Of a stretch of DNA of 64,000 bases, positions 1 to 64,000 are shown piece by piece. Every line of letters starts with the position of its first letter. The stretch's first letter is position 1. The notes beneath the pieces were generated by a model that was not told the DNA's origin, made no database searches, and saw only the letters and a list, made by a program, of their open reading frames with translations. Origin of the DNA: Streptomonospora nanhaiensis (GTDB lineage: Bacteria > Actinomycetota > Actinomycetes > Streptosporangiales > Streptosporangiaceae); NCBI RefSeq assembly GCF_013410565.1, contig NZ_JACCFO010000001.1:806001-870000 (forward strand), in the 5' to 3' direction. Position numbers and translations under genes: made by a program.

Positions 1-2
1 TG

Positions 3-95
3 CACCGGTGGCTGGAGCAGGACGCCGGGCTGGCCACCGAGCGCGCGGCCTCGCGCGCGGGCTTCCGCGTGCTGCGGGTGACCGCCCCCTCCTGA
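3..95 (+). CDS. C-terminal end of an unidentified protein (5' end outside window)
   Basis: A reading frame enters from the left edge and stops at TGA 93-95. It gives about 30 residues ending in RVLRVTAPS. Every codon in the frame ends in G or C, which is the coding signature of this genome, while the other frames do not show it. The fragment is too short to assign a family. It lies on the same strand as the RNA methyltransferase gene, separated by about 140 bp. Confidence 0.5.
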   Translation, partial: HRWLEQDAGLATERAASRAGFRVLRVTAPS

Positions 96-238
96 CCTCC
101 CCTCCCCCGCCCCGGGCACCCGCGCGGCCCCGCCGCGCCGGGCGGCGGCACCTTCCGGGACGCGGGCGGCGGACGGTATCGTGGTGGCGGGCCGATCCGG
201 CCCCCTGGACCCGACCGGACACGAGGAACACACCGCAG

Positions 239-835
239 GTGAGCACGCAACTGCGCCCCACCGACGTCAAGCGACTCAACCGCCAGTGGCGCAGGCGCAC
301 CGAGGGCCGCGTCTCCCTGATCGTGGAGTCGGTGACCCAGCCCTTCAACCTGGGGTCGATCCTGCGCACCTGCGCCGCGTTCGGCGTCGAGACCGTGTGG
401 CTCACCGGCAACTCCGTCGAGCCCACCCACCCCCAGGTCGGCAAGACCGCCCTGGGCACCGAGCACAAGCTGCGGTGGGAGAAGCTGCGCACCACCCCCG
501 AGGCGATCGCCGCCGCGCGCGGCGACGGCTACCGGGTGGTCGCCGTGGAGCTGGCCGACACCGCGCTGCCCCTGCACGAGGCCCCTCTGGAGGGCGACGT
601 CTGCCTGGCCGTGGGCGCCGAGGACCACGGCTGCTCCCCGGCGCTGCTCAACGGCGCCGACGCCCTGGCCTACATCCCCCAGATCGGCCGGGTGGGCTCC
701 CTCAACGTCGCGGTGGCCACCGCGATCGCCGTGGCCGAGACCCGCGGCCGCGAATGGCGCCGTCCCGTGGCGGTCGCCGAACCCGCCGAAACCACCGCCG
801 CCGCACCCGCCCCCGAGGCCGCCGGACCGCGCTGA
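239..835 (+). CDS. SPOUT-family (TrmH/SpoU-like) RNA methyltransferase
   Basis: This protein of about 198 residues is a probable tRNA or rRNA ribose 2'-O-methyltransferase of the SpoU (TrmH) family. The N-terminal part contains SVTQPFNLGSILRTCAAFG (family motif 1, with the conserved N and R). The C-terminal part contains VGAEDHGCSP and YIPQIGRVGSLNVAVATAIA, the knotted SAM-binding motifs 2 and 3. The start is GTG 239, placed about 11 bases after GAGGA; the frame is open further upstream but has no comparable ribosome binding site. The tail after residue 175 is Ala/Pro/Glu-rich and probably disordered. The exact target nucleotide cannot be read from sequence. It appears monocistronic, followed by a 150-bp gap. 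Confidence 0.85.
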   Translation: MSTQLRPTDVKRLNRQWRRRTEGRVSLIVESVTQPFNLGSILRTCAAFGVETVWLTGNSVEPTHPQVGKTALGTEHKLRWEKLRTTPEAIAAARGDGYRVVAVELADTALPLHEAPLEGDVCLAVGAEDHGCSPALLNGADALAYIPQIGRVGSLNVAVATAIAVAETRGREWRRPVAVAEPAETTAAAPAPEAAGPR

Positions 836-988
836 CCTCGCCCTGGGCACCCGCCGCGCGGGTGCGCCCGCCCGTGGCGGCCGGGCCCGCCGATCACCTC
901 GCGATCGCAGGGTTCAACCCGGCGCCGCCCGGGAATTTTTCCAGCTCCACGTTCGTCAGCACCCTAGACACGAGATGAGAGAGGATAC

Positions 989-1114
989 GTGGACCCGTCC
1001 CGAAGTACCGGCAGCGTCCTGATCACCGGACGCGCCTCCGAACCCGACGAGCCGCCATCACCAGGTAGCGTGCGCACCGAGTTTCCCCGCTCCGAGGCGG
1101 TGCGCGCGACATGA
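989..1114 (+). CDS. Possible 41-codon leader ORF translationally coupled to the CNNM gene
   Basis: A short frame begins at GTG 989, right after a good ribosome binding site (GAGAGAGGA). It runs to TGA 1112-1114, which overlaps the ATG of the following gene in an ATGA junction. The peptide begins VDPSRSTGSVLITGRASEP. The downstream ATG 1111 has no good ribosome binding site of its own, so coupling from this frame is attractive. Against a real gene, several codons end in A or T, unlike neighbours. It could be a leader peptide or a chance frame in a 5' leader. Confidence 0.4.
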   Translation: MDPSRSTGSVLITGRASEPDEPPSPGSVRTEFPRSEAVRAT

Positions 1115-2502
1115 GCGTCGTTCTCAGCATCCTTCTCGGAGCACTGGTGATCCTGGCGATCACCGCGGCGACGGGCTACTTCGTCGCCCAGGAGTTCGGC
1201 TACATGGCGGTCGACCGCTCCCGCCTGAAAGCCCGCGCCGCCCAGGGCGACTCCGGCGCCCGGCGCGCCCTCGCGATCACCAACCGCACCTCGTTCATGC
1301 TCTCCGGCGCCCAGCTCGGCATCACCGTCACCGGTCTGCTGGTCGGTTACGTGGCCGAGCCCATGATGGGCGAGGGCGTGGGCGAGCTGCTGGGCTGGGC
1401 CGGTGTTCCGGCCGGCACCGGACTGGCCGTGGGCACCGTGTTCGCGCTGCTGTTCTCCACCATGGTGCAGATGGTCTTCGGCGAGCTGTTCCCCAAGAAC
1501 CTCGCCATCGCCCGCCCCGAACCCGTCGCACGCTGGCTGGCGCTGTCCACCGGCGTGTACCTGCGGGTCTTCGGCTGGCTGATCTGGCTGTTCGACCAGG
1601 CGGCGATCCTGCTGCTGCGCGCGGTGCGGATCCAGCCGGTGGAGGACGTCCAGCACGCGGCCACACCGCGCGACCTGGAGCACATCGTCGAGGAGTCGCG
1701 CGAGAGCGGCGACCTGCCCGCGGAGCTGTCCACGCTGCTGGACCGCACGCTGGACTTCCACGACCGCACCGCCGAGCACGCGATGATCCCGCGGCCGCAG
1801 GTCTCGACCGTCGAGGCGGGCGAGCCGGTGAGCCGCGTGGTGGAGCTGATGGCCTCGGGCCACTCCCGCTTCCCCGTGCTGGGCGACGGCGTGGACGACA
1901 TCGTCGGCGTCATCTGCCTGCGCGACGTGCTGGCGCTGGGCGAGCGCGACCTGGACTCCGTGCGGGTGTCCGACGTCGCGCGGTCGGCCGTGCTGGTGCC
2001 CGGGTCGCTGCCGCTGCCCGGCGTGCTGGGGCAGCTGCGCGCCTCCGACGAGGAGTTCGCCTGCGTGGTGGACGAGTACGGCGGTCTGGCCGGCGTCATC
2101 ACCACCGAGGACATCGCCGAGGAGCTGGTGGGCGAGATCGCCGACGAGCACGACCCCGAGGACGCCGGCGAGGCGCGCGTGGGCGAGGACGGCAGCTGGC
2201 TGCTGCCCGGCGCGCTGCACGTGGACGAGGTCGAGCGGCTGATCGGCCACGACCTGCCCTCGGGCGACTTCGAGACGATAGGCGGCCTGGTGATCAGCGA
2301 GCTGCGGCGGCTGCCCGAGGTCGGCGACAGCGTGCGCGTCGAGCTGCCGCGCCATCCCGGCGCCGGCGACGACGAGCCGCTGCGCGCCATCGACCTGGGC
2401 GTGCGCACGGTCGACCGGCACGTGCCCGAGACCGTGCGGCTGGAGCTGCGCGAGACACCGGCCCACCAGGGCGCCGGCAGGGACAGCGGGGTGAACGCGT
2501 GA
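1111..2502 (+). CDS. CNNM/CBS-domain hemolysin-family membrane protein
   Basis: This 463-residue member of the CorC/CNNM (DUF21) family is probably a divalent cation (Mg or Co) efflux or homeostasis protein. An N-terminal DUF21 membrane domain (about residues 1-190, several hydrophobic helices, with the motif SGAQLGITVTGLLVGYVAEP) is followed by a CBS pair (about 205-340; CVVDEYGGLAGVITTEDIAE is the second CBS). A C-terminal CorC_HlyC domain follows (about 350-440, GLVISELRRLPEVGDSV). The name hemolysin is historical. The gene overlaps the next one by four bases (GTGA), so the two form a coupled pair, the usual actinobacterial arrangement of one long and one short paralogue. Confidence 0.9.
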   Translation: MSVVLSILLGALVILAITAATGYFVAQEFGYMAVDRSRLKARAAQGDSGARRALAITNRTSFMLSGAQLGITVTGLLVGYVAEPMMGEGVGELLGWAGVPAGTGLAVGTVFALLFSTMVQMVFGELFPKNLAIARPEPVARWLALSTGVYLRVFGWLIWLFDQAAILLLRAVRIQPVEDVQHAATPRDLEHIVEESRESGDLPAELSTLLDRTLDFHDRTAEHAMIPRPQVSTVEAGEPVSRVVELMASGHSRFPVLGDGVDDIVGVICLRDVLALGERDLDSVRVSDVARSAVLVPGSLPLPGVLGQLRASDEEFACVVDEYGGLAGVITTEDIAEELVGEIADEHDPEDAGEARVGEDGSWLLPGALHVDEVERLIGHDLPSGDFETIGGLVISELRRLPEVGDSVRVELPRHPGAGDDEPLRAIDLGVRTVDRHVPETVRLELRETPAHQGAGRDSGVNA

Positions 2503-3509
2503 GCGACCTGAACCCGGCCTTGGCCATGCTGATCACCGTGGCCATCATCGGCCTGAGCGCGTTCTTCGTGGCCATCGAGTTCGCCCTGGTGGCGGCGCGC
2601 CGCTACCGGCTGGAGGAGGCCGCCGAGACCAGCCTGTCGGCCCGCGCGGCGCTGAAGAGCGCGCGCGACCTGTCGCTGCTGCTGGCCGGATCCCAGCTGG
2701 GCATCACGCTGTGCACGCTGGCGCTGGGCGCCATCACCAAGCCGGCCGTGGAGCACATGCTGGAGCCGCTGTTCTCCGGGCTGCCCGAGGCGGTGTCCCA
2801 CGTGGCGGCGTTCATCGTGGCGCTGGTGCTGGTCACCTTCGTGCACCTGGTGGTGGGCGAGATGGCGCCCAAGTCCTGGGCGATCTCCCACCCCGAGCGG
2901 TCGGCGACGCTGCTGGCGCTGCCGATGCGGGCGTTCATGTGGCTGACCCGCCCGGCGCTGGTGGTGCTCAACGGGCTGGCCAACTGGACGCTGCACCGGG
3001 TGGGCGTGCAGGCGGTCGACGAGGTCGCCGGCGGCCACGGCCCCGACGACCTGCGGGAGCTGGTGGACCACTCGGCCAAGGCCGGCGCCCTGGACGAGGA
3101 CCGCCGCGACCAGCTGGCCACCGCGCTGGAGGTGAACTCCCGCCCGCTGCGGGAGATCACCACCCCGCGCGAGGAGCTGGCGGCCGTGGCGCCCTCGGCC
3201 ACGCTGGACGAGGTCAAGCGGGTCTCGCGCGAGTCGGGCCACCTGCGGCTGGTGGTGCGCGAGGGCGAGGACCCGGTGGGCGTGCTGCACGTGCGCGACG
3301 CGCTGACCAGCCCGCCCGAGACCACCGCCGCCGACCTGATGCGGCCGGTGCTCACCCTGGAGGGCGACACCCCCATCTACGCCGCGCTGGGGATCATGCG
3401 GGAGAGCCGCACCCACCTGGCGCTGGTGGAGGAGGACGGTGTGCTGGCGGGGCTGGTCACCATGCAGGACATGCTGGACCGCCTGCTGGTGATCGACTCC
3501 CCCGCCTGA
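2499..3509 (+). CDS. Second CNNM/CBS-domain membrane protein, short paralogue
   Basis: This 336-residue CNNM paralogue starts at GTG 2499, inside the end of the preceding gene. The DUF21 membrane domain (about 1-175) keeps AGSQLGITLCTLALGAITKP and FVHLVVGEMAPKSWAI. The CBS pair (about 205-330) ends with LVTMQDMLDRLLVID. It lacks the C-terminal CorC_HlyC domain that the upstream partner has, so the two may form a hetero-oligomer with a single such domain. A strong 15-bp inverted repeat 30 bp downstream ends the transcription unit. Confidence 0.9.
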   Translation: MSDLNPALAMLITVAIIGLSAFFVAIEFALVAARRYRLEEAAETSLSARAALKSARDLSLLLAGSQLGITLCTLALGAITKPAVEHMLEPLFSGLPEAVSHVAAFIVALVLVTFVHLVVGEMAPKSWAISHPERSATLLALPMRAFMWLTRPALVVLNGLANWTLHRVGVQAVDEVAGGHGPDDLRELVDHSAKAGALDEDRRDQLATALEVNSRPLREITTPREELAAVAPSATLDEVKRVSRESGHLRLVVREGEDPVGVLHVRDALTSPPETTAADLMRPVLTLEGDTPIYAALGIMRESRTHLALVEEDGVLAGLVTMQDMLDRLLVIDSPA

Positions 3510-3539
3510 CCGCGCCATGGGGCGGCCCGCCGCCCCGCC

Positions 3540-3574
3540 GCGGCCCGCCGCCCCGCACCGGGGCGGCGGGCCGC
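3540..3574 (+). terminator. Perfect 15-bp GC hairpin after the CNNM pair
   Basis: Arms 3540-3554 and 3560-3574 are perfect reverse complements around a 5-base loop (GCACC). There is no T-run, which is common for terminator hairpins in very GC-rich actinomycetes. It lies just after the CNNM stop codon. Confidence 0.6.
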
Positions 3575-3790
3575 ACCGCGTTCGCCCGCGCACACGCGGG
3601 TACGCGCGCGCCGGCGCCGCCCGGTCCGGCCCGACCGGGCCACCCGGTGGGAATCAGTTCGCGGCGCGCACTGTTCTGCATTGCTGCACCGACGCCCGCG
3701 CGCAGGCCGCCCGCGGGCGTCGTCGCGGTGTGCGCGGTGTGCGCCGCGGTCTGGGGCGGCCGGTGTCGACGATGAGTGAGGACGGATCAC

Positions 3791-4732
3791 GTGGCCAGGA
3801 CACGCGAGGCGGACCGGTTGTGGGCGGTGGCGCTGGCCGCCGCGATGTGGGGCACCTCGGCGCTGATGCGCGAACCTCTGGCACGCGAGCTTCCGGCCGC
3901 CACCATCGTGGTCTACGAGCACGCGGTCATCGCGGTGCTGCTGCTGCCCTGGATCGTGCCGGCGGTGCGGGCCCTGGCCAAGGCCGGGCCGGTGGTGGCC
4001 GCCTCGGTCGTGGTGATCGGGGCGGGCTCCTCGGCGCTGGCCACGACGCTGTTCACCATGGCCTTCGCGGCGGGCGACCCCATCACCCCGCAGGTGCTGC
4101 AGAAGCTGCAGCCGGTGTTCGCGATCCTGCTCGCGCTGGCGCTGCTGGGAGAACGCCTGGCGCCCCGGTTCGCGCTCTTCGCCGTGCCCGCGCTGGTGGG
4201 CGCGTGGTTCCTGGCCTTCCCCGATCCTTTCGCGGTGAGCGTGAGCGACGCGCGGGGCGCGGCGCTGGCGGTGGGCGCCGCGCTGCTGTGGGCGGCGGGC
4301 ACGGTGCTGGGCCGGCTCGCCGGCGCGCGGCTGTCGTTCATGCACGTCACAGCGCTGCGGTTCGCGATCGGGCTGCCCGCCGCGCTGGTGATCGCCCTGG
4401 CCTCGGGATCGTCGCTGGCGATCGAGGCGGGGCAAGTGCCCGGGATCGTGCTGCTGGCGCTGATCCCCGGCCTGGCCGCGCTCACCCTGTACTACTGGGG
4501 ACTGCGCCGCACCGCCGCCTCGCGCGCCACGCTGGGCGAACTCGCGTTCCCGCTGGTCTCGGCCCTGGTGGGGGTGGCGCTGCTGGACGCCCAGCTCACC
4601 TGGGGCCAGTGGGCGGGCGGTGCCGTGGTGCTCGCGGCGGTCACCGCGCTGGCCCTGGACCGCTCCGGGCCGCGCCCCTCGGGGGTGGAGGCGCCCGCAG
4701 AGCCGCCCGTGGTCGAGGCCGCCAGGCGCTAG
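3791..4732 (+). CDS. EamA/DMT-family membrane exporter
   Basis: This protein of about 313 residues is a drug/metabolite transporter superfamily member with ten predicted membrane helices, made of two EamA repeats (about residues 5-135 and 150-290). Visible landmarks are AMWGTSALMREPL near the N-terminus, PQVLQKLQPVFAILLALALLGERL at the end of repeat 1, and ELAFPLVSALVGVALLDAQLTWGQW at the end of repeat 2. I chose GTG 3791 because GAGGACGGA lies about eight bases upstream; an in-frame GTG at 3776 has no such site. Substrate is unknown (amino acid or metabolite efflux is typical). It stands alone, converging on the next gene. Confidence 0.85.
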   Translation: MARTREADRLWAVALAAAMWGTSALMREPLARELPAATIVVYEHAVIAVLLLPWIVPAVRALAKAGPVVAASVVVIGAGSSALATTLFTMAFAAGDPITPQVLQKLQPVFAILLALALLGERLAPRFALFAVPALVGAWFLAFPDPFAVSVSDARGAALAVGAALLWAAGTVLGRLAGARLSFMHVTALRFAIGLPAALVIALASGSSLAIEAGQVPGIVLLALIPGLAALTLYYWGLRRTAASRATLGELAFPLVSALVGVALLDAQLTWGQWAGGAVVLAAVTALALDRSGPRPSGVEAPAEPPVVEAARR

Positions 4733-4766
4733 GGCGGCGGCGCCCGCGGTGGTGCGCCGGGCGGGT

Positions 4767-5309
4767 TCAGCGGGCGGCCAGGGACGCGGTGAGGGCGGCC
4801 AGGAAGGACTCCTGGACGGCGGGGTCGCAGTGGGCCGCCTCCAGGACCCTCTTCTCGCGGTCGGCGTCGGGTCCGGCCTCGTGGTCGGTGCCGGGCTCGG
4901 CGGCCACCGGCATGGACGAGGCGCCGTCCCAGCCGGGCGCCGCGGGATAGGTGACGTCGACGACCACGCGCCGGCCGTCCAGGGCCAGGGTGAGGTAGCG
5001 GTGCACGTCCCACAGGCCCTCCTCGGGCAGGGCCCGGGCGGCTCCCGGCCCGAACAGCTCGCGGGCGCGGTCGCGCGCGCAGTGGTGCACGCGGTGGACG
5101 AGGCGGGGCTCGGTGTGGGGCCAGCGGCGGCGCAGCGCCGCCGCGAGCAGGGCGTGCTTGGTGGCGCTGGTGCCGCGCCACTCGGCGAGGGTTCCCTCGG
5201 CCGTGCGCACGCTGGGCGCGCCGAACGGGATGCGGTGGACGGCGTCGACCACGGCGGCGAGGGAGGCGTCAGCGGGCAGTCCCGCCCGCGCGATGAGGGG
5301 GTCGAACAT
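4767..5309 (-). CDS. Transglutaminase-like fold protein with Ser at the usual Cys position
   Basis: About 180 residues from ATG 5309 (an in-frame TTG at 5327 is an alternative start). The arrangement GTSATKHALLAAALRRR (about 46-62), then DVHRYLTLALDGRRVVVDVTYP (about 101-122) resembles the Cys-His-Asp core of transglutaminase-like proteins. The His (about 103) and Asp (about 118) are present. The nucleophile position, normally Cys in a GTC-TKH context, reads Ser48. It may be an inactive or serine variant. The cellular role is unknown. It is transcribed towards the EamA gene and away from nothing obvious, with no operon partner. Confidence 0.5.
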   Translation of the reverse strand: MFDPLIARAGLPADASLAAVVDAVHRIPFGAPSVRTAEGTLAEWRGTSATKHALLAAALRRRWPHTEPRLVHRVHHCARDRARELFGPGAARALPEEGLWDVHRYLTLALDGRRVVVDVTYPAAPGWDGASSMPVAAEPGTDHEAGPDADREKRVLEAAHCDPAVQESFLAALTASLAAR

Positions 5310-5422
5310 GGCCGCCAGGGTAACCAACCGCCCGCGCCCGCGGACAGCCGGTGAACGCGCGCCCGGGGGCCGCGCCGGGGCCGGCCGGGGGGTGCCGGCC
5401 GGCCGCGGCGCGGACGGCGGTG

Positions 5423-5845
5423 TCAGCCCGCGACGGCGTTGAGGGTGACCTCGATGTTGCCGCGGGTGGCGCGGGAGTAGGGGCAGACCTGGTGGGCGGC
5501 CTCGACCAGCTTCTGGACCTCCTCCTGGGGCTTGCCCGGGACGGTGACGTTCAGCTCGACGGCGAGGCTGAGGCCGTCCTCGACGCTGCCGATGCTCACC
5601 TTGGCGTCGATGGTGGAGCCCTCCAGGCTGGCGCCGGACTCGCGGGCGACCTTCTTCAGGGCGCCGTGGAAGCAGGCGGCGTAGCCCACGGCGAAGAGCT
5701 GCTCGGGGTTGGTGCCGGGGCCGTCGTCGCCGCCCAGGCCCTTGGGCACCGACAGCTCGACGTCGAGCCGGCCGTCGGCGGTGCGGCCGCGGCCCTTGCG
5801 GCCCTCGCCCTCGACGGTGGCCTCGGCGGTGTACTTCACCTGCAT
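5423..5845 (-). CDS. ohr: Organic hydroperoxide resistance protein Ohr
   Basis: This 140-residue OsmC/Ohr-family peroxidase reduces organic hydroperoxides with a reactive cysteine pair. Both cysteines are visible: Cys58 in VGYAACFHGAL and Cys121 in HQVCPYSRATRGN. Length is typical for Ohr. A strong ribosome binding site (GAAGGAG) precedes ATG 5845. It follows ohrR by 45 bp on the same strand, so the two form an ohrR-ohr operon that should be derepressed by organic peroxides. Confidence 0.93.
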   Translation of the reverse strand: MQVKYTAEATVEGEGRKGRGRTADGRLDVELSVPKGLGGDDGPGTNPEQLFAVGYAACFHGALKKVARESGASLEGSTIDAKVSIGSVEDGLSLAVELNVTVPGKPQEEVQKLVEAAHQVCPYSRATRGNIEVTLNAVAG

Positions 5846-5890
5846 GGGGGTCTCCTTCGGGTGTCCTCTGGTGTGGCGGGCCGCCGGTCT

Positions 5891-6409
5891 TCAGCGGTCC
5901 GGTCCTTCGGGCGCCGACCCGCCAGCCGGCGCCCCGGCGCCGGCGGTGCGCCGCGCCCGCAGTCCGGCCGCGGCGGCGCCGGCGGAGTCGGTGAGGTGAT
6001 CAAGGGCGGTGCGCAGCTCGGCGGCCTCGGCCGCGGTCATGCCCGTGGCGCGCAGCAGCCGGCCGGGGGTGCCGCGCAGGCGGGCGCGCAGCGCGGCGCC
6101 CTCGGGGGTGGCGCTGACGAGCACCACGCGGTCGTCGGCCGCCTCGCGGCGGCGCCGCACCAGGCCGGCCTCCTCCAGGCGGCGCAGCAGGGGCGACAGC
6201 GTGCCCGAGTCCAGCCGCAGCGCCGTGCCCAGCTCCTTGACCGACAGCGTGCCGCGCTCCCCCAGCACCAGCAGCACGAGGTACTGCGGGTAGGTCAGGC
6301 CGGTCCCGGCGAGCAGTTCGCGGTAGAGCCCGGTCAGGGCCCGCGAGGCGGCGTAGACGGCGAAGCAGAGCTGGCGGTCGTGGCGGAGGGGGTCGGCGGC
6401 GTCGGCCAT
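5891..6409 (-). CDS. ohrR: MarR-family organic peroxide sensor OhrR
   Basis: About 172 residues from ATG 6409, which has AAGGA eight bases upstream; the frame extends to 6460 but without a site and through the operator. The sensing cysteine is Cys15 in DRQLCFAVYAASR, the OhrR signature. The winged helix spans about residues 40-115 (TYPQYLVLLVLGERGTLSVKEL and SGTLSPLLRRLEEAGLV, wing RREAADDRVVLV). Oxidation of the cysteine should release the repressor from the palindromes at 6442-6463 and induce ohr. The last 30 residues are Gly/Ala/Pro-rich. Confidence 0.92.
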   Translation of the reverse strand: MADAADPLRHDRQLCFAVYAASRALTGLYRELLAGTGLTYPQYLVLLVLGERGTLSVKELGTALRLDSGTLSPLLRRLEEAGLVRRRREAADDRVVLVSATPEGAALRARLRGTPGRLLRATGMTAAEAAELRTALDHLTDSAGAAAAGLRARRTAGAGAPAGGSAPEGPDR

Positions 6410-6441
6410 CGGGGCGTCCTTCCTCGATCCCGGCGAATCTA

Positions 6442-6463
6442 GCACAACCAGGTTGTGCACAAC
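6442..6463. promoter_or_regulatory. ohrR: Overlapping palindromes, probable OhrR operator
   Basis: GCACAACC-A-GGTTGTGC (6442-6458) is a perfect inverted repeat, and GTTGTGCACAAC (6452-6463) is a second perfect one sharing half of it. It lies 33 bp upstream of the ohrR start codon, in a patch less GC-rich than its surroundings. Position and symmetry fit a MarR-family autoregulatory site. That OhrR binds it is inference. Confidence 0.7.
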
Positions 6464-6500
6464 CGATCGGGGGGTGACGGGAGAGAGGCGGCTCGGTGGA

Positions 6501-6995
6501 CTAGCCGCCGTCCCCGGCCGGCGCCGCCGCGCCGCCGCCGCGCCCGGCGGTGCCGGGGGACGCGTTCTGGGCGCGGCGCAGTTTCAGCGCGATGTCGCGC
6601 AGGGCCCGCAGTTCGTCGGGGGTGAGCGCGGTGCCGACGTAGTCGCGGATGGCGGCGGCGTGGGCGCGGCCCACCCGGCGCAGGACCTCGCGGCCGCGCT
6701 CGGTGAGCCCCACAATCGTGCCGCGCCGGTCGGTGGGGTCGCCCTCGCGCGAAACCAGCCCGCTCTCGGCCATGCGCTCCACCAGGCGGCTGATGCTGGG
6801 CTGGGTCAGCAGCACGTGCTCGCTGAGGTCGCGCAGGCGGGTGCCCTTGGGGCAGCGCGAGAGGGTGAACAGGACGTCGTACTCGCGCATGGTGACCTCC
6901 CACCCGCGGAAGTCGTCCTGGAAGCGGCGCATCAGCGCGATCTGGGCGCGCGCCAGCGCCTCCCACGCCTCCTCGGCGAGCCTGTCCCTGGCCAT
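6501..6995 (-). CDS. MarR-family transcriptional regulator
   Basis: About 164 residues from ATG 6995 (GGAAGG eleven bases upstream). The MarR winged helix is clear: REYDVLFTLSRCPKGTRLRDL, then LLTQPSISRLVERMAESGLV as recognition helix and DPTDRRGTIVGLTERG as the wing. It differs from the neighbouring OhrR in lacking the N-terminal sensing Cys; Cys in SRCPKG is at the helix junction. The C-terminal 25 residues are Gly/Ala-rich. It lies divergently from rpmE2, but no operator could be assigned, so targets are unknown. Confidence 0.85.
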   Translation of the reverse strand: MARDRLAEEAWEALARAQIALMRRFQDDFRGWEVTMREYDVLFTLSRCPKGTRLRDLSEHVLLTQPSISRLVERMAESGLVSREGDPTDRRGTIVGLTERGREVLRRVGRAHAAAIRDYVGTALTPDELRALRDIALKLRRAQNASPGTAGRGGGAAAPAGDGG

Positions 6996-7161
6996 TGCAT
7001 CCGCCTTCCCACCGCCCGGCCGCCGTCCGCACGCGGGCGCCGCCGCGCCCCGGGGCCTCCGGCCGGCCCTCCCCATGATTCCACCGGTGCGCCCGTGCGC
7101 GGGCGGGTACCGGCCACTCCCCGCGCCCGGGGAATGAAAACGCCTCCCGGTTGTTGTAGGA

Positions 7162-7187
7162 GGTCCGCGGCGCCCGCGCCGCGGACC
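7162..7187 (+). promoter_or_regulatory. 11-bp hairpin in the 5' leader of rpmE2
   Basis: Arms 7162-7172 and 7177-7187 pair perfectly around a 4-base loop, 22 bases before the rpmE2 start and directly after an AGGAGG sequence. A leader hairpin this close to an L31 gene may be an autoregulatory ribosomal-protein leader. That role is inference. Confidence 0.4.
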
Positions 7188-7209
7188 GCGACAGCCGAAG
7201 GAGCAGTCC

Positions 7210-7455
7210 ATGCGCACCGGAATCCACCCCGAGTACCGCACCGTCGTCTTCCGCGACAAGGCCGGCGACACCGCCTTCCTGACCCGCTCCACGCGCACCT
7301 CCACCGAGACCGTGGAGTGGACCGACGGCAACACCTATCCGGTCGTCGACGTCGAGATCTCCAGCGCGAGCCACCCGTTCTACACGGGCCGGGGCCGGGT
7401 CGTCGACACCGCCGGCCGGGTCGAGCAGTTCCGCCGGCGATACGGCCGGGACTGA
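7210..7455 (+). CDS. rpmE2: 50S ribosomal protein L31 type B, zinc-free form
   Basis: 81 residues: begins [17 protein letters not shown] and contains THPFYTG-like [29 protein letters not shown], the L31 signature. It has no cysteine at all, so it is the C-minus (type B) paralogue that replaces zinc-binding L31 under zinc limitation in actinobacteria. A strong GAAGGAG site precedes ATG 7210. Such genes are usually Zur-controlled; upstream I see only one half-like element (GAATGAAAACG at about 7133), not a convincing full Zur box. A 13-bp hairpin follows the stop codon. Confidence 0.95.
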
Positions 7456-7473
7456 GGGTGCGGCGCGTCGCGC

Positions 7474-7503
7474 GCGGCCCGGCGCCCGACGGCGCCGGGC
7501 CGC
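7474..7503. terminator. Perfect 13-bp hairpin between convergent rpmE2 and flippase-like gene
   Basis: Arms 7474-7486 and 7491-7503 are exact complements around CGAC. It sits between two converging stop codons and probably works in both directions. Confidence 0.65.
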
Positions 7504-7526
7504 ACCGCTGTCCGGGGTGCGGCGGT

Positions 7527-9914
7527 TCACAGCGCCTTGCGGCGCTGCAGCCAGTGGAAGGCCGCCCAGCCCGGCAGCACCGGCAGCCAGAACGTGAGCA
7601 GCCGGTAGAGCAGCACAGCGGGCAGCCCCACGCCGGCGGGCACGCCCGCGACCGTGGTCAGGCCGCCCAGCAGTGCGGCCTCCACCGCGCCCAGGCCGCC
7701 GGGGGTGGGCGCCGCCGAGCCGATCGCGTTGCCGGCCAAAAACACCACGGCCAGCGCGGCGATGTCGGCCCGCCCGCCGAAGGCCGCCACCGAGAACGCC
7801 AGGCACATGACGAACCCGACCGTCAGCAGCAGCGTGCCGCCGATCCCCATGACCACCCGGCGCGGGTGCTGGAGCAGGTCCAGCAACTGGGGCAGCGTGC
7901 CCTGGAAGTAGGGCCGGGCGCGCTCCAGGACCGCGCGGCGCAGCCGCGGCAGCAGCAGGACCAGGGCCACCGCCACCGACAGCGCCGCGGTGACGACGAT
8001 GACGGTGGGCGAGGGCGAGAAGTCGGCCAGGTAGGCGGTGCCGGTGAGGTAGGCGCACACCAGCAGCAGCGGCACGTGCAGGATCAGCCCCACCGCCTGC
8101 GACAGGCCCACCGCCGAGATCGCCAGGCCCGGCGAGGCGCCCATCTGCGCGACGTAGCGGGTGTTGATCGCCAGCGACCCCAGGCCGGCCGGGGCGGCGA
8201 TGCGCACGAACGAGCCGGCGTACTGCACCAGCACCGTGGTCCACAGGCCCAGCCGGATCGGCACGAAGCCCATCAGCGCCATGGCCGCGGCCACCATGCA
8301 CAGCGTCGAGGCGCCGAAGGCGGCCGCGGTCCAGCCCAGGTCGGCGTCGGAGATGGTCGACAGGTCCACGCCCGCCAGCTGGTAGGCCAGCGCCACGCCC
8401 ACGGCGGTGGCCACGACCACGCTGACCACGGTGCGCGGGCGCATGCGCTCCAGGCGGGCCGGGCGCGCGGGGGCCTCGGGCACCGCGCCGGTGATCCGCC
8501 CGCGCAGCGCGCCCAGCACCTTTCGGTGGGAGCGCAGCCGGCGGCGCAGGGCGAAGGGCATGCCGGCCGTCTGCAGGAACGGCAGGGCGGCGGCCACGGC
8601 CTCGCGGCCCAGGACCCGGATGGCGGAGTCCACCGCGCGGTCCTCCCCCACCCGCAGCGCGACCACGGTCAGCAGCGCCGCGACGTCCAGCGACGCCTTC
8701 AGCGGCGCGGCGGCCACGGTTCCGGTGGCCATCCCGGTGAACACCACGCGCCCGTCCAGCCGCCGGCCCACCGTGTCGCCGTTGACGCTGCCGTGGGTGA
8801 TGCGGTGGCGGTGCAGCAGGTCCAGTTCGGCGAAGAGCGCGTCCAGGACGGGGTCGGTCAGCTCCGTGGTGTCGGTCTCGTCCAGGGTGCGCACCCGCAT
8901 GTGCTCGGTGACCAGGGCGACCGTGCCCAGGCCGAGTTCGCCGATGGCCAGCACCCGCGGGGCGGCGGCGCCGGCGGTGCGCGCGGCGTAGTCCATCAGG
9001 GCGGCGTGCTCGACGCGCCGCTGCACGCCCAGCAGGACCGAGGGCGCCGCCGGGCCGCGCAGCATCACCGCGCCCAGCAGGCGCTGCCACAGGCCGGTGG
9101 TGTCGTCGGCGCGGATCAGCACGACGTCGAGGCGGCGCTGGACGGTGTCGACGGCGAAGCGCTGGTTGCCGTCGGCGTCGGTGCCCACGGAGTGCAGGCC
9201 CAGCGGCTCCCAGCCGAACCGGCGCAGTTCGCGGATGAGCCGCCCGGTGGCGGGCACCGGCCGGGACAGGCCCACGGCGTAGGACGCCATCGACGCGCAC
9301 GTCCAGCCCGCCAGCACGGTCAGCACCAGGGCCAGGGCCGTGGTGACCCCCGCCAGCAGCACCGAGGCCGAGGTGGCGGCGATCCCGGCCCACATGGCGG
9401 CGCGCACCCGCGGCAGGTGGCCCAGCGGGAGCGCGCGGACGTAGGCGACGGCGCCGGCGAGGTAGGCGTGCAGGGGGCTGGTGAAGACGCTGTTGGACTC
9501 GGGCGCCAGCAGCACGTCGGGCAGGGCGCCGGGGGCGGCCATGGCCTGCAGGGTGACGTTCACCGCGCCGGTGAGGCCGTAGCCGAAGGCGGCGGCTGTC
9601 AGCGCGCGCACGATCTGGCGGAACTCCCGGCGCAGCAGCCGCTCCACGGCGGTGACTCCGATCAGCACGACGACGGTCATGTTGGCGACACCGGCGATGA
9701 GCGCCAGCAGCGAGGGCGGCAGCAGGGTGCGCAGCTCGGCGGGCGCGGGGGCGGTGTCGCCGTCGGTGGTGGCGCGGACGACGAGCAGCACGCCCGTGAT
9801 GGCGAGCGCGCCGGCAAAGGCCACCAGCAGGTCGACCGGCCGCCGCGCCGTGGGCCGCAGCTCCGCCAGCCGCTCGCCGTCGCCCCGGGACGCGCCGTCT
9901 CCTCCTGGTTTCAC
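7527..9914 (-). CDS. Large integral membrane protein with kinase-like middle domain and LPG-synthase TM (flippase-like) domain
   Basis: 795 residues. The N-terminal third (about 25-210) has a first set of membrane helices. The middle (about 215-465) is soluble and resembles an inactive protein-kinase fold: LDLLHRHRITHGSVNGDTV sits where HRD would be and reads HGS, without a clear DFG. The C-terminal part (about 490-790) is a second membrane domain of the lysylphosphatidylglycerol-synthase TM/UPF0104 type, ending with FLAGNAIGSAAPTPGGLGAVEAALLGGL, the signature region of that family. Actinobacterial relatives are annotated as flippase-like proteins of unknown substrate. A role at the envelope is likely, but no catalytic function is assigned. 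It converges on rpmE2. Confidence 0.85.
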   Translation of the reverse strand: MKPGGDGASRGDGERLAELRPTARRPVDLLVAFAGALAITGVLLVVRATTDGDTAPAPAELRTLLPPSLLALIAGVANMTVVVLIGVTAVERLLRREFRQIVRALTAAAFGYGLTGAVNVTLQAMAAPGALPDVLLAPESNSVFTSPLHAYLAGAVAYVRALPLGHLPRVRAAMWAGIAATSASVLLAGVTTALALVLTVLAGWTCASMASYAVGLSRPVPATGRLIRELRRFGWEPLGLHSVGTDADGNQRFAVDTVQRRLDVVLIRADDTTGLWQRLLGAVMLRGPAAPSVLLGVQRRVEHAALMDYAARTAGAAAPRVLAIGELGLGTVALVTEHMRVRTLDETDTTELTDPVLDALFAELDLLHRHRITHGSVNGDTVGRRLDGRVVFTGMATGTVAAAPLKASLDVAALLTVVALRVGEDRAVDSAIRVLGREAVAAALPFLQTAGMPFALRRRLRSHRKVLGALRGRITGAVPEAPARPARLERMRPRTVVSVVVATAVGVALAYQLAGVDLSTISDADLGWTAAAFGASTLCMVAAAMALMGFVPIRLGLWTTVLVQYAGSFVRIAAPAGLGSLAINTRYVAQMGASPGLAISAVGLSQAVGLILHVPLLLVCAYLTGTAYLADFSPSPTVIVVTAALSVAVALVLLLPRLRRAVLERARPYFQGTLPQLLDLLQHPRRVVMGIGGTLLLTVGFVMCLAFSVAAFGGRADIAALAVVFLAGNAIGSAAPTPGGLGAVEAALLGGLTTVAGVPAGVGLPAVLLYRLLTFWLPVLPGWAAFHWLQRRKAL

Positions 9915-10604
9915 GCTCCTAAGACTGCCCGACCCGCCGCACTGCTCGCGTTAGGCCCCCTGGCGTGTCAGACGCCCCGGTCCGGGGGCGCGGAGCAGGC
10001 GCGGGGTGGCCGAGCGGCGCGCGGCCCAGTAAGGTTACCGGTGGGTAGTGCCGCAGACCCCCTCCTTGCGGCACTACCCCGCTCACTTTCCCGCCCCGGC
10101 GCCCCGCCCTCGCCAAGCGTCGGCGCGGGACAGGCACCGACAGCGGCAGCCGAGGCCCCGGCGGCGAGAATCCGCATACCGCGACCACCCGAGCGCCCCG
10201 CGGCCTCGCCGGGGCCCGAGCGCCGTGTTGCGGTCGGCCCGGATCGGGGTAGCGGGCCCCTCGCGCCGCCACGGGGCAGTCCCGATGCCCCTCGGCGGCG
10301 ACCACGCGGCCGCGTGCCGCCGGTCCGCCGCCGCGCGAGGGGCGGCGGGGCAGACGCGGTACCGGCGGACCGGGACCGGCCGGCGCGGCACCTCGGACCT
10401 CCTGCGGCGCCGGCCGCCCCGCCCGTCGGCACGTACCGCCACCGGCGAACGCCCTGCCGCCCACAAGTGCCGCCCAACGGTGGGCGGGCCCGGGGCGCCG
10501 GCCCCCGGGCTCCGGCGCCCGCCCCACCGCTGGGTGGGACCGCCGGTCGGGGCGGGGGCCGCCGGTCAGCGAGCCCATCGGTCACGGACCCACCGTCCGC
10601 CCGG
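9915..10604. other. 690-bp gap without a convincing gene
   Basis: This lies between the divergent-looking starts and ends of two minus-strand genes. Long frames exist on both strands but are Arg/Pro/Gly-rich with no family signature and no consistent third-position bias. It contains the 13-bp hairpin at 10043-10079 and a large imperfect GC inverted repeat at about 10478-10530, the latter probably terminating the aldehyde dehydrogenase gene region. Confidence 0.5.
10043..10079. repeat. Perfect 13-bp inverted repeat with 11-base loop
   Basis: GGGTAGTGCCGCA (10043-10055) pairs exactly with TGCGGCACTACCC (10067-10079). It stands alone about 130 bp upstream of the flippase-like gene start. It is less GC-extreme than the terminator hairpins here, so it could be a regulatory site rather than a terminator. 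Confidence 0.5.
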
Positions 10605-12146
10605 TCACAGGAAGCTGACCCCCTGGGCCAACGGCAACTCGGTGGAGTAGTTCACGGTGTTGGTCGCCCGGCGCATGTAGGCGCGCCAGGCGTCGGAGCC
10701 CGACTCCCGCCCGCCGCCGGTGGCCTTCTCGCCGCCGAACGCGCCGCCGATCTCAGCGCCGGAGGTGCCGATGTTGACGTTGACGATCCCGCAGTCGGAC
10801 CCGGCGGCCGACATGAACAGCTCGGCCTCGCGCTGGTCCGTGGTGAAGATCGAACTGGACAGCCCCTGGGGCACGCCGTTGTGGATGTCCAGCGCCTCCT
10901 CCAGGGTGCGGTAGGTCAGCACGTACAGGATCGGCGCGAAGGTCTCCTGGCGCACGATGTCGCTCTGGCGGGGCATGCGCACCACGGCCGGCTCCACGTA
11001 GTAGGCGTCGGGCGCCTCCTTCTCCAGGCAGCGGGCGCCCCCGCACAGCACCGTGCCGCCCTCGGCGGCGGCCTCCTCCAGCGCCTCGGCCATGGCCCGG
11101 TGGGCGCTCTCGCCGATCAGCGGCCCCACCAGGGTGGCGTCGTCGAAGGGGTCGCCGATGCGGGCGCGCAGCCGCCCGTAGGCCTCGACCACGCGGTCGG
11201 TGACGGCCTCGGCGACGTCCTCGTGCACGATCAGCCGCCGCAGCGTGGTGCAGCGCTGCCCGGCGGTGCCGGCCGCGCCGAAGACGACACCGCGCACGGC
11301 GAGGTCGAGGTCGGCCGAGGGCGCCACCACGGCGGCGTTGTTGCCGCCCAGCTCCAGCAGGCAGCGGCCCAGGCGGGCGGCCACGCGCGGGGCGACCTCG
11401 CGGCCCATGCGCACCGATCCGGTGGCGCTGAGCAGGGCCACGCGGGGGTCGTCGACCAGCAGGGCGCCGGTGTCGCGTCCGCCGATCAGCACGTGGTGGA
11501 CGTCGGAGGGGGCGCCGACGTCGGACGCGGCGCGCGCGAGCAGGGCGTGGCAGGCCAGCGCGGTGAGCGGGGTCAGCTCCGAGGGTTTCCACACCACGGT
11601 GTCGCCGCAGACCAGGGCGACCGCGGTGTTCCACGCCCACACCGCGACGGGGAAGTTGAAGGCGGTGACCACCCCGACCACGCCCAGCGGGTGCCAGGTC
11701 TCCATGAGCCGGTGGCCGGGCCGCTCGGAGGCCATGGTGCGGCCGTAGAGCTGGCGGGAGAGCCCGACGGCGAAGTCGCAGATGTCGATCATCTCCTGGA
11801 CCTCGCCGGCGGCCTCGGAGCGGATCTTGCCCGCCTCGACGGTGACGATGTCGGCGAGGTCGCCCTTGTGCTCGCGCAGCAGTTCGCCCAGGCGGCGCAC
11901 CAGGTGGCCGCGCACGGGGGCGGGCGTGTCGCGCCAGGCCGTGCGGAAGCAGGTGTCGGCGGCGCCGATCGCGCGTTCGACGTCGGCGGGACCGCAGGCG
12001 GCGACGTCGAACAGGGCCTCCCCGGTGATGGGCGTGCGGGCGGGATGGCCGGTTCCGGTGACCTCGGGCAGGTGGTCGACACCGCAGCGCTGCAGCGCGG
12101 AGGTGACGCGGTCGTGGACGTGGTCGGTGCTGGGGAGCGCGGGCAT
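10605..12146 (-). CDS. ALDH7-type aldehyde dehydrogenase (aminoadipate semialdehyde / piperideine-6-carboxylate dehydrogenase)
   Basis: This 513-residue NAD(P)-dependent aldehyde dehydrogenase is predicted to oxidise alpha-aminoadipate semialdehyde (in equilibrium with piperideine-6-carboxylate) in lysine catabolism. Catalytic residues are visible: FNFP (Asn about 164), Glu265 in LLELGGNN, and Cys299 in GTAGQRCTTLRR. The C-terminal GGAFGGEKATGGGRESGSD followed by NTVNYSTELPLAQGVSF is characteristic of the antiquitin (ALDH7A1/AmaB) group. No lysine aminotransferase or other lysine-degradation gene is adjacent, so the physiological link here is inference. Confidence 0.88.
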   Translation of the reverse strand: MPALPSTDHVHDRVTSALQRCGVDHLPEVTGTGHPARTPITGEALFDVAACGPADVERAIGAADTCFRTAWRDTPAPVRGHLVRRLGELLREHKGDLADIVTVEAGKIRSEAAGEVQEMIDICDFAVGLSRQLYGRTMASERPGHRLMETWHPLGVVGVVTAFNFPVAVWAWNTAVALVCGDTVVWKPSELTPLTALACHALLARAASDVGAPSDVHHVLIGGRDTGALLVDDPRVALLSATGSVRMGREVAPRVAARLGRCLLELGGNNAAVVAPSADLDLAVRGVVFGAAGTAGQRCTTLRRLIVHEDVAEAVTDRVVEAYGRLRARIGDPFDDATLVGPLIGESAHRAMAEALEEAAAEGGTVLCGGARCLEKEAPDAYYVEPAVVRMPRQSDIVRQETFAPILYVLTYRTLEEALDIHNGVPQGLSSSIFTTDQREAELFMSAAGSDCGIVNVNIGTSGAEIGGAFGGEKATGGGRESGSDAWRAYMRRATNTVNYSTELPLAQGVSFL

Positions 12147-12434
12147 GGCGGTGTCTCAGTCTCTTCCGTGTCGTCCCCTCGCCGTCGAGGGGCGGCCGTG
12201 CGGGTAGGTCTCTCGTTCCCTGCGGGCTCGGCCGCTAACCGCCTCCGCGCCCGGGGCGGACGGCGGGGGGTGCCGGATGTGGGAGGCTGTCGAACCGTAC
12301 GCCGCGCGCGAATCCATCGCAGCCGGGGCGTACGGTGACGACTTCGACAACCACCGGCGTCTGCGCTATACCCGGAAGGAGGAGCGGCGTTCTCCTCGGC
12401 CGCCGCGGTCGAGGCGGGGCACGCCGCCACGCAC

Positions 12435-13577
12435 ATGAAGGCCACCGCCAGCACCGTCGAGGAGTCCCGCACCGCGTCCGCGGCGCCGCAGGCGATCCTG
12501 CGCCGCTCGGGGTTCGCCGCGGCGGCTCCGCTGTTCGCCGCCGACCTCGCGGCGGCGCGCAGCCTGGACGACGCCGTGCAGATCGTGGCCTCCCACGGCC
12601 GCCGGCTGTGGACCGAGGCGGTGCGCCAGGCCGGTGAGGTCGCCGACGACCGCCACCTGTACTGGGCGCGGCTGACGCTGAGCGCCCGGCTGCGCGCCTG
12701 GCGGCCGGACTTCCCGCTGGAGGACTCCGACCGAGCCGCGCTGTCGGACCGCCTGGAGCGCGCCTCACGGGGCCACGACGACCTCGTCTTCCCGCCCGAC
12801 GACCGGCTGCTGCGGGTGATCGTCACCGGGTTCGACCCCTCCGGCCTCGACACCGACCTGCGGCGCTCCAACCCCTCCGGCGCGGCGGCGCTGACCCTGC
12901 ACGGCGCCGGCTTCGAGGCGCGCGGGCGCACCGCCGCGGTGCGGACCGCCCTGTTCCCCGCGCGCTGGCGGGACCTTTCGGCGGGCATGGTCGAACGGGT
13001 GCTGGGCCCCCACTACGCGCCCGGACCCGGCGCGGCGCCGGCGGACGCGGTGATCACGGTGGGCCAGGGCGACTCCGGACGGTTCGACCTGGCGGTCTAC
13101 TACGCCGGCTGGCGCGACGGCACCGCCGACAACGAGGGGGTGCGCGCGCCGGGCCCGGTGCCGCTGCCGCGCGCCGAGCCCGGCGCGGCCGAACCGCCGG
13201 CCTGGACGGAGTCCAGCCTGCCGCGCGGGGCCGTGCCGGCACGGGCGGCGGGGCGGTTCCCGGTGCGCGAGGCCACCGAGGTCACCGAGATCGCCCCCGG
13301 GGAGACCGCGCCGCGCACCCGCGCGGGCGGCCCGGTCGGGGGTTCGGCCGCGCGGGCGGGGTCGGCCGGCGCCGGGTTCTCCAACGAGGTCGCCTACCGC
13401 AACACGCTGCTGCGCGACGCCTCGGGCCGGGACGTGACCGCGGGCCACGTGCTGACCCCGGCGCTGGAGGTGGACGCCGCCGACCCGGAGGCGCTGAGCG
13501 GACCGGCCTTCGAGCGCGACCGCGCCGACATCGTGGCCCAGCTGCGCGCGATCATCGAGGCGGCGCTGGAGCGTTGA
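12435..13577 (+). CDS. Pyroglutamyl-peptidase-like (peptidase C15 fold) protein
   Basis: About 380 residues from ATG 12435. The core is C15-like: VTGFDPSGLDTDLRRSNPSG (about 132-151), ITVGQGDSGRFDLAVYYAGWRDGTADNEG (about 206-234) and FSNEVAYRNTLL (about 313-324). The N-terminal 130 residues and the Pro/Ala-rich linker (about 235-310) are additions relative to the 215-residue classical enzyme. The catalytic Cys in the usual SNxxCE-like position reads FSNEVAYRN without Cys, so activity is doubtful. The start is uncertain: a very strong GGAAGGAGGAG site lies at about 12372, yet no start codon follows it in this frame, which stays open back to a TGA before 12360. Confidence 0.65.
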   Translation: MKATASTVEESRTASAAPQAILRRSGFAAAAPLFAADLAAARSLDDAVQIVASHGRRLWTEAVRQAGEVADDRHLYWARLTLSARLRAWRPDFPLEDSDRAALSDRLERASRGHDDLVFPPDDRLLRVIVTGFDPSGLDTDLRRSNPSGAAALTLHGAGFEARGRTAAVRTALFPARWRDLSAGMVERVLGPHYAPGPGAAPADAVITVGQGDSGRFDLAVYYAGWRDGTADNEGVRAPGPVPLPRAEPGAAEPPAWTESSLPRGAVPARAAGRFPVREATEVTEIAPGETAPRTRAGGPVGGSAARAGSAGAGFSNEVAYRNTLLRDASGRDVTAGHVLTPALEVDAADPEALSGPAFERDRADIVAQLRAIIEAALER

Positions 13578-13904
13578 GGGGGCGACGCCGGAGCGCCCTC
13601 CGACCGCCTCATCGTGACGCACCGGCAGGCGGGCGAGGAGCCGGACGGGCACGCCGCCCGTCCGACAGGGCGAGCCCGAGAGCGATCTGGGGACCGTGGC
13701 CGCCGGACGCGGCATACGTCAGAAGGCCGCGCCGCACCTCCTCGCCACGGACCGCCTACAGGCCGCTGCCGCCGGAGGATGACGGCTGGAAAAGCCGCCG
13801 ACGGGCGAGGGCCGCAAAAATAAGGGGGGCGCCCCGCACCCGTGCGGGTGCGGGGCGCCCCTGGCCGCGCGCGGCGGACCGGACCGGCTCCGTGGGCCGC
13901 GGGC
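13578..13904. other. Gap between two convergent genes
   Basis: No supported gene. The right end carries the strong terminator described at 13811-13861; a short GC inverted repeat follows the C15-like gene. The rest shows no clear signal. Confidence 0.5.
13811..13861 (-). terminator. Intrinsic terminator of the DUF4190 gene
   Basis: A perfect 16-bp stem (13826-13841 with 13846-13861, loop GTGC) is followed on the minus strand by a TTATTTTT tract (complement of 13816-13823). This is the textbook form of Rho-independent terminator and the best one in the window. Confidence 0.85.
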
Positions 13905-14321
13905 TCAGTAGGCCGCGAACGCGGCGAAGCCGTAGATCACCCAGTAGGCGATACCGGCGACGGCGCCGACACCGAAGGCGATCCAGGAGATCAGGCCGCA
14001 GGTGCGCGAGGTGGACGGGTTGCTGGTCACGTTCACCACGGCGATGATGCCCAGGATGATGCCGATGATGCCGAAGGGCCAGCACAGGCACAGGCCGATG
14101 ACGTTGGCGATCAGCGCGCCGATGGCGCTGCCCTGGCTCGCCGGCTTCTCGCCGCTGCCGCCCATGCCGGGCGGGGGCGGCGGGGGCGGGCCGTAGCCGC
14201 CGGTTCCGCCACCACCGGGACCGTAGGGTCCGCCGGGCGGAGGCCCGGGGGGCGGGGGCGGCGGCGGGGGTCCCCATCCGGGTCCCTGCGGCGGTTGGCC
14301 CCCTGGCGGCCCGTAACTCAT
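13905..14321 (-). CDS. DUF4190-type small membrane protein with proline-rich N-terminus
   Basis: 138 residues from ATG 14321 with a GGAGGAA site. Residues 1-60 are a Pro/Gly/Tyr-rich cytoplasmic-type tail. Residues about 65-138 hold two membrane helices with ANVIGLCLCWPFGIIGIILGIIA and SRTCGLISWIAFGVGAVAGIAYWVIYG, the usual DUF4190 pattern. The function of the family is unknown; related proteins are common in actinomycetes as small membrane proteins. It is monocistronic with its own promoter region and strong terminator. Confidence 0.8.
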   Translation of the reverse strand: MSYGPPGGQPPQGPGWGPPPPPPPPGPPPGGPYGPGGGGTGGYGPPPPPPPGMGGSGEKPASQGSAIGALIANVIGLCLCWPFGIIGIILGIIAVVNVTSNPSTSRTCGLISWIAFGVGAVAGIAYWVIYGFAAFAAY

Positions 14322-14728
14322 CTGCGATTCCTCCCCGTAAGAGCCCATGGCGGCTACTGGGTACGTGTGGGATGTCCGAACGATGCTGCCAGATCTGATG
14401 GGCCCAAGACGGCCTCGGTTCCCGGTGTTCGGGGAGTTGTTACCGATTCGGGTCACAGCGGTGAGCACGCGCCGGAGCGACCGAAACCCGGGCTGCCTCG
14501 CGGCCCCGGCGCTTCGCAAGGGCCAGGATACGCCGCCCCGCTCCAGGCCCCGGCCACGCCGGCGTCCGGATGCGGCCATGCCCGCAACGCCGCGAGGGCG
14601 CCCCGCGGACCTGCCGGCGCCTGTGGCCCGCCTGCTGCCCGCCCCCCGCTCCTGCTCCTGCTCCTGCCGCACCCTCGGTGGAGGAGTATCGCCGCCGGCG
14701 CCCTCACCGCCGACCGCCGTGGGCGGGG
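14322..14728. other. 407-bp region upstream of the DUF4190 gene
   Basis: No gene supported. The part next to the DUF4190 start (about 14350-14470) is less GC-rich than usual and likely holds its promoter. The remainder shows no signal. Confidence 0.45.
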
Positions 14729-15151
14729 TCAGCCCTCGTCCTCCAGGATGCCGTCGACCAGGTCGCCCAGGACCCGGGCCCGCTCCTCGTCGGTGAGGTT
14801 GGCCAGCTCGGCCAGCGCCCCCGCCGTCTCCACGCGGTCGCCCGCGCGGCCCTCCACCACGCACAGCCGCACCACCTCACGCGTGGCGATGTCGAGGAAC
14901 CGCAGCTCGTCGGGCGGGGCGAGGTCGTAGAGGGTCACCGGGTAGCGGGAGTGCCGGTTGCGCCACTGCTCGGCGCGCTTGAGGACGAATCCGTGCAGCA
15001 GGGACTCCAGCACCGCCGTGTCGCCCAGCGCGTCGGCGTCGCCCTGGGCGCGGCACTCCGCGCAGTTGGCCAGCTCCGCCTTGAGCAGCCGGCGCGCCCC
15101 GGGGTGCACGACGTGCTCGGCGGTAAGCTTGCTGGGGTGTCGGTGCGCCAT
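14729..15151 (-). CDS. Conserved-looking hypothetical protein
   Basis: 140 residues from ATG 15151. I do not recognise the family. It is mostly helical in appearance, has a CAEC pair (about residues 30-33, ELANCAECRAQG), a charged middle (KRAEQWRNRHSRYPVTLYD) and an acidic C-terminus (VDGILEDEG). No signal peptide or membrane helix. Codon usage matches neighbours. It is transcribed divergently from the response regulator gene with about 180 bp between them, which is suggestive but not proof of a link. Confidence 0.6.
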   Translation of the reverse strand: MAHRHPSKLTAEHVVHPGARRLLKAELANCAECRAQGDADALGDTAVLESLLHGFVLKRAEQWRNRHSRYPVTLYDLAPPDELRFLDIATREVVRLCVVEGRAGDRVETAGALAELANLTDEERARVLGDLVDGILEDEG

Positions 15152-15335
15152 GGGCACCAGACTAGGGCGCGGCCGCGCTCCGGCGAGCCGCCGCGCACCG
15201 TCCCACGTGCGGCCATCCCCGCCGCGCCACGCACGGTGCCCCCCACCGCCCCACGCGCCGTGCCGCCGCGCACCGCGCCACTTGCGATAATGGCGCGGTC
15301 CCCACCGTTCGTGCCGACCCTTGTTCGGAGTGACC

Positions 15336-15980
15336 ATGCGGCTCATCCTCGCCGACGACTCGATCCTGCTCCGTGAGGGCCTGGTGCGGCTGCTGGAGGA
15401 GGAGGGCCACGAGGTCGCCGCGGCCGTGGGCGACGCCGAGGCCCTGCTGGCGGCGGTGGCCGCCGACAAGCCCGACGTGGCGGTGGTGGACGTGCGCATG
15501 CCGCCCACCCACACCGACGAGGGGCTGCGCGCGGCCCTGCGCATCCGGGAGCTCCACCCCGACGTCGGCGTGCTCGTGCTGTCGCAGTACGTGGAGCAGG
15601 GCTACGCCGCCGAGCTGCTGGCCGGGCGCGGCGAGGGCGTGGGCTACCTGCTCAAGGACCGCGTCTCGGAGGTCGAGGAGTTTTTGGAGGCCCTGGAGCG
15701 GGTGCACGCGGGCGGCACCGCCATCGACCCCGAGGTGGTGCGCCGGCTGCTGGCGCGCACCACGCGCGCCGACCCGCTGGCCCGGCTCACCGAGCGCGAG
15801 CGCAGCGTGCTGGAGCACATGGCCCAGGGGTTCGCCAACGCCTCGATCGCCAAGCGCCTGCACGTGTCGCAGAGCGCGGTCGAGAAGCACATCTCCTCGA
15901 TCTTCGACAAACTGGAGCTGTCCCACTCCTCCGGCTACAGCCCCCGCGTCCTCGCGGTGCTGCGGTATCTGGGCGGGTGA
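15336..15980 (+). CDS. NarL/FixJ-family response regulator (orphan)
   Basis: 214 residues from ATG 15336 (GGAG five bases upstream). The receiver domain (about 1-120) has the acidic pair ADDS, phospho-acceptor Asp in VAVVDVRMPP, and conserved Lys in YLLKDRV. The LuxR-type output domain (about 145-210) reads LTERERSVLEHMAQGFANASIAKRLHVS and AVEKHISSIFDKL. No sensor kinase gene is adjacent, so it is an orphan here. A GATAAT hexamer at 15286-15291 is a possible -10 element. Confidence 0.9.
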   Translation: MRLILADDSILLREGLVRLLEEEGHEVAAAVGDAEALLAAVAADKPDVAVVDVRMPPTHTDEGLRAALRIRELHPDVGVLVLSQYVEQGYAAELLAGRGEGVGYLLKDRVSEVEEFLEALERVHAGGTAIDPEVVRRLLARTTRADPLARLTERERSVLEHMAQGFANASIAKRLHVSQSAVEKHISSIFDKLELSHSSGYSPRVLAVLRYLGG

Positions 15981-16074
15981 GAGGCCGCTCCGAGGTTCGA
16001 ATCACGCCAAACGGGCATCGCATCCCCGTCATCCCCGGGTAGCCACACCCGGCGAAAGACGAGAGAGGTGCCCA

Positions 16075-17418
16075 ATGACCAAGAACATCTTCGTCCTCGG
16101 TCTGGACGAGATGAACCGCCAGACCCTCAGCAGCATCCCGGGCTCGGAGGACTACCGCTTCCACCCGCTGCTGACCAAGGAGCGGCTCCACGGCTCGGCC
16201 GACCTCGACCTGGGCGAGGTGGTGGAGGAGGCGCGGGCGCAGCTCGACGCCTTCGACGGCTCGGTCGACGCCATCATCGGCTACTGGGACTTCCCCGTCA
16301 GCACCCTGGTTCCGGTGCTGTGCGCCGAGCGCGGGCTGCCCTCGGCCCCGCTGGAGGCCGTGGTCAAGTGCGAGCACAAGTACTGGAGCCGGCTGGAGCA
16401 GGCCGAGGTCATCGACGAGATCCCCGGCTTCGCCGAGATCCCGTTCGACTCCGAGCGCCCGCCCGAGCACCTGAGCTACCCCATGTGGCTGAAACCGGTG
16501 AAGTCGTTCTCCTCGGAGCTGGCGTTCCGGGTGACCGACGACGCGGAGTTCCGCGAGGCGCTGGCCCAGATCGAGGAGGGCGCCGGCCGGGTCGGCGAGC
16601 CCTTCGAGTGGGTGCTGGAGCGCGTGGAGATGCCCGAGGCCGTGGCCAAGGCGGGCGGCGCGGCGTGCCTGGCCGAGGAGGAGTGCTCGGGGCGCCAGCT
16701 CACGGTGGAGGGGTTCGTCTACGCCGGCCGGCCCCACGTCTACGGTGTGGTGGACTCCCACAACTATCCCGACACCCCGAGCTTCCTGCGCTACCAGTAC
16801 CCCTCCGACCTGCCCGGCCCGGTGATCCAGCAGGTCACCGAGGTGTCGGAGAAGGTGGTCATGCGGCTGGGGCTGGACAACTGCACGTTCAACATCGAGT
16901 ACTTCCACGACCCCGACACCGGCCGCACCTGCCTGCTCGAGGTCAACCCGCGGCACTCCCAGTCGCACGCGCGGCTGCTGGAGTTCGTCGACGGCTACCC
17001 CAACCACGCCTACGTGGTCGAGCTGGCGCTGGGGCGCGAGCCGCACCTGCGCGAGGGCGGCGGGCAGCACAACGTCGGCGCCAAGTGGTTTTTGCGCCGG
17101 TTCTCCGACGGGGTGGTGCGCACCGCGCCCGACGCCGACGACGTGGCCCGCATGAGCGAGGACATCCCCGGCACGGCCGCCAACATCCTGGTGGAGCCGG
17201 GCACGCGGCTGTCGGACCTGACCGACCAGGACAGCTACAGCTTCTGCCTGGCCGAGATCTTCACCGGCGCCAACGACACCGAGGGGCTGAAGAACACCTA
17301 CGAGCTGTGCCTGGCCCGGCTCCCGTTCGAGATCGAGGACGTCGAGGACGCCGGGGACACCGAGCCCGCCGGGGGCGGGCGGGCCGGCGGGGGGCAACCG
17401 GACGGAGACGACCGCTGA
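16075..17418 (+). CDS. ATP-grasp domain ligase of unknown substrate
   Basis: 447 residues. An N-terminal pre-ATP-grasp region (about 1-100) is followed by an ATP-grasp fold: the ATP lysine region YPMWLKPVKSFSSELAFRV (about 143-161) and the metal-binding CLLEVNPRHSQSHARLLEF (about 283-301). Such enzymes join a carboxylate to an amine or thiol through an acylphosphate. The C-terminal 30 residues are Gly/Asp-rich and disordered. The next gene, a CocE-type hydrolase, starts 33 bp later, so the pair probably makes and trims (or exports and activates) a peptide or amide. Substrate cannot be inferred. Confidence 0.8.
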   Translation: MTKNIFVLGLDEMNRQTLSSIPGSEDYRFHPLLTKERLHGSADLDLGEVVEEARAQLDAFDGSVDAIIGYWDFPVSTLVPVLCAERGLPSAPLEAVVKCEHKYWSRLEQAEVIDEIPGFAEIPFDSERPPEHLSYPMWLKPVKSFSSELAFRVTDDAEFREALAQIEEGAGRVGEPFEWVLERVEMPEAVAKAGGAACLAEEECSGRQLTVEGFVYAGRPHVYGVVDSHNYPDTPSFLRYQYPSDLPGPVIQQVTEVSEKVVMRLGLDNCTFNIEYFHDPDTGRTCLLEVNPRHSQSHARLLEFVDGYPNHAYVVELALGREPHLREGGGQHNVGAKWFLRRFSDGVVRTAPDADDVARMSEDIPGTAANILVEPGTRLSDLTDQDSYSFCLAEIFTGANDTEGLKNTYELCLARLPFEIEDVEDAGDTEPAGGGRAGGGQPDGDDR

Positions 17419-17451
17419 CCAGCGTCTGACGCGAGAAGGGAGAGGCCCTGC

Positions 17452-19473
17452 ATGCGCACCGTCACAGCGCTGCCGTACAAGATCATCGAGGAGCGGGGGA
17501 TCTTCATCCCCATGTCCGACGGGGTCCGCCTGGCCGCCCGGATCTGGCGGCCCGAAACCGACGAACCGGTGCCGGCGGTCCTGGAGTTCATCCCCTACCG
17601 GCAGCGCGACCTGACCGCCCAGCGGGACTCCACCATCCACCCCTACCAGGCCGGCCACGGCTACGCCAGCGTGCGCGTGGATCTGCGCGGGAGCGGCGAC
17701 TCCGAGGGGGTGCTCCAGGACGAGTACCTGGAGCGGGAGCTGCGCGACGCCGAGGAGATCCTGGCCTGGCTGTCCGAGCAGCCCTGGTGCTCGGGCCGGA
17801 CCGGGATGATGGGCATCTCCTGGGGCGGGTTCAACGCCCTGCAGGTGGCCGCCCGCCGGCCCGAGAGCCTGGCCGCGATCGTGACGCTGTGCTCCACCGA
17901 CGACCGCTACGCCGACGACGTCCACTACATGGGCGGCTGCCTGCTGGGCGACAACCTGTCGTGGGCCTCGACGATGTTCGCCTACACCTCCTGCCCGCCC
18001 GACCCCGCGGTGGTGGGCGACCGCTGGCGCGAGATGTGGCGCGAGCGGCTGGAGCACAGCGGGCTGTGGCTGGACACCTGGCTGCGCCACCAGCGGCGCG
18101 ACGACTACTGGCGGCACGGGTCGGTGTGCGAGGACCTGTCGGCGATCCGCACGCCGGTCCTGGCGGTCAGCGGCTGGGCCGACGGCTACTCCAACGCAGT
18201 GTTCCGGCTGATGGAGGGGCTGGACGTGCCGCGGCTGGGACTCATCGGCCCGTGGTCGCACAAGTACCCGCACCTGGGCGTGCCCGGCCCGGCCATCGGG
18301 TTCCTGCAGCAGTGCGTGCGCTGGTGGGACCGCTGGCTCAAGGGCGTCGACAACGACGTGATGGACGAGCCGACGCTGCGCATCTGGATGCAGGAGAGCG
18401 TGCCGCCCTCCACCGCCTACGCCGAGCGGCCCGGCCGGTGGGTCGGCGAGGACTCCTGGCCCTCGCCGCGCGTGCTGGAGCACCGCCGCCCGCTGGCGCT
18501 GCACCGCATCGCCGCGCCGGGCGAGGAGGTCGAGCACGACATCGCCACGGTGCAGTCGCCGCTGACGGTGGGGCAGTTCGCGGGCAAGTGGTGCTCCTAC
18601 AACGCCCCGCCGGACCTGCCCTACGACCAGCGCGAGGACGACGGCGGCTCGGTGGTCTTCGACAGCGAGGTGCTGACCGAGCGGCTGGAGATCCTGGGCG
18701 CGCCCGTGGTCAACCTGGAGTTCACCGTCGACCAGCCGGTGGCGATGGCCAGCGTGCGGCTGTCGGACGTGGCGCCCGACGGCAAGGCGACCCGGGTGAC
18801 CTACGGGCTGCTCAACCTGACCCACGCCAAGGGGCACGACCGCCCCGAGGAACTGGTGCCGGGTGAGCGCTACCGGGTGGCGATCCCGATGAACGGCGTG
18901 GCCCAGGCGTTCCCGCCGGGGCACAGGCTGCGGGTATCGGTCTCGACCTCCTACTGGCCGCTGGCCTGGCCGCCGCCCAAGCCGGTGGTGCTGACGGTGC
19001 TGCTGGAGGGCGGCACCGACCTGGTGCTGCCGGTGCGGCCCACCGACACCCCCGACGACGTCGCCCCCGACCCCTTCGGCGAGGCCGAGGGCACGCCGCC
19101 GCTGGAGACCGAGCACGTGGCGCCCGGCGACGAGCAGTGGCTGGTGGAGCGCGACCTGGTGGGCTACCGCTCGGCGCTGAAGGTGGTCAAGGATTTGGGC
19201 ACGGTGCGGTTCGACGACATCGACCTGGAGGTCACCCGGCGCAGCGAGGAGGTCTACACCTCCGAGGGCGACGACTTCTCCTCGCCGTGCGGCAGCACCG
19301 AGTGGCTGATGCGGTTCCGGCGGGGCGACTGGATGGTCGAGACCGTCACCAAGACGGTGCTGACCTCCACGCCCGACGAGTTCCGGATCAACGCCACGCT
19401 GGACGCCTTCGAGGGGGAGGCGCGCGTGGCGGCGCGGTCGTGGAACACGGTGGTGCCGCGCGACCACGTCTAG
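17452..19473 (+). CDS. CocE/NonD-family alpha/beta hydrolase (X-Pro dipeptidyl-peptidase-like)
   Basis: 673 residues. The catalytic triad is readable: Ser123 in GISWGG, Asp244 in SGWADG and His270 in GPWSHKYP. The N-terminal alpha/beta hydrolase domain (about 1-340) is followed by the X-Pro dipeptidyl-peptidase C-terminal jelly-roll (about 360-560, VSTSYWPLAWPPPK) and an extra 110-residue tail. No signal peptide, so it acts in the cytoplasm. It is co-oriented with the ATP-grasp gene (33-bp gap, strong GAAGGGAGAGG site). Family substrates include esters, amides and beta-lactam acyl groups; the real one is unknown. Confidence 0.85.
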   Translation: MRTVTALPYKIIEERGIFIPMSDGVRLAARIWRPETDEPVPAVLEFIPYRQRDLTAQRDSTIHPYQAGHGYASVRVDLRGSGDSEGVLQDEYLERELRDAEEILAWLSEQPWCSGRTGMMGISWGGFNALQVAARRPESLAAIVTLCSTDDRYADDVHYMGGCLLGDNLSWASTMFAYTSCPPDPAVVGDRWREMWRERLEHSGLWLDTWLRHQRRDDYWRHGSVCEDLSAIRTPVLAVSGWADGYSNAVFRLMEGLDVPRLGLIGPWSHKYPHLGVPGPAIGFLQQCVRWWDRWLKGVDNDVMDEPTLRIWMQESVPPSTAYAERPGRWVGEDSWPSPRVLEHRRPLALHRIAAPGEEVEHDIATVQSPLTVGQFAGKWCSYNAPPDLPYDQREDDGGSVVFDSEVLTERLEILGAPVVNLEFTVDQPVAMASVRLSDVAPDGKATRVTYGLLNLTHAKGHDRPEELVPGERYRVAIPMNGVAQAFPPGHRLRVSVSTSYWPLAWPPPKPVVLTVLLEGGTDLVLPVRPTDTPDDVAPDPFGEAEGTPPLETEHVAPGDEQWLVERDLVGYRSALKVVKDLGTVRFDDIDLEVTRRSEEVYTSEGDDFSSPCGSTEWLMRFRRGDWMVETVTKTVLTSTPDEFRINATLDAFEGEARVAARSWNTVVPRDHV

Positions 19474-19528
19474 CGCGGCGGGGCCGCGCGCGGCGTACGG
19501 TGCGTGGGGGTGCCTCCAGGCGCGTCCG

Positions 19529-19552
19529 GCGCGGGGCGGGCCCGCCCCGCGC
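19529..19552. terminator. 24-base perfect GC palindrome between convergent genes
   Basis: GCGCGGGGCGGG (19529-19540) is followed directly by its exact complement. It lies between the CocE stop and the GntR stop and can serve as a two-way terminator. Confidence 0.55.
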
Positions 19553-19573
19553 GGCGCGCGCGGCCCCGCCCGC

Positions 19574-20257
19574 TCAGGCGGGGCGGTCGATCTGGGCGTG
19601 GTAGGTGAGCCGGGTGCGCTCGGTGTGCTCGCTCATCAGGCGGGCGGCCTCGGCTTCGTCGCCCTCGGCGATGGCGTCGATGATCCCGGCGTGCTCGTGC
19701 CAGGAGGCCATGCCGCGCGAGCGGGCGATGGGGGCGTAGTACCAGCGGACGCGGCGGTCGACCTGGGCGGCCAGCTCGGCCAGCACGCGGTTGCCCGAGG
19801 CCTCGATGACGCCGCGGTGGAAGTCGGCGTTGGCGGTGACGACGCGGTCGACGTCGCCGGCCTCGACGGCCGCCACGCCCGCCCGCCACAGGTCGCGCAG
19901 GTGGCCGGTGCGCTCGTGGTGGGGCTGGCGGGCGGCCAGGCGCGCGGACTCGGTCTCCAGCACCGAGCGCACGGCCAGGAGCTGGTCGGCCTCGCTCTCG
20001 GTGGGGGTGTGCACGAAGGCGCCGTAGCCGGGGCGGAGGTCGACCCAGCCCTCGTTGCTGAGCCGCTGCAGGGCCTCGCGCACGGGCTGGCGGGACACGC
20101 CGAGCTGCTCGGCCAGCTCGCTTTCGACGAGGTGGCGGCCCGGGGGGAACTCCCGGGTGATGATCAGGTTGAGGATGGTCTCGTAGACGGCCTCGCGCAG
20201 CGGGACAGGCCGCTGCACCCGCCCGCCCAGCGCGGCCTTCAACGGCTGTGTGGTCAT
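19574..20257 (-). CDS. GntR/FadR-type (FCD) regulator, proposed repressor of the oxalate regulon
   Basis: 227 residues from ATG 20257 (CAGGAG seven bases upstream). The GntR winged helix (about 20-85) reads LVESELAEQLGVSRQPVREALQRLSNEGWV. The FCD ligand domain (about 95-220) has the acid/His metal site pattern: ANADFHRGVIEASGN, SWHEHAGIIDAI and MSEHTERT. FCD regulators with this site typically sense small carboxylates. GTATAC-type palindromes are the usual targets of this subfamily, and such palindromes precede this gene and most operons up to position 36804. It is divergent from the PanE-like gene. Assignment as oxalate or formyl/oxalyl-CoA-responsive repressor is inference. Confidence 0.85.
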   Translation of the reverse strand: MTTQPLKAALGGRVQRPVPLREAVYETILNLIITREFPPGRHLVESELAEQLGVSRQPVREALQRLSNEGWVDLRPGYGAFVHTPTESEADQLLAVRSVLETESARLAARQPHHERTGHLRDLWRAGVAAVEAGDVDRVVTANADFHRGVIEASGNRVLAELAAQVDRRVRWYYAPIARSRGMASWHEHAGIIDAIAEGDEAEAARLMSEHTERTRLTYHAQIDRPA

Positions 20258-20295
20258 GGCGCCGCTCCTGCCCGTCGCACGAATCGGTGGATGGT

Positions 20296-20308
20296 GTAGA
20301 CAGTCTAC
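20296..20308. promoter_or_regulatory. GntR operator, site 1 (autoregulation)
   Basis: GTAGAC-A-GTCTAC is a perfect 13-bp palindrome 39 bp upstream of the regulator start codon. It matches the other sites at the outer and central positions (GTAGAC instead of GTATAC). Confidence 0.65.
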
Positions 20309-20658
20309 GAAATCCCGAACACCTCTACACGGGAACCGCTCGAACCGCTCGGATATCACCCCGCACCGCCGGGCCGGCCCGAGGGCGATCGCGAGCCCGC
20401 GGGCGGCTCACCGACCCGCGATCGCACCGGGCGCACCGGCGGTGCGCCGGACGGGCCGCCGGCGCCGGGGCACCCGCGGCCGGTCCCCGCCGCAGGGCGG
20501 GGCCGTCCGGCCCGGCCGCGGTGTCCGGCCCGCGCGGCGGCGGAAGGGCGCACGGCGGAGGGCGCGTCCGGCACCGAGAAGAACTCGGGATGTTGCCGTT
20601 CCTCCGCATTCGCACGTTCCTTTTCCGCCACCGCCCCCTCGAACACCGCGGTCACTCA

Positions 20659-20671
20659 GCATACTGTATAC
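20659..20671. promoter_or_regulatory. GntR operator, site 2 (PanE-like gene)
   Basis: GCATACTGTATAC, 33 bp before the start of the PanE-like gene. It is identical in all 13 bases to the site before the MFS transporter gene at 35348-35360, nearly 15 kb away. Confidence 0.75.
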
Positions 20672-20703
20672 AAAATCGTTCCGCCCAGCGAACGGAGCCC
20701 AGT

Positions 20704-21726
20704 ATGAGAATCGCCATCCTCGGCGCGGGCGCGATCGGCGCCTACGCCGGAGCGGCCCTGCACCGCGGCGGGGCCGAGGTCCACCTCATCGCCCGCGGCG
20801 CCCACCTGGACGCCCTGCGCGCCGAGGGCGTGCGCGTCCTCAGCCCCCGCGGGGACTTCACCGCCCGGCCCAACGCCACGGCCGACCCCCGCGAGGTCGG
20901 CCCGGTCGACATCGTCTTCCTCGGGCTCAAGGCCCAGCACTACGCCTCCTGCGGCCCGATGCTGCGCCCGCTCATGGGACCGGGCACCGCCGTGGTCGCC
21001 GCGCAGAACGGGATCCCCTGGTGGTACTTCCACGGGGTCGAGGGGCCCTTCGCCGGGCGGCGGGTCGAGACCGTGGACCCCGGCGGCGCCGTCAGCCGGG
21101 CCATCCCGGTCGAACGCGCCATCGGGTGCGTGGTCTACGCCGCCACCGAGATCGCCGCGCCCGGGGTCATCCGGCACCTGGAGGGCACCCGGTTCTCCAT
21201 CGGCGAGCCCGACGGGTCGGACTCCGCGCGCTGCCGGGACTTCGCCGAGGCGATGCGGGCGGGCGGCCTCAAGTGCCCGGTGGAGCCCGACCTGCGCGAG
21301 GACATCTGGGTCAAGCTGATGGGCAACATCACCTTCAACCCCCTCAGCGCGCTCACCCGCTCGACCATGGCGCAGATCTGCCGGGACCGCTCCACCCGCG
21401 AACTGGCGCTGACGATGATGCGCGAGACGCTGGAGGTGGCCGGGCGGCTGGGGGTGCGTACCGACGTCTCGGTCGAGCGCCGGCTGGCCGGCGCCGAGCG
21501 CGCGGGGGACCACCGCACCTCCACCCTGCACGACGTGGAGCGCGGCCGCCCCATGGAGCTGGACGTCCTGCTCACCGCGGTGATCGAACTGGCCGACCTG
21601 ACGGGCGCCGAGGTGCCCACCCTGCGCACCGTCGACGCGATCGCCCGGCTGCTCAACGCCCGGCTGATGGACGGCAGCGTGGCCGCCGGCATCGAGGCCG
21701 CCCGCAGGGCGCCCGCCGCCGCCTGA
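20704..21726 (+). CDS. Ketopantoate reductase (PanE/ApbA) family protein, candidate oxalyl-CoA reductase
   Basis: 340 residues. The N-terminal Rossmann fold has ILGAGAIGAYAGAAL. The C-terminal domain has catalytic Lys204 and Asn208 in VKLMGNITFNPLSALT and the substrate-loop STLHDVERGRPMELD. These place it in the 2-dehydropantoate 2-reductase family. Its position in the regulon, with the same operator as the oxalate genes and no pantothenate genes nearby, points elsewhere: in Methylobacterium extorquens a PanE-type protein (PanE2) is the oxalyl-CoA reductase that makes glyoxylate for carbon assimilation. I infer the same role here. A plain ketopantoate reductase remains possible. Confidence 0.8.
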   Translation: MRIAILGAGAIGAYAGAALHRGGAEVHLIARGAHLDALRAEGVRVLSPRGDFTARPNATADPREVGPVDIVFLGLKAQHYASCGPMLRPLMGPGTAVVAAQNGIPWWYFHGVEGPFAGRRVETVDPGGAVSRAIPVERAIGCVVYAATEIAAPGVIRHLEGTRFSIGEPDGSDSARCRDFAEAMRAGGLKCPVEPDLREDIWVKLMGNITFNPLSALTRSTMAQICRDRSTRELALTMMRETLEVAGRLGVRTDVSVERRLAGAERAGDHRTSTLHDVERGRPMELDVLLTAVIELADLTGAEVPTLRTVDAIARLLNARLMDGSVAAGIEAARRAPAAA

Positions 21727-21816
21727 GCGGCCCCGCCCCGCCACCGCCCCCACACCGCCCCGCCGCTCGCCCCCCGGCGCCCGCCGCCCGCGCCCCTTGC
21801 CCGCCGCCGCGACGGC

Positions 21817-21829
21817 GCATACTGTAGAC
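21817..21829. promoter_or_regulatory. GntR operator, site 3, overlapping a probable -10 (formate dehydrogenase catalytic gene)
   Basis: GCATACTGTAGAC lies 122 bp upstream of the start codon. A TTGCCC (21797-21802) stands 17 bp before TACTGT (21820-21825), so the palindrome covers the candidate -10. The identical TTGCCC with identical spacing occurs before site 4. The region 21727-21815 just upstream is C-rich and G-poor, a possible Rho-loading stretch after the PanE-like gene. Confidence 0.7.
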
Positions 21830-21951
21830 AATATTGACCGACTTCGGGTAGTGCAGAATCAGCAGCACCGCGTAGTGCGGCGCTCTCCCAGCGTTTCCCC
21901 GCGCGGCTGACGAACCGCAGTGGCCCTGAGACCCAAAGCGAGGCCGACACC

Positions 21952-23922
21952 ATGCGATCGAAGGACTATCCGCCCGGCAGCTACGAACGGCTCACCCGGC
22001 CCCTGGTGCGGGAGAACGGCGAACTCCGCCCCGCCTCGTGGGACGAGGCGCTCGACCGCGCCGCCGCAGGCTTCTCCGCCGCCGTCGACACCCACGGCCC
22101 CAACGCGTTCGGGATGCTCTCCTGCGCCCGGGCCACCAACGAGATGAACTTCATGGCCCAGAAGTTCACCCGCGTCGTCATGGGCACCAACAACGTCGAC
22201 TCCTGCAACCGCACCTGCCACGCCCCCAGCGTGGCCGGGCTGGCGGCGGCCTTCGGCTCGGGCGGGGGCACCTCCTCCTACGCCGAGGTCGAGGACACCG
22301 ACCTGATCGTGGTGTGGGGCGGCAACCCCCGCTTCGCCCACCCGATCTTCTTCCAGCACGTGCTCAAGGGCGTGCACCGCGGCGCCCGGCTGTTCGTGGT
22401 GGACCCCCGCCGCACCTCCTCGGCGCAGTGGGCCGACCGCTGGCTGGGCCTGAACGTGGGCACCGACATCCCGCTGGCGCACGCCATCGGGCGCGAGATC
22501 ATCCACGCCGGCCTGGCCAACGACACCTTCATCCGCCGCGGCACCACCGGCTTCGAGGAGTACCGCGAGCTGGTGGAGCCCTGGACCCTGGCCGCCGCCG
22601 AGGCCGAGACCGGGGTGCCCGCCGAGGCCATCCGCGAACTGGCGCACGCCTACGCCACCGCCGAGCGCGCCCAGCTGTGCTGGACCCTGGGCATCACCGA
22701 GCACCACAACGCCACCGACAACGTCAAGGCGCTGATCAACCTGTCGCTGCTCACCGGGCACGTGGGCCGCCACGGCTCCGGCCTGCAGCCGCTGCGCGGG
22801 CAGAACAACGTGCAGGGCGGCGGCGACATGGGCGCCATCCCCGACCGGCTGGCCGGGTTCCAGGACATCCTCGACCCCCAGGTGCGGGCGCGCTTCGAGG
22901 CCGCCTGGGACACCACCATCCAGCCGCACAAGGGCAAGACCCTCACCCAGATGTTCGAGGCGATGGACGAGGGCGAGCTGAAGGCCCTCTACGTCATCGG
23001 CGAGAACCCGGTGCAGTCGGAGCCCGAGACCCACACCACCACCCGCCGGCTGAAGCGGCTGGACCACCTGGTGGTCCAGGACATCTTCCTCACCCGCACC
23101 GCCGAACTGGCCGACGTGGTGCTGCCCGCCAGCGCGTCGTGGTGCGAGTCCGACGGCACCTTCACCAACAGCGAGCGGCGCGTGCAGCTGGTCCGCAAGG
23201 CGCTGGACCCGCCGCCCGGGGCGCGCGACGACATCGAGATCCTGTGCGACCTGGCCGAGCGGCTGGGCCACCCCTGGCGCCGGCCCAGCGCCGAGGAGGT
23301 GTGGGACGAACTGCGCTCGCTCTCGCCCATCCACCGCGGCATGAGCTACCGGCGGCTGGAGGAGCTGCACGGCATCCAGTGGCCGTGCTACTCCGAGGAC
23401 ACCCTGGAGCCGAGCTACCTGCACGCCCGCCTGTGGTCGGAGGACCCCGAGGAGCGCGGCCGGCCGGCCCCGTTCGGGATCGTGGGGCACTCGCCGCCGG
23501 TGGACCTGCTCGACGACGACTACCCGTTCCGCCTCACCACGGGCCGCCGGCTGGACGACTACAACACCGGCGTGCAGACCAGCGGCTTCTCCTCCCCGCT
23601 GCGCAGGGGCGAGACCCTGGACATCTCCCCCGAGGACGCCGGGCGCCTGGGCCTGGCCGAGGGCGAGGTCGTGCGGGTGTCCTCGCGGCGCGGCTCGGTA
23701 CTGGTGCCGGTGGCGATCACCCCGGCGATGCGGGAGGGGCTGGTCTTCATGACCTTCCACTTCCCCGACCAGGTCGACACCCAGCTGCTGACCATCGACG
23801 CCACCGACCCGATCGCCGGGACGGCCGAGTACAAGGCCGCCGCCGTGCGCATCGAGAAGGTGGGCGACGCGGAGCGGTCCGCCGCCGGCGCGGCACCGGT
23901 GGCGGTGCACGCCGCCCCCTGA
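21952..23922 (+). CDS. Formate dehydrogenase catalytic (molybdopterin) domain as a separate polypeptide, C-terminal part of a split alpha subunit
   Basis: 656 residues of molybdopterin oxidoreductase. The active site reads DSCNRTCHAPSVAGL with Cys89 (Mo ligand, in place of Sec) and His90, as in formate dehydrogenases. A molydopterin dinucleotide-binding domain closes the chain (about 525-640, RLTTGRRLDDYNTGVQT). It begins at the segment that in fused FdsA/FdhA enzymes follows the first [4Fe-4S] domain (YERLTRPLVRENGELRPASWDEAL) and has no N-terminal iron-sulfur modules. Those are encoded at 27119-28060, whose product ends exactly where this one begins. Together they total about 970 residues, the size of a normal fused alpha subunit. 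It should oxidise formate to CO2 in the cytoplasm. Confidence 0.9.
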   Translation: MRSKDYPPGSYERLTRPLVRENGELRPASWDEALDRAAAGFSAAVDTHGPNAFGMLSCARATNEMNFMAQKFTRVVMGTNNVDSCNRTCHAPSVAGLAAAFGSGGGTSSYAEVEDTDLIVVWGGNPRFAHPIFFQHVLKGVHRGARLFVVDPRRTSSAQWADRWLGLNVGTDIPLAHAIGREIIHAGLANDTFIRRGTTGFEEYRELVEPWTLAAAEAETGVPAEAIRELAHAYATAERAQLCWTLGITEHHNATDNVKALINLSLLTGHVGRHGSGLQPLRGQNNVQGGGDMGAIPDRLAGFQDILDPQVRARFEAAWDTTIQPHKGKTLTQMFEAMDEGELKALYVIGENPVQSEPETHTTTRRLKRLDHLVVQDIFLTRTAELADVVLPASASWCESDGTFTNSERRVQLVRKALDPPPGARDDIEILCDLAERLGHPWRRPSAEEVWDELRSLSPIHRGMSYRRLEELHGIQWPCYSEDTLEPSYLHARLWSEDPEERGRPAPFGIVGHSPPVDLLDDDYPFRLTTGRRLDDYNTGVQTSGFSSPLRRGETLDISPEDAGRLGLAEGEVVRVSSRRGSVLVPVAITPAMREGLVFMTFHFPDQVDTQLLTIDATDPIAGTAEYKAAAVRIEKVGDAERSAAGAAPVAVHAAP

Positions 23923-23963
23923 CCGGCCGGGAGTCCGCCGCCGGGCCGGATTGGCGGCGGACG

Positions 23964-24003
23964 GCGCGGTCCCGCGCCGCGGGCAGGCGGCGCGGGACCG
24001 CGC
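23964..24003 (+). terminator. Perfect 17-bp hairpin after the catalytic formate dehydrogenase gene
   Basis: Arms 23964-23980 and 23987-24003 are exact complements around a 6-base loop, 40 bp after the stop codon. It should end the transcript, so the two halves of the alpha subunit are on separate messages. Confidence 0.65.
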
Positions 24004-25003
24004 GCCGGGTGGCGGCGCTGGGCGCGTGCCCCGCCCGGCGCGGTTCGCGGGGGGCCGCGCCGCGGCACCGCGGGGAACGGTCCGCGCCGCGCACGGCCCC
24101 CCGGCATGCGCCGGATCCCGTCCCGCCGCCCCCGCTCCCCTCCCCCGTTCCTCCTCCCGGCGGTCCGCCGCGCACCCGCCGCGCGCGCACCCCGGCAGAC
24201 CCGCAGACCCCCCGATCCCGCCGCGACCGGCGGCCGGGACCCCCGCGGTCCCGGCCGCGCCTTCGGGTGCGCTGTTCGCCACCCGGCACCCGAGGGCGCG
24301 GTCGCGGGTGCGGGCGGCGACGGCCGCGACGCCAGGCGTCCCGGTCCCCCGCCGCCCGCACCGGGGAGCGGCGGGCCGCCCGAACGGCGCCCGGGCGGCC
24401 CGCCGCGCACACCCCCGGCCGGGGGCCCGGAAGGCGTCCGCAACGCCCCCGGGGCAGGCCGGACGCCCGCACCCCGGGCCGCCCGGTCCCCCACCGGGCC
24501 GGGGGCGCAGGCATCCGCCCGGGCGGCGGGCAAGACGGCGGCCGCGCCGCGGCGGCGCCCCCAAACGGCCGGGGCCGCTTGCGGGCGCCGCCGCCGGGGA
24601 ATGTCCTTGCCGTACCACCGCCGTCCGAGAGAGACGGAGCGGTGCCGCCGCGCCGACCGGCGCGGCCCGGCACCCGCGCCCCGCCCCCTGGCCGGCGCGC
24701 CCGCATGACCGCCCTGGGAAGCCCGTGAGTGCCGCACCCCGCCAGCGCAGCTGTCTCCGCGCCCGCGCGCGGGCGTCGGTGTGCGCGCCCGCTGCCGCCG
24801 CGGGCCGGCCGCGGCCCGGCGGGCCGCACCAAAGGCGCGGCGCGGGGTCCCGGTTCGGACCGCGCGGGGCGGGCGGGGCGGATGAGGCCGAAATCACGGG
24901 CGGCGCGCGGCGGGTCCCCGAGGATCGCGCTGAGGGGAAACCGCGTCGTCACAGCGGGTGCCCGGCCCCGGCGGCGGCGCCCCAACCGCCCCCGCGCGAG
25001 GGG
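24004..25003. other. About 1 kb without a supported gene, between the two halves of formate dehydrogenase
   Basis: Very GC-rich and low in complexity. All long frames on both strands are Arg/Pro/Gly/Ala-rich, have no recognisable family and lack a clean third-position pattern. I see no RNA gene. It may be the remains of a lost gene or a rearrangement scar. Only the right end, from about 25004, carries the promoter and operator of the next gene. Confidence 0.5.
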
Positions 25004-25043
25004 TTGCCCGCCAAGGGAATGAAGCATACTGTAGCCCGTATAC
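25004..25043. promoter_or_regulatory. Promoter and tandem GntR operators, site 4 (NuoE-NuoF fusion gene)
   Basis: GCATACTGTAGCC (25024-25036) overlaps a second half-site, CCGTATACAACG (GTATAC at 25038-25043). TTGCCC at 25004-25009 lies 17 bp before TACTGT, the same layout as site 3. The operator ends about 45 bp before the chosen start codon. Confidence 0.7.
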
Positions 25044-25088
25044 AACGTCTGTGACCTGGCTTACACATGATTCGAGGTGACCGGGGAC

Positions 25089-27122
25089 GTGGACCTGCAC
25101 TTCCTGGATGCTGTTCCGGACGACACCGAACGGGAGGCCGTCGACTCCGTCCTCGGGCCCCCCGAGTCGGGGTGGGACGGCGGCCTGCGCCAGGCGTCCG
25201 ACCTGCGCTTCGCCGAGGGCGGGCACGCCGCCCGGGGGCGGCGCGACCTCCTCCTTCCCGCGCTGCACGCCGTCAACGACCGCGTCGGCTGGATCAGCCC
25301 GGCCGCCCTCGACTACATCTGCCGCCGCCTGACCGTCCCGCCCGCCGAGGCCTACGGCGTCGCCTCCTTCTACGCCATGTTCGCGCTGAAGGAGCGGCCC
25401 CGCCGGGTGGTCCACGTGTGCACCGACATCGCCTGCGCCGCGCGCGGGTCCGACTCCCTGTGCGCGGCCATGACCGAGCGGGTCGGCCCGCCCGGCACGG
25501 GCGACGGCGACCTCGTCTGGCACGAGAGCCCGTGCCTGGGCATGTGCGAGCGCGCCCCGGCCGCCCTGTCCCTGGAGGCCGGCGACCCGCCCCGCTACGC
25601 CGTTGCCGCCCCCGCTCGCCCCGGCGACCTGGTCACCGGCGCGGGGAGCCCGCCGGGCACCGGGGCGCCGCACCCCGCCGCCGAGTCCGCGCCCGCCGCG
25701 CCGGCCGAGGCGGCCCCCGCCTCACCCAACGGGTCGGGGCCCCACCCCGGCACCGGATCGCCCAACGGCCACCGCCCGCGGCGCACCACCACCTTCTCCC
25801 CCGACACCCTGCCCGGCCCCGCGCCCGAGCCGCCGCCCGCGGCGGCGGTGCCGCAGGCCGGCGACCCCGGCCTGGTCCTGCTGCGCCGCATCGGCGTGGT
25901 CGACCCCGAGAGCCTCGACGACTACCGCGCCAACGGCGGCTACGCCGCCCTGCGCGCGGCGCTGGCCATGGGCCCCTCGGCGGTCATCCGCGAGGTCACC
26001 GACTCCGGCCTGGTCGGGCGCGGCGGTGCCGCGTTCCCCACCGGCCGCAAGTGGGAGGGCACGGCGCGCCGCCCCGAGACCCCCCGCTACGTCGTGTGCA
26101 ACGCCGACGAGAGCGAACCGGGCACCTTCAAGGACCGCGTCCTCATGGAGGGCGACCCCTTCGCGGTGATCGAGGCGCTGACCATCGCCGGCTACGCCAA
26201 CGGCGCGGCACAGGGCTACCTCTACATCCGCGGCGAGTACCCGCGCGCGCTGTCGCGGCTGGAGAACGCCATCGCCAAGGCGCGCGGGCGCAACCTGCTG
26301 GGCCGCGACATCCTGGGCTCGGGGTTCGACTTCGACATCGAGATCCGGCGGGGTGCGGGCGCCTACATCTGCGGCGAGGAGACCGCGATCTTCAACTCGA
26401 TCGAGGGCCTGCGCGGCGAGCCGCGCAGCAAGCCGCCCTTCCCGGTCGAGCGCGGCCTGTTCGGCAGGCCCACCGCGATCAACAACGTCGAGACGCTGGC
26501 CAACGTCCTGCCGATCATGCTGATGGGCGGCCCGGCCTACGCCGCCATCGGCACCGGGCGCTCCACCGGGCCCAAGCTGTTCTGCGTCTCGGGCGCGGTG
26601 CCGCGCCCCGGGGTCTTCGAGGTCCCCTTCGGCGCCACGCTGCGCGAGCTGCTGGAGCTGGCCGGGCTGGGCGCGGACGCCCCGGCCCCCCGCGCGGTGC
26701 TGCTGGGCGGCGCGGCCGGGGGGTTCGTGCGCGGCGACGAACTCGACATCCCGCTGACCTTCGAGGGCGCGCGCGAGGCCGGGGCCACGCTGGGCTCGGG
26801 CGTGGTGCTGGTGCTCGACGACTCGGTGGACCTCGGCGCGATCCTGGTGCGCATCGCCGCGTTCTTCCGCGACGAGTCGTGCGGGCAGTGCGTGCCCTGC
26901 CGCGTGGGCACCGTCCGCCAGGAGGAGGCGCTGCTGCGGCTGTCGCGGGGCACCGGCACCCGCCGCACCGACCTCGCCCTGCTGCGCGAGGTCGGCCAGG
27001 CGATGCGCGACGCCTCGATCTGCGGCCTGGGCCAGACCGCGTGGAACGCGGTGGAATCGGCGATCGACCGGCTGGGCGTGTTCGGCCCGGACGACCACCC
27101 AACCCTGAAGGAGGCCCGGTGA
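25089..27122 (+). CDS. NAD-linked formate dehydrogenase beta/gamma subunits fused (NuoE-NuoF / FdsG-FdsB fusion)
   Basis: About 677 residues. The N-terminal part (about 1-165) is a NuoE/FdsG thioredoxin-like [2Fe-2S] domain with VHVCTDIACAARGS and ESPCLGMCERAP giving four cysteines. A Pro/Ala/Gly linker (about 165-255) joins it to a NuoF/FdsB domain with the FMN/NAD site GRGGAAFPTGRKWEG, VVCNADESEPGTFKDR, ICGEETAIFNSIEG and the [4Fe-4S] motif ESCGQCVPCRVGT. It passes electrons from formate to NAD. I chose GTG 25089 because GAGGTGA lies eight bases upstream; the GTG inside that motif (25077) is the alternative. It overlaps the next gene by four bases. Confidence 0.9.
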   Translation: MDLHFLDAVPDDTEREAVDSVLGPPESGWDGGLRQASDLRFAEGGHAARGRRDLLLPALHAVNDRVGWISPAALDYICRRLTVPPAEAYGVASFYAMFALKERPRRVVHVCTDIACAARGSDSLCAAMTERVGPPGTGDGDLVWHESPCLGMCERAPAALSLEAGDPPRYAVAAPARPGDLVTGAGSPPGTGAPHPAAESAPAAPAEAAPASPNGSGPHPGTGSPNGHRPRRTTTFSPDTLPGPAPEPPPAAAVPQAGDPGLVLLRRIGVVDPESLDDYRANGGYAALRAALAMGPSAVIREVTDSGLVGRGGAAFPTGRKWEGTARRPETPRYVVCNADESEPGTFKDRVLMEGDPFAVIEALTIAGYANGAAQGYLYIRGEYPRALSRLENAIAKARGRNLLGRDILGSGFDFDIEIRRGAGAYICGEETAIFNSIEGLRGEPRSKPPFPVERGLFGRPTAINNVETLANVLPIMLMGGPAYAAIGTGRSTGPKLFCVSGAVPRPGVFEVPFGATLRELLELAGLGADAPAPRAVLLGGAAGGFVRGDELDIPLTFEGAREAGATLGSGVVLVLDDSVDLGAILVRIAAFFRDESCGQCVPCRVGTVRQEEALLRLSRGTGTRRTDLALLREVGQAMRDASICGLGQTAWNAVESAIDRLGVFGPDDHPTLKEAR

Positions 27123-28060
27123 GCACACCGGTAACGCTGTCCCCGCCGCGGCGGCTGGTCGACGTCACCGTCGACGGCCGCGAGGTGCGGGTCCCCGAGG
27201 GCGCCACGATCCTGGAGGCGTGCGAGGCGCTGGGCACCGAGGTCCCCACGCTGTGCTACGGCGACACCCTGACCCCCCGCAACGCCTGCCGGGTGTGCGT
27301 GGTCGAGGTCGAGGGCGCCCGCACGCTGGTGCCGGCCTGCTCGCGCAAGGTCGAGGAGTCCATGGCCGTCAAGACCGACTCCGAGCGGGTGCGCCACAGC
27401 CGCAAGATGGTGCTGGAGCTGCTGGGGTCGTCGGTGGACCTGTCCACCACCCCCAACGTGCCCGAGTGGATGGACCGCTACGAGGCCCGGCCCGAGCGGT
27501 TCGGCCCGCGCGCCGAGCCCGCGCCGCTGGGCGAGCGCGACGCCCGCCACGCGGGCGAGCACGAGCCCGGCGACGGCGCGGTGGCGGCCACCGTGGAGCA
27601 GCCCGCCAAGGTCGACAACGACCTCTACGTGCGCGACTACGGCAAGTGCATCATGTGCTACAAGTGCGTGGACGCCTGCGGCGAGCAGTGGCAGAACACG
27701 TTCGCGATCGGGATCGCCGGGCGCGGCTTCGACGCCCGCGTCTCCACCGAGCACGACCTCGCCCTGCCCGACTCCGCCTGCGTCTACTGCGGCAACTGCA
27801 TCGAGGTGTGCCCCACGGGCGCGCTGTCCTTCCGCACCGAGTACGAGATGCGCGCCGAGGGCACCTGGGACGAGGACCGGCAGACCCGGACCACCACGGT
27901 GTGCACCTACTGCGGGGTGGGCTGCAACGTCACCCTGCACGTCCAGGACAACGAGATCGTCAAGGTCACCTCGCCGCACGACAACCCGGTGACGCACGGC
28001 AACCTGTGCATCAAGGGCAGGTTCGGCTTCCAGCACGTGCAGCACCGGCGGCAGGACTGA
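27119..28060 (+). CDS. Formate dehydrogenase iron-sulfur module, N-terminal part of the split alpha subunit
   Basis: 313 residues from GTG 27119 (GTGA overlap with the fusion gene). Modules in order: [2Fe-2S] ferredoxin domain (about 12-85, LCYGDTLTPRNACRVCVVE), a His/Cys-type region, a two-[4Fe-4S] ferredoxin domain (about 168-240, CIMCYKCVDACGEQW and CVYCGNCIEVCPTGA), and the Mo-enzyme [4Fe-4S] domain (about 260-305, CTYCGVGC and LCIKGRFG, with the electron-relay Lys). It stops right after CIKGRFGFQHVQ. In fused enzymes the chain would continue into the molybdopterin domain, here encoded 3 kb upstream at 21952-23922. The two chains must assemble in trans. Confidence 0.9.
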   Translation: MSTPVTLSPPRRLVDVTVDGREVRVPEGATILEACEALGTEVPTLCYGDTLTPRNACRVCVVEVEGARTLVPACSRKVEESMAVKTDSERVRHSRKMVLELLGSSVDLSTTPNVPEWMDRYEARPERFGPRAEPAPLGERDARHAGEHEPGDGAVAATVEQPAKVDNDLYVRDYGKCIMCYKCVDACGEQWQNTFAIGIAGRGFDARVSTEHDLALPDSACVYCGNCIEVCPTGALSFRTEYEMRAEGTWDEDRQTRTTTVCTYCGVGCNVTLHVQDNEIVKVTSPHDNPVTHGNLCIKGRFGFQHVQHRRQD

Positions 28061-28242
28061 CCGCAGGAGCAGGGGCGGGGTCCGGGCGCCGCGCCCGGGC
28101 CGCCGCCGCCACACTCGACCACCGCGGCCGAGGCGGCAAAGGGCCCGCCGGGCGGACGACTGAACCGCCCCCGGCGGGGGAATCCCTCCGAGGGTCCGCG
28201 CGAGGCGGACCCGCGAGCACGGCCACGGAGAAGGGGCAGCCC

Positions 28243-29103
28243 ATGGGACGCGTAACGGTCCGCGAGAGGATCTGGCGGATCCGGGACGGCGCGGGGAGCG
28301 AGCGCGTCGACACCCTGGTCGCCGAGGAGCCGATGGAGATCCGGCTCAACGGCCGCCCGCTCACCGTCACGATGCGCACGCCGGGCCACGACTTCGACCT
28401 GGCCGCCGGGTTCCTGGTGAGCGAGGGCGTGGTGTCCTCGGCCGGCCAGATCGCGGCCATCCGCTACTGCGCGGGCGCCACCGACGACGGCTCCAACACC
28501 TACAACGTCGTGGACGTCTCGCTGGCTGCGGGCGTAGCGGTGCCCGAGGGGTCGCTGGAGCGCAACTTCTACACCACCTCCTCCTGCGGGCTGTGCGGCA
28601 AGGCCAGCCTGGAGGCGGTCACGACCGTGGCGCACTGGACGGTCGCCGAGGACACCGCGCGCTTCGGGGTGCCGCTGCTGTCGCGCATGCCCGACCGCCT
28701 GCGCGAGGCGCAGCGGGTGTTCGACCGCACCGGCGGACTGCACGCGGCCGGGCTGTTCACGCCCGAGGGCGACCTGCTGGCCGTGCGCGAGGACGTCGGG
28801 CGGCACAACGCCGTGGACAAGCTCGTGGGCTGGGCGGCCCGCCAGGGGCGGCTGCCGCTGCGCGGCACCGCGCTGATGGTCTCGGGGCGCGCCTCGTTCG
28901 AACTCGCGCAGAAGGCGCTGATGGCCGGTATCCCGGTCCTGGCGGCGGTGTCGGCCCCGTCGTCGCTGGCCGTGGACCTGGCGGCGGACTCGGGCCTGAC
29001 CCTGGTCGGGTTCCTCCGCGGCGCCTCCATGAACGTCTACACCGGCCGGCAACGGGTCACTCTGGAGACGGCGCCGACGGCGCCGATGGCGGCCCCAGGG
29101 TGA
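28243..29103 (+). CDS. fdhD: Formate dehydrogenase accessory sulfurtransferase FdhD
   Basis: 286 residues. FdhD transfers sulfur to the molybdenum cofactor of formate dehydrogenase, without which the enzyme is inactive. The catalytic CxxC is Cys115-Cys118 in TTSSCGLCGK. Other family landmarks are AAGFLVSEGVV, REDVGRHNAVDKLVG and SGRASFELAQKALMAGIPVLAAVSAPSSLAV-type segments. ATG 28243 has a GGAGAAGGGG site. It follows the iron-sulfur gene by 180 bp without an operator between, so it is probably on the same transcript. Confidence 0.95.
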   Translation: MGRVTVRERIWRIRDGAGSERVDTLVAEEPMEIRLNGRPLTVTMRTPGHDFDLAAGFLVSEGVVSSAGQIAAIRYCAGATDDGSNTYNVVDVSLAAGVAVPEGSLERNFYTTSSCGLCGKASLEAVTTVAHWTVAEDTARFGVPLLSRMPDRLREAQRVFDRTGGLHAAGLFTPEGDLLAVREDVGRHNAVDKLVGWAARQGRLPLRGTALMVSGRASFELAQKALMAGIPVLAAVSAPSSLAVDLAADSGLTLVGFLRGASMNVYTGRQRVTLETAPTAPMAAPG

Positions 29104-29276
29104 TACCGCCGACCGGCCCGTAGGCGCGAGACCGGTCGGCGTGCACCAGCCCCCTGCGCCGACCGGTCCCGACATCCTCCGCGCGGCCCCCACGGGCCTC
29201 CGCGACGGGCCGGCACTCCCGCGGCGCCGCGCGGCGCCCGGGCCGGGGATCCGGGTGTCCCCCCCCGGCCGCACGC

Positions 29277-29314
29277 CGCGCCCCCGCCCGGCCGGCGGGC
29301 CGGGCGGGGGCGCG
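29277..29314. terminator. Perfect 16-bp hairpin between fdhD and the HhH-GPD gene
   Basis: Arms 29277-29292 and 29299-29314 pair exactly around a 6-base loop, between two convergent genes. Confidence 0.6.
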
Positions 29315-29370
29315 CGGCGGCGCCCTGCGCGGGCATCAGCGCGCACCGGCGCCCGCCCCGCGCACCCGAC

Positions 29371-29967
29371 TCAGGACTTTCCGGCCTTCTTGGCGGCTTT
29401 CTGGCTCTTCTTGAACGCGCGCACCTCGGCGAGGGTCTGCTCGTCGACCACGTCGGCGATGGAGCGGCGCGCGCCCTCCTCGCCGTAGGGGCCGGCGGCC
29501 TCGCGCCAGCCCCGGGCCGCCAGGCCGAACTGCTTGCCCAGCAGGGCCAGGAAGATGCGCGCCTTCTGGTCGCCGTAGCCGGGCAGGGCCTTGAGGCGGC
29601 GCAGGACCTCGGGGCCGTCGGGGTCTCCGCGGGTCCACAGCGCGCGGGCGTCGCCGTCGTAGTTCTCCACCAGGTAGGCGCAGACCGCCTGGATGCGGCC
29701 GGCCATGGAGCCGGGGAACCGGTGCACGGCGGGCGGCCGGGCGCACAGGGCGGTGAACTCCTCGGGGTCGGCCGAGGCGATCGCGGCGGGGTCGAGGCGG
29801 TCGGTGCCCATGCGGTCGGCGATCTTCTTGGGACCGGCGAAGGCGACCTCCATCGCCACTTGTTGATCAAGCAGCATGCCCAGGAGCAGCGCCAGGGGGT
29901 CCGCCGCCAGCAGCGCGTCGGCCTCGGGTTCTTGGACCAGGTGCAACGAGGACGTCATGGGGGCCAT
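29371..29967 (-). CDS. HhH-GPD-type DNA glycosylase-like protein
   Basis: 198 residues from ATG 29967 (a second ATG lies 9 bp in). The sequence has a helix-hairpin-helix-like LKALPGYGDQKARIFLALLGKQFG (about 130-153) and the N-terminal PLALLLGMLLDQQVAMEVAFAGP segment typical of actinobacterial HhH-GPD base-excision repair proteins. The Cys cluster of EndoIII is absent. The tail is Lys-rich (KKSQKAAKKAGKS). The lesion recognised is unknown. No link to the oxalate genes is visible. Confidence 0.75.
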   Translation of the reverse strand: MAPMTSSLHLVQEPEADALLAADPLALLLGMLLDQQVAMEVAFAGPKKIADRMGTDRLDPAAIASADPEEFTALCARPPAVHRFPGSMAGRIQAVCAYLVENYDGDARALWTRGDPDGPEVLRRLKALPGYGDQKARIFLALLGKQFGLAARGWREAAGPYGEEGARRSIADVVDEQTLAEVRAFKKSQKAAKKAGKS

Positions 29968-30053
29968 TGTCCCAGGCACGGCCGGTGCGGGCGCGCAGCC
30001 GCCGCGCGGCGCGCCGCGCCGGGGCGGGCTCCGCGGCGGGGCTGCCGGGCCCG

Positions 30054-30878
30054 TCAGGAGGGGCGCGGGACGGCGGCGGCGATGCCGTCCAGCAGGATGC
30101 CCAGGCCGGTGTCGAAGGTGCGCCGGGCCTCGGCCTCCAGGAAGGAGGCGTCCGGCGGGGCGGCGGCGCCCGCCTCCCCCGCGTCGGGCTCGGCGCCCTC
30201 CTCGGCGGTGGACACCCGCAGCAGGGCGGGGAAGCGCTCGGCGAAGTCGGGCGCGGCCTCGCCGATCGCCGCCATGCGGGCCAGCCACCACTCCCGCTCG
30301 TCGGTGCCGGTGGCGGCCGTGGCGGCGCGGGCGTCGGCGATGGCCTGCGCGGCGCCCCGCACGAAGTGCAGCAGGGTGCCCACGACGCGGCGCAGCACGG
30401 GGGCGGGCAGTCCGGAGGTCTCCAGCAGCCGCACGAGGGCCTCCATCGCGGCGTGCTCGTTGGGGCCCAGCACCGGGCGCGCCGGGGAGACCTGCAGGCT
30501 CCAGGGGTGGCGGACGTGGAAGTCGCGGGTGTCGGCCGCCCACGCGCGCAGCGCCGTCCGCCAGCCCCGGCCGGTGTCGTAGCCGGCGGGGAGCTCGGCC
30601 AGGGCGCGGTCGTACATCAGGTCCAGGAGTTCGGCCTTGCCGGGCACGTAGGTGTAGAGCGCCATGGCGGAGCGGCCGAGGCGTTCGCCGACCGCCCGCA
30701 TGGACAGCGCGGCCAGGCCCTCGGAGTCGGCCAGGGCGATGGCGGTGTCCACGATCAGGTCGAGGCTCAGGCCGGGCCGGGGCCCGGGCGAGCCGCGCCG
30801 GCGCCCCGGGGGGTCCGCGGTGCGCCACAGCAGCTCGACCGACCGCCGGGGGTCGCCCTGGCCCGCGAACACGCTCAC
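30054..30878 (-). CDS. TetR/AcrR-family regulator
   Basis: 274 residues from GTG 30878 with a GGAGG site. After a 35-residue Arg/Pro-rich extension the HTH reads IVDTAIALADSEGLAALSMRAVGERLGRSAMALYTYVPGKAELLDLM (given in part; about 42-88). The C-terminal ligand domain ends in a Gly/Ala/Glu-rich insert. It is divergent from a fragment of a DHA2-type MFS gene and is probably the former regulator of that efflux pump. Confidence 0.85.
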   Translation of the reverse strand: MSVFAGQGDPRRSVELLWRTADPPGRRRGSPGPRPGLSLDLIVDTAIALADSEGLAALSMRAVGERLGRSAMALYTYVPGKAELLDLMYDRALAELPAGYDTGRGWRTALRAWAADTRDFHVRHPWSLQVSPARPVLGPNEHAAMEALVRLLETSGLPAPVLRRVVGTLLHFVRGAAQAIADARAATAATGTDEREWWLARMAAIGEAAPDFAERFPALLRVSTAEEGAEPDAGEAGAAAPPDASFLEAEARRTFDTGLGILLDGIAAAVPRPS

Positions 30879-30903
30879 GGCCGCGCCTCCTCGGTGTGTG
30901 TCG

Positions 30904-31050
30904 CATTACGCCCTAAAGTGTCCGCGCGCCGCGCGGACCCCCGTAAAACTACCAGTCCGGCGGCGGGTGCGGATCGGCGCACGCGGCCGCCCTTCCCCGC
31001 AGTTCAGACCGCCTGGACGCCGCTCGGTCACAATTCATTACGCCATAAGG
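30904..31050. promoter_or_regulatory. Repeated CATTACGCC(C/A)TAA elements, probable TetR sites
   Basis: CATTACGCCCTAA (30904-30916) and CATTACGCCATAA (31036-31048) differ at one base. They lie between the TetR gene and the MFS remnant, in an AT-richer stretch. Binding by the adjacent TetR protein is inference. Confidence 0.5.
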
Positions 31051-31086
31051 TATTGTCAGCGGCGCTTCACTTTACGGTCTACGGAG

Positions 31087-31244
31087 ATGAAGGGACGGCA
31101 CGCAAGGGCGCGCGCCAGGCGTTCACCTCGGGACTGGACACCCTGGCCCTGGTCGGGGCGGCGGTGCTGGTCGTGGCGGCCGCGGCCGCGTTCGCCGCGC
31201 TGCGCGGGGTGACCCCCGCGACCGATCCCGACGGCCCGCGCTGA
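31087..31244 (+). pseudogene. C-terminal remnant of a DHA2-type MFS efflux transporter
   Basis: The frame ending at TGA 31242-31244 reads GARQAFTSGLDTLALVGAAVLVVAAAAAFAALRG, which resembles the last helix and preceding loop of 14-helix drug-efflux proteins (family pattern AF-xG-xxxALLVGA). No full-length gene precedes it: an ATG at 31087 with a GGAG site lies just upstream but in another frame. This looks like a gene that lost its middle, keeping promoter, start region and tail. A short genuine one-helix protein from TTG 31053 is less likely. Confidence 0.5.
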
Positions 31245-31376
31245 GGGCGCCTGGACGACCGGGCCGCGGCAGGACTCCCCGACGGGGCCGCGGCGCGGGG
31301 CGATCCGCCGGAGGACGGACCGGTGGACGCCGCGCCCGCCCGCCGCCCAGCGCGGCGGGCGGGCGCGCCTTGCCGG

Positions 31377-32924
31377 CTAGCCGTGCTCCTCGGGGCGCAG
31401 CGTGTAGTCGGGGAAGTTGCCGGGGAGGCGCTCGCCCGCCGGCCCCCGCGTGACGGCCTGCACCAGCAGCCGCCCGCCGACGAAGGCGCCCCGCCAGGAG
31501 TCGCCCCAGCCGCCGAACAGCTCGGCGCGGTCCCCGCGGGAACGCGGCTTGTTCACGCCGACCTTGAACGCCCGCACGCCGGCGGAGATCCGCGCCGCCA
31601 CGTCGGGGTCGTCGGTGGAGATGGACGACACCAGCGCGCCGTTGCTGGCGTTCATGGCGGCCAGCAGTTCGGCCTCGGTGTCCACCAGCACGATGGAGTC
31701 GACCGGCCCGAACGGCTCGGCGTGGAACAGCGGCGAGGAGCGCGGCGGCTCCAGCAGCGCCACCGGCGCCACGTAGGCGTCGGTGTTCTGGCCCGGCAGC
31801 AGCCGGGCGTCGGACACCGCGCCCCGGTACAGCGGCACGGCGCCGCCGGCCACCGCGTCGGCCACCTGGGCGGCGAGGTCCTTGGCCTTGGCGGCGTTGA
31901 TGAGCGGGCCGAAGTCCAGCTCGGGCAGTTCCTCGGCGGCGTCGGACACCGCCAGGGGGTGGCCGAACCGCACCGCCGAGACCGCCGGCAGGTAGGCGCC
32001 GAGGAACCGGTCGAAGAGCGAGCGCTGCACGATGAAGCGGGGGTAGGCGGTGCAGCGCTGCTTGGCGTAGTCGAAGGTCTTGCGGACCTGGCCGGTGAAG
32101 GTCTCCCAGTCGGAGTACTCCCACACCCCCCAGCAGTTCAGGCCCTCCTGCTCCAGGATGTGCCGCTTGCCGAGGTCGGCCAGCGCGGTGGCGACCTGGC
32201 CGCCGGTGTCGCGGCCGCCGACGAAGGAGACGCAGCCGATCTCGGGCGCGCGCACCAGCACCGGCGACAGCTCCCGGCCGCCCCCGCTGAGCAGGGTGAA
32301 CGGCAGCCCCTCGCGGGCGGCCAGCGCCACGGCCAGGGTCAGGCAGACCAGACCGCCGTCGGTGGGGGTCTTGGCGATCGCGGCGTTGCCCGCCAGCGCC
32401 TGCACGCACATGGCGTGGGCGAGCACGCTCATCGGGTAATTCCAGCTGGCGATGTTGCTGACCGGGCCGTCCAGCGGCGCGCGGCCGTCGAGCATCTCCT
32501 CGATCTCGTCGAGGTACCACTCCACGCCGGAGATGGCGCGGTCGACGTCCTGGCGGGCCAGCCGCCAGGGCTTGCCGATCTCCCACACCAGGGCCAGCGC
32601 CAGCAGGTCGCGGTGCTCGCCCCACGCGTCGAGCGCGGCGCGCACCCGGGCGCGGCGCTCGGCGAGCGGCTGGACGCGCCAGGCGTTGTGCTGGTCGACG
32701 GCGGCGCGCACCGCCGCCTCGGCGGTGGCGGCGTCGATCATCGGGGGGCCGGCGATCTCGGTGCCGTCGACCGGCGACACCGCCAGGCGCGGCTCGCCGT
32801 CGGCCCGCCAGCTCCCGCCCCAGTGGTTGTTGACGCGGTCGGCGCCGAACGCCTCGGGCGCGGTCTCGCGGCAGCGTCGGTAGAGGGTGGTCCATTCGGT
32901 CCCGGGTTTGAGCATGAGCGTCAT
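31377..32924 (-). CDS. Aldehyde dehydrogenase family protein, in the sucCD block
   Basis: 515 residues. Catalytic residues are Asn162 (WNYP), Glu260 (LEQEGLN) and Cys291 (AKQRCTAYPR). The sequence LEQEGLNCWGVWEYSDW replaces the usual LELGGK-type segment, so this is a divergent subgroup and the substrate cannot be named. It lies 196 bp downstream of sucD on the same strand, with a hairpin between. If co-regulated with the oxalate genes, glyoxylate, glyoxal or glycolaldehyde oxidation, or an acyl-CoA-linked reaction, would be plausible; this is inference. Confidence 0.8.
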   Translation of the reverse strand: MTLMLKPGTEWTTLYRRCRETAPEAFGADRVNNHWGGSWRADGEPRLAVSPVDGTEIAGPPMIDAATAEAAVRAAVDQHNAWRVQPLAERRARVRAALDAWGEHRDLLALALVWEIGKPWRLARQDVDRAISGVEWYLDEIEEMLDGRAPLDGPVSNIASWNYPMSVLAHAMCVQALAGNAAIAKTPTDGGLVCLTLAVALAAREGLPFTLLSGGGRELSPVLVRAPEIGCVSFVGGRDTGGQVATALADLGKRHILEQEGLNCWGVWEYSDWETFTGQVRKTFDYAKQRCTAYPRFIVQRSLFDRFLGAYLPAVSAVRFGHPLAVSDAAEELPELDFGPLINAAKAKDLAAQVADAVAGGAVPLYRGAVSDARLLPGQNTDAYVAPVALLEPPRSSPLFHAEPFGPVDSIVLVDTEAELLAAMNASNGALVSSISTDDPDVAARISAGVRAFKVGVNKPRSRGDRAELFGGWGDSWRGAFVGGRLLVQAVTRGPAGERLPGNFPDYTLRPEEHG

Positions 32925-32965
32925 TCAGGGTCCCCTGGTGTGTGTGACCTGCTCGTGGTTTCGGG

Positions 32966-32998
32966 AGGGCCGGCGGCCCCGGCGGGGCCGCCGGCCTT
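32966..32998. terminator. 14-bp hairpin between sucD and the aldehyde dehydrogenase gene
   Basis: Stem 32966-32980 with 32984-32998 around a 3-base loop, without a T-run on the minus strand. It may attenuate transcription between sucD and the dehydrogenase gene. Confidence 0.4.
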
Positions 32999-33120
32999 CG
33001 CCCAAAGGTCCCGCGGATGACGCGTGCGGACCAGGCCCGCGGGCGGGTTCTTCCGCCACACTTCTCGTCCTGTCGCTTTCGGCGTCTTTTCCCGCTGTCG
33101 TCCCGTTGCCGGGCCGGCGG

Positions 33121-34002
33121 CTACTGCCACAGGCCCCGGACGATCTCCGCCGCCTCGGTGGGGGTCTTGCCGACCTTGACGCCGGCGGCCTCCAACGCCT
33201 CCTTCTTCGCCGCGGCCGTACCCGCCGACCCCGACACGATCGCGCCCGCGTGCCCCATCGTCTTGCCCTCGGGAGCCGTGAACCCCGCCACGTAACCGAC
33301 GACCGGCTTGGACACGTTGGCCCTGATGAACTCCGCGGCCCGCTCCTCGGCGTCCCCGCCGATCTCACCGATCATCACGATCGCGTCCGTACCCGGGTCG
33401 GCCTCGAACGCCGCCAGCGCGTCGATGTGGGTCGTCCCGATGATCGGGTCCCCACCGATCCCCACCGCCGTGGAGAAACCGATGTCCCGCAGCTCATACA
33501 TCATCTGGTAGGTCAGCGTCCCCGACTTCGACACCAGCCCGATCCGCCCCGGCCGCGTGATGTCGGCCGGAATGATGCCCGCGTTGGACTCCCCCGGCGT
33601 GATCAGACCCGGGCAGTTGGGCCCGATGATCCGCGTCCGGTTGCCCTTGGCGCAGGCGTGCGCCCAAAACGCCGCCGTGTCGTGCACCGGAATGCCCTCG
33701 GTGATCACCACCGCCATCCCGATACCCGCGTCGATCGCCTCCACCACCGCGGCCTTGGCAAAGCGCGGCGGCACGAACACCACCGACACATCGGCCCCCG
33801 TGGCCGCCATGCCCTCGGCCACCGACGCGAACACCGGCACCTGGGTGCCGTCGAAGTCCACCGACTGGCCGGCCTTGCGCGGGTTGACCCCGCCCACGAT
33901 CCGCGTGCCCGCCGCCAGCATCCGGCGGGTGTGCTTGGTGCCCTCAGAGCCCGTCATGCCCTGCACCAGCACCTTGCTGTCCTTGGTCAGGAAGATAGCC
34001 AT
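33121..34002 (-). CDS. sucD: Succinyl-CoA synthetase alpha subunit (or related acid-CoA ligase)
   Basis: 293 residues. CoA-binding domain at the N-terminus ([27 protein letters not shown]; given in part) and phospho-His251 in [25 protein letters not shown] and [14 protein letters not shown] are canonical for SucD. It catalyses ADP/GDP-linked succinate-CoA ligation; close homologues act on malate. It lies 27 bp after sucC. Codon use here and in the last part of sucC is richer in G-ending codons than in neighbouring genes. Confidence 0.9.
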
Positions 34003-34029
34003 GATGCTTCTACTCGCCTCGCGCCCTCG

Positions 34030-35202
34030 TTACTTCGCGGCCAGTTCAGCGGCCCGGGCGGCAGCGCCGTCCATGGTCGCCACCTGGCGCACCGCCGGAT
34101 GGGCGGCATCGGTCAGGATCCGGCGGCCCAGCTCGGCGTTGTTGCCGTCCAGGCGCACCACCAGCGGCTTGGTCACATCGTCGCCCCGGCCCTCCAGCAG
34201 CCGCAGGGCCTGCACGATGCCGTTGGCCACCGCGTCGCAGGCGGTGATCCCGCCGAACACGTTGACGAACACGCTCTTGACATCGGGGTCGCCCAGGATG
34301 ATCTCCAGGCCGTTGGCCATGACCTCGGCCGAGGCGCCCCCGCCGATGTCCAGGAAGTTGGCCGGCTTGACCCCGCCGAACTCCTCACCGGCATAGGCCA
34401 CCACGTCCAGCGTCGACATCACCAGGCCCGCACCGTTGCCGATGATCCCGACCTGACCGTCCAGCTTGACGTAGTTGAGCCCCTTCTCCTTGGCCCGGGC
34501 CTCCCGGGAGTCGGCCAGGCCGTCGTCGTGGAAGGGGAAGCGCTCGGGATGGCGGTCCAGGGCGTTGTCGTCGAGGGTGACCTTGCCGTCCAGGGCGACG
34601 AGGCGGTTGCCGGTGGTGCGCACCAGCGGGTTGACCTCGACCAGCGTGGCGTCCTCCTCCACGGCCACGCGCCACAGCCGCTGCAGCACCACCGCGGTGG
34701 GCGGGTGGAGGTCCTCGGGCAGGCCGGCCGCGCGGCAGATGGCCAGCGCGGCCGCGCGGTCCAGGCCGGCGAGGGGGTCGACGGGCGTGCGCACCACGGC
34801 CTCGGGCCGGGTGGCGGCGACCTCCTCGATCTCCATGCCGCCCTGGGCGGAGCAGATGGAGAGGAAGGAGCGGTTGGCGCGGTCCAGCAGGAACGAGAAG
34901 TAGTACTCCTCGGCGATGTCGGTGGCCTCCTCCACCAGGACCCGGTGGACGGTGTGGCCCTTGATGTCCATGCCGAGGATCTGCTCGGCCTTGGCGCGGG
35001 CGTCCTCGGGCCCCTCGGCCACCTTCACCCCGCCGGCCTTGCCGCGCCCGCCGGTCTTCACCTGCGCCTTGACGACCACGCGGCCGCCCAGCCGCGCGGC
35101 GCTGGCGGCGGCCTGCTCGGGGGTCGATGCGAGTTGGCGTTCGGCGAGCGGCACCTCGTGCTCACCGAACAGCTGTTTGGCTTCGTACTCGTAGAGGTCC
35201 AC
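34030..35202 (-). CDS. sucC: Succinyl-CoA synthetase beta subunit (or related acid-CoA ligase)
   Basis: 390 residues. ATP-grasp domain (about 1-235) beginning [19 protein letters not shown], with [18 protein letters not shown] and EVNPLVRT; the ligase domain follows ([36 protein letters not shown]). It is the upstream gene of the minus-strand sucC-sucD-aldehyde dehydrogenase block. GntR operators lie 47-72 bp before its start, so it is probably induced with the oxalate genes. It may supply CoA thioesters as donors or act on another dicarboxylate. Confidence 0.9.
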
Positions 35203-35248
35203 CGGGCCTCCTCGGCGTCGCGTGCGGTTGACGGACCCTCCTGACTGT

Positions 35249-35274
35249 CATACGCGAGATCGTATGCAGTATGC
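35249..35274. promoter_or_regulatory. GntR operator, site 5 (sucC side of the divergent region)
   Basis: GTATGCAGTATGC (35262-35274) is one base from the reverse form of the perfect sites. CATACG (35249-35254) and CGTATG (35261-35266) make a further interleaved inverted repeat. It lies 47-72 bp upstream of sucC on the minus strand. Confidence 0.7.
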
Positions 35275-35347
35275 AATACCACCAGCGACCCTCACCGGGG
35301 GCGCGAACCGGCCGCCGCGACCCCCTTCACACGCCCGACCGCAGAAC

Positions 35348-35360
35348 GCATACTGTATAC
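35348..35360. promoter_or_regulatory. GntR operator, site 6 (MFS transporter)
   Basis: GCATACTGTATAC, 27 bp before the transporter start, identical to site 2. Together with site 5 it gives one operator per arm of the divergent sucC / transporter promoter region. Confidence 0.75.
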
Positions 35361-35387
35361 GTTCGCCACGATGTGAGGTGCACCACA

Positions 35388-36752
35388 GTGAACCCTCCGC
35401 CTTCCGCCCCTGCGGGCCATCTCGCCTCGCCCTACGCCCCCGCCGCGCCCGGCGAACTGGCCGACTGGACCGGCCGCCGCTACGCGGTGGGCCGCTCGGC
35501 CCGCGAACTCGCCGGCGCCGACCGGTCCGTCCTGGCCGCGCGCGCCGTAGTGGCCGTGGCGGCGGTGGGCGTGCTCCAGTTCGGCTACGGGGCGGCCGTG
35601 CCGCTGCTGGTGGCCGCCCACGGCTGGAGCCCGGCCGCCGCGCTGCTGCCCTTCGCGCTGTGGACCCTGGTGCAGGGCGCCACCGCGCTGCCGCTGGCCC
35701 GGCTGCGCGAGCGCGGCGTCCTGGACCCGGGCCGGGCGGTGGTCGCCGGCGCCCCGCTGTGCGCGGCCGCCCTGGCGGTCTGCGGGCTCAGCGGCCACCT
35801 GGGCGTCGTCGCGCTGGGCTACGGCCTGCTCGGCGGTTTGGGCGCCGGCCTGGTCTACCACTCCGCCGTGCACGTGGTCGCCGCCTGGTACCCCGAGCGC
35901 CCCGCCACCCACGCGGTGCCCGCCGGTGCGGGGTTCGCGCTGGGAGCGGTGCCGCTGGTGGCCGGGATCGCACTGGCCGAGCCCGCCCACCTGGCCGCCG
36001 CACCGTGGGTGGGGGCGGCGCTGGCGCTGGTGGTCGCCGGGGCCGGGTGGCGGCTGAGCGCGCCGCCGCCGCGCTGGTGGCCGCCCGGAAGCGACCCCCG
36101 CGCCTGGGCGCTGCGCCGCCGCCGCGAACCCCTGGCCTGCGTCGACCTCTCCCCCGCCCAGGCCTGGCGCAGCGGGGCGCTGCCGGGCCTGCACGCCGTG
36201 GTCGCCCTGGCCGGCGCCATGGCCCTGGCCGACCTGGCGGTGCTGCCGCTGCTGCTGGCGCGCGCCGACCTTCCGCCCGGGGGCGCCGCCGCGGTGCTGG
36301 CCGCGCTGGTGGCCGCCAGCGGGCTGGGCCGGGCGGCCGCGGGCCGCTGGGCCGAGCGCGTGGGCCGGCGCCGCATCCTGGTGGCCGCGCTGGCCGCCGG
36401 AGGCGCCGCGCAGTTCGCGCTGCCGGCCGCGGCCGCGCTGGGCTCGGTGCCGGCGCTGGTCGCGCTGGCCGTTCCGGCGGGGGTGGGCGGGGGGTGCTGC
36501 TACCCGCTGACGCGCACGCTGGCGCTGGACTACTTCGGCAGCCGCGACAGCGCCGAGATCTCCGGGCTGGTCTACAGCGCCAAGGCGGTGGGCGGGCTGC
36601 TGGGCGTGGGCGGCGCCGCCGCGCTGCTGGTCTGGCTGCCCGGCGCCGGAGCGGCGGCGGCGCTGCTCGCCGCGGGTGCGGCGGGGCTGGCGGCGGCGGT
36701 GACGGCCGGGCGGCTGCGGCGCCCCGTACCCATTCGCACGATTCCTCTCTAG
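35388..36752 (+). CDS. MFS transporter of the oxalate/formate antiporter (OxlT-like) type
   Basis: 454 residues, twelve predicted membrane helices. I chose GTG 35388 because GAGGTG lies seven bases upstream. Arg315 in SGLGRAAAGRWAERVG and Lys399 in GLVYSAKAVGGLLG match the positions of the Arg and Lys that bind oxalate in OxlT (helices 8 and 11). The operon context (oxalyl-CoA decarboxylase 75 bp downstream) supports oxalate uptake, perhaps in exchange for formate. Overall identity to OxlT is low, so another carboxylate remains possible. Confidence 0.8.
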   Translation: MNPPPSAPAGHLASPYAPAAPGELADWTGRRYAVGRSARELAGADRSVLAARAVVAVAAVGVLQFGYGAAVPLLVAAHGWSPAAALLPFALWTLVQGATALPLARLRERGVLDPGRAVVAGAPLCAAALAVCGLSGHLGVVALGYGLLGGLGAGLVYHSAVHVVAAWYPERPATHAVPAGAGFALGAVPLVAGIALAEPAHLAAAPWVGAALALVVAGAGWRLSAPPPRWWPPGSDPRAWALRRRREPLACVDLSPAQAWRSGALPGLHAVVALAGAMALADLAVLPLLLARADLPPGGAAAVLAALVAASGLGRAAAGRWAERVGRRRILVAALAAGGAAQFALPAAAALGSVPALVALAVPAGVGGGCCYPLTRTLALDYFGSRDSAEISGLVYSAKAVGGLLGVGGAAALLVWLPGAGAAAALLAAGAAGLAAAVTAGRLRRPVPIRTIPL

Positions 36753-36785
36753 ACACCGGAGAGGGGCTCGTGTAGCAATGGAAGC

Positions 36786-36804
36786 CATACGGTATGCAGT
36801 ATCC
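36786..36804. promoter_or_regulatory. GntR operator, site 7 (oxc operon)
   Basis: CATACGGTATG (36786-36796, perfect palindrome) overlaps GTATGCAGTATCC (36792-36804). The arrangement repeats that of site 5. It ends only 23 bp before the oxc start codon, close enough to block initiation. Confidence 0.7.
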
Positions 36805-36827
36805 AATGAATGGAGATGGGTGCTCAG

Positions 36828-38516
36828 ATGACTGACGACAAGGGTGGCGACACCACGATCTCGGGCGGTCACCTCGTCGCCAAGGCCCTCAAGGCCGAGG
36901 GGGTCGACGTGATCTTCACGCTGTGCGGCGGCCACATCATCGACATCTACGACGGCTGCGCCGACGAGGGCATCGACGTCATCGACGTCCGCCACGAGCA
37001 GGTCGCCGCCCACGCCGCCGACGGCTACGCGCGGGTCACCGGCAAGCCCGGCTGCGCGGTGGTCACCGCCGGCCCCGGCACCACCGACGCGGTCACCGGG
37101 ATCGCCAACGCCTTCCGCGCCGAGAGCCCGATGCTGGTGATCGGCGGGCAGGGCGCGCTCAGCCAGCACAAGATGGGCTCGCTGCAGGACCTGCCGCACG
37201 TCGACATGATCAACCCCATCTCCAAGTTCGCCGCCACCGTGCCCCACACCGAGCGCGTCGCCGACATGGTCTCCATGGCCTTCCGCGAGGCGCTCAACGG
37301 CGCCCCCGGCCCCTCCTTCCTGGAGATCCCGCGCGACGTCCTGGACGCCTCGGTCCCGCTGTCCTCGGCCCGCATCCCCCGGCCCGGCGGCTACCGCGCC
37401 TCCACCCGCCAGGCCGGCGACCCCGACGCCGTCGAGCGCCTGGCCGAGCTGCTGGTGCGCTCCGAGCGCCCCAGCATCCTGCTCGGCAACCAGGTGTGGA
37501 CCACCCGGGCCACCGACTCCGCCGTGGAGCTGGTGCGCGCGCTCAACGTCCCGGCCTACATGAACGGCGCCGGCCGGGGCACCCTGCCGCCCGGCGACCC
37601 CCACCACTTCCAGCTCTCGCGCCGGCACGCCTTCAACAACTCCGACCTGATCGTCATCGTCGGCACGCCCTTCGACTTCCGCATGGGCTACGGCAAGCGG
37701 CTCTCCCCCGACGCCAAGGTCGTGCAGATCGACCTCAGCTACGCCACGGTGGGCCGCAACCGCGACATCGACCTGGGGATCGTCGGCGACGCCGACGTGG
37801 TGCTGAGCTCGGTGCTGCAGGCGACCTCGGCCTACGGCGACAACGGCGCGCAGGGCCGCAAGGCGTGGCTTGAGGAGCTGCGCCAGGTCGAGCGCCAGGC
37901 GCTGGACAAGCGCGCGCCGCTGCTGGCCTCCGACTCCACCCCCATCCACCCCTACCGACTGGTCAGCGAGATCAACGACTTCCTCACCGAGGACTCCATC
38001 TACATCGGCGACGGCGGCGACGTCGTCACGTTCTCCGGCCAGGTGGTCCAGCCCAAGTCCCCCGGCCACTGGCTGGACCCCGGCCCCCTGGGCACCCTGG
38101 GCGTGGGCGTGCCGTTCGTGATGGCGGCCAAGTACGCCCGGCCCGACAAGGAGGTGGTCGCGCTCTTCGGCGACGGCGCCTTCAGCCTCACCGGCTGGGA
38201 CTTCGAGACGCTGGTGCGCTTCAACCTGCCCTTCGTGGGGGTCGTCGGCAACAACTCCTCCATGAACCAGATCCGCTACGGCCAGATCGCCAAGTACGGC
38301 GCCGACCGCGGCGAGATCGGCAACACCCTCGGCGACGTCCGCTACTCGGAGTTCGCCCGGATGCTGGGCGGCTACGGCGAGGAGGTCCACGACCCCGCCG
38401 AGATCGGCCCCGCGCTGCGCCGCGCCCGCGAGTCCGGCAAGCCCTCGCTGATCAACGTCTGGATCGACCCCGAGGTCTACGCCCCGGGGACCATGAACCA
38501 GACCATGTACAAGTAG
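36828..38516 (+). CDS. oxc: ThDP-dependent oxalyl-CoA decarboxylase (divergent)
   Basis: 562 residues from ATG 36828 (in-frame ATGs at 36810 and 36816 have poorer ribosome binding sites). Three-domain ThDP fold: Glu57 in [15 protein letters not shown] activates the cofactor, and [15 protein letters not shown] to VGVVGNN (448-477) binds ThDP-Mg. The gene is 19 bp upstream of a clear formyl-CoA transferase gene, which makes decarboxylation of oxalyl-CoA to formyl-CoA the likely reaction. The segment [17 protein letters not shown] replaces the DYEEMDQ-type active-site stretch of Oxalobacter Oxc and resembles 2-hydroxyacyl-CoA lyases, so substrate range may differ. Automatic annotation would call it acetolactate synthase. 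Confidence 0.8.
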
Positions 38517-38535
38517 GCCACCCGGGGAGGACCCA

Positions 38536-39765
38536 ATGACCAAGGCACTCGACGGTGTCCGCGTCCTGGACATGACCCACGTGCAATCGGGGCCCTCGGC
38601 CACCCAGATCCTGGCCTGGCTGGGCGCCGACGTCATCAAGCTGGAGGCCCCCAGCGGCGACATCACGCGGCGCCAACTGCGCGACCTGCCCGACGTGGAC
38701 AGCCTCTACTTCACGATGCTCAACGGCAACAAGCGCAGCATCACCCTCAACACCAAGACCGACGAGGGCAAGCGCATCTTCCTCGACCTGGTCAAGCGCA
38801 GCGACGTGCTGGTGGAGAACTTCGCGCCGGGCGCGCTGGACCGCATGGGGTTCACCTGGGAGGTCCTCAAGGAGGCCAACCCGCGGCTCATCTACGCCTC
38901 GATCAAGGGGTTCGGCCCCGGCGCCTACGCCCACTTCAAGGCCTACGAGGTGATCGCCCAGGCCATGGGCGGCTCCATGAGCACCACCGGGTTCGAGAGC
39001 GGGCCCCCGCTGGCCACGGGCGCCCAGATCGGCGACTCGGGCACGGGAATGCATACAGTAGCCGGTATCCTTGCCGCCCTGTACCAGCGCACCAGCACCG
39101 GCCGCGGCCAGCGCGTCGAGGTCGCCATGCAGGACGCCGTGCTCAACCTGTGCCGGGTCAAGCTGCGCGACCAGCAGCGCCTGGCCCACGGCCCGCTCGC
39201 CGAGTACCCCAACGAGAGCTTCGGCGACGAGGTCCCCCGCTCGGGCAACGCCTCGGGCGGCGGCCAGCCCGGCTGGGCCGTGCGCACCGCGCCCGGTGGG
39301 CCCAACGACTACGTCTACGTCATCGTCCAGCCCGCCGGCTGGGAGCCGATCGCCCGCATCATCGGCCGGCCCGAACTGGCCGACGACCCCGAGTGGGCCA
39401 CCCCCGAGGCCCGCCTGGACAAGCTCGACAAGATGTTCGCCCTCATCGAGGAGTGGTCGGCCACCCTGCCCAAATGGGACGTGCTGGCCGCGCTCAACGA
39501 GCACAACATCCCCTGCGGCCCGATCCTGTCGACCCGGGAGATCATCGAGGACCCCACGCTCAACGGCAACGGGATCGTCACCACCGTGGAGCACCCCCAG
39601 CGCGGCGCGTACAAGACCGTGGGCCTGCCGATCCGCATGTCGGACTCCCCCGCCGACATCGACCGCTCACCGCTGCTGGGCGAGCACAACACCGAGGTCT
39701 ACCAGGGCGAACTGGGACTCTCCGCCGACGAACTGGCGGCACTCAAAGCGAACGGAGTGATCTGA
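38536..39765 (+). CDS. frc: Formyl-CoA:oxalate CoA-transferase
   Basis: 409 residues, a class III (CaiB/BaiF) CoA-transferase. It matches Oxalobacter Frc closely: [20 protein letters not shown] at the start, catalytic Asp167 in [10 protein letters not shown], the glycine loop GGGQP (241-245) and LLGEHNTEV near the end. It swaps CoA from formyl-CoA to oxalate, giving oxalyl-CoA and formate. It is second in the oxc-frc-ligase operon. A degenerate GntR site with atypical codons lies inside it at 39051-39070. Confidence 0.95.
39051..39070. promoter_or_regulatory. Intragenic GntR-like site inside frc
   Basis: GCATACAGTAGCCGGTATCC is identical to the tandem operator at 25024-25043 in 17 of 20 positions. 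It covers frc codons 172-178, and the codons there (CAT, ACA, GTA, GGT, then CTT) are ones the gene otherwise avoids. It may be a roadblock or looping site. Function is inference. Confidence 0.45.
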
Positions 39766-39769
39766 ACAC

Positions 39770-41917
39770 ATGGCCACGGAACCCTCCTCCGGCTACGACC
39801 GCGACGCCGTACGGGCGGTGCTGGACCGGGCGCGCGCCGAGAACCGCGGCGCGCTGACCGCGCCCGAGGGCAAGGTCCTCGCCGAGGCCTACGGAATCCC
39901 GGTCCCCGGCGAGGCGCTGGCCACCAGCGCCGACGAAGCGGTCTCGCTGGCCGTGGAGCTGGGGCTGCCGGTCGTCGCCAAGATCGTCTCCCCCGACATC
40001 CTGCACAAGACCGAGGCCGGCGGCGTTGAGGTGGGGCTGTCCTCCCCCCAGGAGGTCAAGGCCGCCTACGAGCGCATCGTCGGCAACGCCCGCGCCTACA
40101 ACCCCGACGCCGCCATCCAGGGCGTGCAGATCCAGCAGATGGTCGGCGGCGGCACCGAGGTCATCATCGGCGCCACCACCGACCCCACCTTCGGCAAGGT
40201 CGTGGTGTTCGGCCTGGGCGGCGTACTGGTCGAGGTCCTCAAGGACGTCGCCTTCCGCCTGGCCCCGGTCACCCGCGAGGACGCCCTGGCCCAGGTGGGC
40301 GACACCAGGGCCGCCGAGGTGCTGGACGGGGTCCGCGGCGGCGCGGCGGTGGACCGCGAGCGGCTGGCCGACGTCCTCACCCGGCTCTCCGACCTGGTCA
40401 CCGACTTCCCCGAGATCGCCGAGGCCGACCTCAACCCGGTGTTCGCCTCGGCCACCGGCGCCGTGGCGGCCGACCTGCGGTTCGTGCTGGACTTCACGCC
40501 GCCCAAGGCGCCGGCCCGGTTCACCCGCGAGGAGATCCTGGGCGCGATGGAGCGCATCTTCAAGCCGCGCGCCATCGCGATCATCGGCGCCTCCAACGAG
40601 GCCGGCAAGATCGGCAACTCCGTCATCCGCAACATCGTCGACGGCGGCTACGCCGGCCACGTCTACCCCATCAACCCCAAGGCCGACGAGGTCTACGGGC
40701 GCACGGCCTACAAGAGCATCGCCGACGCCCCCGACGGCATCGACGTCGCCGTGTTCGCCATCCCCGCCAAGTTCGTCGCCGGGGCGCTGGAGGAGGCCGG
40801 CCGCAAGGGCGTGGCCGGGGCGGTCCTCATCCCCTCGGGCTTCGCCGAGACCGGCGAGCAGGAACTGCAGGACGAGGTGCTGGCCGTGGCCCGCCGCCAC
40901 GGCGTGCGGCTGCTGGGCCCCAACATCTACGGCTACTACTACACGCCCCAGAGCCTGTCGGCGACCTTCTGCACCCCCTACGACGTGCGCGGCGGCACCG
41001 CCCTGACCTCGCAGTCCGGCGGGATCGGCATGGCCATCCTGGGCTACAGCCGCAGCACCAGCACGGGTGTGTCGGCGATCGTGGGCGTGGGCAACAAGGC
41101 CGACATCGACGAGGACGACCTGCTCACCTTCTTCGGCCAGGACGACAACACCAACGCCATCGCCATGCACCTGGAGGACCTCAAGGACGGCCGCGCCTTC
41201 GTCGAGGCCGCCCGCGAGGTCGTGCCCCGCAAGCCCGTGGTGGTGCTCAAGGCCGGGCGCACCTCGGCCGGGGCGCGCGCCGCCGGCTCCCACACCGGCG
41301 CGCTGGCCGGCGACGACAAGGTCTACGACGACATCCTGCGCCAGGCCGGCGTGGTCCGCGCGCCGGGGCTCAACGAACTGCTGGAGTTCGGCCGGGCGCT
41401 GCCGATCATGCCGGCGCCCACCGGCGAGAACGTCGTCATCATCACCGGCGCGGGCGGGTCGGGCGTGCTGCTGTCGGACGCCGTGGTCGACAACGGCATG
41501 ACGCTCATGGAGATCCCGCCCGACCTGGACGAGGCCTTCCGCGCGTTCATCCCGCCCTTCGGGGCCGCCGGCAACCCGGTGGACATCACCGGCGGCGAGC
41601 CGCCCGCCACCTACGAGAAGACCATCCGCCTGGGCCTGGAGGACCCCCGGGTGCACGCCCTCATCCTGGGCTACTGGCACACGATCGTCACCCCGCCCAT
41701 GGTCTTCGCCGAACTGGTCGCCGACGTGGTGACCCAGGCGCGGGCCGCCGGGATCGACAAGCCGATCGTGGCCTCGCTCTCGGGCGACACCGAGGTCGAG
41801 GCCGCCAGCGCCCACCTGTTCCGCCACGGTGTGGTGGCCTACCCCTACACCACCGAGAAGCCGGTGCAGGTGCTGGGCGCGAAGTATCGCTGGGCCCGCG
41901 CGGCGGGACTACTCTGA
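39770..41917 (+). CDS. NDP-forming acyl-CoA synthetase, single-chain, ATP-grasp domain first
   Basis: 715 residues. The N-terminal ATP-grasp (beta) part (about 25-245) has the swinging His79 in SPDILHKTEAGGV. The CoA-binding and ligase (alpha) part follows (about 255-700: AIIGASNEAGKIGNSV, TSQSGGIGMAI) with phospho-His508 in GSHTGALAG. Most fused homologues have alpha before beta; here the order is reversed. It interconverts an acyl-CoA plus ADP and phosphate with the acid plus ATP and CoA. As third gene of the oxc-frc operon it could prime oxalate activation or conserve energy from formyl-CoA. It starts four bases after frc. Confidence 0.88.
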   Translation: MATEPSSGYDRDAVRAVLDRARAENRGALTAPEGKVLAEAYGIPVPGEALATSADEAVSLAVELGLPVVAKIVSPDILHKTEAGGVEVGLSSPQEVKAAYERIVGNARAYNPDAAIQGVQIQQMVGGGTEVIIGATTDPTFGKVVVFGLGGVLVEVLKDVAFRLAPVTREDALAQVGDTRAAEVLDGVRGGAAVDRERLADVLTRLSDLVTDFPEIAEADLNPVFASATGAVAADLRFVLDFTPPKAPARFTREEILGAMERIFKPRAIAIIGASNEAGKIGNSVIRNIVDGGYAGHVYPINPKADEVYGRTAYKSIADAPDGIDVAVFAIPAKFVAGALEEAGRKGVAGAVLIPSGFAETGEQELQDEVLAVARRHGVRLLGPNIYGYYYTPQSLSATFCTPYDVRGGTALTSQSGGIGMAILGYSRSTSTGVSAIVGVGNKADIDEDDLLTFFGQDDNTNAIAMHLEDLKDGRAFVEAAREVVPRKPVVVLKAGRTSAGARAAGSHTGALAGDDKVYDDILRQAGVVRAPGLNELLEFGRALPIMPAPTGENVVIITGAGGSGVLLSDAVVDNGMTLMEIPPDLDEAFRAFIPPFGAAGNPVDITGGEPPATYEKTIRLGLEDPRVHALILGYWHTIVTPPMVFAELVADVVTQARAAGIDKPIVASLSGDTEVEAASAHLFRHGVVAYPYTTEKPVQVLGAKYRWARAAGLL

Positions 41918-42158
41918 TCCCGCGCGTGTAACCCCCGCCACACAGCACGCACCAGCCGCAGCACACACGCCCGGTGGCCGCCGAGCCGCCACCCGAGACC
42001 GCCGGGCCGCCCGCGGCGGCGGCGTACGCCAGCGCCGCCGCCGCGGATCACCGCACGATCCGCCACGCACGAGCCGCGAGGGAGGCAACGCAAGGACAGG
42101 GGGCGCATGAGGGGGCAACCAGCCCGCATCCGCGATCCAGCGAGGGAGAGTCTCACGC

Positions 42159-43769
42159 ATGGACTCCTCAGACATCAACTCCGACCGGCCGCTGGGCCGT
42201 GATGACCTCACCGGCACCGAAACCCCACCGGCGCGGGTGCCCGCCCAGCGCGGACCCGTCCCGGCCGAGTCCGGGGCCGCCGCCGGCGGTGGCCCCGGCG
42301 GCGCCGGCGAGACCCCCGCCCCTGAACAGGAGCGCTTCTGGAAGGCGGGTCGGCTGGAGCCGATGCCGATCCGCCCCCTTCCCAAGGCACCGCCCTCCAT
42401 CCACCTGCTCGGCCCCACCGTGTTCCTCGTGGCGCTGGGCGTGGGCATGGGCGAGTCCTACATGTGGCCGCGGCTGGTCCTGATCTTCGGACCCGAGATC
42501 CGCTGGCTGTTCCTCATCGGCGTCACCCTGCAGGCGGTGGTGATGCTGGAGATGTCGCGGTACGCCATGGCCACCGGCGAGAGCATCTTCTTCGGTGCCG
42601 CGCGCGTGTTCAAACCGCTGATGTGGTTCTTCTTCGTCACCGCGATCCTGGTCTACATCTGGCCCGGCCACCTCTCGGCCGGCGCGTCGGCGTTCGAGCG
42701 GGTGACCGGAATACCCTGGCAGGCCACGGCGGTCACCGGCATGCTGCTGGTGGGCGTCGTGTTCACCCTGGCCAAGGTGGTCTACAACCTGCTGGAGAAC
42801 GTCCTCTCCATCTGCATCGGCCTGCTGGTGGTGGGCACCTCGGTCGTGGCTGCGATGGTCGGCAGCCTCTCGGACCTCTCCACCACCCTCACCGGCATGT
42901 TCGCCTTCGGCTACCTGCCCGACGAGGCCCTGTCGCCGGCGTGGTTCCCCGTCATCGTCGGTTCGATCGCCTTCGCCGGCCCCTCGGGCATGCAGCAGAT
43001 GTGGTACACCCTGCACCTGCGCGACAAGGGCGCGGGCATGGGCAGCCACATCCCCCGCATCCGCGGGCTGCGCCACGCCGAGGAGCAGGAGACCATGCCC
43101 TCGCGCGGGTTCATGTTCGACACCTCCGACCCCGCGGAGATGAGCAAGTGGAAGGGCTGGCGGCGCTGGGTCACCTTCGACGCCTTCGTGCTCTTCTGGG
43201 GCATCACCATGCTGGTCACCGTGTCGTTCACCGTGCTGGCGCAGGCGTCGGCCCGGTTCGACCCCCAGGTCGCCACGGTCATCCGCGACGGCGAGCGCGA
43301 CGCCGCCCTCGACGCCATGGCCGCGTCCTTCACCGCCGCCGGCAGCCCCGTCTTCGGCACGATCTTCTTCCTGTTCATCTCCCTGATCGGCCTCAACGCC
43401 ACGCTCGGGCTGTTCGACTCCTTCTCGCGCGGCCAGGCCGACATGACCTACTTCTTCGTCCCCGGCGCGCGCCGGTTCAGCATGTCCAAGCTCTACGGGT
43501 TCTTCCTGTGGGGCCTGATCGCGTTCGGGATCGTCATCCTGCTGTTCGGCCCCGCCGACGGCCCGGCCGCGATCCTGGACACACTGGCGTTCCTGTCCAC
43601 CTTCGCGATGGGCGCCTACTGCGTGACACTCCTGCTGGTCAACAACCTCACCCTCCCCAAGCCGATCCGGCCCGGGATCCTCCCCAACGTCCTCATCGCC
43701 TGCGCCGCGGTGTTCTACCTCGGCATGCTGTTCTACTCGCTGTTCGCCTACGGTGTGGTGGTGAGCTGA
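42159..43769 (+). CDS. Nramp-fold membrane transporter lacking the metal-binding motifs
   Basis: 536 residues, about eleven membrane helices after a 75-residue Pro/Gly-rich N-terminus. The overall helix pattern and the segment FLVALGVGMGESYMWPRLVL align with Nramp helix 1, but the DPGN metal motif is replaced (GMGES). In helix 6 the MPH motif is replaced by GSIAFAGPSGMQQMWY. It therefore should not carry Mn or Fe like classical Nramp proteins. It lies 240 bp after the oxalate operon on the same strand and overlaps the next membrane protein gene. A role in carboxylate or proton-linked transport for this locus is inference. Confidence 0.75.
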   Translation: MDSSDINSDRPLGRDDLTGTETPPARVPAQRGPVPAESGAAAGGGPGGAGETPAPEQERFWKAGRLEPMPIRPLPKAPPSIHLLGPTVFLVALGVGMGESYMWPRLVLIFGPEIRWLFLIGVTLQAVVMLEMSRYAMATGESIFFGAARVFKPLMWFFFVTAILVYIWPGHLSAGASAFERVTGIPWQATAVTGMLLVGVVFTLAKVVYNLLENVLSICIGLLVVGTSVVAAMVGSLSDLSTTLTGMFAFGYLPDEALSPAWFPVIVGSIAFAGPSGMQQMWYTLHLRDKGAGMGSHIPRIRGLRHAEEQETMPSRGFMFDTSDPAEMSKWKGWRRWVTFDAFVLFWGITMLVTVSFTVLAQASARFDPQVATVIRDGERDAALDAMAASFTAAGSPVFGTIFFLFISLIGLNATLGLFDSFSRGQADMTYFFVPGARRFSMSKLYGFFLWGLIAFGIVILLFGPADGPAAILDTLAFLSTFAMGAYCVTLLLVNNLTLPKPIRPGILPNVLIACAAVFYLGMLFYSLFAYGVVVS

Positions 43770-44332
43770 TGAGCGCGCACGCCCCCTCGGCCGGACGTGT
43801 CCCGGCTCCCGCCCAGTACGCTGAGATCGCCGTTCCGGGTGCGGCGATCGGCCTGGTCGCCGGTGTGTTCGCGGCCGGGGTGGCGGCGCTGGCCGGGCTG
43901 CCCGGCGTGCAGATCGCGACCATCGCCACCGGACTGGGCATCCCGCTCGCCCTGCTCGGAGCCGGATACTGCGTCCTGCTCGCGACCGGGCGGTTCGGGG
44001 TCGGCGCGGTCGGCCCGGTGGCGCTGTACTGGCTGGTGGGGTTCCCGCTGGCCAGGCTGATCGACGAGGTCGCGGTGGCCGGGGTGCTGGGGCACGACGA
44101 CGTGCTCCGGGATCCGCTGCTGTCGTTCCTGGCGTTCCAGGCGCTGCTCAGCATAGGCTTCGCGATCGGGTTCCTGTGGCTGCACGAGCGCCTGGCTCCG
44201 CACTGGTACCACCGGATCCAGCGCCACAACACCGCCGCCGCCGATCTGATGCGGCGCTACATCGGCCAGGCCGCCGCCATGGAGGAGCGCCGCGCCGCGG
44301 CCGGGCGGGGTCGCCGACGCGGCGGTTCCTGA
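43769..44332 (+). CDS. Small membrane protein coupled to the Nramp-fold gene
   Basis: 187 residues with about four membrane helices (22-42, 48-70, 78-96 and 120-140 approximately) and a basic C-terminal tail (MEERRAAAGRGRRRGGS). Its start codon overlaps the stop of the transporter gene (TGATG), so the two are translated together and probably work together. I do not recognise a family. The C-terminal WLHERLAPHWYHRIQRHN segment is amphipathic. Confidence 0.7.
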   Translation: MSAHAPSAGRVPAPAQYAEIAVPGAAIGLVAGVFAAGVAALAGLPGVQIATIATGLGIPLALLGAGYCVLLATGRFGVGAVGPVALYWLVGFPLARLIDEVAVAGVLGHDDVLRDPLLSFLAFQALLSIGFAIGFLWLHERLAPHWYHRIQRHNTAAADLMRRYIGQAAAMEERRAAAGRGRRRGGS

Positions 44333-44348
44333 CATGTAGTAAACCGGT

Positions 44349-44374
44349 TCCCGGACGTTTTCGGACGTCCGGGA
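44349..44374 (+). terminator. 10-bp hairpin before the TerC gene
   Basis: TCCCGGACGT (44349-44358) pairs with ACGTCCGGGA (44365-44374), loop TTTCGG. It probably ends the upstream operon; an attenuator for the TerC gene is also possible. Confidence 0.5.
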
Positions 44375-44412
44375 CCGGCACCCGTGTGCCTACGATCGTC
44401 TGGAGTACTGGC

Positions 44413-45453
44413 TTGGAAATCGCACCCTGGGTCTGGGGGGTCACGATCGCCGTTCTGCTCGGCGTGATCCTGATCGACTTCATCATCATCGCCCGCCGGC
44501 CGCACGAGCCCTCGATGCGCGAAGCAGCCATCTGGATCTCGGTCTACGTGTCCCTGGCGATCGTGTTCGGCATCGGCCTCGCCTTCACCACCGAGGGCCA
44601 GGCCGTCGACTTCTTCACCGGCTGGATCGTCGAGTACTCGATGAGCATGGACAACCTGTTCGTGTTCATCCTCATCCTGGGCTCCTTCGCGGTGCCCCGG
44701 GAGCACCGCCAGCGCGTCCTGCTGGTGGGCATCGCGCTCGCCCTGGTCTTCCGCGGCCTGTTCATCGCCGTGGGCGCGGCGGCGGTCAACGCCTTCGCCG
44801 GGGTGTTCTACCTCTTCGGCGCGTTCCTGCTCTACACCGCGTGGAAGCTGGTGGCCGGCGGCGGCGACGACGAGGAGGAGTACAAGGAGAACGCGGCGGT
44901 GCGCATGGTCCGCCGGGTGCTGCCCACCACCGACACCTACCACGACGCCAAGCTCGTCACCCGGATCGACGGCAAGCGCGTGGTCACGCCCATGCTGCTG
45001 GTGATGATCGCGGTGGGCCTGACCGACATCCTGTTCGCGCTCGACTCCATCCCGGCGATCTTCGGGATCACCCAGGAGCCCTACCTGGTCTTCACCGCCA
45101 ACGCCTTCGCGCTGATGGGCCTGCGCCAGCTGTACTTCCTCATCGGCGGGCTGCTGGACAAGCTGGTCTACCTCAGCCACGGCCTGGCGGTCATCCTCGG
45201 GTTCATCGGCGTCAAGCTGATCCTGCACGCGGTCCACGAGACCACCGACCTGCACGTGCCCGAGATCCCCACCACCGTGTCGCTGGTGGTCATCGTGCTC
45301 ACCCTGGCGGTCACCGCCGTGGCCAGCCTGGTCAAGAGCCGCCGCGACGCGGCCGCGGCCCCGGCCGCGAGCGCGGGCGCCGAGTCGGGCGAGCCCGCCC
45401 AGCCGGTGTCCGACGGCGGCGACGACGACCGCGGCGAGCGGGTGTCCGTCTGA
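44413..45453 (+). CDS. TerC-family integral membrane protein
   Basis: About 346 residues from TTG 44413, which has GGAG eight bases upstream and gives the usual family start (LEIAPWVWGVTIAVLLGVI); GTG 44386 is the alternative. Conserved acidic membrane motifs are present: VEYSMSMDNLFVFILILG and GLTDILFALDSIPAIFGIT. TerC proteins are linked to manganese export, envelope metallation and tellurite resistance. The C-terminal 45 residues are Ala/Glu/Asp-rich and cytoplasmic. No manganese riboswitch fits in the 80-bp upstream gap. Confidence 0.88.
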   Translation: MEIAPWVWGVTIAVLLGVILIDFIIIARRPHEPSMREAAIWISVYVSLAIVFGIGLAFTTEGQAVDFFTGWIVEYSMSMDNLFVFILILGSFAVPREHRQRVLLVGIALALVFRGLFIAVGAAAVNAFAGVFYLFGAFLLYTAWKLVAGGGDDEEEYKENAAVRMVRRVLPTTDTYHDAKLVTRIDGKRVVTPMLLVMIAVGLTDILFALDSIPAIFGITQEPYLVFTANAFALMGLRQLYFLIGGLLDKLVYLSHGLAVILGFIGVKLILHAVHETTDLHVPEIPTTVSLVVIVLTLAVTAVASLVKSRRDAAAAPAASAGAESGEPAQPVSDGGDDDRGERVSV

Positions 45454-45480
45454 CGGGGCGGCACGCCGCCCTCCCCCTAC

Positions 45481-45521
45481 GCGAAAGGCCCTCCGCGCCG
45501 TCGGCGCGGAGGGCCTTTCGC
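45481..45521. terminator. Perfect 19-bp bidirectional terminator hairpin
   Basis: Arms 45481-45499 and 45503-45521 pair exactly, with AAAGG/CCTTT inside the stem and a 3-base loop. It separates the converging TerC and D-Ala-D-Ala ligase-like genes. Confidence 0.8.
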
Positions 45522-45531
45522 GCGGGCGCGC

Positions 45532-46482
45532 CTAGCGGCGGTTGTAGGCGTTGAACGCGAGGTCGCGGCAGACCCGGGCGAAGTCCAGCTCGGCCGCCTC
45601 GACCGCCAGCGGGAAGGTGGAGGTCTCGGTCATGCCCGGGGCGACGTTGACCTCCAGGAAGCGCACCGTGCCGTCGCCGTCGACGATGAGGTCGGTTCGG
45701 GAGTAGTCGCGCAGGCCCAGTGCCCGGTGGGCGGTCAGCGCGGCCTCGGCCGCGGCGCGCGCCGCGGCGTCCGACAGCCGCGCCGGGCAGAAGAACTCGG
45801 TGCGCCCGGGGGTGTAGCGGGCGGTGTAGTCGTAGACGCCGCCGTCGGGCACGATCTCCACGGCCGGCAGGTCGAAGGGGCCGTCGCCGAGGTCGAGCAC
45901 GCCCACGGCGATCTCGGTGCCCTCGACGCGCTCCTCGATCAGCGCGCGGTCGCCGTAGGCGAAGCAGCTGACCAGCGCCGAGGACAGCGCCTCGGGGGTG
46001 TCCACGGCGCCGGCGCCGAACGCCGACCCGCCCTGGTCGGGCTTGACGAACAGCGGCAGGCCCAGGGTGGCCACGATGCGCTCCAGCAGCGCGGGGGCGC
46101 CCAGGTCGTGGAAGGCGGACTTGGGCAGGACCACGCCGCGCGGCACCGCGATCCCGCGCTCGGCCACCAGGGCCTTGGCGACGGGCTTGGCGAAGGCCGC
46201 CCGGCAGGCCGCGGGCGGGGCGCCCACGTAGGGCACCGCGCTCAGCTCCAGGATCTCGGCGGTGGCGCCGTCCTCGCCCGAGGCGCCGTGCAGGGCGGGG
46301 AACACCACCTGCGGGGGGTCGGCGGCCAGCGTGCCCAGCAGCGCGGAGTCGACGTCGGCGATCTGCACCTCGACGTCCAGGCGGCGCAGGGACTCCGCCA
46401 CGCGGCGCCCCGAACGCACACTGACCTCGTGCTCGGGCGACATCCCGCCCGCCAGTACGAGCACCCGGTCGAGATCGGCCAC
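45532..46482 (-). CDS. D-alanine--D-alanine ligase family protein
   Basis: About 316 residues from GTG 46482, chosen because GGAAGG lies seven bases upstream (GTG 46512 is possible). It has the Ddl pattern: VLAGGMSPEHEVSVRSG, PALHGASGEDG, LFVKPDQGGSAFGAG (ATP lysine), EIAVGVLD and FLEVNVAPGMTETSTFP (metal ligands). It may be the cell-wall ligase or a paralogue. The aminotransferase gene lies 57 bp upstream on the same strand, an arrangement that suggests a small operon. Confidence 0.82.
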   Translation of the reverse strand: MADLDRVLVLAGGMSPEHEVSVRSGRRVAESLRRLDVEVQIADVDSALLGTLAADPPQVVFPALHGASGEDGATAEILELSAVPYVGAPPAACRAAFAKPVAKALVAERGIAVPRGVVLPKSAFHDLGAPALLERIVATLGLPLFVKPDQGGSAFGAGAVDTPEALSSALVSCFAYGDRALIEERVEGTEIAVGVLDLGDGPFDLPAVEIVPDGGVYDYTARYTPGRTEFFCPARLSDAAARAAAEAALTAHRALGLRDYSRTDLIVDGDGTVRFLEVNVAPGMTETSTFPLAVEAAELDFARVCRDLAFNAYNRR

Positions 46483-46538
46483 GGTCCTGCCTTCCTGCTG
46501 CGCTGCTGTCACGAGGGACGCCCCCTGGTGGTGGGAGG

Positions 46539-47867
46539 TTAGGGGAGGTCGGGGAACGGGGAGTCGTCGCCCCGGGTGGCTGGGGCCGACGCACCGCCGA
46601 AGGTATCACGCAGGGCGGTCTCGCCCTCGATGACGCCGACCAGGCGCCGCACGCCCTCGCGGATCTGCTCGGGGGTGGGGTAGCAGAAGGACAGCCGCAT
46701 GTTGCGGCGGCCCTCGTCGGAGGCGTAGAAGCCGGTGCCGGGGACGTAGGCCACGCGGGCGCTGACCGCGCGGGGCAGCATGGCCTTGGCGTCCAGCCCC
46801 TCGGGCAGGGTGGCCCACACGAAGAACCCCCCCTCGGGCCGGGTCCAGGAGCTGCCGGCCGGCATCATCGCGTCCAGCGCGCCCAGCATGGCGTCGCGGC
46901 GCTCCCGGTACATCTCGTTGAAGTCCTTGATGCGCTCGCGCCAGGGGTGGGTGGCCAGGTAGCGGCGCACCACCATCTGGTTGAAGGAGGAGTGGCTGAG
47001 CATGGCCGACTCCGCGGCGAGCACGAGCTTGGCGCGCACCGCCGAGGGCGCCAGCGCCCAGCCGATGCGGAAGCCCGGCGAGAGCGTCTTGGAGAACGAC
47101 CCCAGGTAGATGACCTGGTCGGGGGCCTCGGCGCGCAGCGGCGCGACGGGCTCGCCGCCGTAGCGCAGCAGGCCGTAGGGGTTGTCCTCCAGCACCAGCA
47201 GGCCGTGGCGGCGGCAGATCTCCAGGACCCGGCGGCGGCGCTCGGCGGTGAGCGTGACACCGGCGGGGTTGTGGAAGTTGGGGATGGTGTAGAAGAACTT
47301 CGCCCGGCGGCCCTCGGCGGCCAGCCGGGTGAGGTGCTCCTCCAGCGCCTCGGGGAGCACGCCGTGGTCGTCCATGGCGACGTGGCGGATGTCGGCCTGG
47401 AAGGCGGCGAAGGTGTTGACGGCGGTGACGTAGGTGGGCGCCTCGCACAGCACGACGTCGCCGGGGTCGACGAACACCCGGGTGACCAGGTCCAGCGCCT
47501 GCTGGGACCCGACGGTGACGATGACGTCGTCGGCCGCGGCGTCGATGCCCTCCTCGGCCATGACCTCGCAGATCTGCTCGCGCAGCACGGGGTCGCCCTG
47601 GGCCGAGCCGTACTGCAGCGCGGTGGCGCCCTCCTCGGCGACGACGCGCTGCACGATGTCGCCGATCTCGCCCATGGGCAGGGCGCTGACGTTGGGCATG
47701 CCGCCCGCCAGCGAGACGACCTCGGGGCGCGAGGCGACGGCGAACAGGGCCCGGACCTCCGATGCCACCATGCCCTGGGCGCGGGCGGCGTAGGCGCCCA
47801 CGTAGGGGTCGATGCGCGAGCCCTGCGCTGAGGGCTGCCGGTGGGACTGCCGGGGATCCTGGGACAC
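46539..47867 (-). CDS. PLP-dependent aminotransferase (class I/II, LysN-like)
   Basis: 442 residues from GTG 47867 (GGAGGTG upstream). Fold-type I aminotransferase: ALQYGSAQGDPVLREQI, FYTIPNFHNPAG (Asn for PLP), LEDNPYGLLRYGG (Asp) and the Schiff-base Lys in YLGSFSKTLSPGFRIGWA, with Arg in MRLSFCYPT near the C-terminus. It belongs to the 2-aminoadipate / branched-substrate group (LysN, MocR-like catalytic domain without the DNA-binding part). The amino acid used is unknown. Confidence 0.85.
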   Translation of the reverse strand: MSQDPRQSHRQPSAQGSRIDPYVGAYAARAQGMVASEVRALFAVASRPEVVSLAGGMPNVSALPMGEIGDIVQRVVAEEGATALQYGSAQGDPVLREQICEVMAEEGIDAAADDVIVTVGSQQALDLVTRVFVDPGDVVLCEAPTYVTAVNTFAAFQADIRHVAMDDHGVLPEALEEHLTRLAAEGRRAKFFYTIPNFHNPAGVTLTAERRRRVLEICRRHGLLVLEDNPYGLLRYGGEPVAPLRAEAPDQVIYLGSFSKTLSPGFRIGWALAPSAVRAKLVLAAESAMLSHSSFNQMVVRRYLATHPWRERIKDFNEMYRERRDAMLGALDAMMPAGSSWTRPEGGFFVWATLPEGLDAKAMLPRAVSARVAYVPGTGFYASDEGRRNMRLSFCYPTPEQIREGVRRLVGVIEGETALRDTFGGASAPATRGDDSPFPDLP

Positions 47868-48193
47868 GATCCACCTCCGCTGGCGTGGACGGTTGTGTTG
47901 TTGGCAGGTGAGACGCGAGTGGCCTGCCGCGGGTTGACGCGGGGCGGCCGATCCGGCGCTCGCCCACGCCTCGGCCGGCGCGCGTGGCGCGCGCCGCCGA
48001 TCAGTCCCGGCCCAGTGTATGCCGACCGCGGCCGCGGCCCGCCGGGCGGGCCGCGGTCAGGCGGCACCGGGCCCGGCGCGGCCCGCGCGGGCGCCTGCCG
48101 GACCGACTGCCCCGGCGCGCGGCGAAGCGACCCGCCCCGGCCGGGTCTTGACCGATTCCTGGCCGCCTCCCGACCCGCGGGGGCGGCGAGGGC
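47868..48193. other. 326-bp gap upstream of the aminotransferase gene
   Basis: No gene supported. It should hold the promoter of the aminotransferase-ligase pair; a GTTGACG at about 47932 reads on the plus strand. No clear operator seen. Confidence 0.4.
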
Positions 48194-48598
48194 TCAGCGC
48201 GCGGCGGGGCGGCCGGAGGCGGGGGTGAGGGCCAGCAGCCGCCAGCGCGGCCACTGCAGGACGGCCGCCGAGGCGGCCCAGGCGGTGACCGCGACGGCCG
48301 CCGGCGCGGGCCAGGCCCACCAGGCGGCGGCCGCTGCCGCGGTGAACTGGAGGAGGTCCAGGCCCACCGCCGCGGCTCCGGGCACGGCCACCAGGGCGTG
48401 GGCCTTGTCGCCGGGCGTGGCGAACACGGTGGGCACCACGATCAGCAGGAGCACGGCGCCCGCGGCGAGCAGGAGCGAGCGGTCGCTCAGCGCCCAGAAG
48501 ACCGAGATCCAGCCGAGGAGTTCGCAGCCGAAGCGCAGGACGGCGGCGGGGCGGCTGTCGGGGAAGGCGCCGCCGGGTGTGGTCGCGTCGCGGTTCAC
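48194..48598 (-). CDS. DUF2568/YrdB-like small membrane protein
   Basis: 134 residues from GTG 48598, with four predicted membrane helices. The N-terminal LRFGCELLGWISVFWALSD and middle LIVVPTVFATPGDKAH resemble the DUF2568 (YrdB) pattern. Function of the family is unknown. The gene stands alone. Confidence 0.6.
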   Translation of the reverse strand: MNRDATTPGGAFPDSRPAAVLRFGCELLGWISVFWALSDRSLLLAAGAVLLLIVVPTVFATPGDKAHALVAVPGAAAVGLDLLQFTAAAAAAWWAWPAPAAVAVTAWAASAAVLQWPRWRLLALTPASGRPAAR

Positions 48599-49081
48599 CG
48601 CCGCAGCGTCTCACATCCGCGGCGCGTTGCACCCCCGGGCCCGGGGCGCGCGGGTGTGTGCCGGTGTGGTCGGGCGCGGGTGCGCTCGGGGGGCGGGCCG
48701 GCGGTACCGCCGGCCGCACCGGGTTCCGGGGTGCGCCCGGCGGCCCGCGGGGCGGGCGGCGGCCCGGGTCAGCTCCCCCACTCTCCCTCGGGCCGCCGCC
48801 GGGGAAGGTCCGCCGGCGTAAACGGATCCCGCTACCCCCCTCAAGGCACGGGCGCGGGCGGACCGGAGTCCTCCGTCGGCGGCCGCCGCCTCGGTGCTGC
48901 GGCGATCACCGTCACCACCGAGTCCATCGCACCCGGCCCCGCACCGGCAAACGTTGCACCACGTTGCAGATTAGTGACTGTGCGTAGTGTTTTTAGTCCA
49001 ATAAGCACATGTGCACTCTTACCGTGTCAGGTCACGGGGGCCTGGGCGGCGCGCGTGATGGCGGCCCGGGCGCGGTCCCGG
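48599..49081. other. 483-bp gap with an AT-rich island
   Basis: No gene supported. From about 48950 to 49020 the sequence is far less GC-rich than its surroundings. It contains a direct repeat ACGTTGCA (48951-48958 and 48961-48968, ten bases apart), a TTTTTAG run, and the palindrome GCACATGTGC (49005-49014). It looks regulatory, but no gene start follows it closely on either strand; the nearest downstream on the minus strand is 48598. Confidence 0.45.
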
Positions 49082-50440
49082 TCAGCGCAGCAGGGACTCC
49101 GGGTCGGCCCAGGGCACCGGCTCCTGCCCCCAGTCCGCCGCCCGGCGGATCCGGCGGATCTCCGGCGCGGTGGAGCCGGGCAGGAGCTCGGCGGGGGTGG
49201 CCGGGGTGCGGACGCTCACCCGCAGCCCCTCGTGCAGCCGGTAGGGGCGCGACTCGACGACGCCCCCCAGGTGGCGGCGCAGCCGCGACATCTCGGCGCG
49301 CACGGTGACCAGCCGGTCGGTGTCGCCGAACAGGTCGCCGGCCAGCTGGGCGGCGCTGCGGCCGTTGAGGCTGCGCGCCAGCAGGAACAGCAGCTCGCTG
49401 TGGCGCAGGCTCAGCCGGTGGGACCAGGTGCCGCTGGCGCCGCTGACCGTGACCTGGGGCGCGGTGCCGTCGGAGAGGTCGAGGAGCAGGTGGCTGACCG
49501 GCGCGGTCTCGCCGCCGTCGGGCCGCACCAGCCAGCCGCCCGGCAGCGGCTCCACGTGGCACTCCCCCACCCCCGGCAGCCACGCCACGCCCGCCTCCAG
49601 CGAGCGGGGCAGCAGCACCCGGCGCACCGGCTCCATGTGGGCGGCGGCGGCCGTCCAGCCGTCGTTGTCGACCACCAGCGCCCGGCCGTTCATCCCGGCC
49701 AGCAGCGGCGCGGCCACCACGCGCAGCCGCTCCAGGTGGGCGTGGTGCCAGCCGCGCAGCAGCGACTCGGCGTGCTGGGCCACGGCGTTGACGAGCGCGA
49801 GCGTGGAGGGGTGCACGGTCTCGGCGGCGCCGGTGACGTCCACGGCCCCGATGGGCCGGCCGTTGCGCGGGTCGTGCACGGGCGCGCAGGCGCACGTGAC
49901 CTGGTGCAGGCCGCGCACGTAGTGCTCGGCGGAGTAGACCTGCAGCGGGCGGCCCACGACCAGGGCGGTGCCGATCGCGTTGGTGCCGGCGACGTCCTCG
50001 CTCCAGGAGGCGCCCTCGACCAGGCCGATGCTGTCGGCCAGGCGCCGCACCCGCGCGGGGCCGTCGCGCCACAGCACGCGGCACTTCTCGTCGGTGATCA
50101 CCATGACGTGGGCGGCGTCGTCGGCCACGGCGGTCAGCGCGTGGCGCAGCATGGGCAGCAGGTCCTCCAGCGGGGACTCGCGGCGGTGGCGCTGGATGTC
50201 CTCGCGGCCCAGCATGGGCAGCCGGCCCCCGTTCTCGGGGTCGACGCGGCGCAGGCGCATGCGGGCCCAGGAGTCCTCGATGACGGGCCGGGGGCGGGCG
50301 GGCGGGGTGCGGCCGGCGAGCACCGCCGCGTGCACGCGCCGCAGCAGCCGGGCGTACTCGCGCGGGTCGGTTCCCGCGGGCACCGCGGCGTCCAGATGTG
50401 GATGGACCATGGCTCCCCCCGGCTGACCTGCTCGTTCCAC
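49082..50440 (-). CDS. GAF-domain transcriptional regulator with winged-helix output
   Basis: 452 residues from GTG 50440 (AAGGA upstream); ATG 50410 is an alternative. The N-terminal half resembles the sensor part of AcoR-type activators: RPVIEDSWARMRLRRVDP, a GAF domain (about 85-225, LVEGASWSEDVAGTNAIGTAL and CACAPVHDPRNGRPIGAVDVTG). The sigma-54 AAA+ domain and Fis helix are absent. Instead the C-terminus (about 365-430) reads LRHSELLFLLARSLNGRSAAQLAGDLFG and TVRAEMSRLRRHLG, a winged-helix-like domain. Relatives often control alcohol or aldehyde dehydrogenases; no such gene is adjacent. Confidence 0.75.
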   Translation of the reverse strand: MERAGQPGGAMVHPHLDAAVPAGTDPREYARLLRRVHAAVLAGRTPPARPRPVIEDSWARMRLRRVDPENGGRLPMLGREDIQRHRRESPLEDLLPMLRHALTAVADDAAHVMVITDEKCRVLWRDGPARVRRLADSIGLVEGASWSEDVAGTNAIGTALVVGRPLQVYSAEHYVRGLHQVTCACAPVHDPRNGRPIGAVDVTGAAETVHPSTLALVNAVAQHAESLLRGWHHAHLERLRVVAAPLLAGMNGRALVVDNDGWTAAAAHMEPVRRVLLPRSLEAGVAWLPGVGECHVEPLPGGWLVRPDGGETAPVSHLLLDLSDGTAPQVTVSGASGTWSHRLSLRHSELLFLLARSLNGRSAAQLAGDLFGDTDRLVTVRAEMSRLRRHLGGVVESRPYRLHEGLRVSVRTPATPAELLPGSTAPEIRRIRRAADWGQEPVPWADPESLLR

Positions 50441-50801
50441 GCCCGTCTCATCCTTGTGGGCATGGCGGTCCGCGGCAACCGGAACCGGGAGGTAACAGCA
50501 CTCGAACGGCGGGGGCGGTCATCGGCCGCCGAAAACGCTGCCGGGCGGCCGGTTGGGCCAGGGAATCGGCTTCGGGAACGGACTTTGCCCGGTATCCGAC
50601 GCAGGACGGCCTTTCATCCGGTACCTGCGCCGTTGCCCTTCACCGGGCGCCCGACCGGCCGCTTTGACGGTTTCTTGGGCCGCGCGGGCCGTGGCGCTGC
50701 CGGGCGCGCGGCGCGCCCCGGGCGATAGTGGCCCCGACGTGACGGCACCGGCGCGAGCCGGGGGCGCGGATCCCACCGGGCCCCCGCGAGGGAGGCGGAC
50801 C
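50441..50801. other. 361-bp divergent region between regulator and lipoprotein genes
   Basis: No gene supported. It should carry both promoters. Moderately AT-richer patches occur at about 50470-50500 and 50580-50640. No clear repeat noted. Confidence 0.4.
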
Positions 50802-51311
50802 ATGCTGCATCGGCCCACGCGGCGCGCGGGGCGCGCCCGGACCACCACGGCGGCGCTGGCGGCGGCCTTGATACCGCTGCTGGGCGTTGCGGCCTGCTCC
50901 GGGGCCGAGGCCGACCCCGGGGCGGACACGCTGGCCGCGGCCACCGGTGAACTGTCGGCGGTGCTGCTGCGCCCCGAGGCCGAGCAGGCGTTCGAGCGCA
51001 AGGGCCACCCCATCGAGGGCGCCCTGCAGTGCCGCAGCCCCGAGGGCGACGCCGCGGAGCTGACCGTGGTGTGCTCCGGGCGCACCGAGGACGGCGAGAA
51101 GGCGCGGTTCGAGGGCCGCGTCGACCCCGCCGCGCTGGCCGCCCAGCGCGCCGAGGACGAGGGCCTGCCCGGCGCCTACACCGGCACCGTGGCCGGCCGC
51201 GAGGTCTTCCGCATGACGTGCTTCAACTGCGAGCCCAAGAAGGCCGGCGCCCGCGACCGCCCGCGCGCCCAGGAGGAGCGCCGCGGGCCCGGCGGCGAAG
51301 GCGCGGGGTAG
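50802..51311 (+). CDS. Secreted lipoprotein with DUF4333-like domain
   Basis: 169 residues from ATG 50802 with GAGGGAGG upstream. Signal peptide with basic n-region (HRPTRRAGRARTTT), hydrophobic core and lipobox VAAC (Cys about 32), so it is lipid-anchored outside the membrane. The mature part (EGALQCRSPEGDAAELTVVCSGRTEDG) has cysteines spaced as in DUF4333-type actinobacterial lipoproteins, then CFNCEPKKAG and a charged tail. Function unknown. Confidence 0.75.
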   Translation: MLHRPTRRAGRARTTTAALAAALIPLLGVAACSGAEADPGADTLAAATGELSAVLLRPEAEQAFERKGHPIEGALQCRSPEGDAAELTVVCSGRTEDGEKARFEGRVDPAALAAQRAEDEGLPGAYTGTVAGREVFRMTCFNCEPKKAGARDRPRAQEERRGPGGEGAG

Positions 51312-51324
51312 GCCCTCGCCGCGC

Positions 51325-51552
51325 TCAGACCCGGGTGGGGGGCTCCGGCGGCTCGTCGCCCTCGCGCGCGCCGTCCTGGACGGGCGGGTCGGAGGGAGAG
51401 GGCTCGCGCTCGGCGGCGATCTCGGTGTCGGGGGCCGGCTCGGCGCCCTGGCCGGCGCGGCGGTCGGCCAGGGGCCGGTCGTCGTCGGCCGGCGCGTGCC
51501 GGGTCTCCTCGTCAGGTCCGTTGCGGGGGCCGGTGCCCCTGTCGCTGGTCAC
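51325..51552 (-). CDS. Short, acidic, disordered hypothetical protein
   Basis: 75 residues from GTG 51552, preceded by AAGGAG with eight-base spacing. Composition is Pro/Glu/Asp/Arg-rich with no hydrophobic core. It lies just upstream of, and on the same strand as, nothing it overlaps; the PoxB-like gene ends 88 bp before it begins reading the same way, so it may be co-transcribed. No family recognised. Confidence 0.5.
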   Translation of the reverse strand: MTSDRGTGPRNGPDEETRHAPADDDRPLADRRAGQGAEPAPDTEIAAEREPSPSDPPVQDGAREGDEPPEPPTRV

Positions 51553-51640
51553 GGTCGCTGCTCCTTGTGGCGGGCCGACGGCGCCGGCCGGTCGGGCGCC
51601 CGCGGGCGGCCGGGCTCCGGCGCCGGCGGGCTGTGCGCCG

Positions 51641-53437
51641 CTAACGGTGCGGCGAGATGAACTCCTGCAGCTTGGTGCGCAGGCCCTTGGTCATGAGGGC
51701 GAACCCGTCGGGGTCGCCCGAGGCCAGGGCCTTGGCCATGTCGGTGAGCTGGCCGCTCTCGACATAGGGCGGGATCGGCGGGATGTCGGGGTCGCAGTGG
51801 ACGTCGAGCACGAAGGGGCCGTCGGCCGCGAGCGCGCGGTCCCAGGCCGGCCCCATCGCCTCGGGCGCCTGCACGGTCTCGGCGCCCAGCCCGAGCGAGG
51901 CCGCGAACCCGGCGTAGGAGACGTCGGGCAGGTCCTGGCTGTAGGGCGTGCGGGGCGAGCCGCCCATGGCGCGCAGCTCCCAGGTGACCTGGTTGAGGTC
52001 GTTGTTGTGCAGCACGCACACCACCAGGCGCGGGTCGCTCCACTCGCGGGCGTAGCGCCGGGCGGTGATCAGCTCGGCCAGCCCGTTCATCTGCATGGCG
52101 CCGTCGCCCACCAGCGCGATGGCGGGCCGGTCGGGGTGGGCGAACTTCGCGCCGATGGCGTAGGGCACGCCGCAGCCCATGGTCGCCAGGGTGCCCGAGA
52201 CCGAGCCGCGCATGCCGCTGGTGAACTTCAGGTGGCGGGCGTACCAGTTGGCCGCGGATCCGGAGTCGGCGGTGACGATGGCGTTCTCCGGCAGCCGCGA
52301 CGACAGCTCGTTGCAGATGAGCATGGGGTTGACCGGGTCGGCGGGCACGTGGGCCTGCTGGTCCATGGTGGTCCACCACTCGCGCACGGAGGTCTCGATG
52401 CGCTCGCGCCAGCGCTCGGGCCCGGCCTCGCCGCGGCGGTTGCGCAGGCGGTGCAGCAGCCGGCGCAGGGTCTCGGCGGCGTCGCCCACCAGGTTGACCT
52501 CGGTGGGGTAGCGCATGCCGATCATGTGCGGGTCGATGTCGATCTGGACGGCCCGCCGGCCGAACGGCGGCAGGTACTGGCTGTAGGGCAGGCTGGAGCC
52601 GACGATGACGAGGGTGTCGCAGTCGCGCATCATCTCCCAGGAGGGGCGGGTGCCCAGCAGGCCGATGGAGCCGGTGACGAACGGCTGCTCGTCGCCGATC
52701 ACGTCCTTGCCCAGCAGCGCCTTGGCGATCCCCCCGCGCGTGGTCTCGGCCAGCTCGACCACCTCGTCCACGGCGCCGCGGGCGCCCTGCCCGATGAGGA
52801 CGGCCACCTTCTCGCCGGCGTTGACGACCTCGGCGGCGCGCGCGACGTCCTCGTCGCGCGGGACCACCAGCGGGGCGCCCAGGCCGGGCGGGCTGGAGGG
52901 CACCTGCTTGAACGCGTGGCCGGGCGGGCTGTAGTCGGCCTCCTGGAGGTCGGCGGGGACGATCACGGCCGTGGGGCAGCGCTCTGCCAGGGCCGTGCGG
53001 ATGGCGCGGTCGATGAGGTTGGGGAACTGCTCGGGCACCATGGCGGTCTGCACGAAGGCGCCGGCCACGTCCTTGAACAGGGAGTGGAGGTCGACCTCCT
53101 GCTGGTAGCTGCCGCCCATGGCCGAGCGGTGCGTCTGGCCGACGATCGCCACGACGGGAACGTGGTCGAGCTTGGCGTCGTAGAGGCCGTTGAGCAGGTG
53201 GATGGCGCCGGGACCGCTGGTGGCCAGGCAGACCCCCAGCCGGCCGCTGAACTTGGCGTAGCCCACCGCCTCGAACGCCGACATCTCCTCGTGGCGGCTC
53301 TGCACGAAGTGCGGGCCCTCGGCCTTGCCCAGCTCGGCGATGAGCCCGTTGATCCCGTCGCCCGGATAGCCGAACACGTGCTCCACGCTCCACGCGCGCA
53401 GGCGGCCCAGCAGGTGGTCGGCGACACTCTGGCTCAC
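51641..53437 (-). CDS. ThDP-dependent enzyme of the pyruvate oxidase (PoxB-like) group
   Basis: About 598 residues from GTG 53437 (GGGGGAT upstream). ThDP fold with activating Glu in SRHEEMSAFEAVGYA, middle NAD/FAD-like domain (IGQGARGAVDEVVELAE), and ThDP-binding VGDGAMQMNGLAELIT to VLHNNDLNQVTWE. It is close to the actinobacterial thiamine pyrophosphate-requiring proteins related to PoxB. Pyruvate oxidation to acetate is the family guess; no partner gene confirms it. It is a different subfamily from the oxc gene at 36828. Confidence 0.82.
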   Translation of the reverse strand: MSQSVADHLLGRLRAWSVEHVFGYPGDGINGLIAELGKAEGPHFVQSRHEEMSAFEAVGYAKFSGRLGVCLATSGPGAIHLLNGLYDAKLDHVPVVAIVGQTHRSAMGGSYQQEVDLHSLFKDVAGAFVQTAMVPEQFPNLIDRAIRTALAERCPTAVIVPADLQEADYSPPGHAFKQVPSSPPGLGAPLVVPRDEDVARAAEVVNAGEKVAVLIGQGARGAVDEVVELAETTRGGIAKALLGKDVIGDEQPFVTGSIGLLGTRPSWEMMRDCDTLVIVGSSLPYSQYLPPFGRRAVQIDIDPHMIGMRYPTEVNLVGDAAETLRRLLHRLRNRRGEAGPERWRERIETSVREWWTTMDQQAHVPADPVNPMLICNELSSRLPENAIVTADSGSAANWYARHLKFTSGMRGSVSGTLATMGCGVPYAIGAKFAHPDRPAIALVGDGAMQMNGLAELITARRYAREWSDPRLVVCVLHNNDLNQVTWELRAMGGSPRTPYSQDLPDVSYAGFAASLGLGAETVQAPEAMGPAWDRALAADGPFVLDVHCDPDIPPIPPYVESGQLTDMAKALASGDPDGFALMTKGLRTKLQEFISPHR

Positions 53438-53587
53438 AAAAGATCCCCCATCCGTCTCGCGGCCGGTCGGCTTTCCCCGCCCGCTGCCCGCGAGGTGGGG
53501 GGCCAAACCCGGCCGCGGGCGCGCGGGCGGGGCGGCGGGGCGCTCCCGCGCCCGGCGGCGCGGGCGTGTTCGCCGTGGGCGAACGCG

Positions 53588-54238
53588 CTAGGGCGCCGTT
53601 CCGGGGGCCGGAGCCGCGATGTCGCCGGTCTGGTAGCGCTCCACGCCCACCAGGGCGAGGTTGAGGACCCGGTCGACCAGGGAGTCGGCGGTCTCGTCGG
53701 GGTTCTCCAGCAGCCAGTCGGTCAGGGCGTCGGCGGCGCCGATGGCGATGCGGGCCAGGATCTCGGCGTCGCGCTCGCCGACGATGCGCCCGCCCTCGGG
53801 CAGCGCGGTCCCGGCCACCACCAGGCGGGTGATCTCGTCGACGACCCGGCACCGGGCCGCGTGCACCTCCTGGGAGAAGGGCTCGCCCTGGGTGCGGGCC
53901 TGCTGGTAGAGCACCCGCCAGGCGTCGCGGTTGGCCGCGACGTAGCCGAAGAACTCCCGCAGCCCCGACCACAGGCCCAGTTCGGGGGGCTCGCCGCTGC
54001 GCAGGGCGGCGCGCACGGCCTCGACGGCGCGGTCGGCCTCGCGGTGGATGCAGGCGGTGAACAGCCGCTCCTTGGAGCCGAGGTAGATGTAGACCATCGG
54101 TTTGGAGACGCCCGCCGCCTCCGCGATCTCGTCGACGCTCGCCGAGTGGTAGCCGGAGCGCGAGAAGACGCGCACCGCGGCGTCGATCACCTGCTGCTCG
54201 CGGACCGCGCGCGGCAGCCGCTGCTGTTTGCTGGCCAC
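53588..54238 (-). CDS. TetR-family regulator, divergent from the ADH-ligase operon
   Basis: 216 residues from GTG 54238. The HTH reads QQVIDAAVRVFSRSGYHSASVDEIAEAAGVSKPMVYIYLGSKERLF (part; about 15-60), typical TetR with YIYLGSKE. The C-terminal ligand domain (about 70-200) is helical. The palindrome at 54333-54348 lies in the intergenic region shared with the alcohol dehydrogenase gene, so it likely represses that operon and itself. An acyl-CoA effector is plausible from the downstream ligase. Confidence 0.85.
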   Translation of the reverse strand: MASKQQRLPRAVREQQVIDAAVRVFSRSGYHSASVDEIAEAAGVSKPMVYIYLGSKERLFTACIHREADRAVEAVRAALRSGEPPELGLWSGLREFFGYVAANRDAWRVLYQQARTQGEPFSQEVHAARCRVVDEITRLVVAGTALPEGGRIVGERDAEILARIAIGAADALTDWLLENPDETADSLVDRVLNLALVGVERYQTGDIAAPAPGTAP

Positions 54239-54332
54239 GCCCCGACCCTACCGACCGCGCCGGGGGCCGGCGACGCCGCGATCCCCGGCCAGGCGGGCGT
54301 TGCGGGCGGGCGGGGCCGACCGCCCTCTGGTG

Positions 54333-54348
54333 GACCGACTGGTCGGTC
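54333..54348. promoter_or_regulatory. Inverted repeat GACCGAC-TG-GTCGGTC, probable TetR operator
   Basis: Two perfect 7-bp arms with a 2-base spacer, 95 bp upstream of the TetR start and 50 bp upstream of the alcohol dehydrogenase start. Confidence 0.65.
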
Positions 54349-54397
54349 TTGTAGTGTCGCACCACCTCGGAGTAACCCAGATCACTCGGGAGGGCCC

Positions 54398-55489
54398 ATG
54401 AGTGACACCGTCAGCGCCGCCGTGTTCCCCGCGGTCGGCGAGCCGCCCCGGATCGAGCGGGTGGCCCTGCCGGACCCGGGACCGGGCCAGGTACGCGTGC
54501 GCGTGGCGGCGGCGGGCGTGTGCCACTCCGACCTCTCGCTGGCCAACGGCGTGCTGCCGCACCACTTCCCCGCCGTGCTGGGCCACGAGGGGGCCGGCAC
54601 GGTCGAGGCCGTGGGCCCGGGCGTGGAGTCGGTGGCCGTGGGCACCCCGGTGGTGCTCAACTGGTCGCCGCCCTGCCGCTCCTGCTGGTACTGCGCCAAC
54701 GGCGAGCCGCACCTGTGCGAGCGCGCCCAGGACGCCGCCCAGCGCCCCTACGCCGAACTCGCCGACGGCACGCCGGTCTACGCCGGCCTGGGCACGGCCG
54801 CCTTCGCCGAGGCCACGGTGGTGCCCGAGAACGGCGTGGTGCCCCTGCCCGAGGCGATCGACCCGGGGGCGGCCGCGCTGCTGGGCTGCGCGGTCCTGAC
54901 CGGATGGGGCGCGGTCGCCAACACCTCGGCGGTGGCGCCGGGGCGCTCGGCCGCGGTCATCGGCCTGGGCGGGGTGGGCCTGGCCGTGCTCCAGGCGGCC
55001 CGCCACGCCGGTGCCGACCCGGTGATCGCCGTGGACTCCGCCCCCGCCAAGCGCGACCTCGCCCTGGGCCTGGGCGCCACCCACTTCCTCGCGGCCGGCG
55101 ACACCCTGGCCGGGGAGGTGCGCGGGCTGACCGGCGGGCGCGGGGTGGACCACGCCTTCGAGGTGGTCGGCGCCTCGGCCACCATCCGCGCGGCCTGGGA
55201 CATCACCCGCCGGGGCGGCGAGGTCACCGTGGTGGGCGCGGGCGCGCTGGAGGACACGGTGGCCCTCAGCGCGCTGGAGGTCTTCTACACCGCGCGCACG
55301 CTGCGCGGCTGCTTCTACGGCTCCAGCGACCCCCAGCGCGACATCCCCCTGCTGGCCGGCCACGTGCGCGCCGGCGACCTCGACCTGGCGTCCATGGTCA
55401 CCGACGAGATCGCCCTGGCCGACCTGCCCGCGGCGTTCGCCCGCATGCGCGAGGGCCGCGGCGGGCGCTCGGTCGTCCGCTTCCCCTGA
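54398..55489 (+). CDS. Zinc-dependent alcohol dehydrogenase (MDR family)
   Basis: 363 residues. Catalytic zinc ligands Cys in AGVCHSDLS, His in LGHEGAGTVE and Cys in LLGCAVLTG. Structural zinc site CRSCWYCANGEPHLCER (four Cys). NAD site IGLGGVGLAVLQAARHAGA and Asp (AVDSA). It oxidises a primary alcohol or reduces an aldehyde in the cytoplasm; class III-like layout. It is first in an operon with the acyl-CoA ligase. Confidence 0.9.
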   Translation: MSDTVSAAVFPAVGEPPRIERVALPDPGPGQVRVRVAAAGVCHSDLSLANGVLPHHFPAVLGHEGAGTVEAVGPGVESVAVGTPVVLNWSPPCRSCWYCANGEPHLCERAQDAAQRPYAELADGTPVYAGLGTAAFAEATVVPENGVVPLPEAIDPGAAALLGCAVLTGWGAVANTSAVAPGRSAAVIGLGGVGLAVLQAARHAGADPVIAVDSAPAKRDLALGLGATHFLAAGDTLAGEVRGLTGGRGVDHAFEVVGASATIRAAWDITRRGGEVTVVGAGALEDTVALSALEVFYTARTLRGCFYGSSDPQRDIPLLAGHVRAGDLDLASMVTDEIALADLPAAFARMREGRGGRSVVRFP

Positions 55490-55591
55490 ACCCGGGGGCG
55501 CGGCGCCCGGCCGCCGCGCCCCCGCCCGTCCAAGACCCGCTCCACGGCGCACCGACCGCGGCGGTGCGCGAACGACCCTGGGAGAGTGGAC

Positions 55592-57340
55592 ATGACCGAA
55601 CCCGAGATCGCCCGCCCGATACGCCCGCTCACCGCTGTCACCGCGCGGCTGCTGGTCTCCGGCGGCCCCTTCGAGATGGAGGTCGTCGACGTCAACGGCG
55701 TGGCGACCCGGGTGTGGAAGCACGCCCTGCCGCACCTGCGCGCCGTGGTCGAGGACGCCCCCCGGCACGGCGACACCGCCGCCCTGGTCTACGGCGACGA
55801 GCGGCTGACCTACAGCGAGTTCCACCGGCACACCGCCACGTTGGCGCGCCGCCTGGCCGAGGACTACGGCGTGGCCAAGGGCGACCGCGTCGCCATCGCC
55901 ATGCGCAACTACCCCGAGTGGGTGGTGGCGTTCTTCGCGGCGGTGAGCCTGGGCGCGATCGCGGTCCCGCTCAACTCCTGGTGGACGGGGCCGGAACTGG
56001 AGTTCGGGCTGGCCGACAGCGGGGCCCGGGTGCTGGTGGCCGACCGCGAGCGCATCGCCTCGCTGCGCGAGGCGCTGGAGCGGCTGGAGCTGTCGGTGGT
56101 GGCCGTGCGCACCGGCGGCGCCGGACTGCCGCCAGGCGCGCGCACCTGGGAGAACGTGCTGGGCGAGGTGGCGCCCGACGCCGGACTGCCCCCGGCCGAC
56201 CTGGCCGCCGACGAGCCGTGCGCGCTGTTCTACACCTCGGGCACCACCGGGCGGCCCAAGGGCGCGGTCGCCTCGCACCGCAACCTCGCCTCCAACCTGG
56301 TGGCCGGCTCCTACTCCCGGTTCCGCTCCCTCATGCGGCTGGGCCTGGAGATGCACGAGGTGCAGGCGTTCGTGGACGCGCTGCCGCCCTCGGTGATCCT
56401 GTGCGCGCTGCCGCTGTTCCACGCCACGGGCGCGCAGACGGTCATGCTGCCCACGCTGGCCAACGGCGGCACCCTGCTGCTGATGTACCGGTGGGACGCC
56501 GAGGAGGCGCTGCGGCTGGTGGAGCGCGAGCGGGTCTCAGGGATCACGGCGGTGCCGGCGATGATCTCCCAGATGCTGGCCTCGCCGTCCCTGAAAGACC
56601 GCGACCTGTCCAGCCTGATGGTGCTGGGCTCGGGCGGGGCCCCGGCCGCGCCGGCGCTGGTCTCGCGCGCCCGCGCGGTGAGCGGGCTGCAGAACGCGCT
56701 GCTGGGGCAGGGCTACGGGCTGACGGAGTGCTCGGCCACGGCCACGGTCAACGGCGGCAGCGACTACCTGCTGCGGCCCGACAGCGCGGGCCTGCCGGTG
56801 GCGACCGTGGACGTCAAGATCGTGGACGCCGGCGAGGCCGAACTGCCGCCCGGCGAGGTGGGCGAGGTGTGGATCCGGGGTCCGGGCGTGGTGCACGGCT
56901 ACTGGAACCGGCCCGACGCCACCGCCGCGACGTTCACCGAGGGCTGGCTGCGCACCGGCGACCTGGGCCGGCTGGACGAGGAGGGGTTCCTCTACATCGT
57001 CGACCGCGCCACCGACATGATCATCCGCGGCGGGGAGAACGTCTACTGCGCCGAGGTGGAGGCCGCCATCCACGAGCACCCGGCCGTGGGCGAGGTGGCG
57101 GTGGTGGGGGTGCCCCACGAGGTCTACGGCGAGGAGGTCGGCGCGGTGGTGCGGCTGATCCCCGGGCGGGAGCTGACCGAGGAGGAGCTGGTGGCCTACC
57201 TCAAGCCGCGCATCGCGCCGTTCAAGATCCCCACCCACATCCGGATCACGGCCGAGGACCTGCCGCGCAACGCGGCGGGCAAGCTCCTCAAGCGGCAGGT
57301 TCGGCAGGCCCACGGCTGGGACCGGGCGGAGCAGGCCTAG
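55592..57340 (+). CDS. AMP-forming fatty/carboxylic acid-CoA ligase
   Basis: 582 residues from ATG 55592 (GGGAGAG upstream). ANL-superfamily motifs in order: LFYTSGTTGRPKGAVASH (about 214-231), GYGLTECSA, GWLRTGDLGRLDEEGFLYIVDR and the catalytic Lys in NAAGKLLKRQVR near the C-terminus. A 50-residue N-terminal extension precedes the domain. It activates a carboxylic acid through the acyl-adenylate. With the alcohol dehydrogenase it could process an alcohol via aldehyde to acyl-CoA, though an aldehyde dehydrogenase is missing here. Chain length not predictable. Confidence 0.88.
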   Translation: MTEPEIARPIRPLTAVTARLLVSGGPFEMEVVDVNGVATRVWKHALPHLRAVVEDAPRHGDTAALVYGDERLTYSEFHRHTATLARRLAEDYGVAKGDRVAIAMRNYPEWVVAFFAAVSLGAIAVPLNSWWTGPELEFGLADSGARVLVADRERIASLREALERLELSVVAVRTGGAGLPPGARTWENVLGEVAPDAGLPPADLAADEPCALFYTSGTTGRPKGAVASHRNLASNLVAGSYSRFRSLMRLGLEMHEVQAFVDALPPSVILCALPLFHATGAQTVMLPTLANGGTLLLMYRWDAEEALRLVERERVSGITAVPAMISQMLASPSLKDRDLSSLMVLGSGGAPAAPALVSRARAVSGLQNALLGQGYGLTECSATATVNGGSDYLLRPDSAGLPVATVDVKIVDAGEAELPPGEVGEVWIRGPGVVHGYWNRPDATAATFTEGWLRTGDLGRLDEEGFLYIVDRATDMIIRGGENVYCAEVEAAIHEHPAVGEVAVVGVPHEVYGEEVGAVVRLIPGRELTEEELVAYLKPRIAPFKIPTHIRITAEDLPRNAAGKLLKRQVRQAHGWDRAEQA

Positions 57341-57383
57341 CCGGCGGGGCGCGCCGCGTTCGCGCGCGGGGCGCGCGAAACGC

Positions 57384-57417
57384 CGGACGCGGCGGGCCCG
57401 ACCGCCCGCCGCGTCCG
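57384..57417. terminator. 14-bp bidirectional hairpin after the acyl-CoA ligase
   Basis: Arms 57384-57397 and 57404-57417 pair exactly, loop CCGACC, between converging stop codons. Confidence 0.65.
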
Positions 57418-57418
57418 C

Positions 57419-57679
57419 TCAGTCCTCCTCGTCGGCCGGCGCGTCCGGCGCCTGCTCCGTCCCGGCGGCGCCCTCGCCGTCGGCGGGCCGCTTGCGCGGC
57501 CAGCCCCGGCGCGGCATGGCCCCGGTGTTGCCGGGCAGGCGGCCGGCCTGGGAGAGGGCGCGGCGCAGGAGGAACTCGATCTGGGCGTTGGTGCTGCGCA
57601 GCTCGTCGCCGGCCCAGCGCGCCAAGGCGTCGTGGACCGCCGGGTCGAGCCGCAGCAGGATCTTCTTGCGCTCGGCCAC
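57419..57679 (-). CDS. Ribbon-helix-helix (Arc-like) small protein
   Basis: 86 residues from GTG 57679. The N-terminal KKILLRLDPAVHDALARWAGDELRSTNAQIEFLLRRAL (part; about 4-42) has the strand-helix-helix pattern of RHH DNA-binding proteins. The C-terminal half is Gly/Pro/Glu-rich. It is 15 bp downstream of the SPFH gene on the same strand, with its ribosome binding site overlapping the end of that gene. It may bind the palindrome at 58663 and autoregulate the block. Confidence 0.75.
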   Translation of the reverse strand: MAERKKILLRLDPAVHDALARWAGDELRSTNAQIEFLLRRALSQAGRLPGNTGAMPRRGWPRKRPADGEGAAGTEQAPDAPADEED

Positions 57680-57694
57680 GAGTGGAGTTGCCTC

Positions 57695-58615
57695 CTACTG
57701 GTAGAGCGATCCGGCGTTGACGACCGGTGTCGCCGGGCGGTCGGAGCACAGCACGACGAGCAGGTTGCTGACCATGGTGGCCCGGCGCTCCTCGTCGAGG
57801 TCGACGACCTCCTGCTCGGCGAGCCGCTGGAGCGCGGACTCGACCATGCCCACGGCGCCCTCGACGATCAGCCGGCGGGCGGCGACCACGGCGCCGGCCT
57901 GCTGGCGCTGCAGCATGGCCTGGGCGATCTCCTGGGCGTAGGCCAGGTGGGTGAACCGCGACTCCACGATGCGCACACCGGCCGACTGCACGCGCTCGGC
58001 GATCTCGGTGGAGAGCTGCTCGGTGATCTGCTCGGCGTTGTCGCGCAGCGACATCGCGTCCTCGGTGGGGGCGTCGTAGGGGTAGTTGTTGGCGATGTGC
58101 CGCACGGCCGCCTCGGTCTGGGTGGAGACGAACTGCACGAAGTCGTCGACCTCGAACATGGCCCGGGCGGTGTCCTCGACCTGCCAGACGACCACGGCGG
58201 CGATCTCGATGGGGCTGCCGCCGGCGTCGTTGACCTTGAGCACCGAGGTCTCGTGGTTGCGGATGCGGGTGGAGACCACGGCGCGGGTGGTGAGCGGGTT
58301 GACCCAGCGCAGGCCGTCGGCGCGCACGGTCCCCACGTAGCGGCCGAGGAACTGCAGGACGCGGGCCTGGTTGGGCGAGACCACGGTCAGCCCGGCGGCC
58401 AGCAGCAGGGCGGCCAGGACGAGCACGGCGCCCGCCACCAGCAGCGGCACCGACAGGGGGACGAGCCCGAGGACGGCGACGGCGACCCCGGCGGCGGCGA
58501 CCAGCAGGCTCAGCCCGGCCATGGGGAGGCCGGCGGCGCCGAAGGCGGCGCGCTCGCGGTAGGTGGGGGCGGGCATCTGGACCGCCGTGGGGGCGGGGGC
58601 GGGGCGGGTGTTCAT
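57695..58615 (-). CDS. SPFH/Band 7 membrane protein
   Basis: 306 residues from ATG 58615. Two N-terminal membrane helices (about 35-90) are followed by an SPFH domain (about 95-260: [58 protein letters not shown]) with a coiled-coil-like [26 protein letters not shown]. Such proteins scaffold membrane microdomains (stomatin/flotillin-like). It is divergent from two PH-domain membrane proteins, a combination that suggests a joint membrane-stress system. Confidence 0.88.
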
Positions 58616-58662
58616 ATGCGGTTGTTTCCTTCCCTCTTGCAAAGATGTCATCATCATAGCAT

Positions 58663-58674
58663 AGTGATATCACT
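58663..58674. promoter_or_regulatory. Perfect palindrome AGTGATATCACT in an AT-rich divergent promoter
   Basis: A 12-bp perfect palindrome followed by TTTTTT, within the only strongly AT-rich stretch of this region (about 58640-58682), between the SPFH and PH-domain genes. It is likely a repressor site for both; the RHH protein is the candidate binder. Confidence 0.65.
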
Positions 58675-58706
58675 TTTTTAATCGACGCCCGCCGGAAGGA
58701 CCGACC

Positions 58707-59213
58707 ATGACCCTGACCCACCCCGCCGTCGCGCTGCGGCCGCCCCGCAACCGGGTCGAGCGCCGCGCCGTGGGCTGGTGGACCGCGCGCGCCCTGGCGG
58801 TGGCCGTGCCCGCGGCCGCCGCGCCCGCCGCCACCGCCCTCTTCGTGCCCGCGCCCTACAGCGCCTGGCTGCTGCTGGCCGCCGCCGCGCTGGGCGCGGC
58901 CGGGGCCGCCGCCGCCGCGGTGATGCCCGTGTGGCGCTACCGGGTGCACCGCTGGGAGGTCACCGACACCGCCGTCTACACCGCCTCGGGCTGGCTGTGG
59001 CAGGAGTGGCGCGTGGCCCCGATGTCGCGCGTGCAGACCGTGGACACCCAGCGCGGCCCGCTCCAGCGGCTGTTCGGCCTGGCGCAGATCACCGTCACGA
59101 CCGCCTCGGCGGCCGGGCCCGTGGTCATCGACGGCCTCGACGGCCGCCGCGCCGACGCGATCGCGGCCGAGCTGACCGAGGCCACCGGCCGCACCCCGGG
59201 GGACGCCACATGA
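58707..59213 (+). CDS. PH-domain membrane protein (YdbS-like)
   Basis: 168 residues. Two N-terminal helices (about 25-75) precede a bacterial PH (DUF304) domain (about 80-160: YRVHRWEVTDTAVYTASGW and APMSRVQTVDTQRGPLQRLFGLAQITVTTAS; given in part). It matches the YdbS half of the Bacillus YdbS-YdbT pair, which confers antimicrobial peptide resistance. It overlaps the next gene by four bases (ATGA). Confidence 0.85.
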   Translation: MTLTHPAVALRPPRNRVERRAVGWWTARALAVAVPAAAAPAATALFVPAPYSAWLLLAAAALGAAGAAAAAVMPVWRYRVHRWEVTDTAVYTASGWLWQEWRVAPMSRVQTVDTQRGPLQRLFGLAQITVTTASAAGPVVIDGLDGRRADAIAAELTEATGRTPGDAT

Positions 59214-60868
59214 CCGGGTACACGCGCACCGCCGACGACGGGTGGCGGCGGCTGAGCCGCGTCGGCCTGTGGGCCGGATGCGCCGCGTTCGCCGCCCTGC
59301 TGCTGGGGCCGGGCTCGGTGGTCGCCGCCGTCCTGGCCGTGAGCGGTGTGTTCCTGCCGTGGGGCGCCCTGGTGCTGGGCGGCGCCGTTCTGGTGGCGGC
59401 CCTGGGCACGGGCGCCGACGCGCTGCGCGTCCACCGCACCCGCTACCGCGTCACCGAGCCGCGCCTGGAGATCCGCGGCGGGATCCTGGTGCTGGCGCAC
59501 CGCGCCATCCCGCGCGAGCGCATCCGCAGCGTCGACGTCGCCGTGCCCGTCTGGCTGCGGCCCTTCGGCGTCTGCAAGGTCACCGTGGGCACCGGCCAGG
59601 GCGCCGGCGCCGAGGAGATCTCCCTGGAGTACGTCGCGCGGGCCGAGGGCGAGCGGCTGCGCCGCGAACTGCTGCTGCGCGGCGCGGCTCCCGAGGCGGC
59701 GGAGGGGGCGCCGGCGCAGGCCGCCGAGGGCGTCGAACTGGCGCGGCTGCGCCCGCGCTGGTTCGCCTTCGCGCCGCTGGGCGCGGCCGTGCCCGCCCTG
59801 GGCCTGGGCGTGATCGGCGGCGCCTACAACGTGCTGAGCTGGTTCGGCGAGCGGCGCGCCGGGCGCGTGGCCGTGGCCGTGTTCGAGTTCGCGGTGGCCA
59901 ACCCCCTGGTGGTGGTCCCCGGCGCCGTGGCGGTGGTGCTGGCCACCGGCGCCGTGGCGGCCTCGGCGGCGCAGGTCGAGGCGTGGTGGGGCTACCGGCT
60001 GGTCCGCGAGCCCGACGGCACGCTGCTGGTGCGCCGCGGCCTGGTGACCAGCACGTCGCTGTCGGTGGAGGAGCGCCGCCTGCGCGGGGTGGAGCTGCGC
60101 GAACCCGCGCCGATGCGCTGGTTCGGCGGCGCCCGCGTCAAGGCGGTGGCCACCGGGCTGGGCACCGATTCCAAGCAGAAGGGCGGCGCGCAGCGCAGCG
60201 GCCTTTCGCCGGACATGCCGCGCGAGCGGGCACTGCGGCTTACCGCCGACGTGCTGCGCGCGCCGTCGACCCCGGTCGCCGCGCCGCTGCGCGCCCACCC
60301 GCGGGCGGCGCTGCGGCTGCGGCTGCGGCGGGCGGCCACGGCGGCGCTCGCCCTGGGAGCGCTGGCGGCACTGGGCGCGGCCGGTGCCGCGGCGCTGCCG
60401 TGGGCCTGGGTGCCCGAGGTGGCGTGGGCGGCGGCCGGAGCGGGCGCGGCCGCGGCGGCGGCGCCGGTGCTGGCCGTATGGGCGGTGGGCTCCTACCGGG
60501 GGCTGGGCCACACCCTCACGCCCGGCTACCTGGTGGTGCGCAGGGGCGCGGTCCTGCGGGGCACGGTGGCGCTGCGGCGCGACGGAGTGATCGGGTGGCG
60601 GATCTCGCGCTCACCGTTCCAGCGCCGGCTGGGGCTGGCCACCGTGGGCGCCACGACGGCCGCCGGGTCGGGGCTGTACGCCGTGGTCGACGCCGAGGAG
60701 TCGGCGGGGCTGCGCGTGGCGGCCGCGGCGGTGCCCGGCCTGCTCGACCAGTTCCTCGCCGAGCCGCCGAGGGCGCGCCGACCGGAGGCCGGGCCGGAAG
60801 CCGGGCCGAGGGCCGCCGGACCGGCGGGTCCGGCGCCGACCGGGGCGCGCCACCCCGGGTTCCGGTGA
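59210..60868 (+). CDS. PH-domain membrane protein with repeated domains (YdbT-like)
   Basis: 552 residues. Three DUF304/PH repeats alternate with paired membrane helices: RYRVTEPRLEIRGGILVLAHR (about 75-95), GYRLVREPDGTLLVRRGLVT (about 262-281) and GHTLTPGYLVVRRGAVLRG (about 432-450). This is the YdbT architecture. It forms a coupled pair with the preceding gene. The C-terminal 40 residues are Pro/Gly/Ala-rich. Function is inferred from the family only. Confidence 0.85.
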   Translation: MTGYTRTADDGWRRLSRVGLWAGCAAFAALLLGPGSVVAAVLAVSGVFLPWGALVLGGAVLVAALGTGADALRVHRTRYRVTEPRLEIRGGILVLAHRAIPRERIRSVDVAVPVWLRPFGVCKVTVGTGQGAGAEEISLEYVARAEGERLRRELLLRGAAPEAAEGAPAQAAEGVELARLRPRWFAFAPLGAAVPALGLGVIGGAYNVLSWFGERRAGRVAVAVFEFAVANPLVVVPGAVAVVLATGAVAASAAQVEAWWGYRLVREPDGTLLVRRGLVTSTSLSVEERRLRGVELREPAPMRWFGGARVKAVATGLGTDSKQKGGAQRSGLSPDMPRERALRLTADVLRAPSTPVAAPLRAHPRAALRLRLRRAATAALALGALAALGAAGAAALPWAWVPEVAWAAAGAGAAAAAAPVLAVWAVGSYRGLGHTLTPGYLVVRRGAVLRGTVALRRDGVIGWRISRSPFQRRLGLATVGATTAAGSGLYAVVDAEESAGLRVAAAAVPGLLDQFLAEPPRARRPEAGPEAGPRAAGPAGPAPTGARHPGFR

Positions 60869-60905
60869 GCACGGGCCGCGGGCGCGGTGCGCCCGCCTCG
60901 CACGG

Positions 60906-60936
60906 CGGGAGCGCGGCAGGACGGGCCGCGCTCCCG
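60906..60936 (+). terminator. 12-bp hairpin after the PH-domain operon
   Basis: Arms 60906-60917 and 60925-60936 pair exactly with a 7-base loop, 37 bp after the stop codon. Confidence 0.6.
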
Positions 60937-61004
60937 CTCGCGGGGGCCGGAGGCGGCCCGGGCGGCGGCGCCGCGCCGTTCGGCGGCCGCCGGGGTGCGC
61001 CGGG

Positions 61005-61358
61005 TCAGTTCGGCGCGGCCGTGTGGCCCGCCAGCGGAAGCTCGCGCAGGGGCAGCACGTCGAAGGAGTCCGCCAGGCCCAGCACCTCCAGCGTGCGGAC
61101 GACGGCGTGGGAGGGTTCGCCCAGCACCAGCCGCACCCCGCGCTCGGCCAGCCGGCGCCGGGCCGAGACCAGCGCCCGCACGCCGCTGGCGTCGAAGAAC
61201 TCCACGCGGGAGAGGTCGGCCGCGACCGCGGCGCGGCCGGGCCCGGCCGCCAGCAGCCGGGCGTACATGTCGTCGGCGGTGGCGATGTCGATCTCGCCCA
61301 GTACCGGAACGACCGCGATCTGCTCGTCCGCGTCCCGCCCACCGTCTTGTGCTGGCAC
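61005..61358 (-). CDS. STAS-domain anti-sigma factor antagonist
   Basis: About 117 residues from GTG 61358 (GTG 61361 is adjacent; GAGAGG upstream). STAS fold: IAVVPVLGEIDIATADDMYARLLAAG, VAADLSRVEFFDASGVRALVSARRRL (given in part), with the phosphorylatable Ser in FFDASGV, and VRLVLGEPSHAVVRTLEVLGL. It should bind an anti-sigma kinase when unphosphorylated and free a sigma factor. No kinase or sigma gene is adjacent. Confidence 0.85.
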   Translation of the reverse strand: MPAQDGGRDADEQIAVVPVLGEIDIATADDMYARLLAAGPGRAAVAADLSRVEFFDASGVRALVSARRRLAERGVRLVLGEPSHAVVRTLEVLGLADSFDVLPLRELPLAGHTAAPN

Positions 61359-61540
61359 CACCGCGCCGCCTCTCGCTCGCCCAATGTCCGGCTGTTCGGA
61401 CACCTCCCCCCGGATGATGATCGTATCGGGCGGAGGCGCTCCGTGACCGCCTGTCAGAGGTCCCGTCGTGGGACGGGCGCCCGCCCGGCGGCGAGGCCGA
61501 CCGGAACACCGCAGGCAGGGGGCCCGGCCGCCCGGAGCGG

Positions 61541-61723
61541 TCAGCCCAGCACCACCGGAAGAAGGATCAGGGAGTTGACCGCCGTGTGGACGGCCGGCAC
61601 ACCCCACACACTGCGGTGGCGGGACCACAGGCAACCCAGCAGGATCCCCAGGCCGCCGCGCCACACCGCGATCGTGGCGAGAGCCTGCCAGGTGGGGGTC
61701 TCGACCAGGCGGGACAGGTGCAT
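61541..61723 (-). pseudogene. Remnant of a CPBP intramembrane protease gene
   Basis: About 60 residues from ATG 61723. LGILLGCLWSRHRSVWGVPAVHTAVNSLILL matches the last conserved part of CPBP (Abi) proteases, with the His-x3-Asn motif, but the EExxR motif and earlier helices are missing. The frame continues upstream to 61822 without similarity. It is either a truncated gene or a very short derivative. Confidence 0.45.
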
Positions 61724-61868
61724 CGAGGAGGAGGTGGGCGCGGTCGAGTCCGGCGTAGGCGGAGACGTCAAAGTGCCCGGCTGACCGGCCCCGCGCGGGG
61801 AGTGCACCTGCAAGCGCCCCACCGACCCCCTCCCCCACCCCCTCTCCCCGGCGCGGCGCCCTCGGCCG

Positions 61869-61917
61869 TTGACACGTGTGGAGGGGCCTGCCTACATTAA
61901 CTCGGCAAGCGCTTTCC
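61869..61917 (+). promoter_or_regulatory. Sigma70-type promoter with LacI-family operator
   Basis: TTGACA (61869-61874), 18-bp spacer, TACATT (61893-61898). Directly after it, GGCAAGCGCTTTCC (61904-61917) matches the LacI-family operator pattern around the central CG (AAGCGCTT palindrome). It lies 124 bp before the Gfo/Idh/MocA start codon. No LacI gene is in the window. Confidence 0.75.
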
Positions 61918-62040
61918 AAAACGGACGGCGGAGAGGCGGCGGGCCCTCGGCCGGGACTCGTCCGGCGGTCCGCTCCCCCGCGCCGCCGCCCCGCCGGCGC
62001 GCCGTCCCGACCGGTCCCGACGTGCACAAGGCAGGCCCCC

Positions 62041-63195
62041 ATGAGCCAGACCCCCGTTCCGGTCGTCCTCGTCGGCGCGCACGGCCACGGCCGCTCCCAC
62101 CTGCGCAATCTGCGCTCCCTGGCCGGCGATGGGCTGGTCCGCCTGGCGGGCGTGTGCGACCTCGTGCCGCTGCCGGAGGCCGAACTGGCGGGCTTCGGCC
62201 GGGTCGCCCAGGACGGCGACCTGGCCGCGCTGATCGCGCGGACGGGCGCGCGGGTGGCCATCCTGTGCACGCCCATCCACACCCACCTGCCGCTCGCGCG
62301 CACCGCGCTGGCGGCCGGATCGCACCTGCTGCTGGAGAAGCCGCCCACGGCGACCGCCGCCGAGTTCGCGGCGCTGCGCGCGGCGGTGGCCGAATCGGGG
62401 CTCGCCTGCCAGGTGGGGTTCCAGAGCCTGGGCTCGGCGGCGGTCCCGGCGGTGCGGGAGCTGATCGCGGAGGGCGCCGTCGGGGCGGTCCGCGGGATCG
62501 GCGGCGCGGGCACCTGGGTGCGGACCTCGGCCTACTACGCGCGCGCCGCGTGGGCGGGGCGGCGGACGCTGGCCGGGCGCGACGTGGTCGACGGCGCGCT
62601 GACCAACCCGTTCGCCCACGCCGTGGCCACGGCCCTGGCGATAGCGGGTGCCCAGGAGGCGGTCGGCCACGGGATCGAACTGGAGCTGTTCCACGCCCAC
62701 CCGATCGAGAGCGACGACACCTCGTGCGTACGGCTGCGCGCCCCCGACGGCACCCCGATCAGCGTGGCCGTCACGCTGTGCGCGCGCACCCACCGGCCGC
62801 CGCACCTGGTCGTACACGGCGACGCCGGGCGGATCACGCTGTACTACACGCTGGACGAGGTGCTCCTGGAGCGGCCCGGCGAGCCGCCGCGGACGACGGT
62901 GTACGGCCGCACCGACCTGCTGCGCAACCTGGTGGAGCACCTGGACGGCGGCGCGCCGCTGCTGGTGCCGCCGGAGGCGACCGCGGGGTTCATGGCCGTC
63001 CTGGAGGCGGTGCGCCGCGCCCCGGACCCGCTGCCGATCCCCGAGGCGCTGCAGGAGGTCACCGAGGAGGCGGACGGCACGCACCGGGTGGTGGCCGACG
63101 TGGACGACCTGGTGGCGATGAGCGCCGAACGGGTGGCCCTGTTCTCGGAACTCGGCGCGCCGTGGGCGGCGGTGGCCGAACCCGACCCCGCCTGA
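62041..63195 (+). CDS. Gfo/Idh/MocA-family oxidoreductase
   Basis: 384 residues. N-terminal Rossmann domain: VVLVGAHGHGRSHLRNL, ILCTPIHTHLPLARTALAAGSHLLLEKPPTATAAEF (in part; EKP is the family motif). The C-terminal domain holds the catalytic-type DVVDGALTNPFAHAVATALAIAG with His in FAHA. It probably oxidises a sugar or cyclitol hydroxyl with NAD(P). The next gene encodes a DUF6807 protein, a common partner in carbohydrate utilisation operons under LacI control. Confidence 0.88.
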   Translation: MSQTPVPVVLVGAHGHGRSHLRNLRSLAGDGLVRLAGVCDLVPLPEAELAGFGRVAQDGDLAALIARTGARVAILCTPIHTHLPLARTALAAGSHLLLEKPPTATAAEFAALRAAVAESGLACQVGFQSLGSAAVPAVRELIAEGAVGAVRGIGGAGTWVRTSAYYARAAWAGRRTLAGRDVVDGALTNPFAHAVATALAIAGAQEAVGHGIELELFHAHPIESDDTSCVRLRAPDGTPISVAVTLCARTHRPPHLVVHGDAGRITLYYTLDEVLLERPGEPPRTTVYGRTDLLRNLVEHLDGGAPLLVPPEATAGFMAVLEAVRRAPDPLPIPEALQEVTEEADGTHRVVADVDDLVAMSAERVALFSELGAPWAAVAEPDPA

Positions 63196-63294
63196 CCGGG
63201 GCCGGACGGGGCCGGACGCCCCTGACGGCGCGGCGCGGCCGGGCGGCCGCGCAGGTGGAGCGGTGGACACGCGGCGGAGAAGGGGAGCGGCACC

Positions 63295-64000
63295 ATGGCC
63301 GAGCAGACCGAGGCGGCGCGGAGGGCAACGACAGCGGGGACGGCGCAGCAGGGGGGCGGCGCGGCGGCAGACGGGCCGGCGGCGGTGAAGCTGCGCTGCC
63401 GGGGCGTCGCCGTGGCGGAGTGGCGGGCGGGCACCGACGTCCCGCCCGACCTGTCGCCGCGCCCCTACCTGCACCCGGTGCGGACGCTGGGCGGGACGGT
63501 GGTCACCGAGGTCTCCCCCGGCGACCACCTCCACCACCTGGGGGTCGGGGTGGCGGTGCCCGACATCGACGGCACCAGCTTCTGGGGCGGCACGACGTTC
63601 ACGCGCGACCGCGGACCGGTGCTGCTGGACAACCACGGCCGCCAGGAGCACCGCGCGTGGACATCGGCCGGCGCGGCGCGGCGGGCGGAGCGCGTCGCGT
63701 GGCTGAGCCGCGCCGGGGAGGCACTGTGCGAGGAGGTCCGCGAGACCGCGGCCGTGGAACTGGACGCGCGGTCGTGGGCGCTGCACCTGCGCACGCGCCT
63801 GCGCAACACGTCGGGCCGCGACCTGGAGGTCAACAGCCCCGCGACCAAGGGCCGACCGGGAGCGGGCTACGGCGGCTACTTCTGGCGGGCGCCCAAGGAG
63901 GAGGCCCCGCCCAGGTGCCTCGGCCCGGAGGCCGAGGGCGAGGCCGCGCTGCACGGCTCCCGGTCGCCGTGGCTGGCGCTGCTCGGCGGGTCGTCCGCCG
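63295..64000 (+). CDS. DUF6807 (PmoA-like) protein, 3' end outside window
   Basis: At least 235 residues from ATG 63295 (GAGAAGGGGAG upstream), still open at the window edge. After a 45-residue Ala/Gly/Gln-rich start, LHPVRTLGGTVVTEVSPGDHLHHLGVGVAV and DGTSFWGGTTFTRDRG match the DUF6807 (PF14100) pattern with its conserved histidines. The family occurs in sugar catabolic operons; its activity is not established. It follows the oxidoreductase gene by 99 bp and is probably co-transcribed. Confidence 0.75.
   Translation, partial: MAEQTEAARRATTAGTAQQGGGAAADGPAAVKLRCRGVAVAEWRAGTDVPPDLSPRPYLHPVRTLGGTVVTEVSPGDHLHHLGVGVAVPDIDGTSFWGGTTFTRDRGPVLLDNHGRQEHRAWTSAGAARRAERVAWLSRAGEALCEEVRETAAVELDARSWALHLRTRLRNTSGRDLEVNSPATKGRPGAGYGGYFWRAPKEEAPPRCLGPEAEGEAALHGSRSPWLALLGGSSA

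Follow-up and report, generated by a model that had tools for sequence, protein, structure and literature searches.

Genes of the locus

In the window (the whole stretch of 64,000 nucleotides that was analyzed, from a soil actinomycete placed by kinship in Streptomonospora), a gene for a GntR/FCD regulator, gntR (19574..20257, - strand; 227 aa), lies in one cluster with genes for a formyl-CoA transferase, CoA ligases, and a probable formate dehydrogenase. The transferase gene, frc (38536..39765, + strand), scored 659.8 bits against the curated equivalog TIGR03253, above its cut-off of 504.2. The preceding gene, oxc (36828..38516, + strand), encodes a thiamine-diphosphate enzyme whose best model was NF004516 (520 bits; cut-off, 587) and which fell below the oxalyl-CoA decarboxylase models TIGR03254 (254 bits; cut-off, 739) and NF006721 (264 bits; cut-off, 557). 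In 80 of 80 named loci, frc starts 13 to 170 bp after oxc; we treated this adjacency as a supporting, not a defining, trait, and we refer to the oxc product as a putative oxalyl-CoA decarboxylase. The MFS transporter gene (35388..36752, + strand; Pfam MFS_1) gave 55 bits against the oxalate/formate antiporter model TIGR04259 (cut-off, 335), and its product is a putative oxalate or formate transporter. Because Oxc and the transporter miss curated cut-offs, the oxalate chemistry rests on Frc and its neighbors; for the oxalate uptake and decarboxylation assigned in an earlier note on this DNA, the identities of Oxc and the MFS protein are less firm. The last gene of the oxc unit, acs (39770..41917, + strand), encodes an ADP-forming acyl-CoA ligase, also below cut-offs (NF045493, 548.6 bits against 1300; TIGR02717, 459 bits against 567).

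Next to gntR, panE (20704..21726, + strand) encodes a ketopantoate-reductase-like protein (Pfam ApbA and ApbA_C; NF005089, 449 bits; cut-off, 223), which, by analogy with PanE2 of Methylorubrum, we take to be a putative oxalyl-CoA reductase. The probable catalytic (molybdopterin) subunit of formate dehydrogenase is encoded by fdhA (21952..23922, + strand; TIGR01591, 642.8 bits, slightly below the cut-off of 666.25), which is adjoined by genes, all with uncertain start codons, for a NuoE/NuoF-like fusion subunit (25089..27122, + strand; Pfam 2Fe-2S_thioredx and Complex1_51K), the iron-sulfur subunit FdhB (27107..28060, + strand; Pfam Fer2_4 and Molybdop_Fe4S4), and the accessory protein FdhD (28186..29103, + strand; Pfam FdhD-NarQ, 240.5 bits). 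On the - strand lie genes for the SucC-like beta subunit (34030..35202; NF001913, 509.5 bits; cut-off, 370) and SucD-like alpha subunit (33121..34002; NF004230, 444 bits; cut-off, 336) of a CoA ligase and for an aldehyde dehydrogenase, aldDH (31377..32924; Pfam Aldedh, 286 bits; 129 bits with the best NCBIfam model, whose cut-off is 521). The sucCD, aldDH, and acs genes belong to the transcription units proposed below, and any roles given to them are guesses. In a relative, a glyoxylate carboligase is encoded between sucD and aldDH, which fits a branch from PanE to glyoxylate.

The GntR/FCD regulator

The regulator combines a GntR winged-helix domain (PF00392, 72 bits; cut-off, 27) with an FCD domain (PF07729, 86.5 bits; cut-off, 24.3), an architecture shared with PmiR, Atu1419 (VanR), and TM0439. 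FCD-type GntR regulators such as these have palindromic operators that precede catabolic transcription units. The AlphaFold model (mean pLDDT, 88.7) has PmiR, VanR-type, and other FCD proteins as its nearest solved folds, and the N/H/H/H set of their FCD domain is conserved here as N143, H147, H189, and H211, which are invariant and are presumably metal ligands. The protein scored 82.8 bits against the NanR model NF003011, below the cut-off of 260.

A repeated candidate operator motif

The earlier note had described seven 13-bp palindromes just upstream of gene starts, and all seven are present where it had placed them. Their palindromic character holds, but a fixed length does not: the motif consists of two, often three, half-sites (GNATAC-N-GTATNC, with the third box 7 bp further on), and the operator is better described as a two- to three-half-site array. 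Proximity to gene starts also holds in general, less so for fdhA, with 123 bp between the end of the site and the start.

Two copies of GCATACTGTATAC, matching 10/10 fixed letters of GNATACNGTATNC, are candidate operators of panE (20659..20671, + strand; the best match genome-wide) and of the MFS gene (35348..35360, + strand). Candidate operators with 9/10 letters precede fdhA (GCATACTGTAGAC; 21817..21829, + strand; the second match genome-wide) and sucC-sucD-aldDH (GTATGCAGTATGC; 35262..35274, - strand; also found genome-wide). Arrays of three half-sites precede nuoEF-fdhB-fdhD (25024..25043, + strand; GCATACTGTAGCC, then GTATAC at 25038; half-sites GCATAC-T-GTAGCC-C-GTATAC) and oxc-frc-acs (36785..36804, + strand; GTATGCAGTATCC at 36792; half-sites CCATAC-G-GTATGC-A-GTATCC; found genome-wide). 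A weak candidate autoregulatory operator, GTAGACAGTCTAC (20296..20308, - strand; 8/10 letters), lies 39 bp from the gntR start; it was absent among the genome profile matches at E ≤ 10, and variants of it occur in 13/14 inspected regions between gntR and panE.

In the window, GNATACNGTATNC has 8 start positions with at least 9/10 fixed letters, against means of 0.09 to 0.15 (maximum, 2) per simulated window (100 windows for each of Markov orders 1 to 3). Similarly, when at most 2 mismatches are allowed, the pattern GTATNCNGNATAC has 12 matches, compared with a shuffle mean of 3.46, and 0/100 shuffles reached 12. In a profile search of the genome (6,283,946 bases; E ≤ 10), we found 8 matches at 7 places, individually weak (E values, 0.118 to 2.76) and all between positions 20657 and 39066 of the window, i.e., inside the 18-kb cluster. 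A profile trained without any sequence of the genus gave 6 matches in the genome at E ≤ 5, again all in the cluster. At the profile level, the sites are thus not equally frequent across the genome, so that the first refuting outcome named in the earlier note did not arise.

Conservation of sites in relatives

Sites within 300 bp upstream of genes were sought in two overlapping sets, 59 family loci and 80 named loci (1.57 Mb); because relatives are not independent, the counts overstate the evidence. In the family loci, sites precede panE in 23/24 cases, fdhA in 17/18, nuoEF in 14/15, sucC in 22/22, the MFS gene in 22/24 (one an artefact), and oxc in 27/28, and there was none within 300 bp upstream of frc (0/30), acs (0/29), aldDH (0/17), sucD (0/15), fdhB (0/15), or fdhD (0/17). 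These loci held 188 sites, against 4 of a reversed control motif. In the named loci (196 sites against 1 control), sites precede oxc in 74/80, sucC in 63/68, panE in 24/26, and the MFS gene in 16/19, with none within 300 bp upstream of frc (0/80) or acs (0/80). The weaker units there are fdhA (only 4/7) and nuoEF (1/5). The six oxc sites below threshold are all in Streptomyces, where a degenerate site is visible. Recurring sites are also found in Streptomyces, Lentzea, Amycolatopsis, and Rhodococcus loci, and information per column is 1.53 to 1.76 bits in the site versus 0.24 to 0.52 in the upstream flank.

Sites before unit-leading genes and none before internal genes, in relatives as well, agree with the single regulon of about a dozen genes proposed earlier. 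When unit boundaries are drawn from the order of the genes and the placement of the sites, the pattern supports one predicted regulon of 13 genes: gntR, panE, fdhA, nuoEF-fdhB-fdhD, sucC-sucD-aldDH, the MFS gene, and oxc-frc-acs. Among candidate binders of the sites, the GntR/FCD protein ranks first: at least 2 sites were present in 50/55 GntR loci with cluster genes, versus 1/16 without them.

A proposed repressor that responds to an oxalate-derived signal

We consider it likely that the sites are operators of one oxalate-use regulon, controlled by a GntR/FCD repressor that an oxalate-derived signal releases. The protein would bind the half-site arrays as dimers and repress, with the weak 20296 site providing autoregulation of gntR, until oxalate itself or a small acid derived from it (glyoxylate, formate, or a CoA ester) enters the FCD pocket and frees it. 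Release would then allow uptake by the MFS protein, activation and decarboxylation by Oxc, Frc, and the CoA ligases, reduction of oxalyl-CoA by PanE to glyoxylate for growth, and formate oxidation by the Fdh complex.

The regulon might instead serve primarily formate or glyoxylate, with oxalate merely one source of the signal. Formate dehydrogenase genes hold two of the six unit operators, curated models do not confirm Oxc or the MFS protein, and frc is absent from 20/79 GntR-bearing family genomes; in two of these (G021 and G076) gntR adjoins fdhD, which may mean that formate is the older theme. On the other hand, Frc matches its equivalog model strongly, most Streptomyces loci retain oxc and sucC sites, and a regulator homologue occurs in 59 of the 60 frc-bearing genomes among 150 family genomes, the exception being an assembly of 610 contigs (G001) that still has the oxc site. 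We therefore regard a primarily formate or glyoxylate role as credible but unlikely.

It is less probable still that the GntR protein activates, binding upstream of promoters. FCD regulators may act in either direction, CitO being an activator according to a passage of PMC4746285, and 12/124 nearest sites lie at least 100 bp from the start codon. In contrast, 90/124 end within 60 bp of it, which leaves scant space for a downstream promoter, and in the only unit scanned for promoters, the MFS gene, the 35348 site overlaps a -10-like CATACT located 17 nt after TTCACA. We infer repression from these two features.

Another factor, or a GntR paralogue acting jointly, is a very improbable reader of the operators. 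One paralogue (G000:C1:6219742) is 66% identical to the regulator and could bind too, since its recognition region is the same; a section of PMC4494728 states that GntR proteins up to 60 to 70% identical may, but need not, bind distinct motifs. However, this paralogue falls within a supported clade (97/86) of 12 members, with no sites found in the fetched stretches, and several motif-bearing family genomes (e.g., G009, G012, G028, and G064) have a single GntR match. In the named loci, gntR lies within the fetched stretch in only 29/80, and 20 of the other 51 genomes were checked: all 20 have a GntR homologue, one copy each.

It is scarcely credible that the sites act as extended -10 boxes, core promoter elements common to these genes: they lie near start codons and the TTCACA-17-CATACT pair takes the MFS-gene site as its -10, but the motif is palindromic, confined at the profile level to the cluster in 6.28 Mb, placed at varied distances (18 to 123 bp for fdhA), accompanied by a third half-site at the 7-bp phase in 163/283 operator contexts, and found within frc.

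Relation to known systems

The E. coli NanR operator is given as (GGTATA)3 in part of PMC8012715, and both systems have an FCD GntR protein and two or three closely spaced GTAT-containing repeats; unlike those of NanR, the half-sites here are partly inverted and 7 bp spaced. Additional half-sites 7 to 12 nt from GntR palindromes are described in a portion of PMC4494728, and the further box here similarly lies 7 bp from the palindrome, but in one new regulon and also within coding sequence. PmiR, Atu1419 (VanR), and TM0439 differ in that arrays at 7-bp steps and an intragenic copy are seen here. The breakdown of oxalate outlined in a section of PMC12927642, which proceeds through Oxc, Frc, formate dehydrogenase, and oxalyl-CoA reductase, likewise includes decarboxylation to formyl-CoA, formate oxidation, and reduction to glyoxylate; unlike in that scheme, sucCD, aldDH, and an ADP-forming ligase join under the same operators.

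Our literature search found no FCD-type GntR protein controlling oxalate genes and no named regulator of actinomycete oxalate genes. The regulon appears to be a new one within a familiar class, and its putative intragenic operator is unusual. If the repressor reading is true, one protein and one readable operator would explain the control of up to 13 genes, and the same sites would serve Streptosporangiales, Streptomyces, and Pseudonocardiaceae. Oxalate-degrading bacteria have been studied against kidney stones, and the system could provide an oxalate sensor for laboratory use. In soils, bacterial oxalate use feeds the oxalate-carbonate pathway, according to a passage of PMC7793669.

A candidate operator inside frc

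The earlier note had set aside one copy within frc; it is present and not negligible. This candidate operator, GCATACAGTAGCCGGTATCC (39051..39070, + strand), has three half-sites (GCATAC-A-GTAGCC-G-GTATCC), spans the last base of codon 172 to the first base of codon 179, and was the fifth profile match genome-wide, though the training set held no frc site. It is missing in 8/24 distinct frc genes, and the same rare codons are kept in the other 16: codons 173 and 174 take 16/21 CAT and 16/24 ACA codons of the 24 genes. Judged from this codon usage, the frc-internal copy is under selection.

Such an operator could act as a second contact ~2.3 kb inside the oxc unit, via DNA looping or by blocking elongating polymerase. 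Tentatively, and with rather more doubt than belief, we propose an undescribed, widespread actinomycete oxalate repressor with distributed operators, comprising arrays at six promoters and a selected operator within frc, in which looping or roadblocking 2.3 kb from the oxc promoter would set a sharp threshold for oxc-frc-acs at the price of the rarest codon run in frc. If the repressor reading is true, frc would offer a clear natural example of an operator kept within coding sequence.

Predicted operators across the genome

The earlier note described related palindromes across the 18-kb oxalate gene cluster, and direct reading of the window confirmed every one of them. Eight starts (20659, 21817, 25024, 35262, 35348, 36785, 36792, and 39051) match at least 9 of the 10 fixed letters of GNATACNGTATNC, and the site at 20296 matches 8. 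By the same criterion of at least 9 letters, simulated windows contained a mean of 0.09 to 0.15 matches and a maximum of 2 (sets of 100).

When one mismatch was allowed in GNATACTGNANNC, the motif was not favored over its control (98 + 88 matches versus 131 + 116 for the reversed pattern), and we therefore limited genome-wide work to exact or profile scores. In the genome holding the window (G000; 6,283,946 bases in 2 contigs, with the window at C1:806001-870000), exact GNATACNGTATNC occurs at 3 places, 2 of them within the window, and the reversed control at 0. A first profile, built from 43 of the 57 operators collected (five of them from the window, with frc contributing none), gave 8 matches at E ≤ 10, representing 7 places: the panE, fdhA, nuoEF, sucC, MFS, and oxc sites and the site internal to frc. 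With so short a motif, single E values were weak (0.118 to 2.76); the weight of this result, from the kind of genome scan that the earlier note had proposed as a check, is that every match lies inside one 18-kb stretch, the cluster. A second profile (31 of the same 57 operators, none from the genus Streptomonospora; E ≤ 5) returned 6 matches in the same genome, all inside the cluster, and missed the MFS site. Across 8 genomes with frc and gntR, it gave 48 matches (47 on mapped cluster stretches and 1 at G080:C108), and across 11 genomes without frc it gave 2, with at most 150 candidates scored per genome, of more in several genomes (140 of 140 in G000). In G001, a family genome with frc and no GntR match, this profile gave no match at E ≤ 5. 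Despite that empty result, one site lies upstream of oxc at the G001 locus, so the profile overlooks some sites, and G001 was discarded as a negative control. Together, the simulated sequences, the reversed-motif control, and the genome profiles rule out chance or base composition as the source of the sites.

A wider regulon was also considered, since ATACNGTAT occurs 7 times genome-wide, against 2 for the reversed control, and only 3 of these 7 places are in the cluster. Around the other 4, no oxalate gene was recognized among the ORFs of 3-kb stretches inspected by eye; one place is directly before a HAD-like ORF and one is between converging ORFs. None attains the first profile at E ≤ 10, and we did not accept them as regulon members.

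Conservation and anatomy of the sites in relatives

Among 59 family loci that have at least one target gene, a site was present within 300 bp upstream of panE in 23/24 cases, fdhA in 17/18, nuoEF in 14/15, sucC in 22/22, and oxc in 27/28. The MFS count was 22/24, or more safely 21/23, since in one genome (G046) the gene begins off the contig and the row is an artifact; the gntR row is contaminated by sites belonging to panE. No upstream site was found for the internal genes of the family loci (frc, 0/30; acs, 0/29; aldDH, 0/17; sucD, 0/15; fdhB, 0/15; fdhD, 0/17). Overall, the 53,590 upstream bases contained 164 sites and the remaining 995,809 bases contained 24, with 2 and 2 for the reversed motif.

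The pattern extends to loci around Oxc-type genes from named organisms (Streptomonospora, Nocardiopsis, Streptomyces, Lentzea, Saccharopolyspora, Amycolatopsis, Prauserella, Rhodococcus, and others), some of which are the same genomes as in the family set. In the best 80 of at least 585 such loci, sites precede oxc in 74/80, sucC in 63/68, panE in 24/26, and MFS in 16/19, with weaker rows for fdhA (4/7) and nuoEF (1/5); none precedes frc (0/80) or acs (0/80), and one precedes aldDH (1/37). All six oxc misses are in Streptomyces, where a degenerate site is present. Conservation reached 1.53 to 1.76 bits per site column versus 0.24 to 0.52 in the upstream flank.

Many operators carry a third half-site. 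Of 283 distinct operator contexts, 27% show a half-site 7 bp in front of the 13-mer and 35% show one 7 bp beyond its second half; 163 contexts have at least one of the two, and other offsets reached 0 to 12%. GntR operators are known to carry additional boxes at 7 to 12 nt according to the available part of PMC4494728, and NanR dimers bind GGTATA repeats according to that of PMC8012715.

The site nearest to the start codon ends within 60 bp of it in 90/124 cases and within 100 bp in 112/124 (21 MFS cases included), and a promoter scan of 35150 to 35420 detected a −10-like hexamer that overlaps the MFS site. Because of these positions, we infer repression by GntR that would be relieved by an oxalate-derived acid. 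The panE promoter holds a second conserved, inverted pair, GAGAAGAAC ... GTTCCTTTTC, about 31 nt apart (20576 to 20625). Several relatives have this pair ahead of their panE operator, and it is possibly the site of another regulator.

The candidate regulator

Homologues of the GntR/FCD protein encoded at 19574 (E ≤ 1e-30) are present in 79 of 150 family genomes and frc (E ≤ 1e-130) in 60, with both in 59 (Fisher P = 4.5e-23, kinship ignored). Only 29 of the named loci (best 80 of at least 585) have gntR within the fetched stretch; when 20 of the other 51 genomes were searched whole, each contained one homologue, 60 to 64% identical. Upstream of gntR, 13 of the 14 gntR-panE regions compared keep a weak site. 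The AlphaFold model (mean pLDDT, 88.7) matches PmiR, VanR-type, and TM0439 structures, and residues N143, H147, H189, and H211, which we take to be a metal-carboxylate site, are invariant.

For the 71 GntR proteins placed in a tree, two or more sites were present in 50 of 55 loci with cluster genes and in 1 of 16 others. A paralogue in the same genome (G000:C1:6219742-6220389) belongs to a supported clade of 12 with no sites in the fetched stretches, and its own 20-kb stretch (L053) has no operator-like site. Because its recognition region is the same as that of the cluster GntR, the two proteins could still share the operator. In two loci (L046 and L048, from G076 and G021), GntR adjoins fdhD in genomes without frc, possibly a formate-only version of the regulon.

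A literature search that covered few subscription journals found no paper describing oxalate genes under a GntR regulator. The available parts of PMC11045627, PMC10192776, and PMC4764995 show no GntR control of oxalate genes. One further paper, PMC5987411, matched on wording. In a table of PMC9068703, likewise available in part, Escherichia coli oxc is among the genes changed in a study of LysR-type regulators, and oxc is thus touched by other regulators elsewhere. The predicted regulon is new, the regulator type is known, and the intragenic predicted operator is the unusual part.

A predicted operator within frc

The frc-internal site begins at the third base of codon 172 and ends at the first base of codon 179 (atG CAT ACA GTA GCC GGT ATC Ctt). 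It falls within the gene's rarest run of seven codons. We compared codons in 24 of 58 distinct frc genes (at least 84% identity and no indel). CAT ACA at codons 173 and 174 is retained in 16 of the 24, and these positions hold 16/21 of all CAT and 16/24 of all ACA codons; for GTA, 11/19 are at codon 175. In all 8 genes that lack the site, codon 173 is CAC, and five of them still encode threonine at 174. Mean rarity peaked in the seven-codon window that starts at 171 (1.55 versus a mean of 0.57; standard deviation, 0.21; 24 genes). We take the kept rare codons to reflect selection on the DNA, which would make this an intragenic predicted operator, separated from that of oxc by about 2.3 kb. An operator match within an acyl-CoA ligase gene of Amycolatopsis eburnea (GCATACGGTATCC; L158:13000) is possibly a second case.

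Gene products and putative pathway

Pfam and NCBIfam identified a GntR/FCD regulator, a PanE-like reductase, formate dehydrogenase subunits with FdhD, SucC, SucD, an aldehyde dehydrogenase, an MFS transporter, a thiamine-diphosphate enzyme, Frc, and an ADP-forming acyl-CoA ligase. Of ten proteins scored, only Frc, SucC, SucD, and the PanE-type reductase passed a curated NCBIfam cutoff. The Oxc-like enzyme (36828 to 38516) scored higher with an acetolactate synthase-named model (520 bits; cutoff, 587) than with oxalyl-CoA decarboxylase models (254 and 264). Curated models ranked acetolactate synthase first, followed by 2-hydroxyacyl-CoA lyase; name-based surveys may overlook actinomycete oxalate genes. 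In sequence, the Oxc-like enzyme is closest among solved structures to 2-hydroxyacyl-CoA lyases and to chains labeled oxalyl-CoA decarboxylase, and frc starts 13 to 170 bp downstream of the Oxc-like gene in all of the best 80 of at least 585 named loci.

In the putative pathway, Frc and the CoA ligases would carry out activation, the thiamine-diphosphate enzyme decarboxylation, and Fdh formate oxidation, while PanE would catalyze reduction to glyoxylate, for growth. PanE2 is an oxalyl-CoA reductase. The available part of PMC12927642 includes oxalyl-CoA reductase as a pathway step. A relative (L087) has glyoxylate carboligase between sucD and aldDH (NF008431, 846 bits; cutoff, 791), which fits glyoxylate assimilation. 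A second thiamine-diphosphate gene in the window (51641 to 53506) was rejected as glyoxylate carboligase, as it passes PRK08273 instead (934.8 bits; cutoff, 724).

Between fdhA and the nuoEF operator lies about 1.1 kb of GC-rich DNA (23923 to 25020) in which no gene was recognized. The 3′ portion of sucC and almost the whole of sucD (about 33200 to 34400) are 99 to 100% identical at the DNA level, in 100-base bins, to a second sucCD copy 3.6 Mb away (G000:C1, about 4414400 to 4415700; L186), and the first 800 bases of sucC are 62 to 98% identical; judging from these alignments, the tract is likely a recent gene conversion. In several draft relatives, contigs begin inside sucC.
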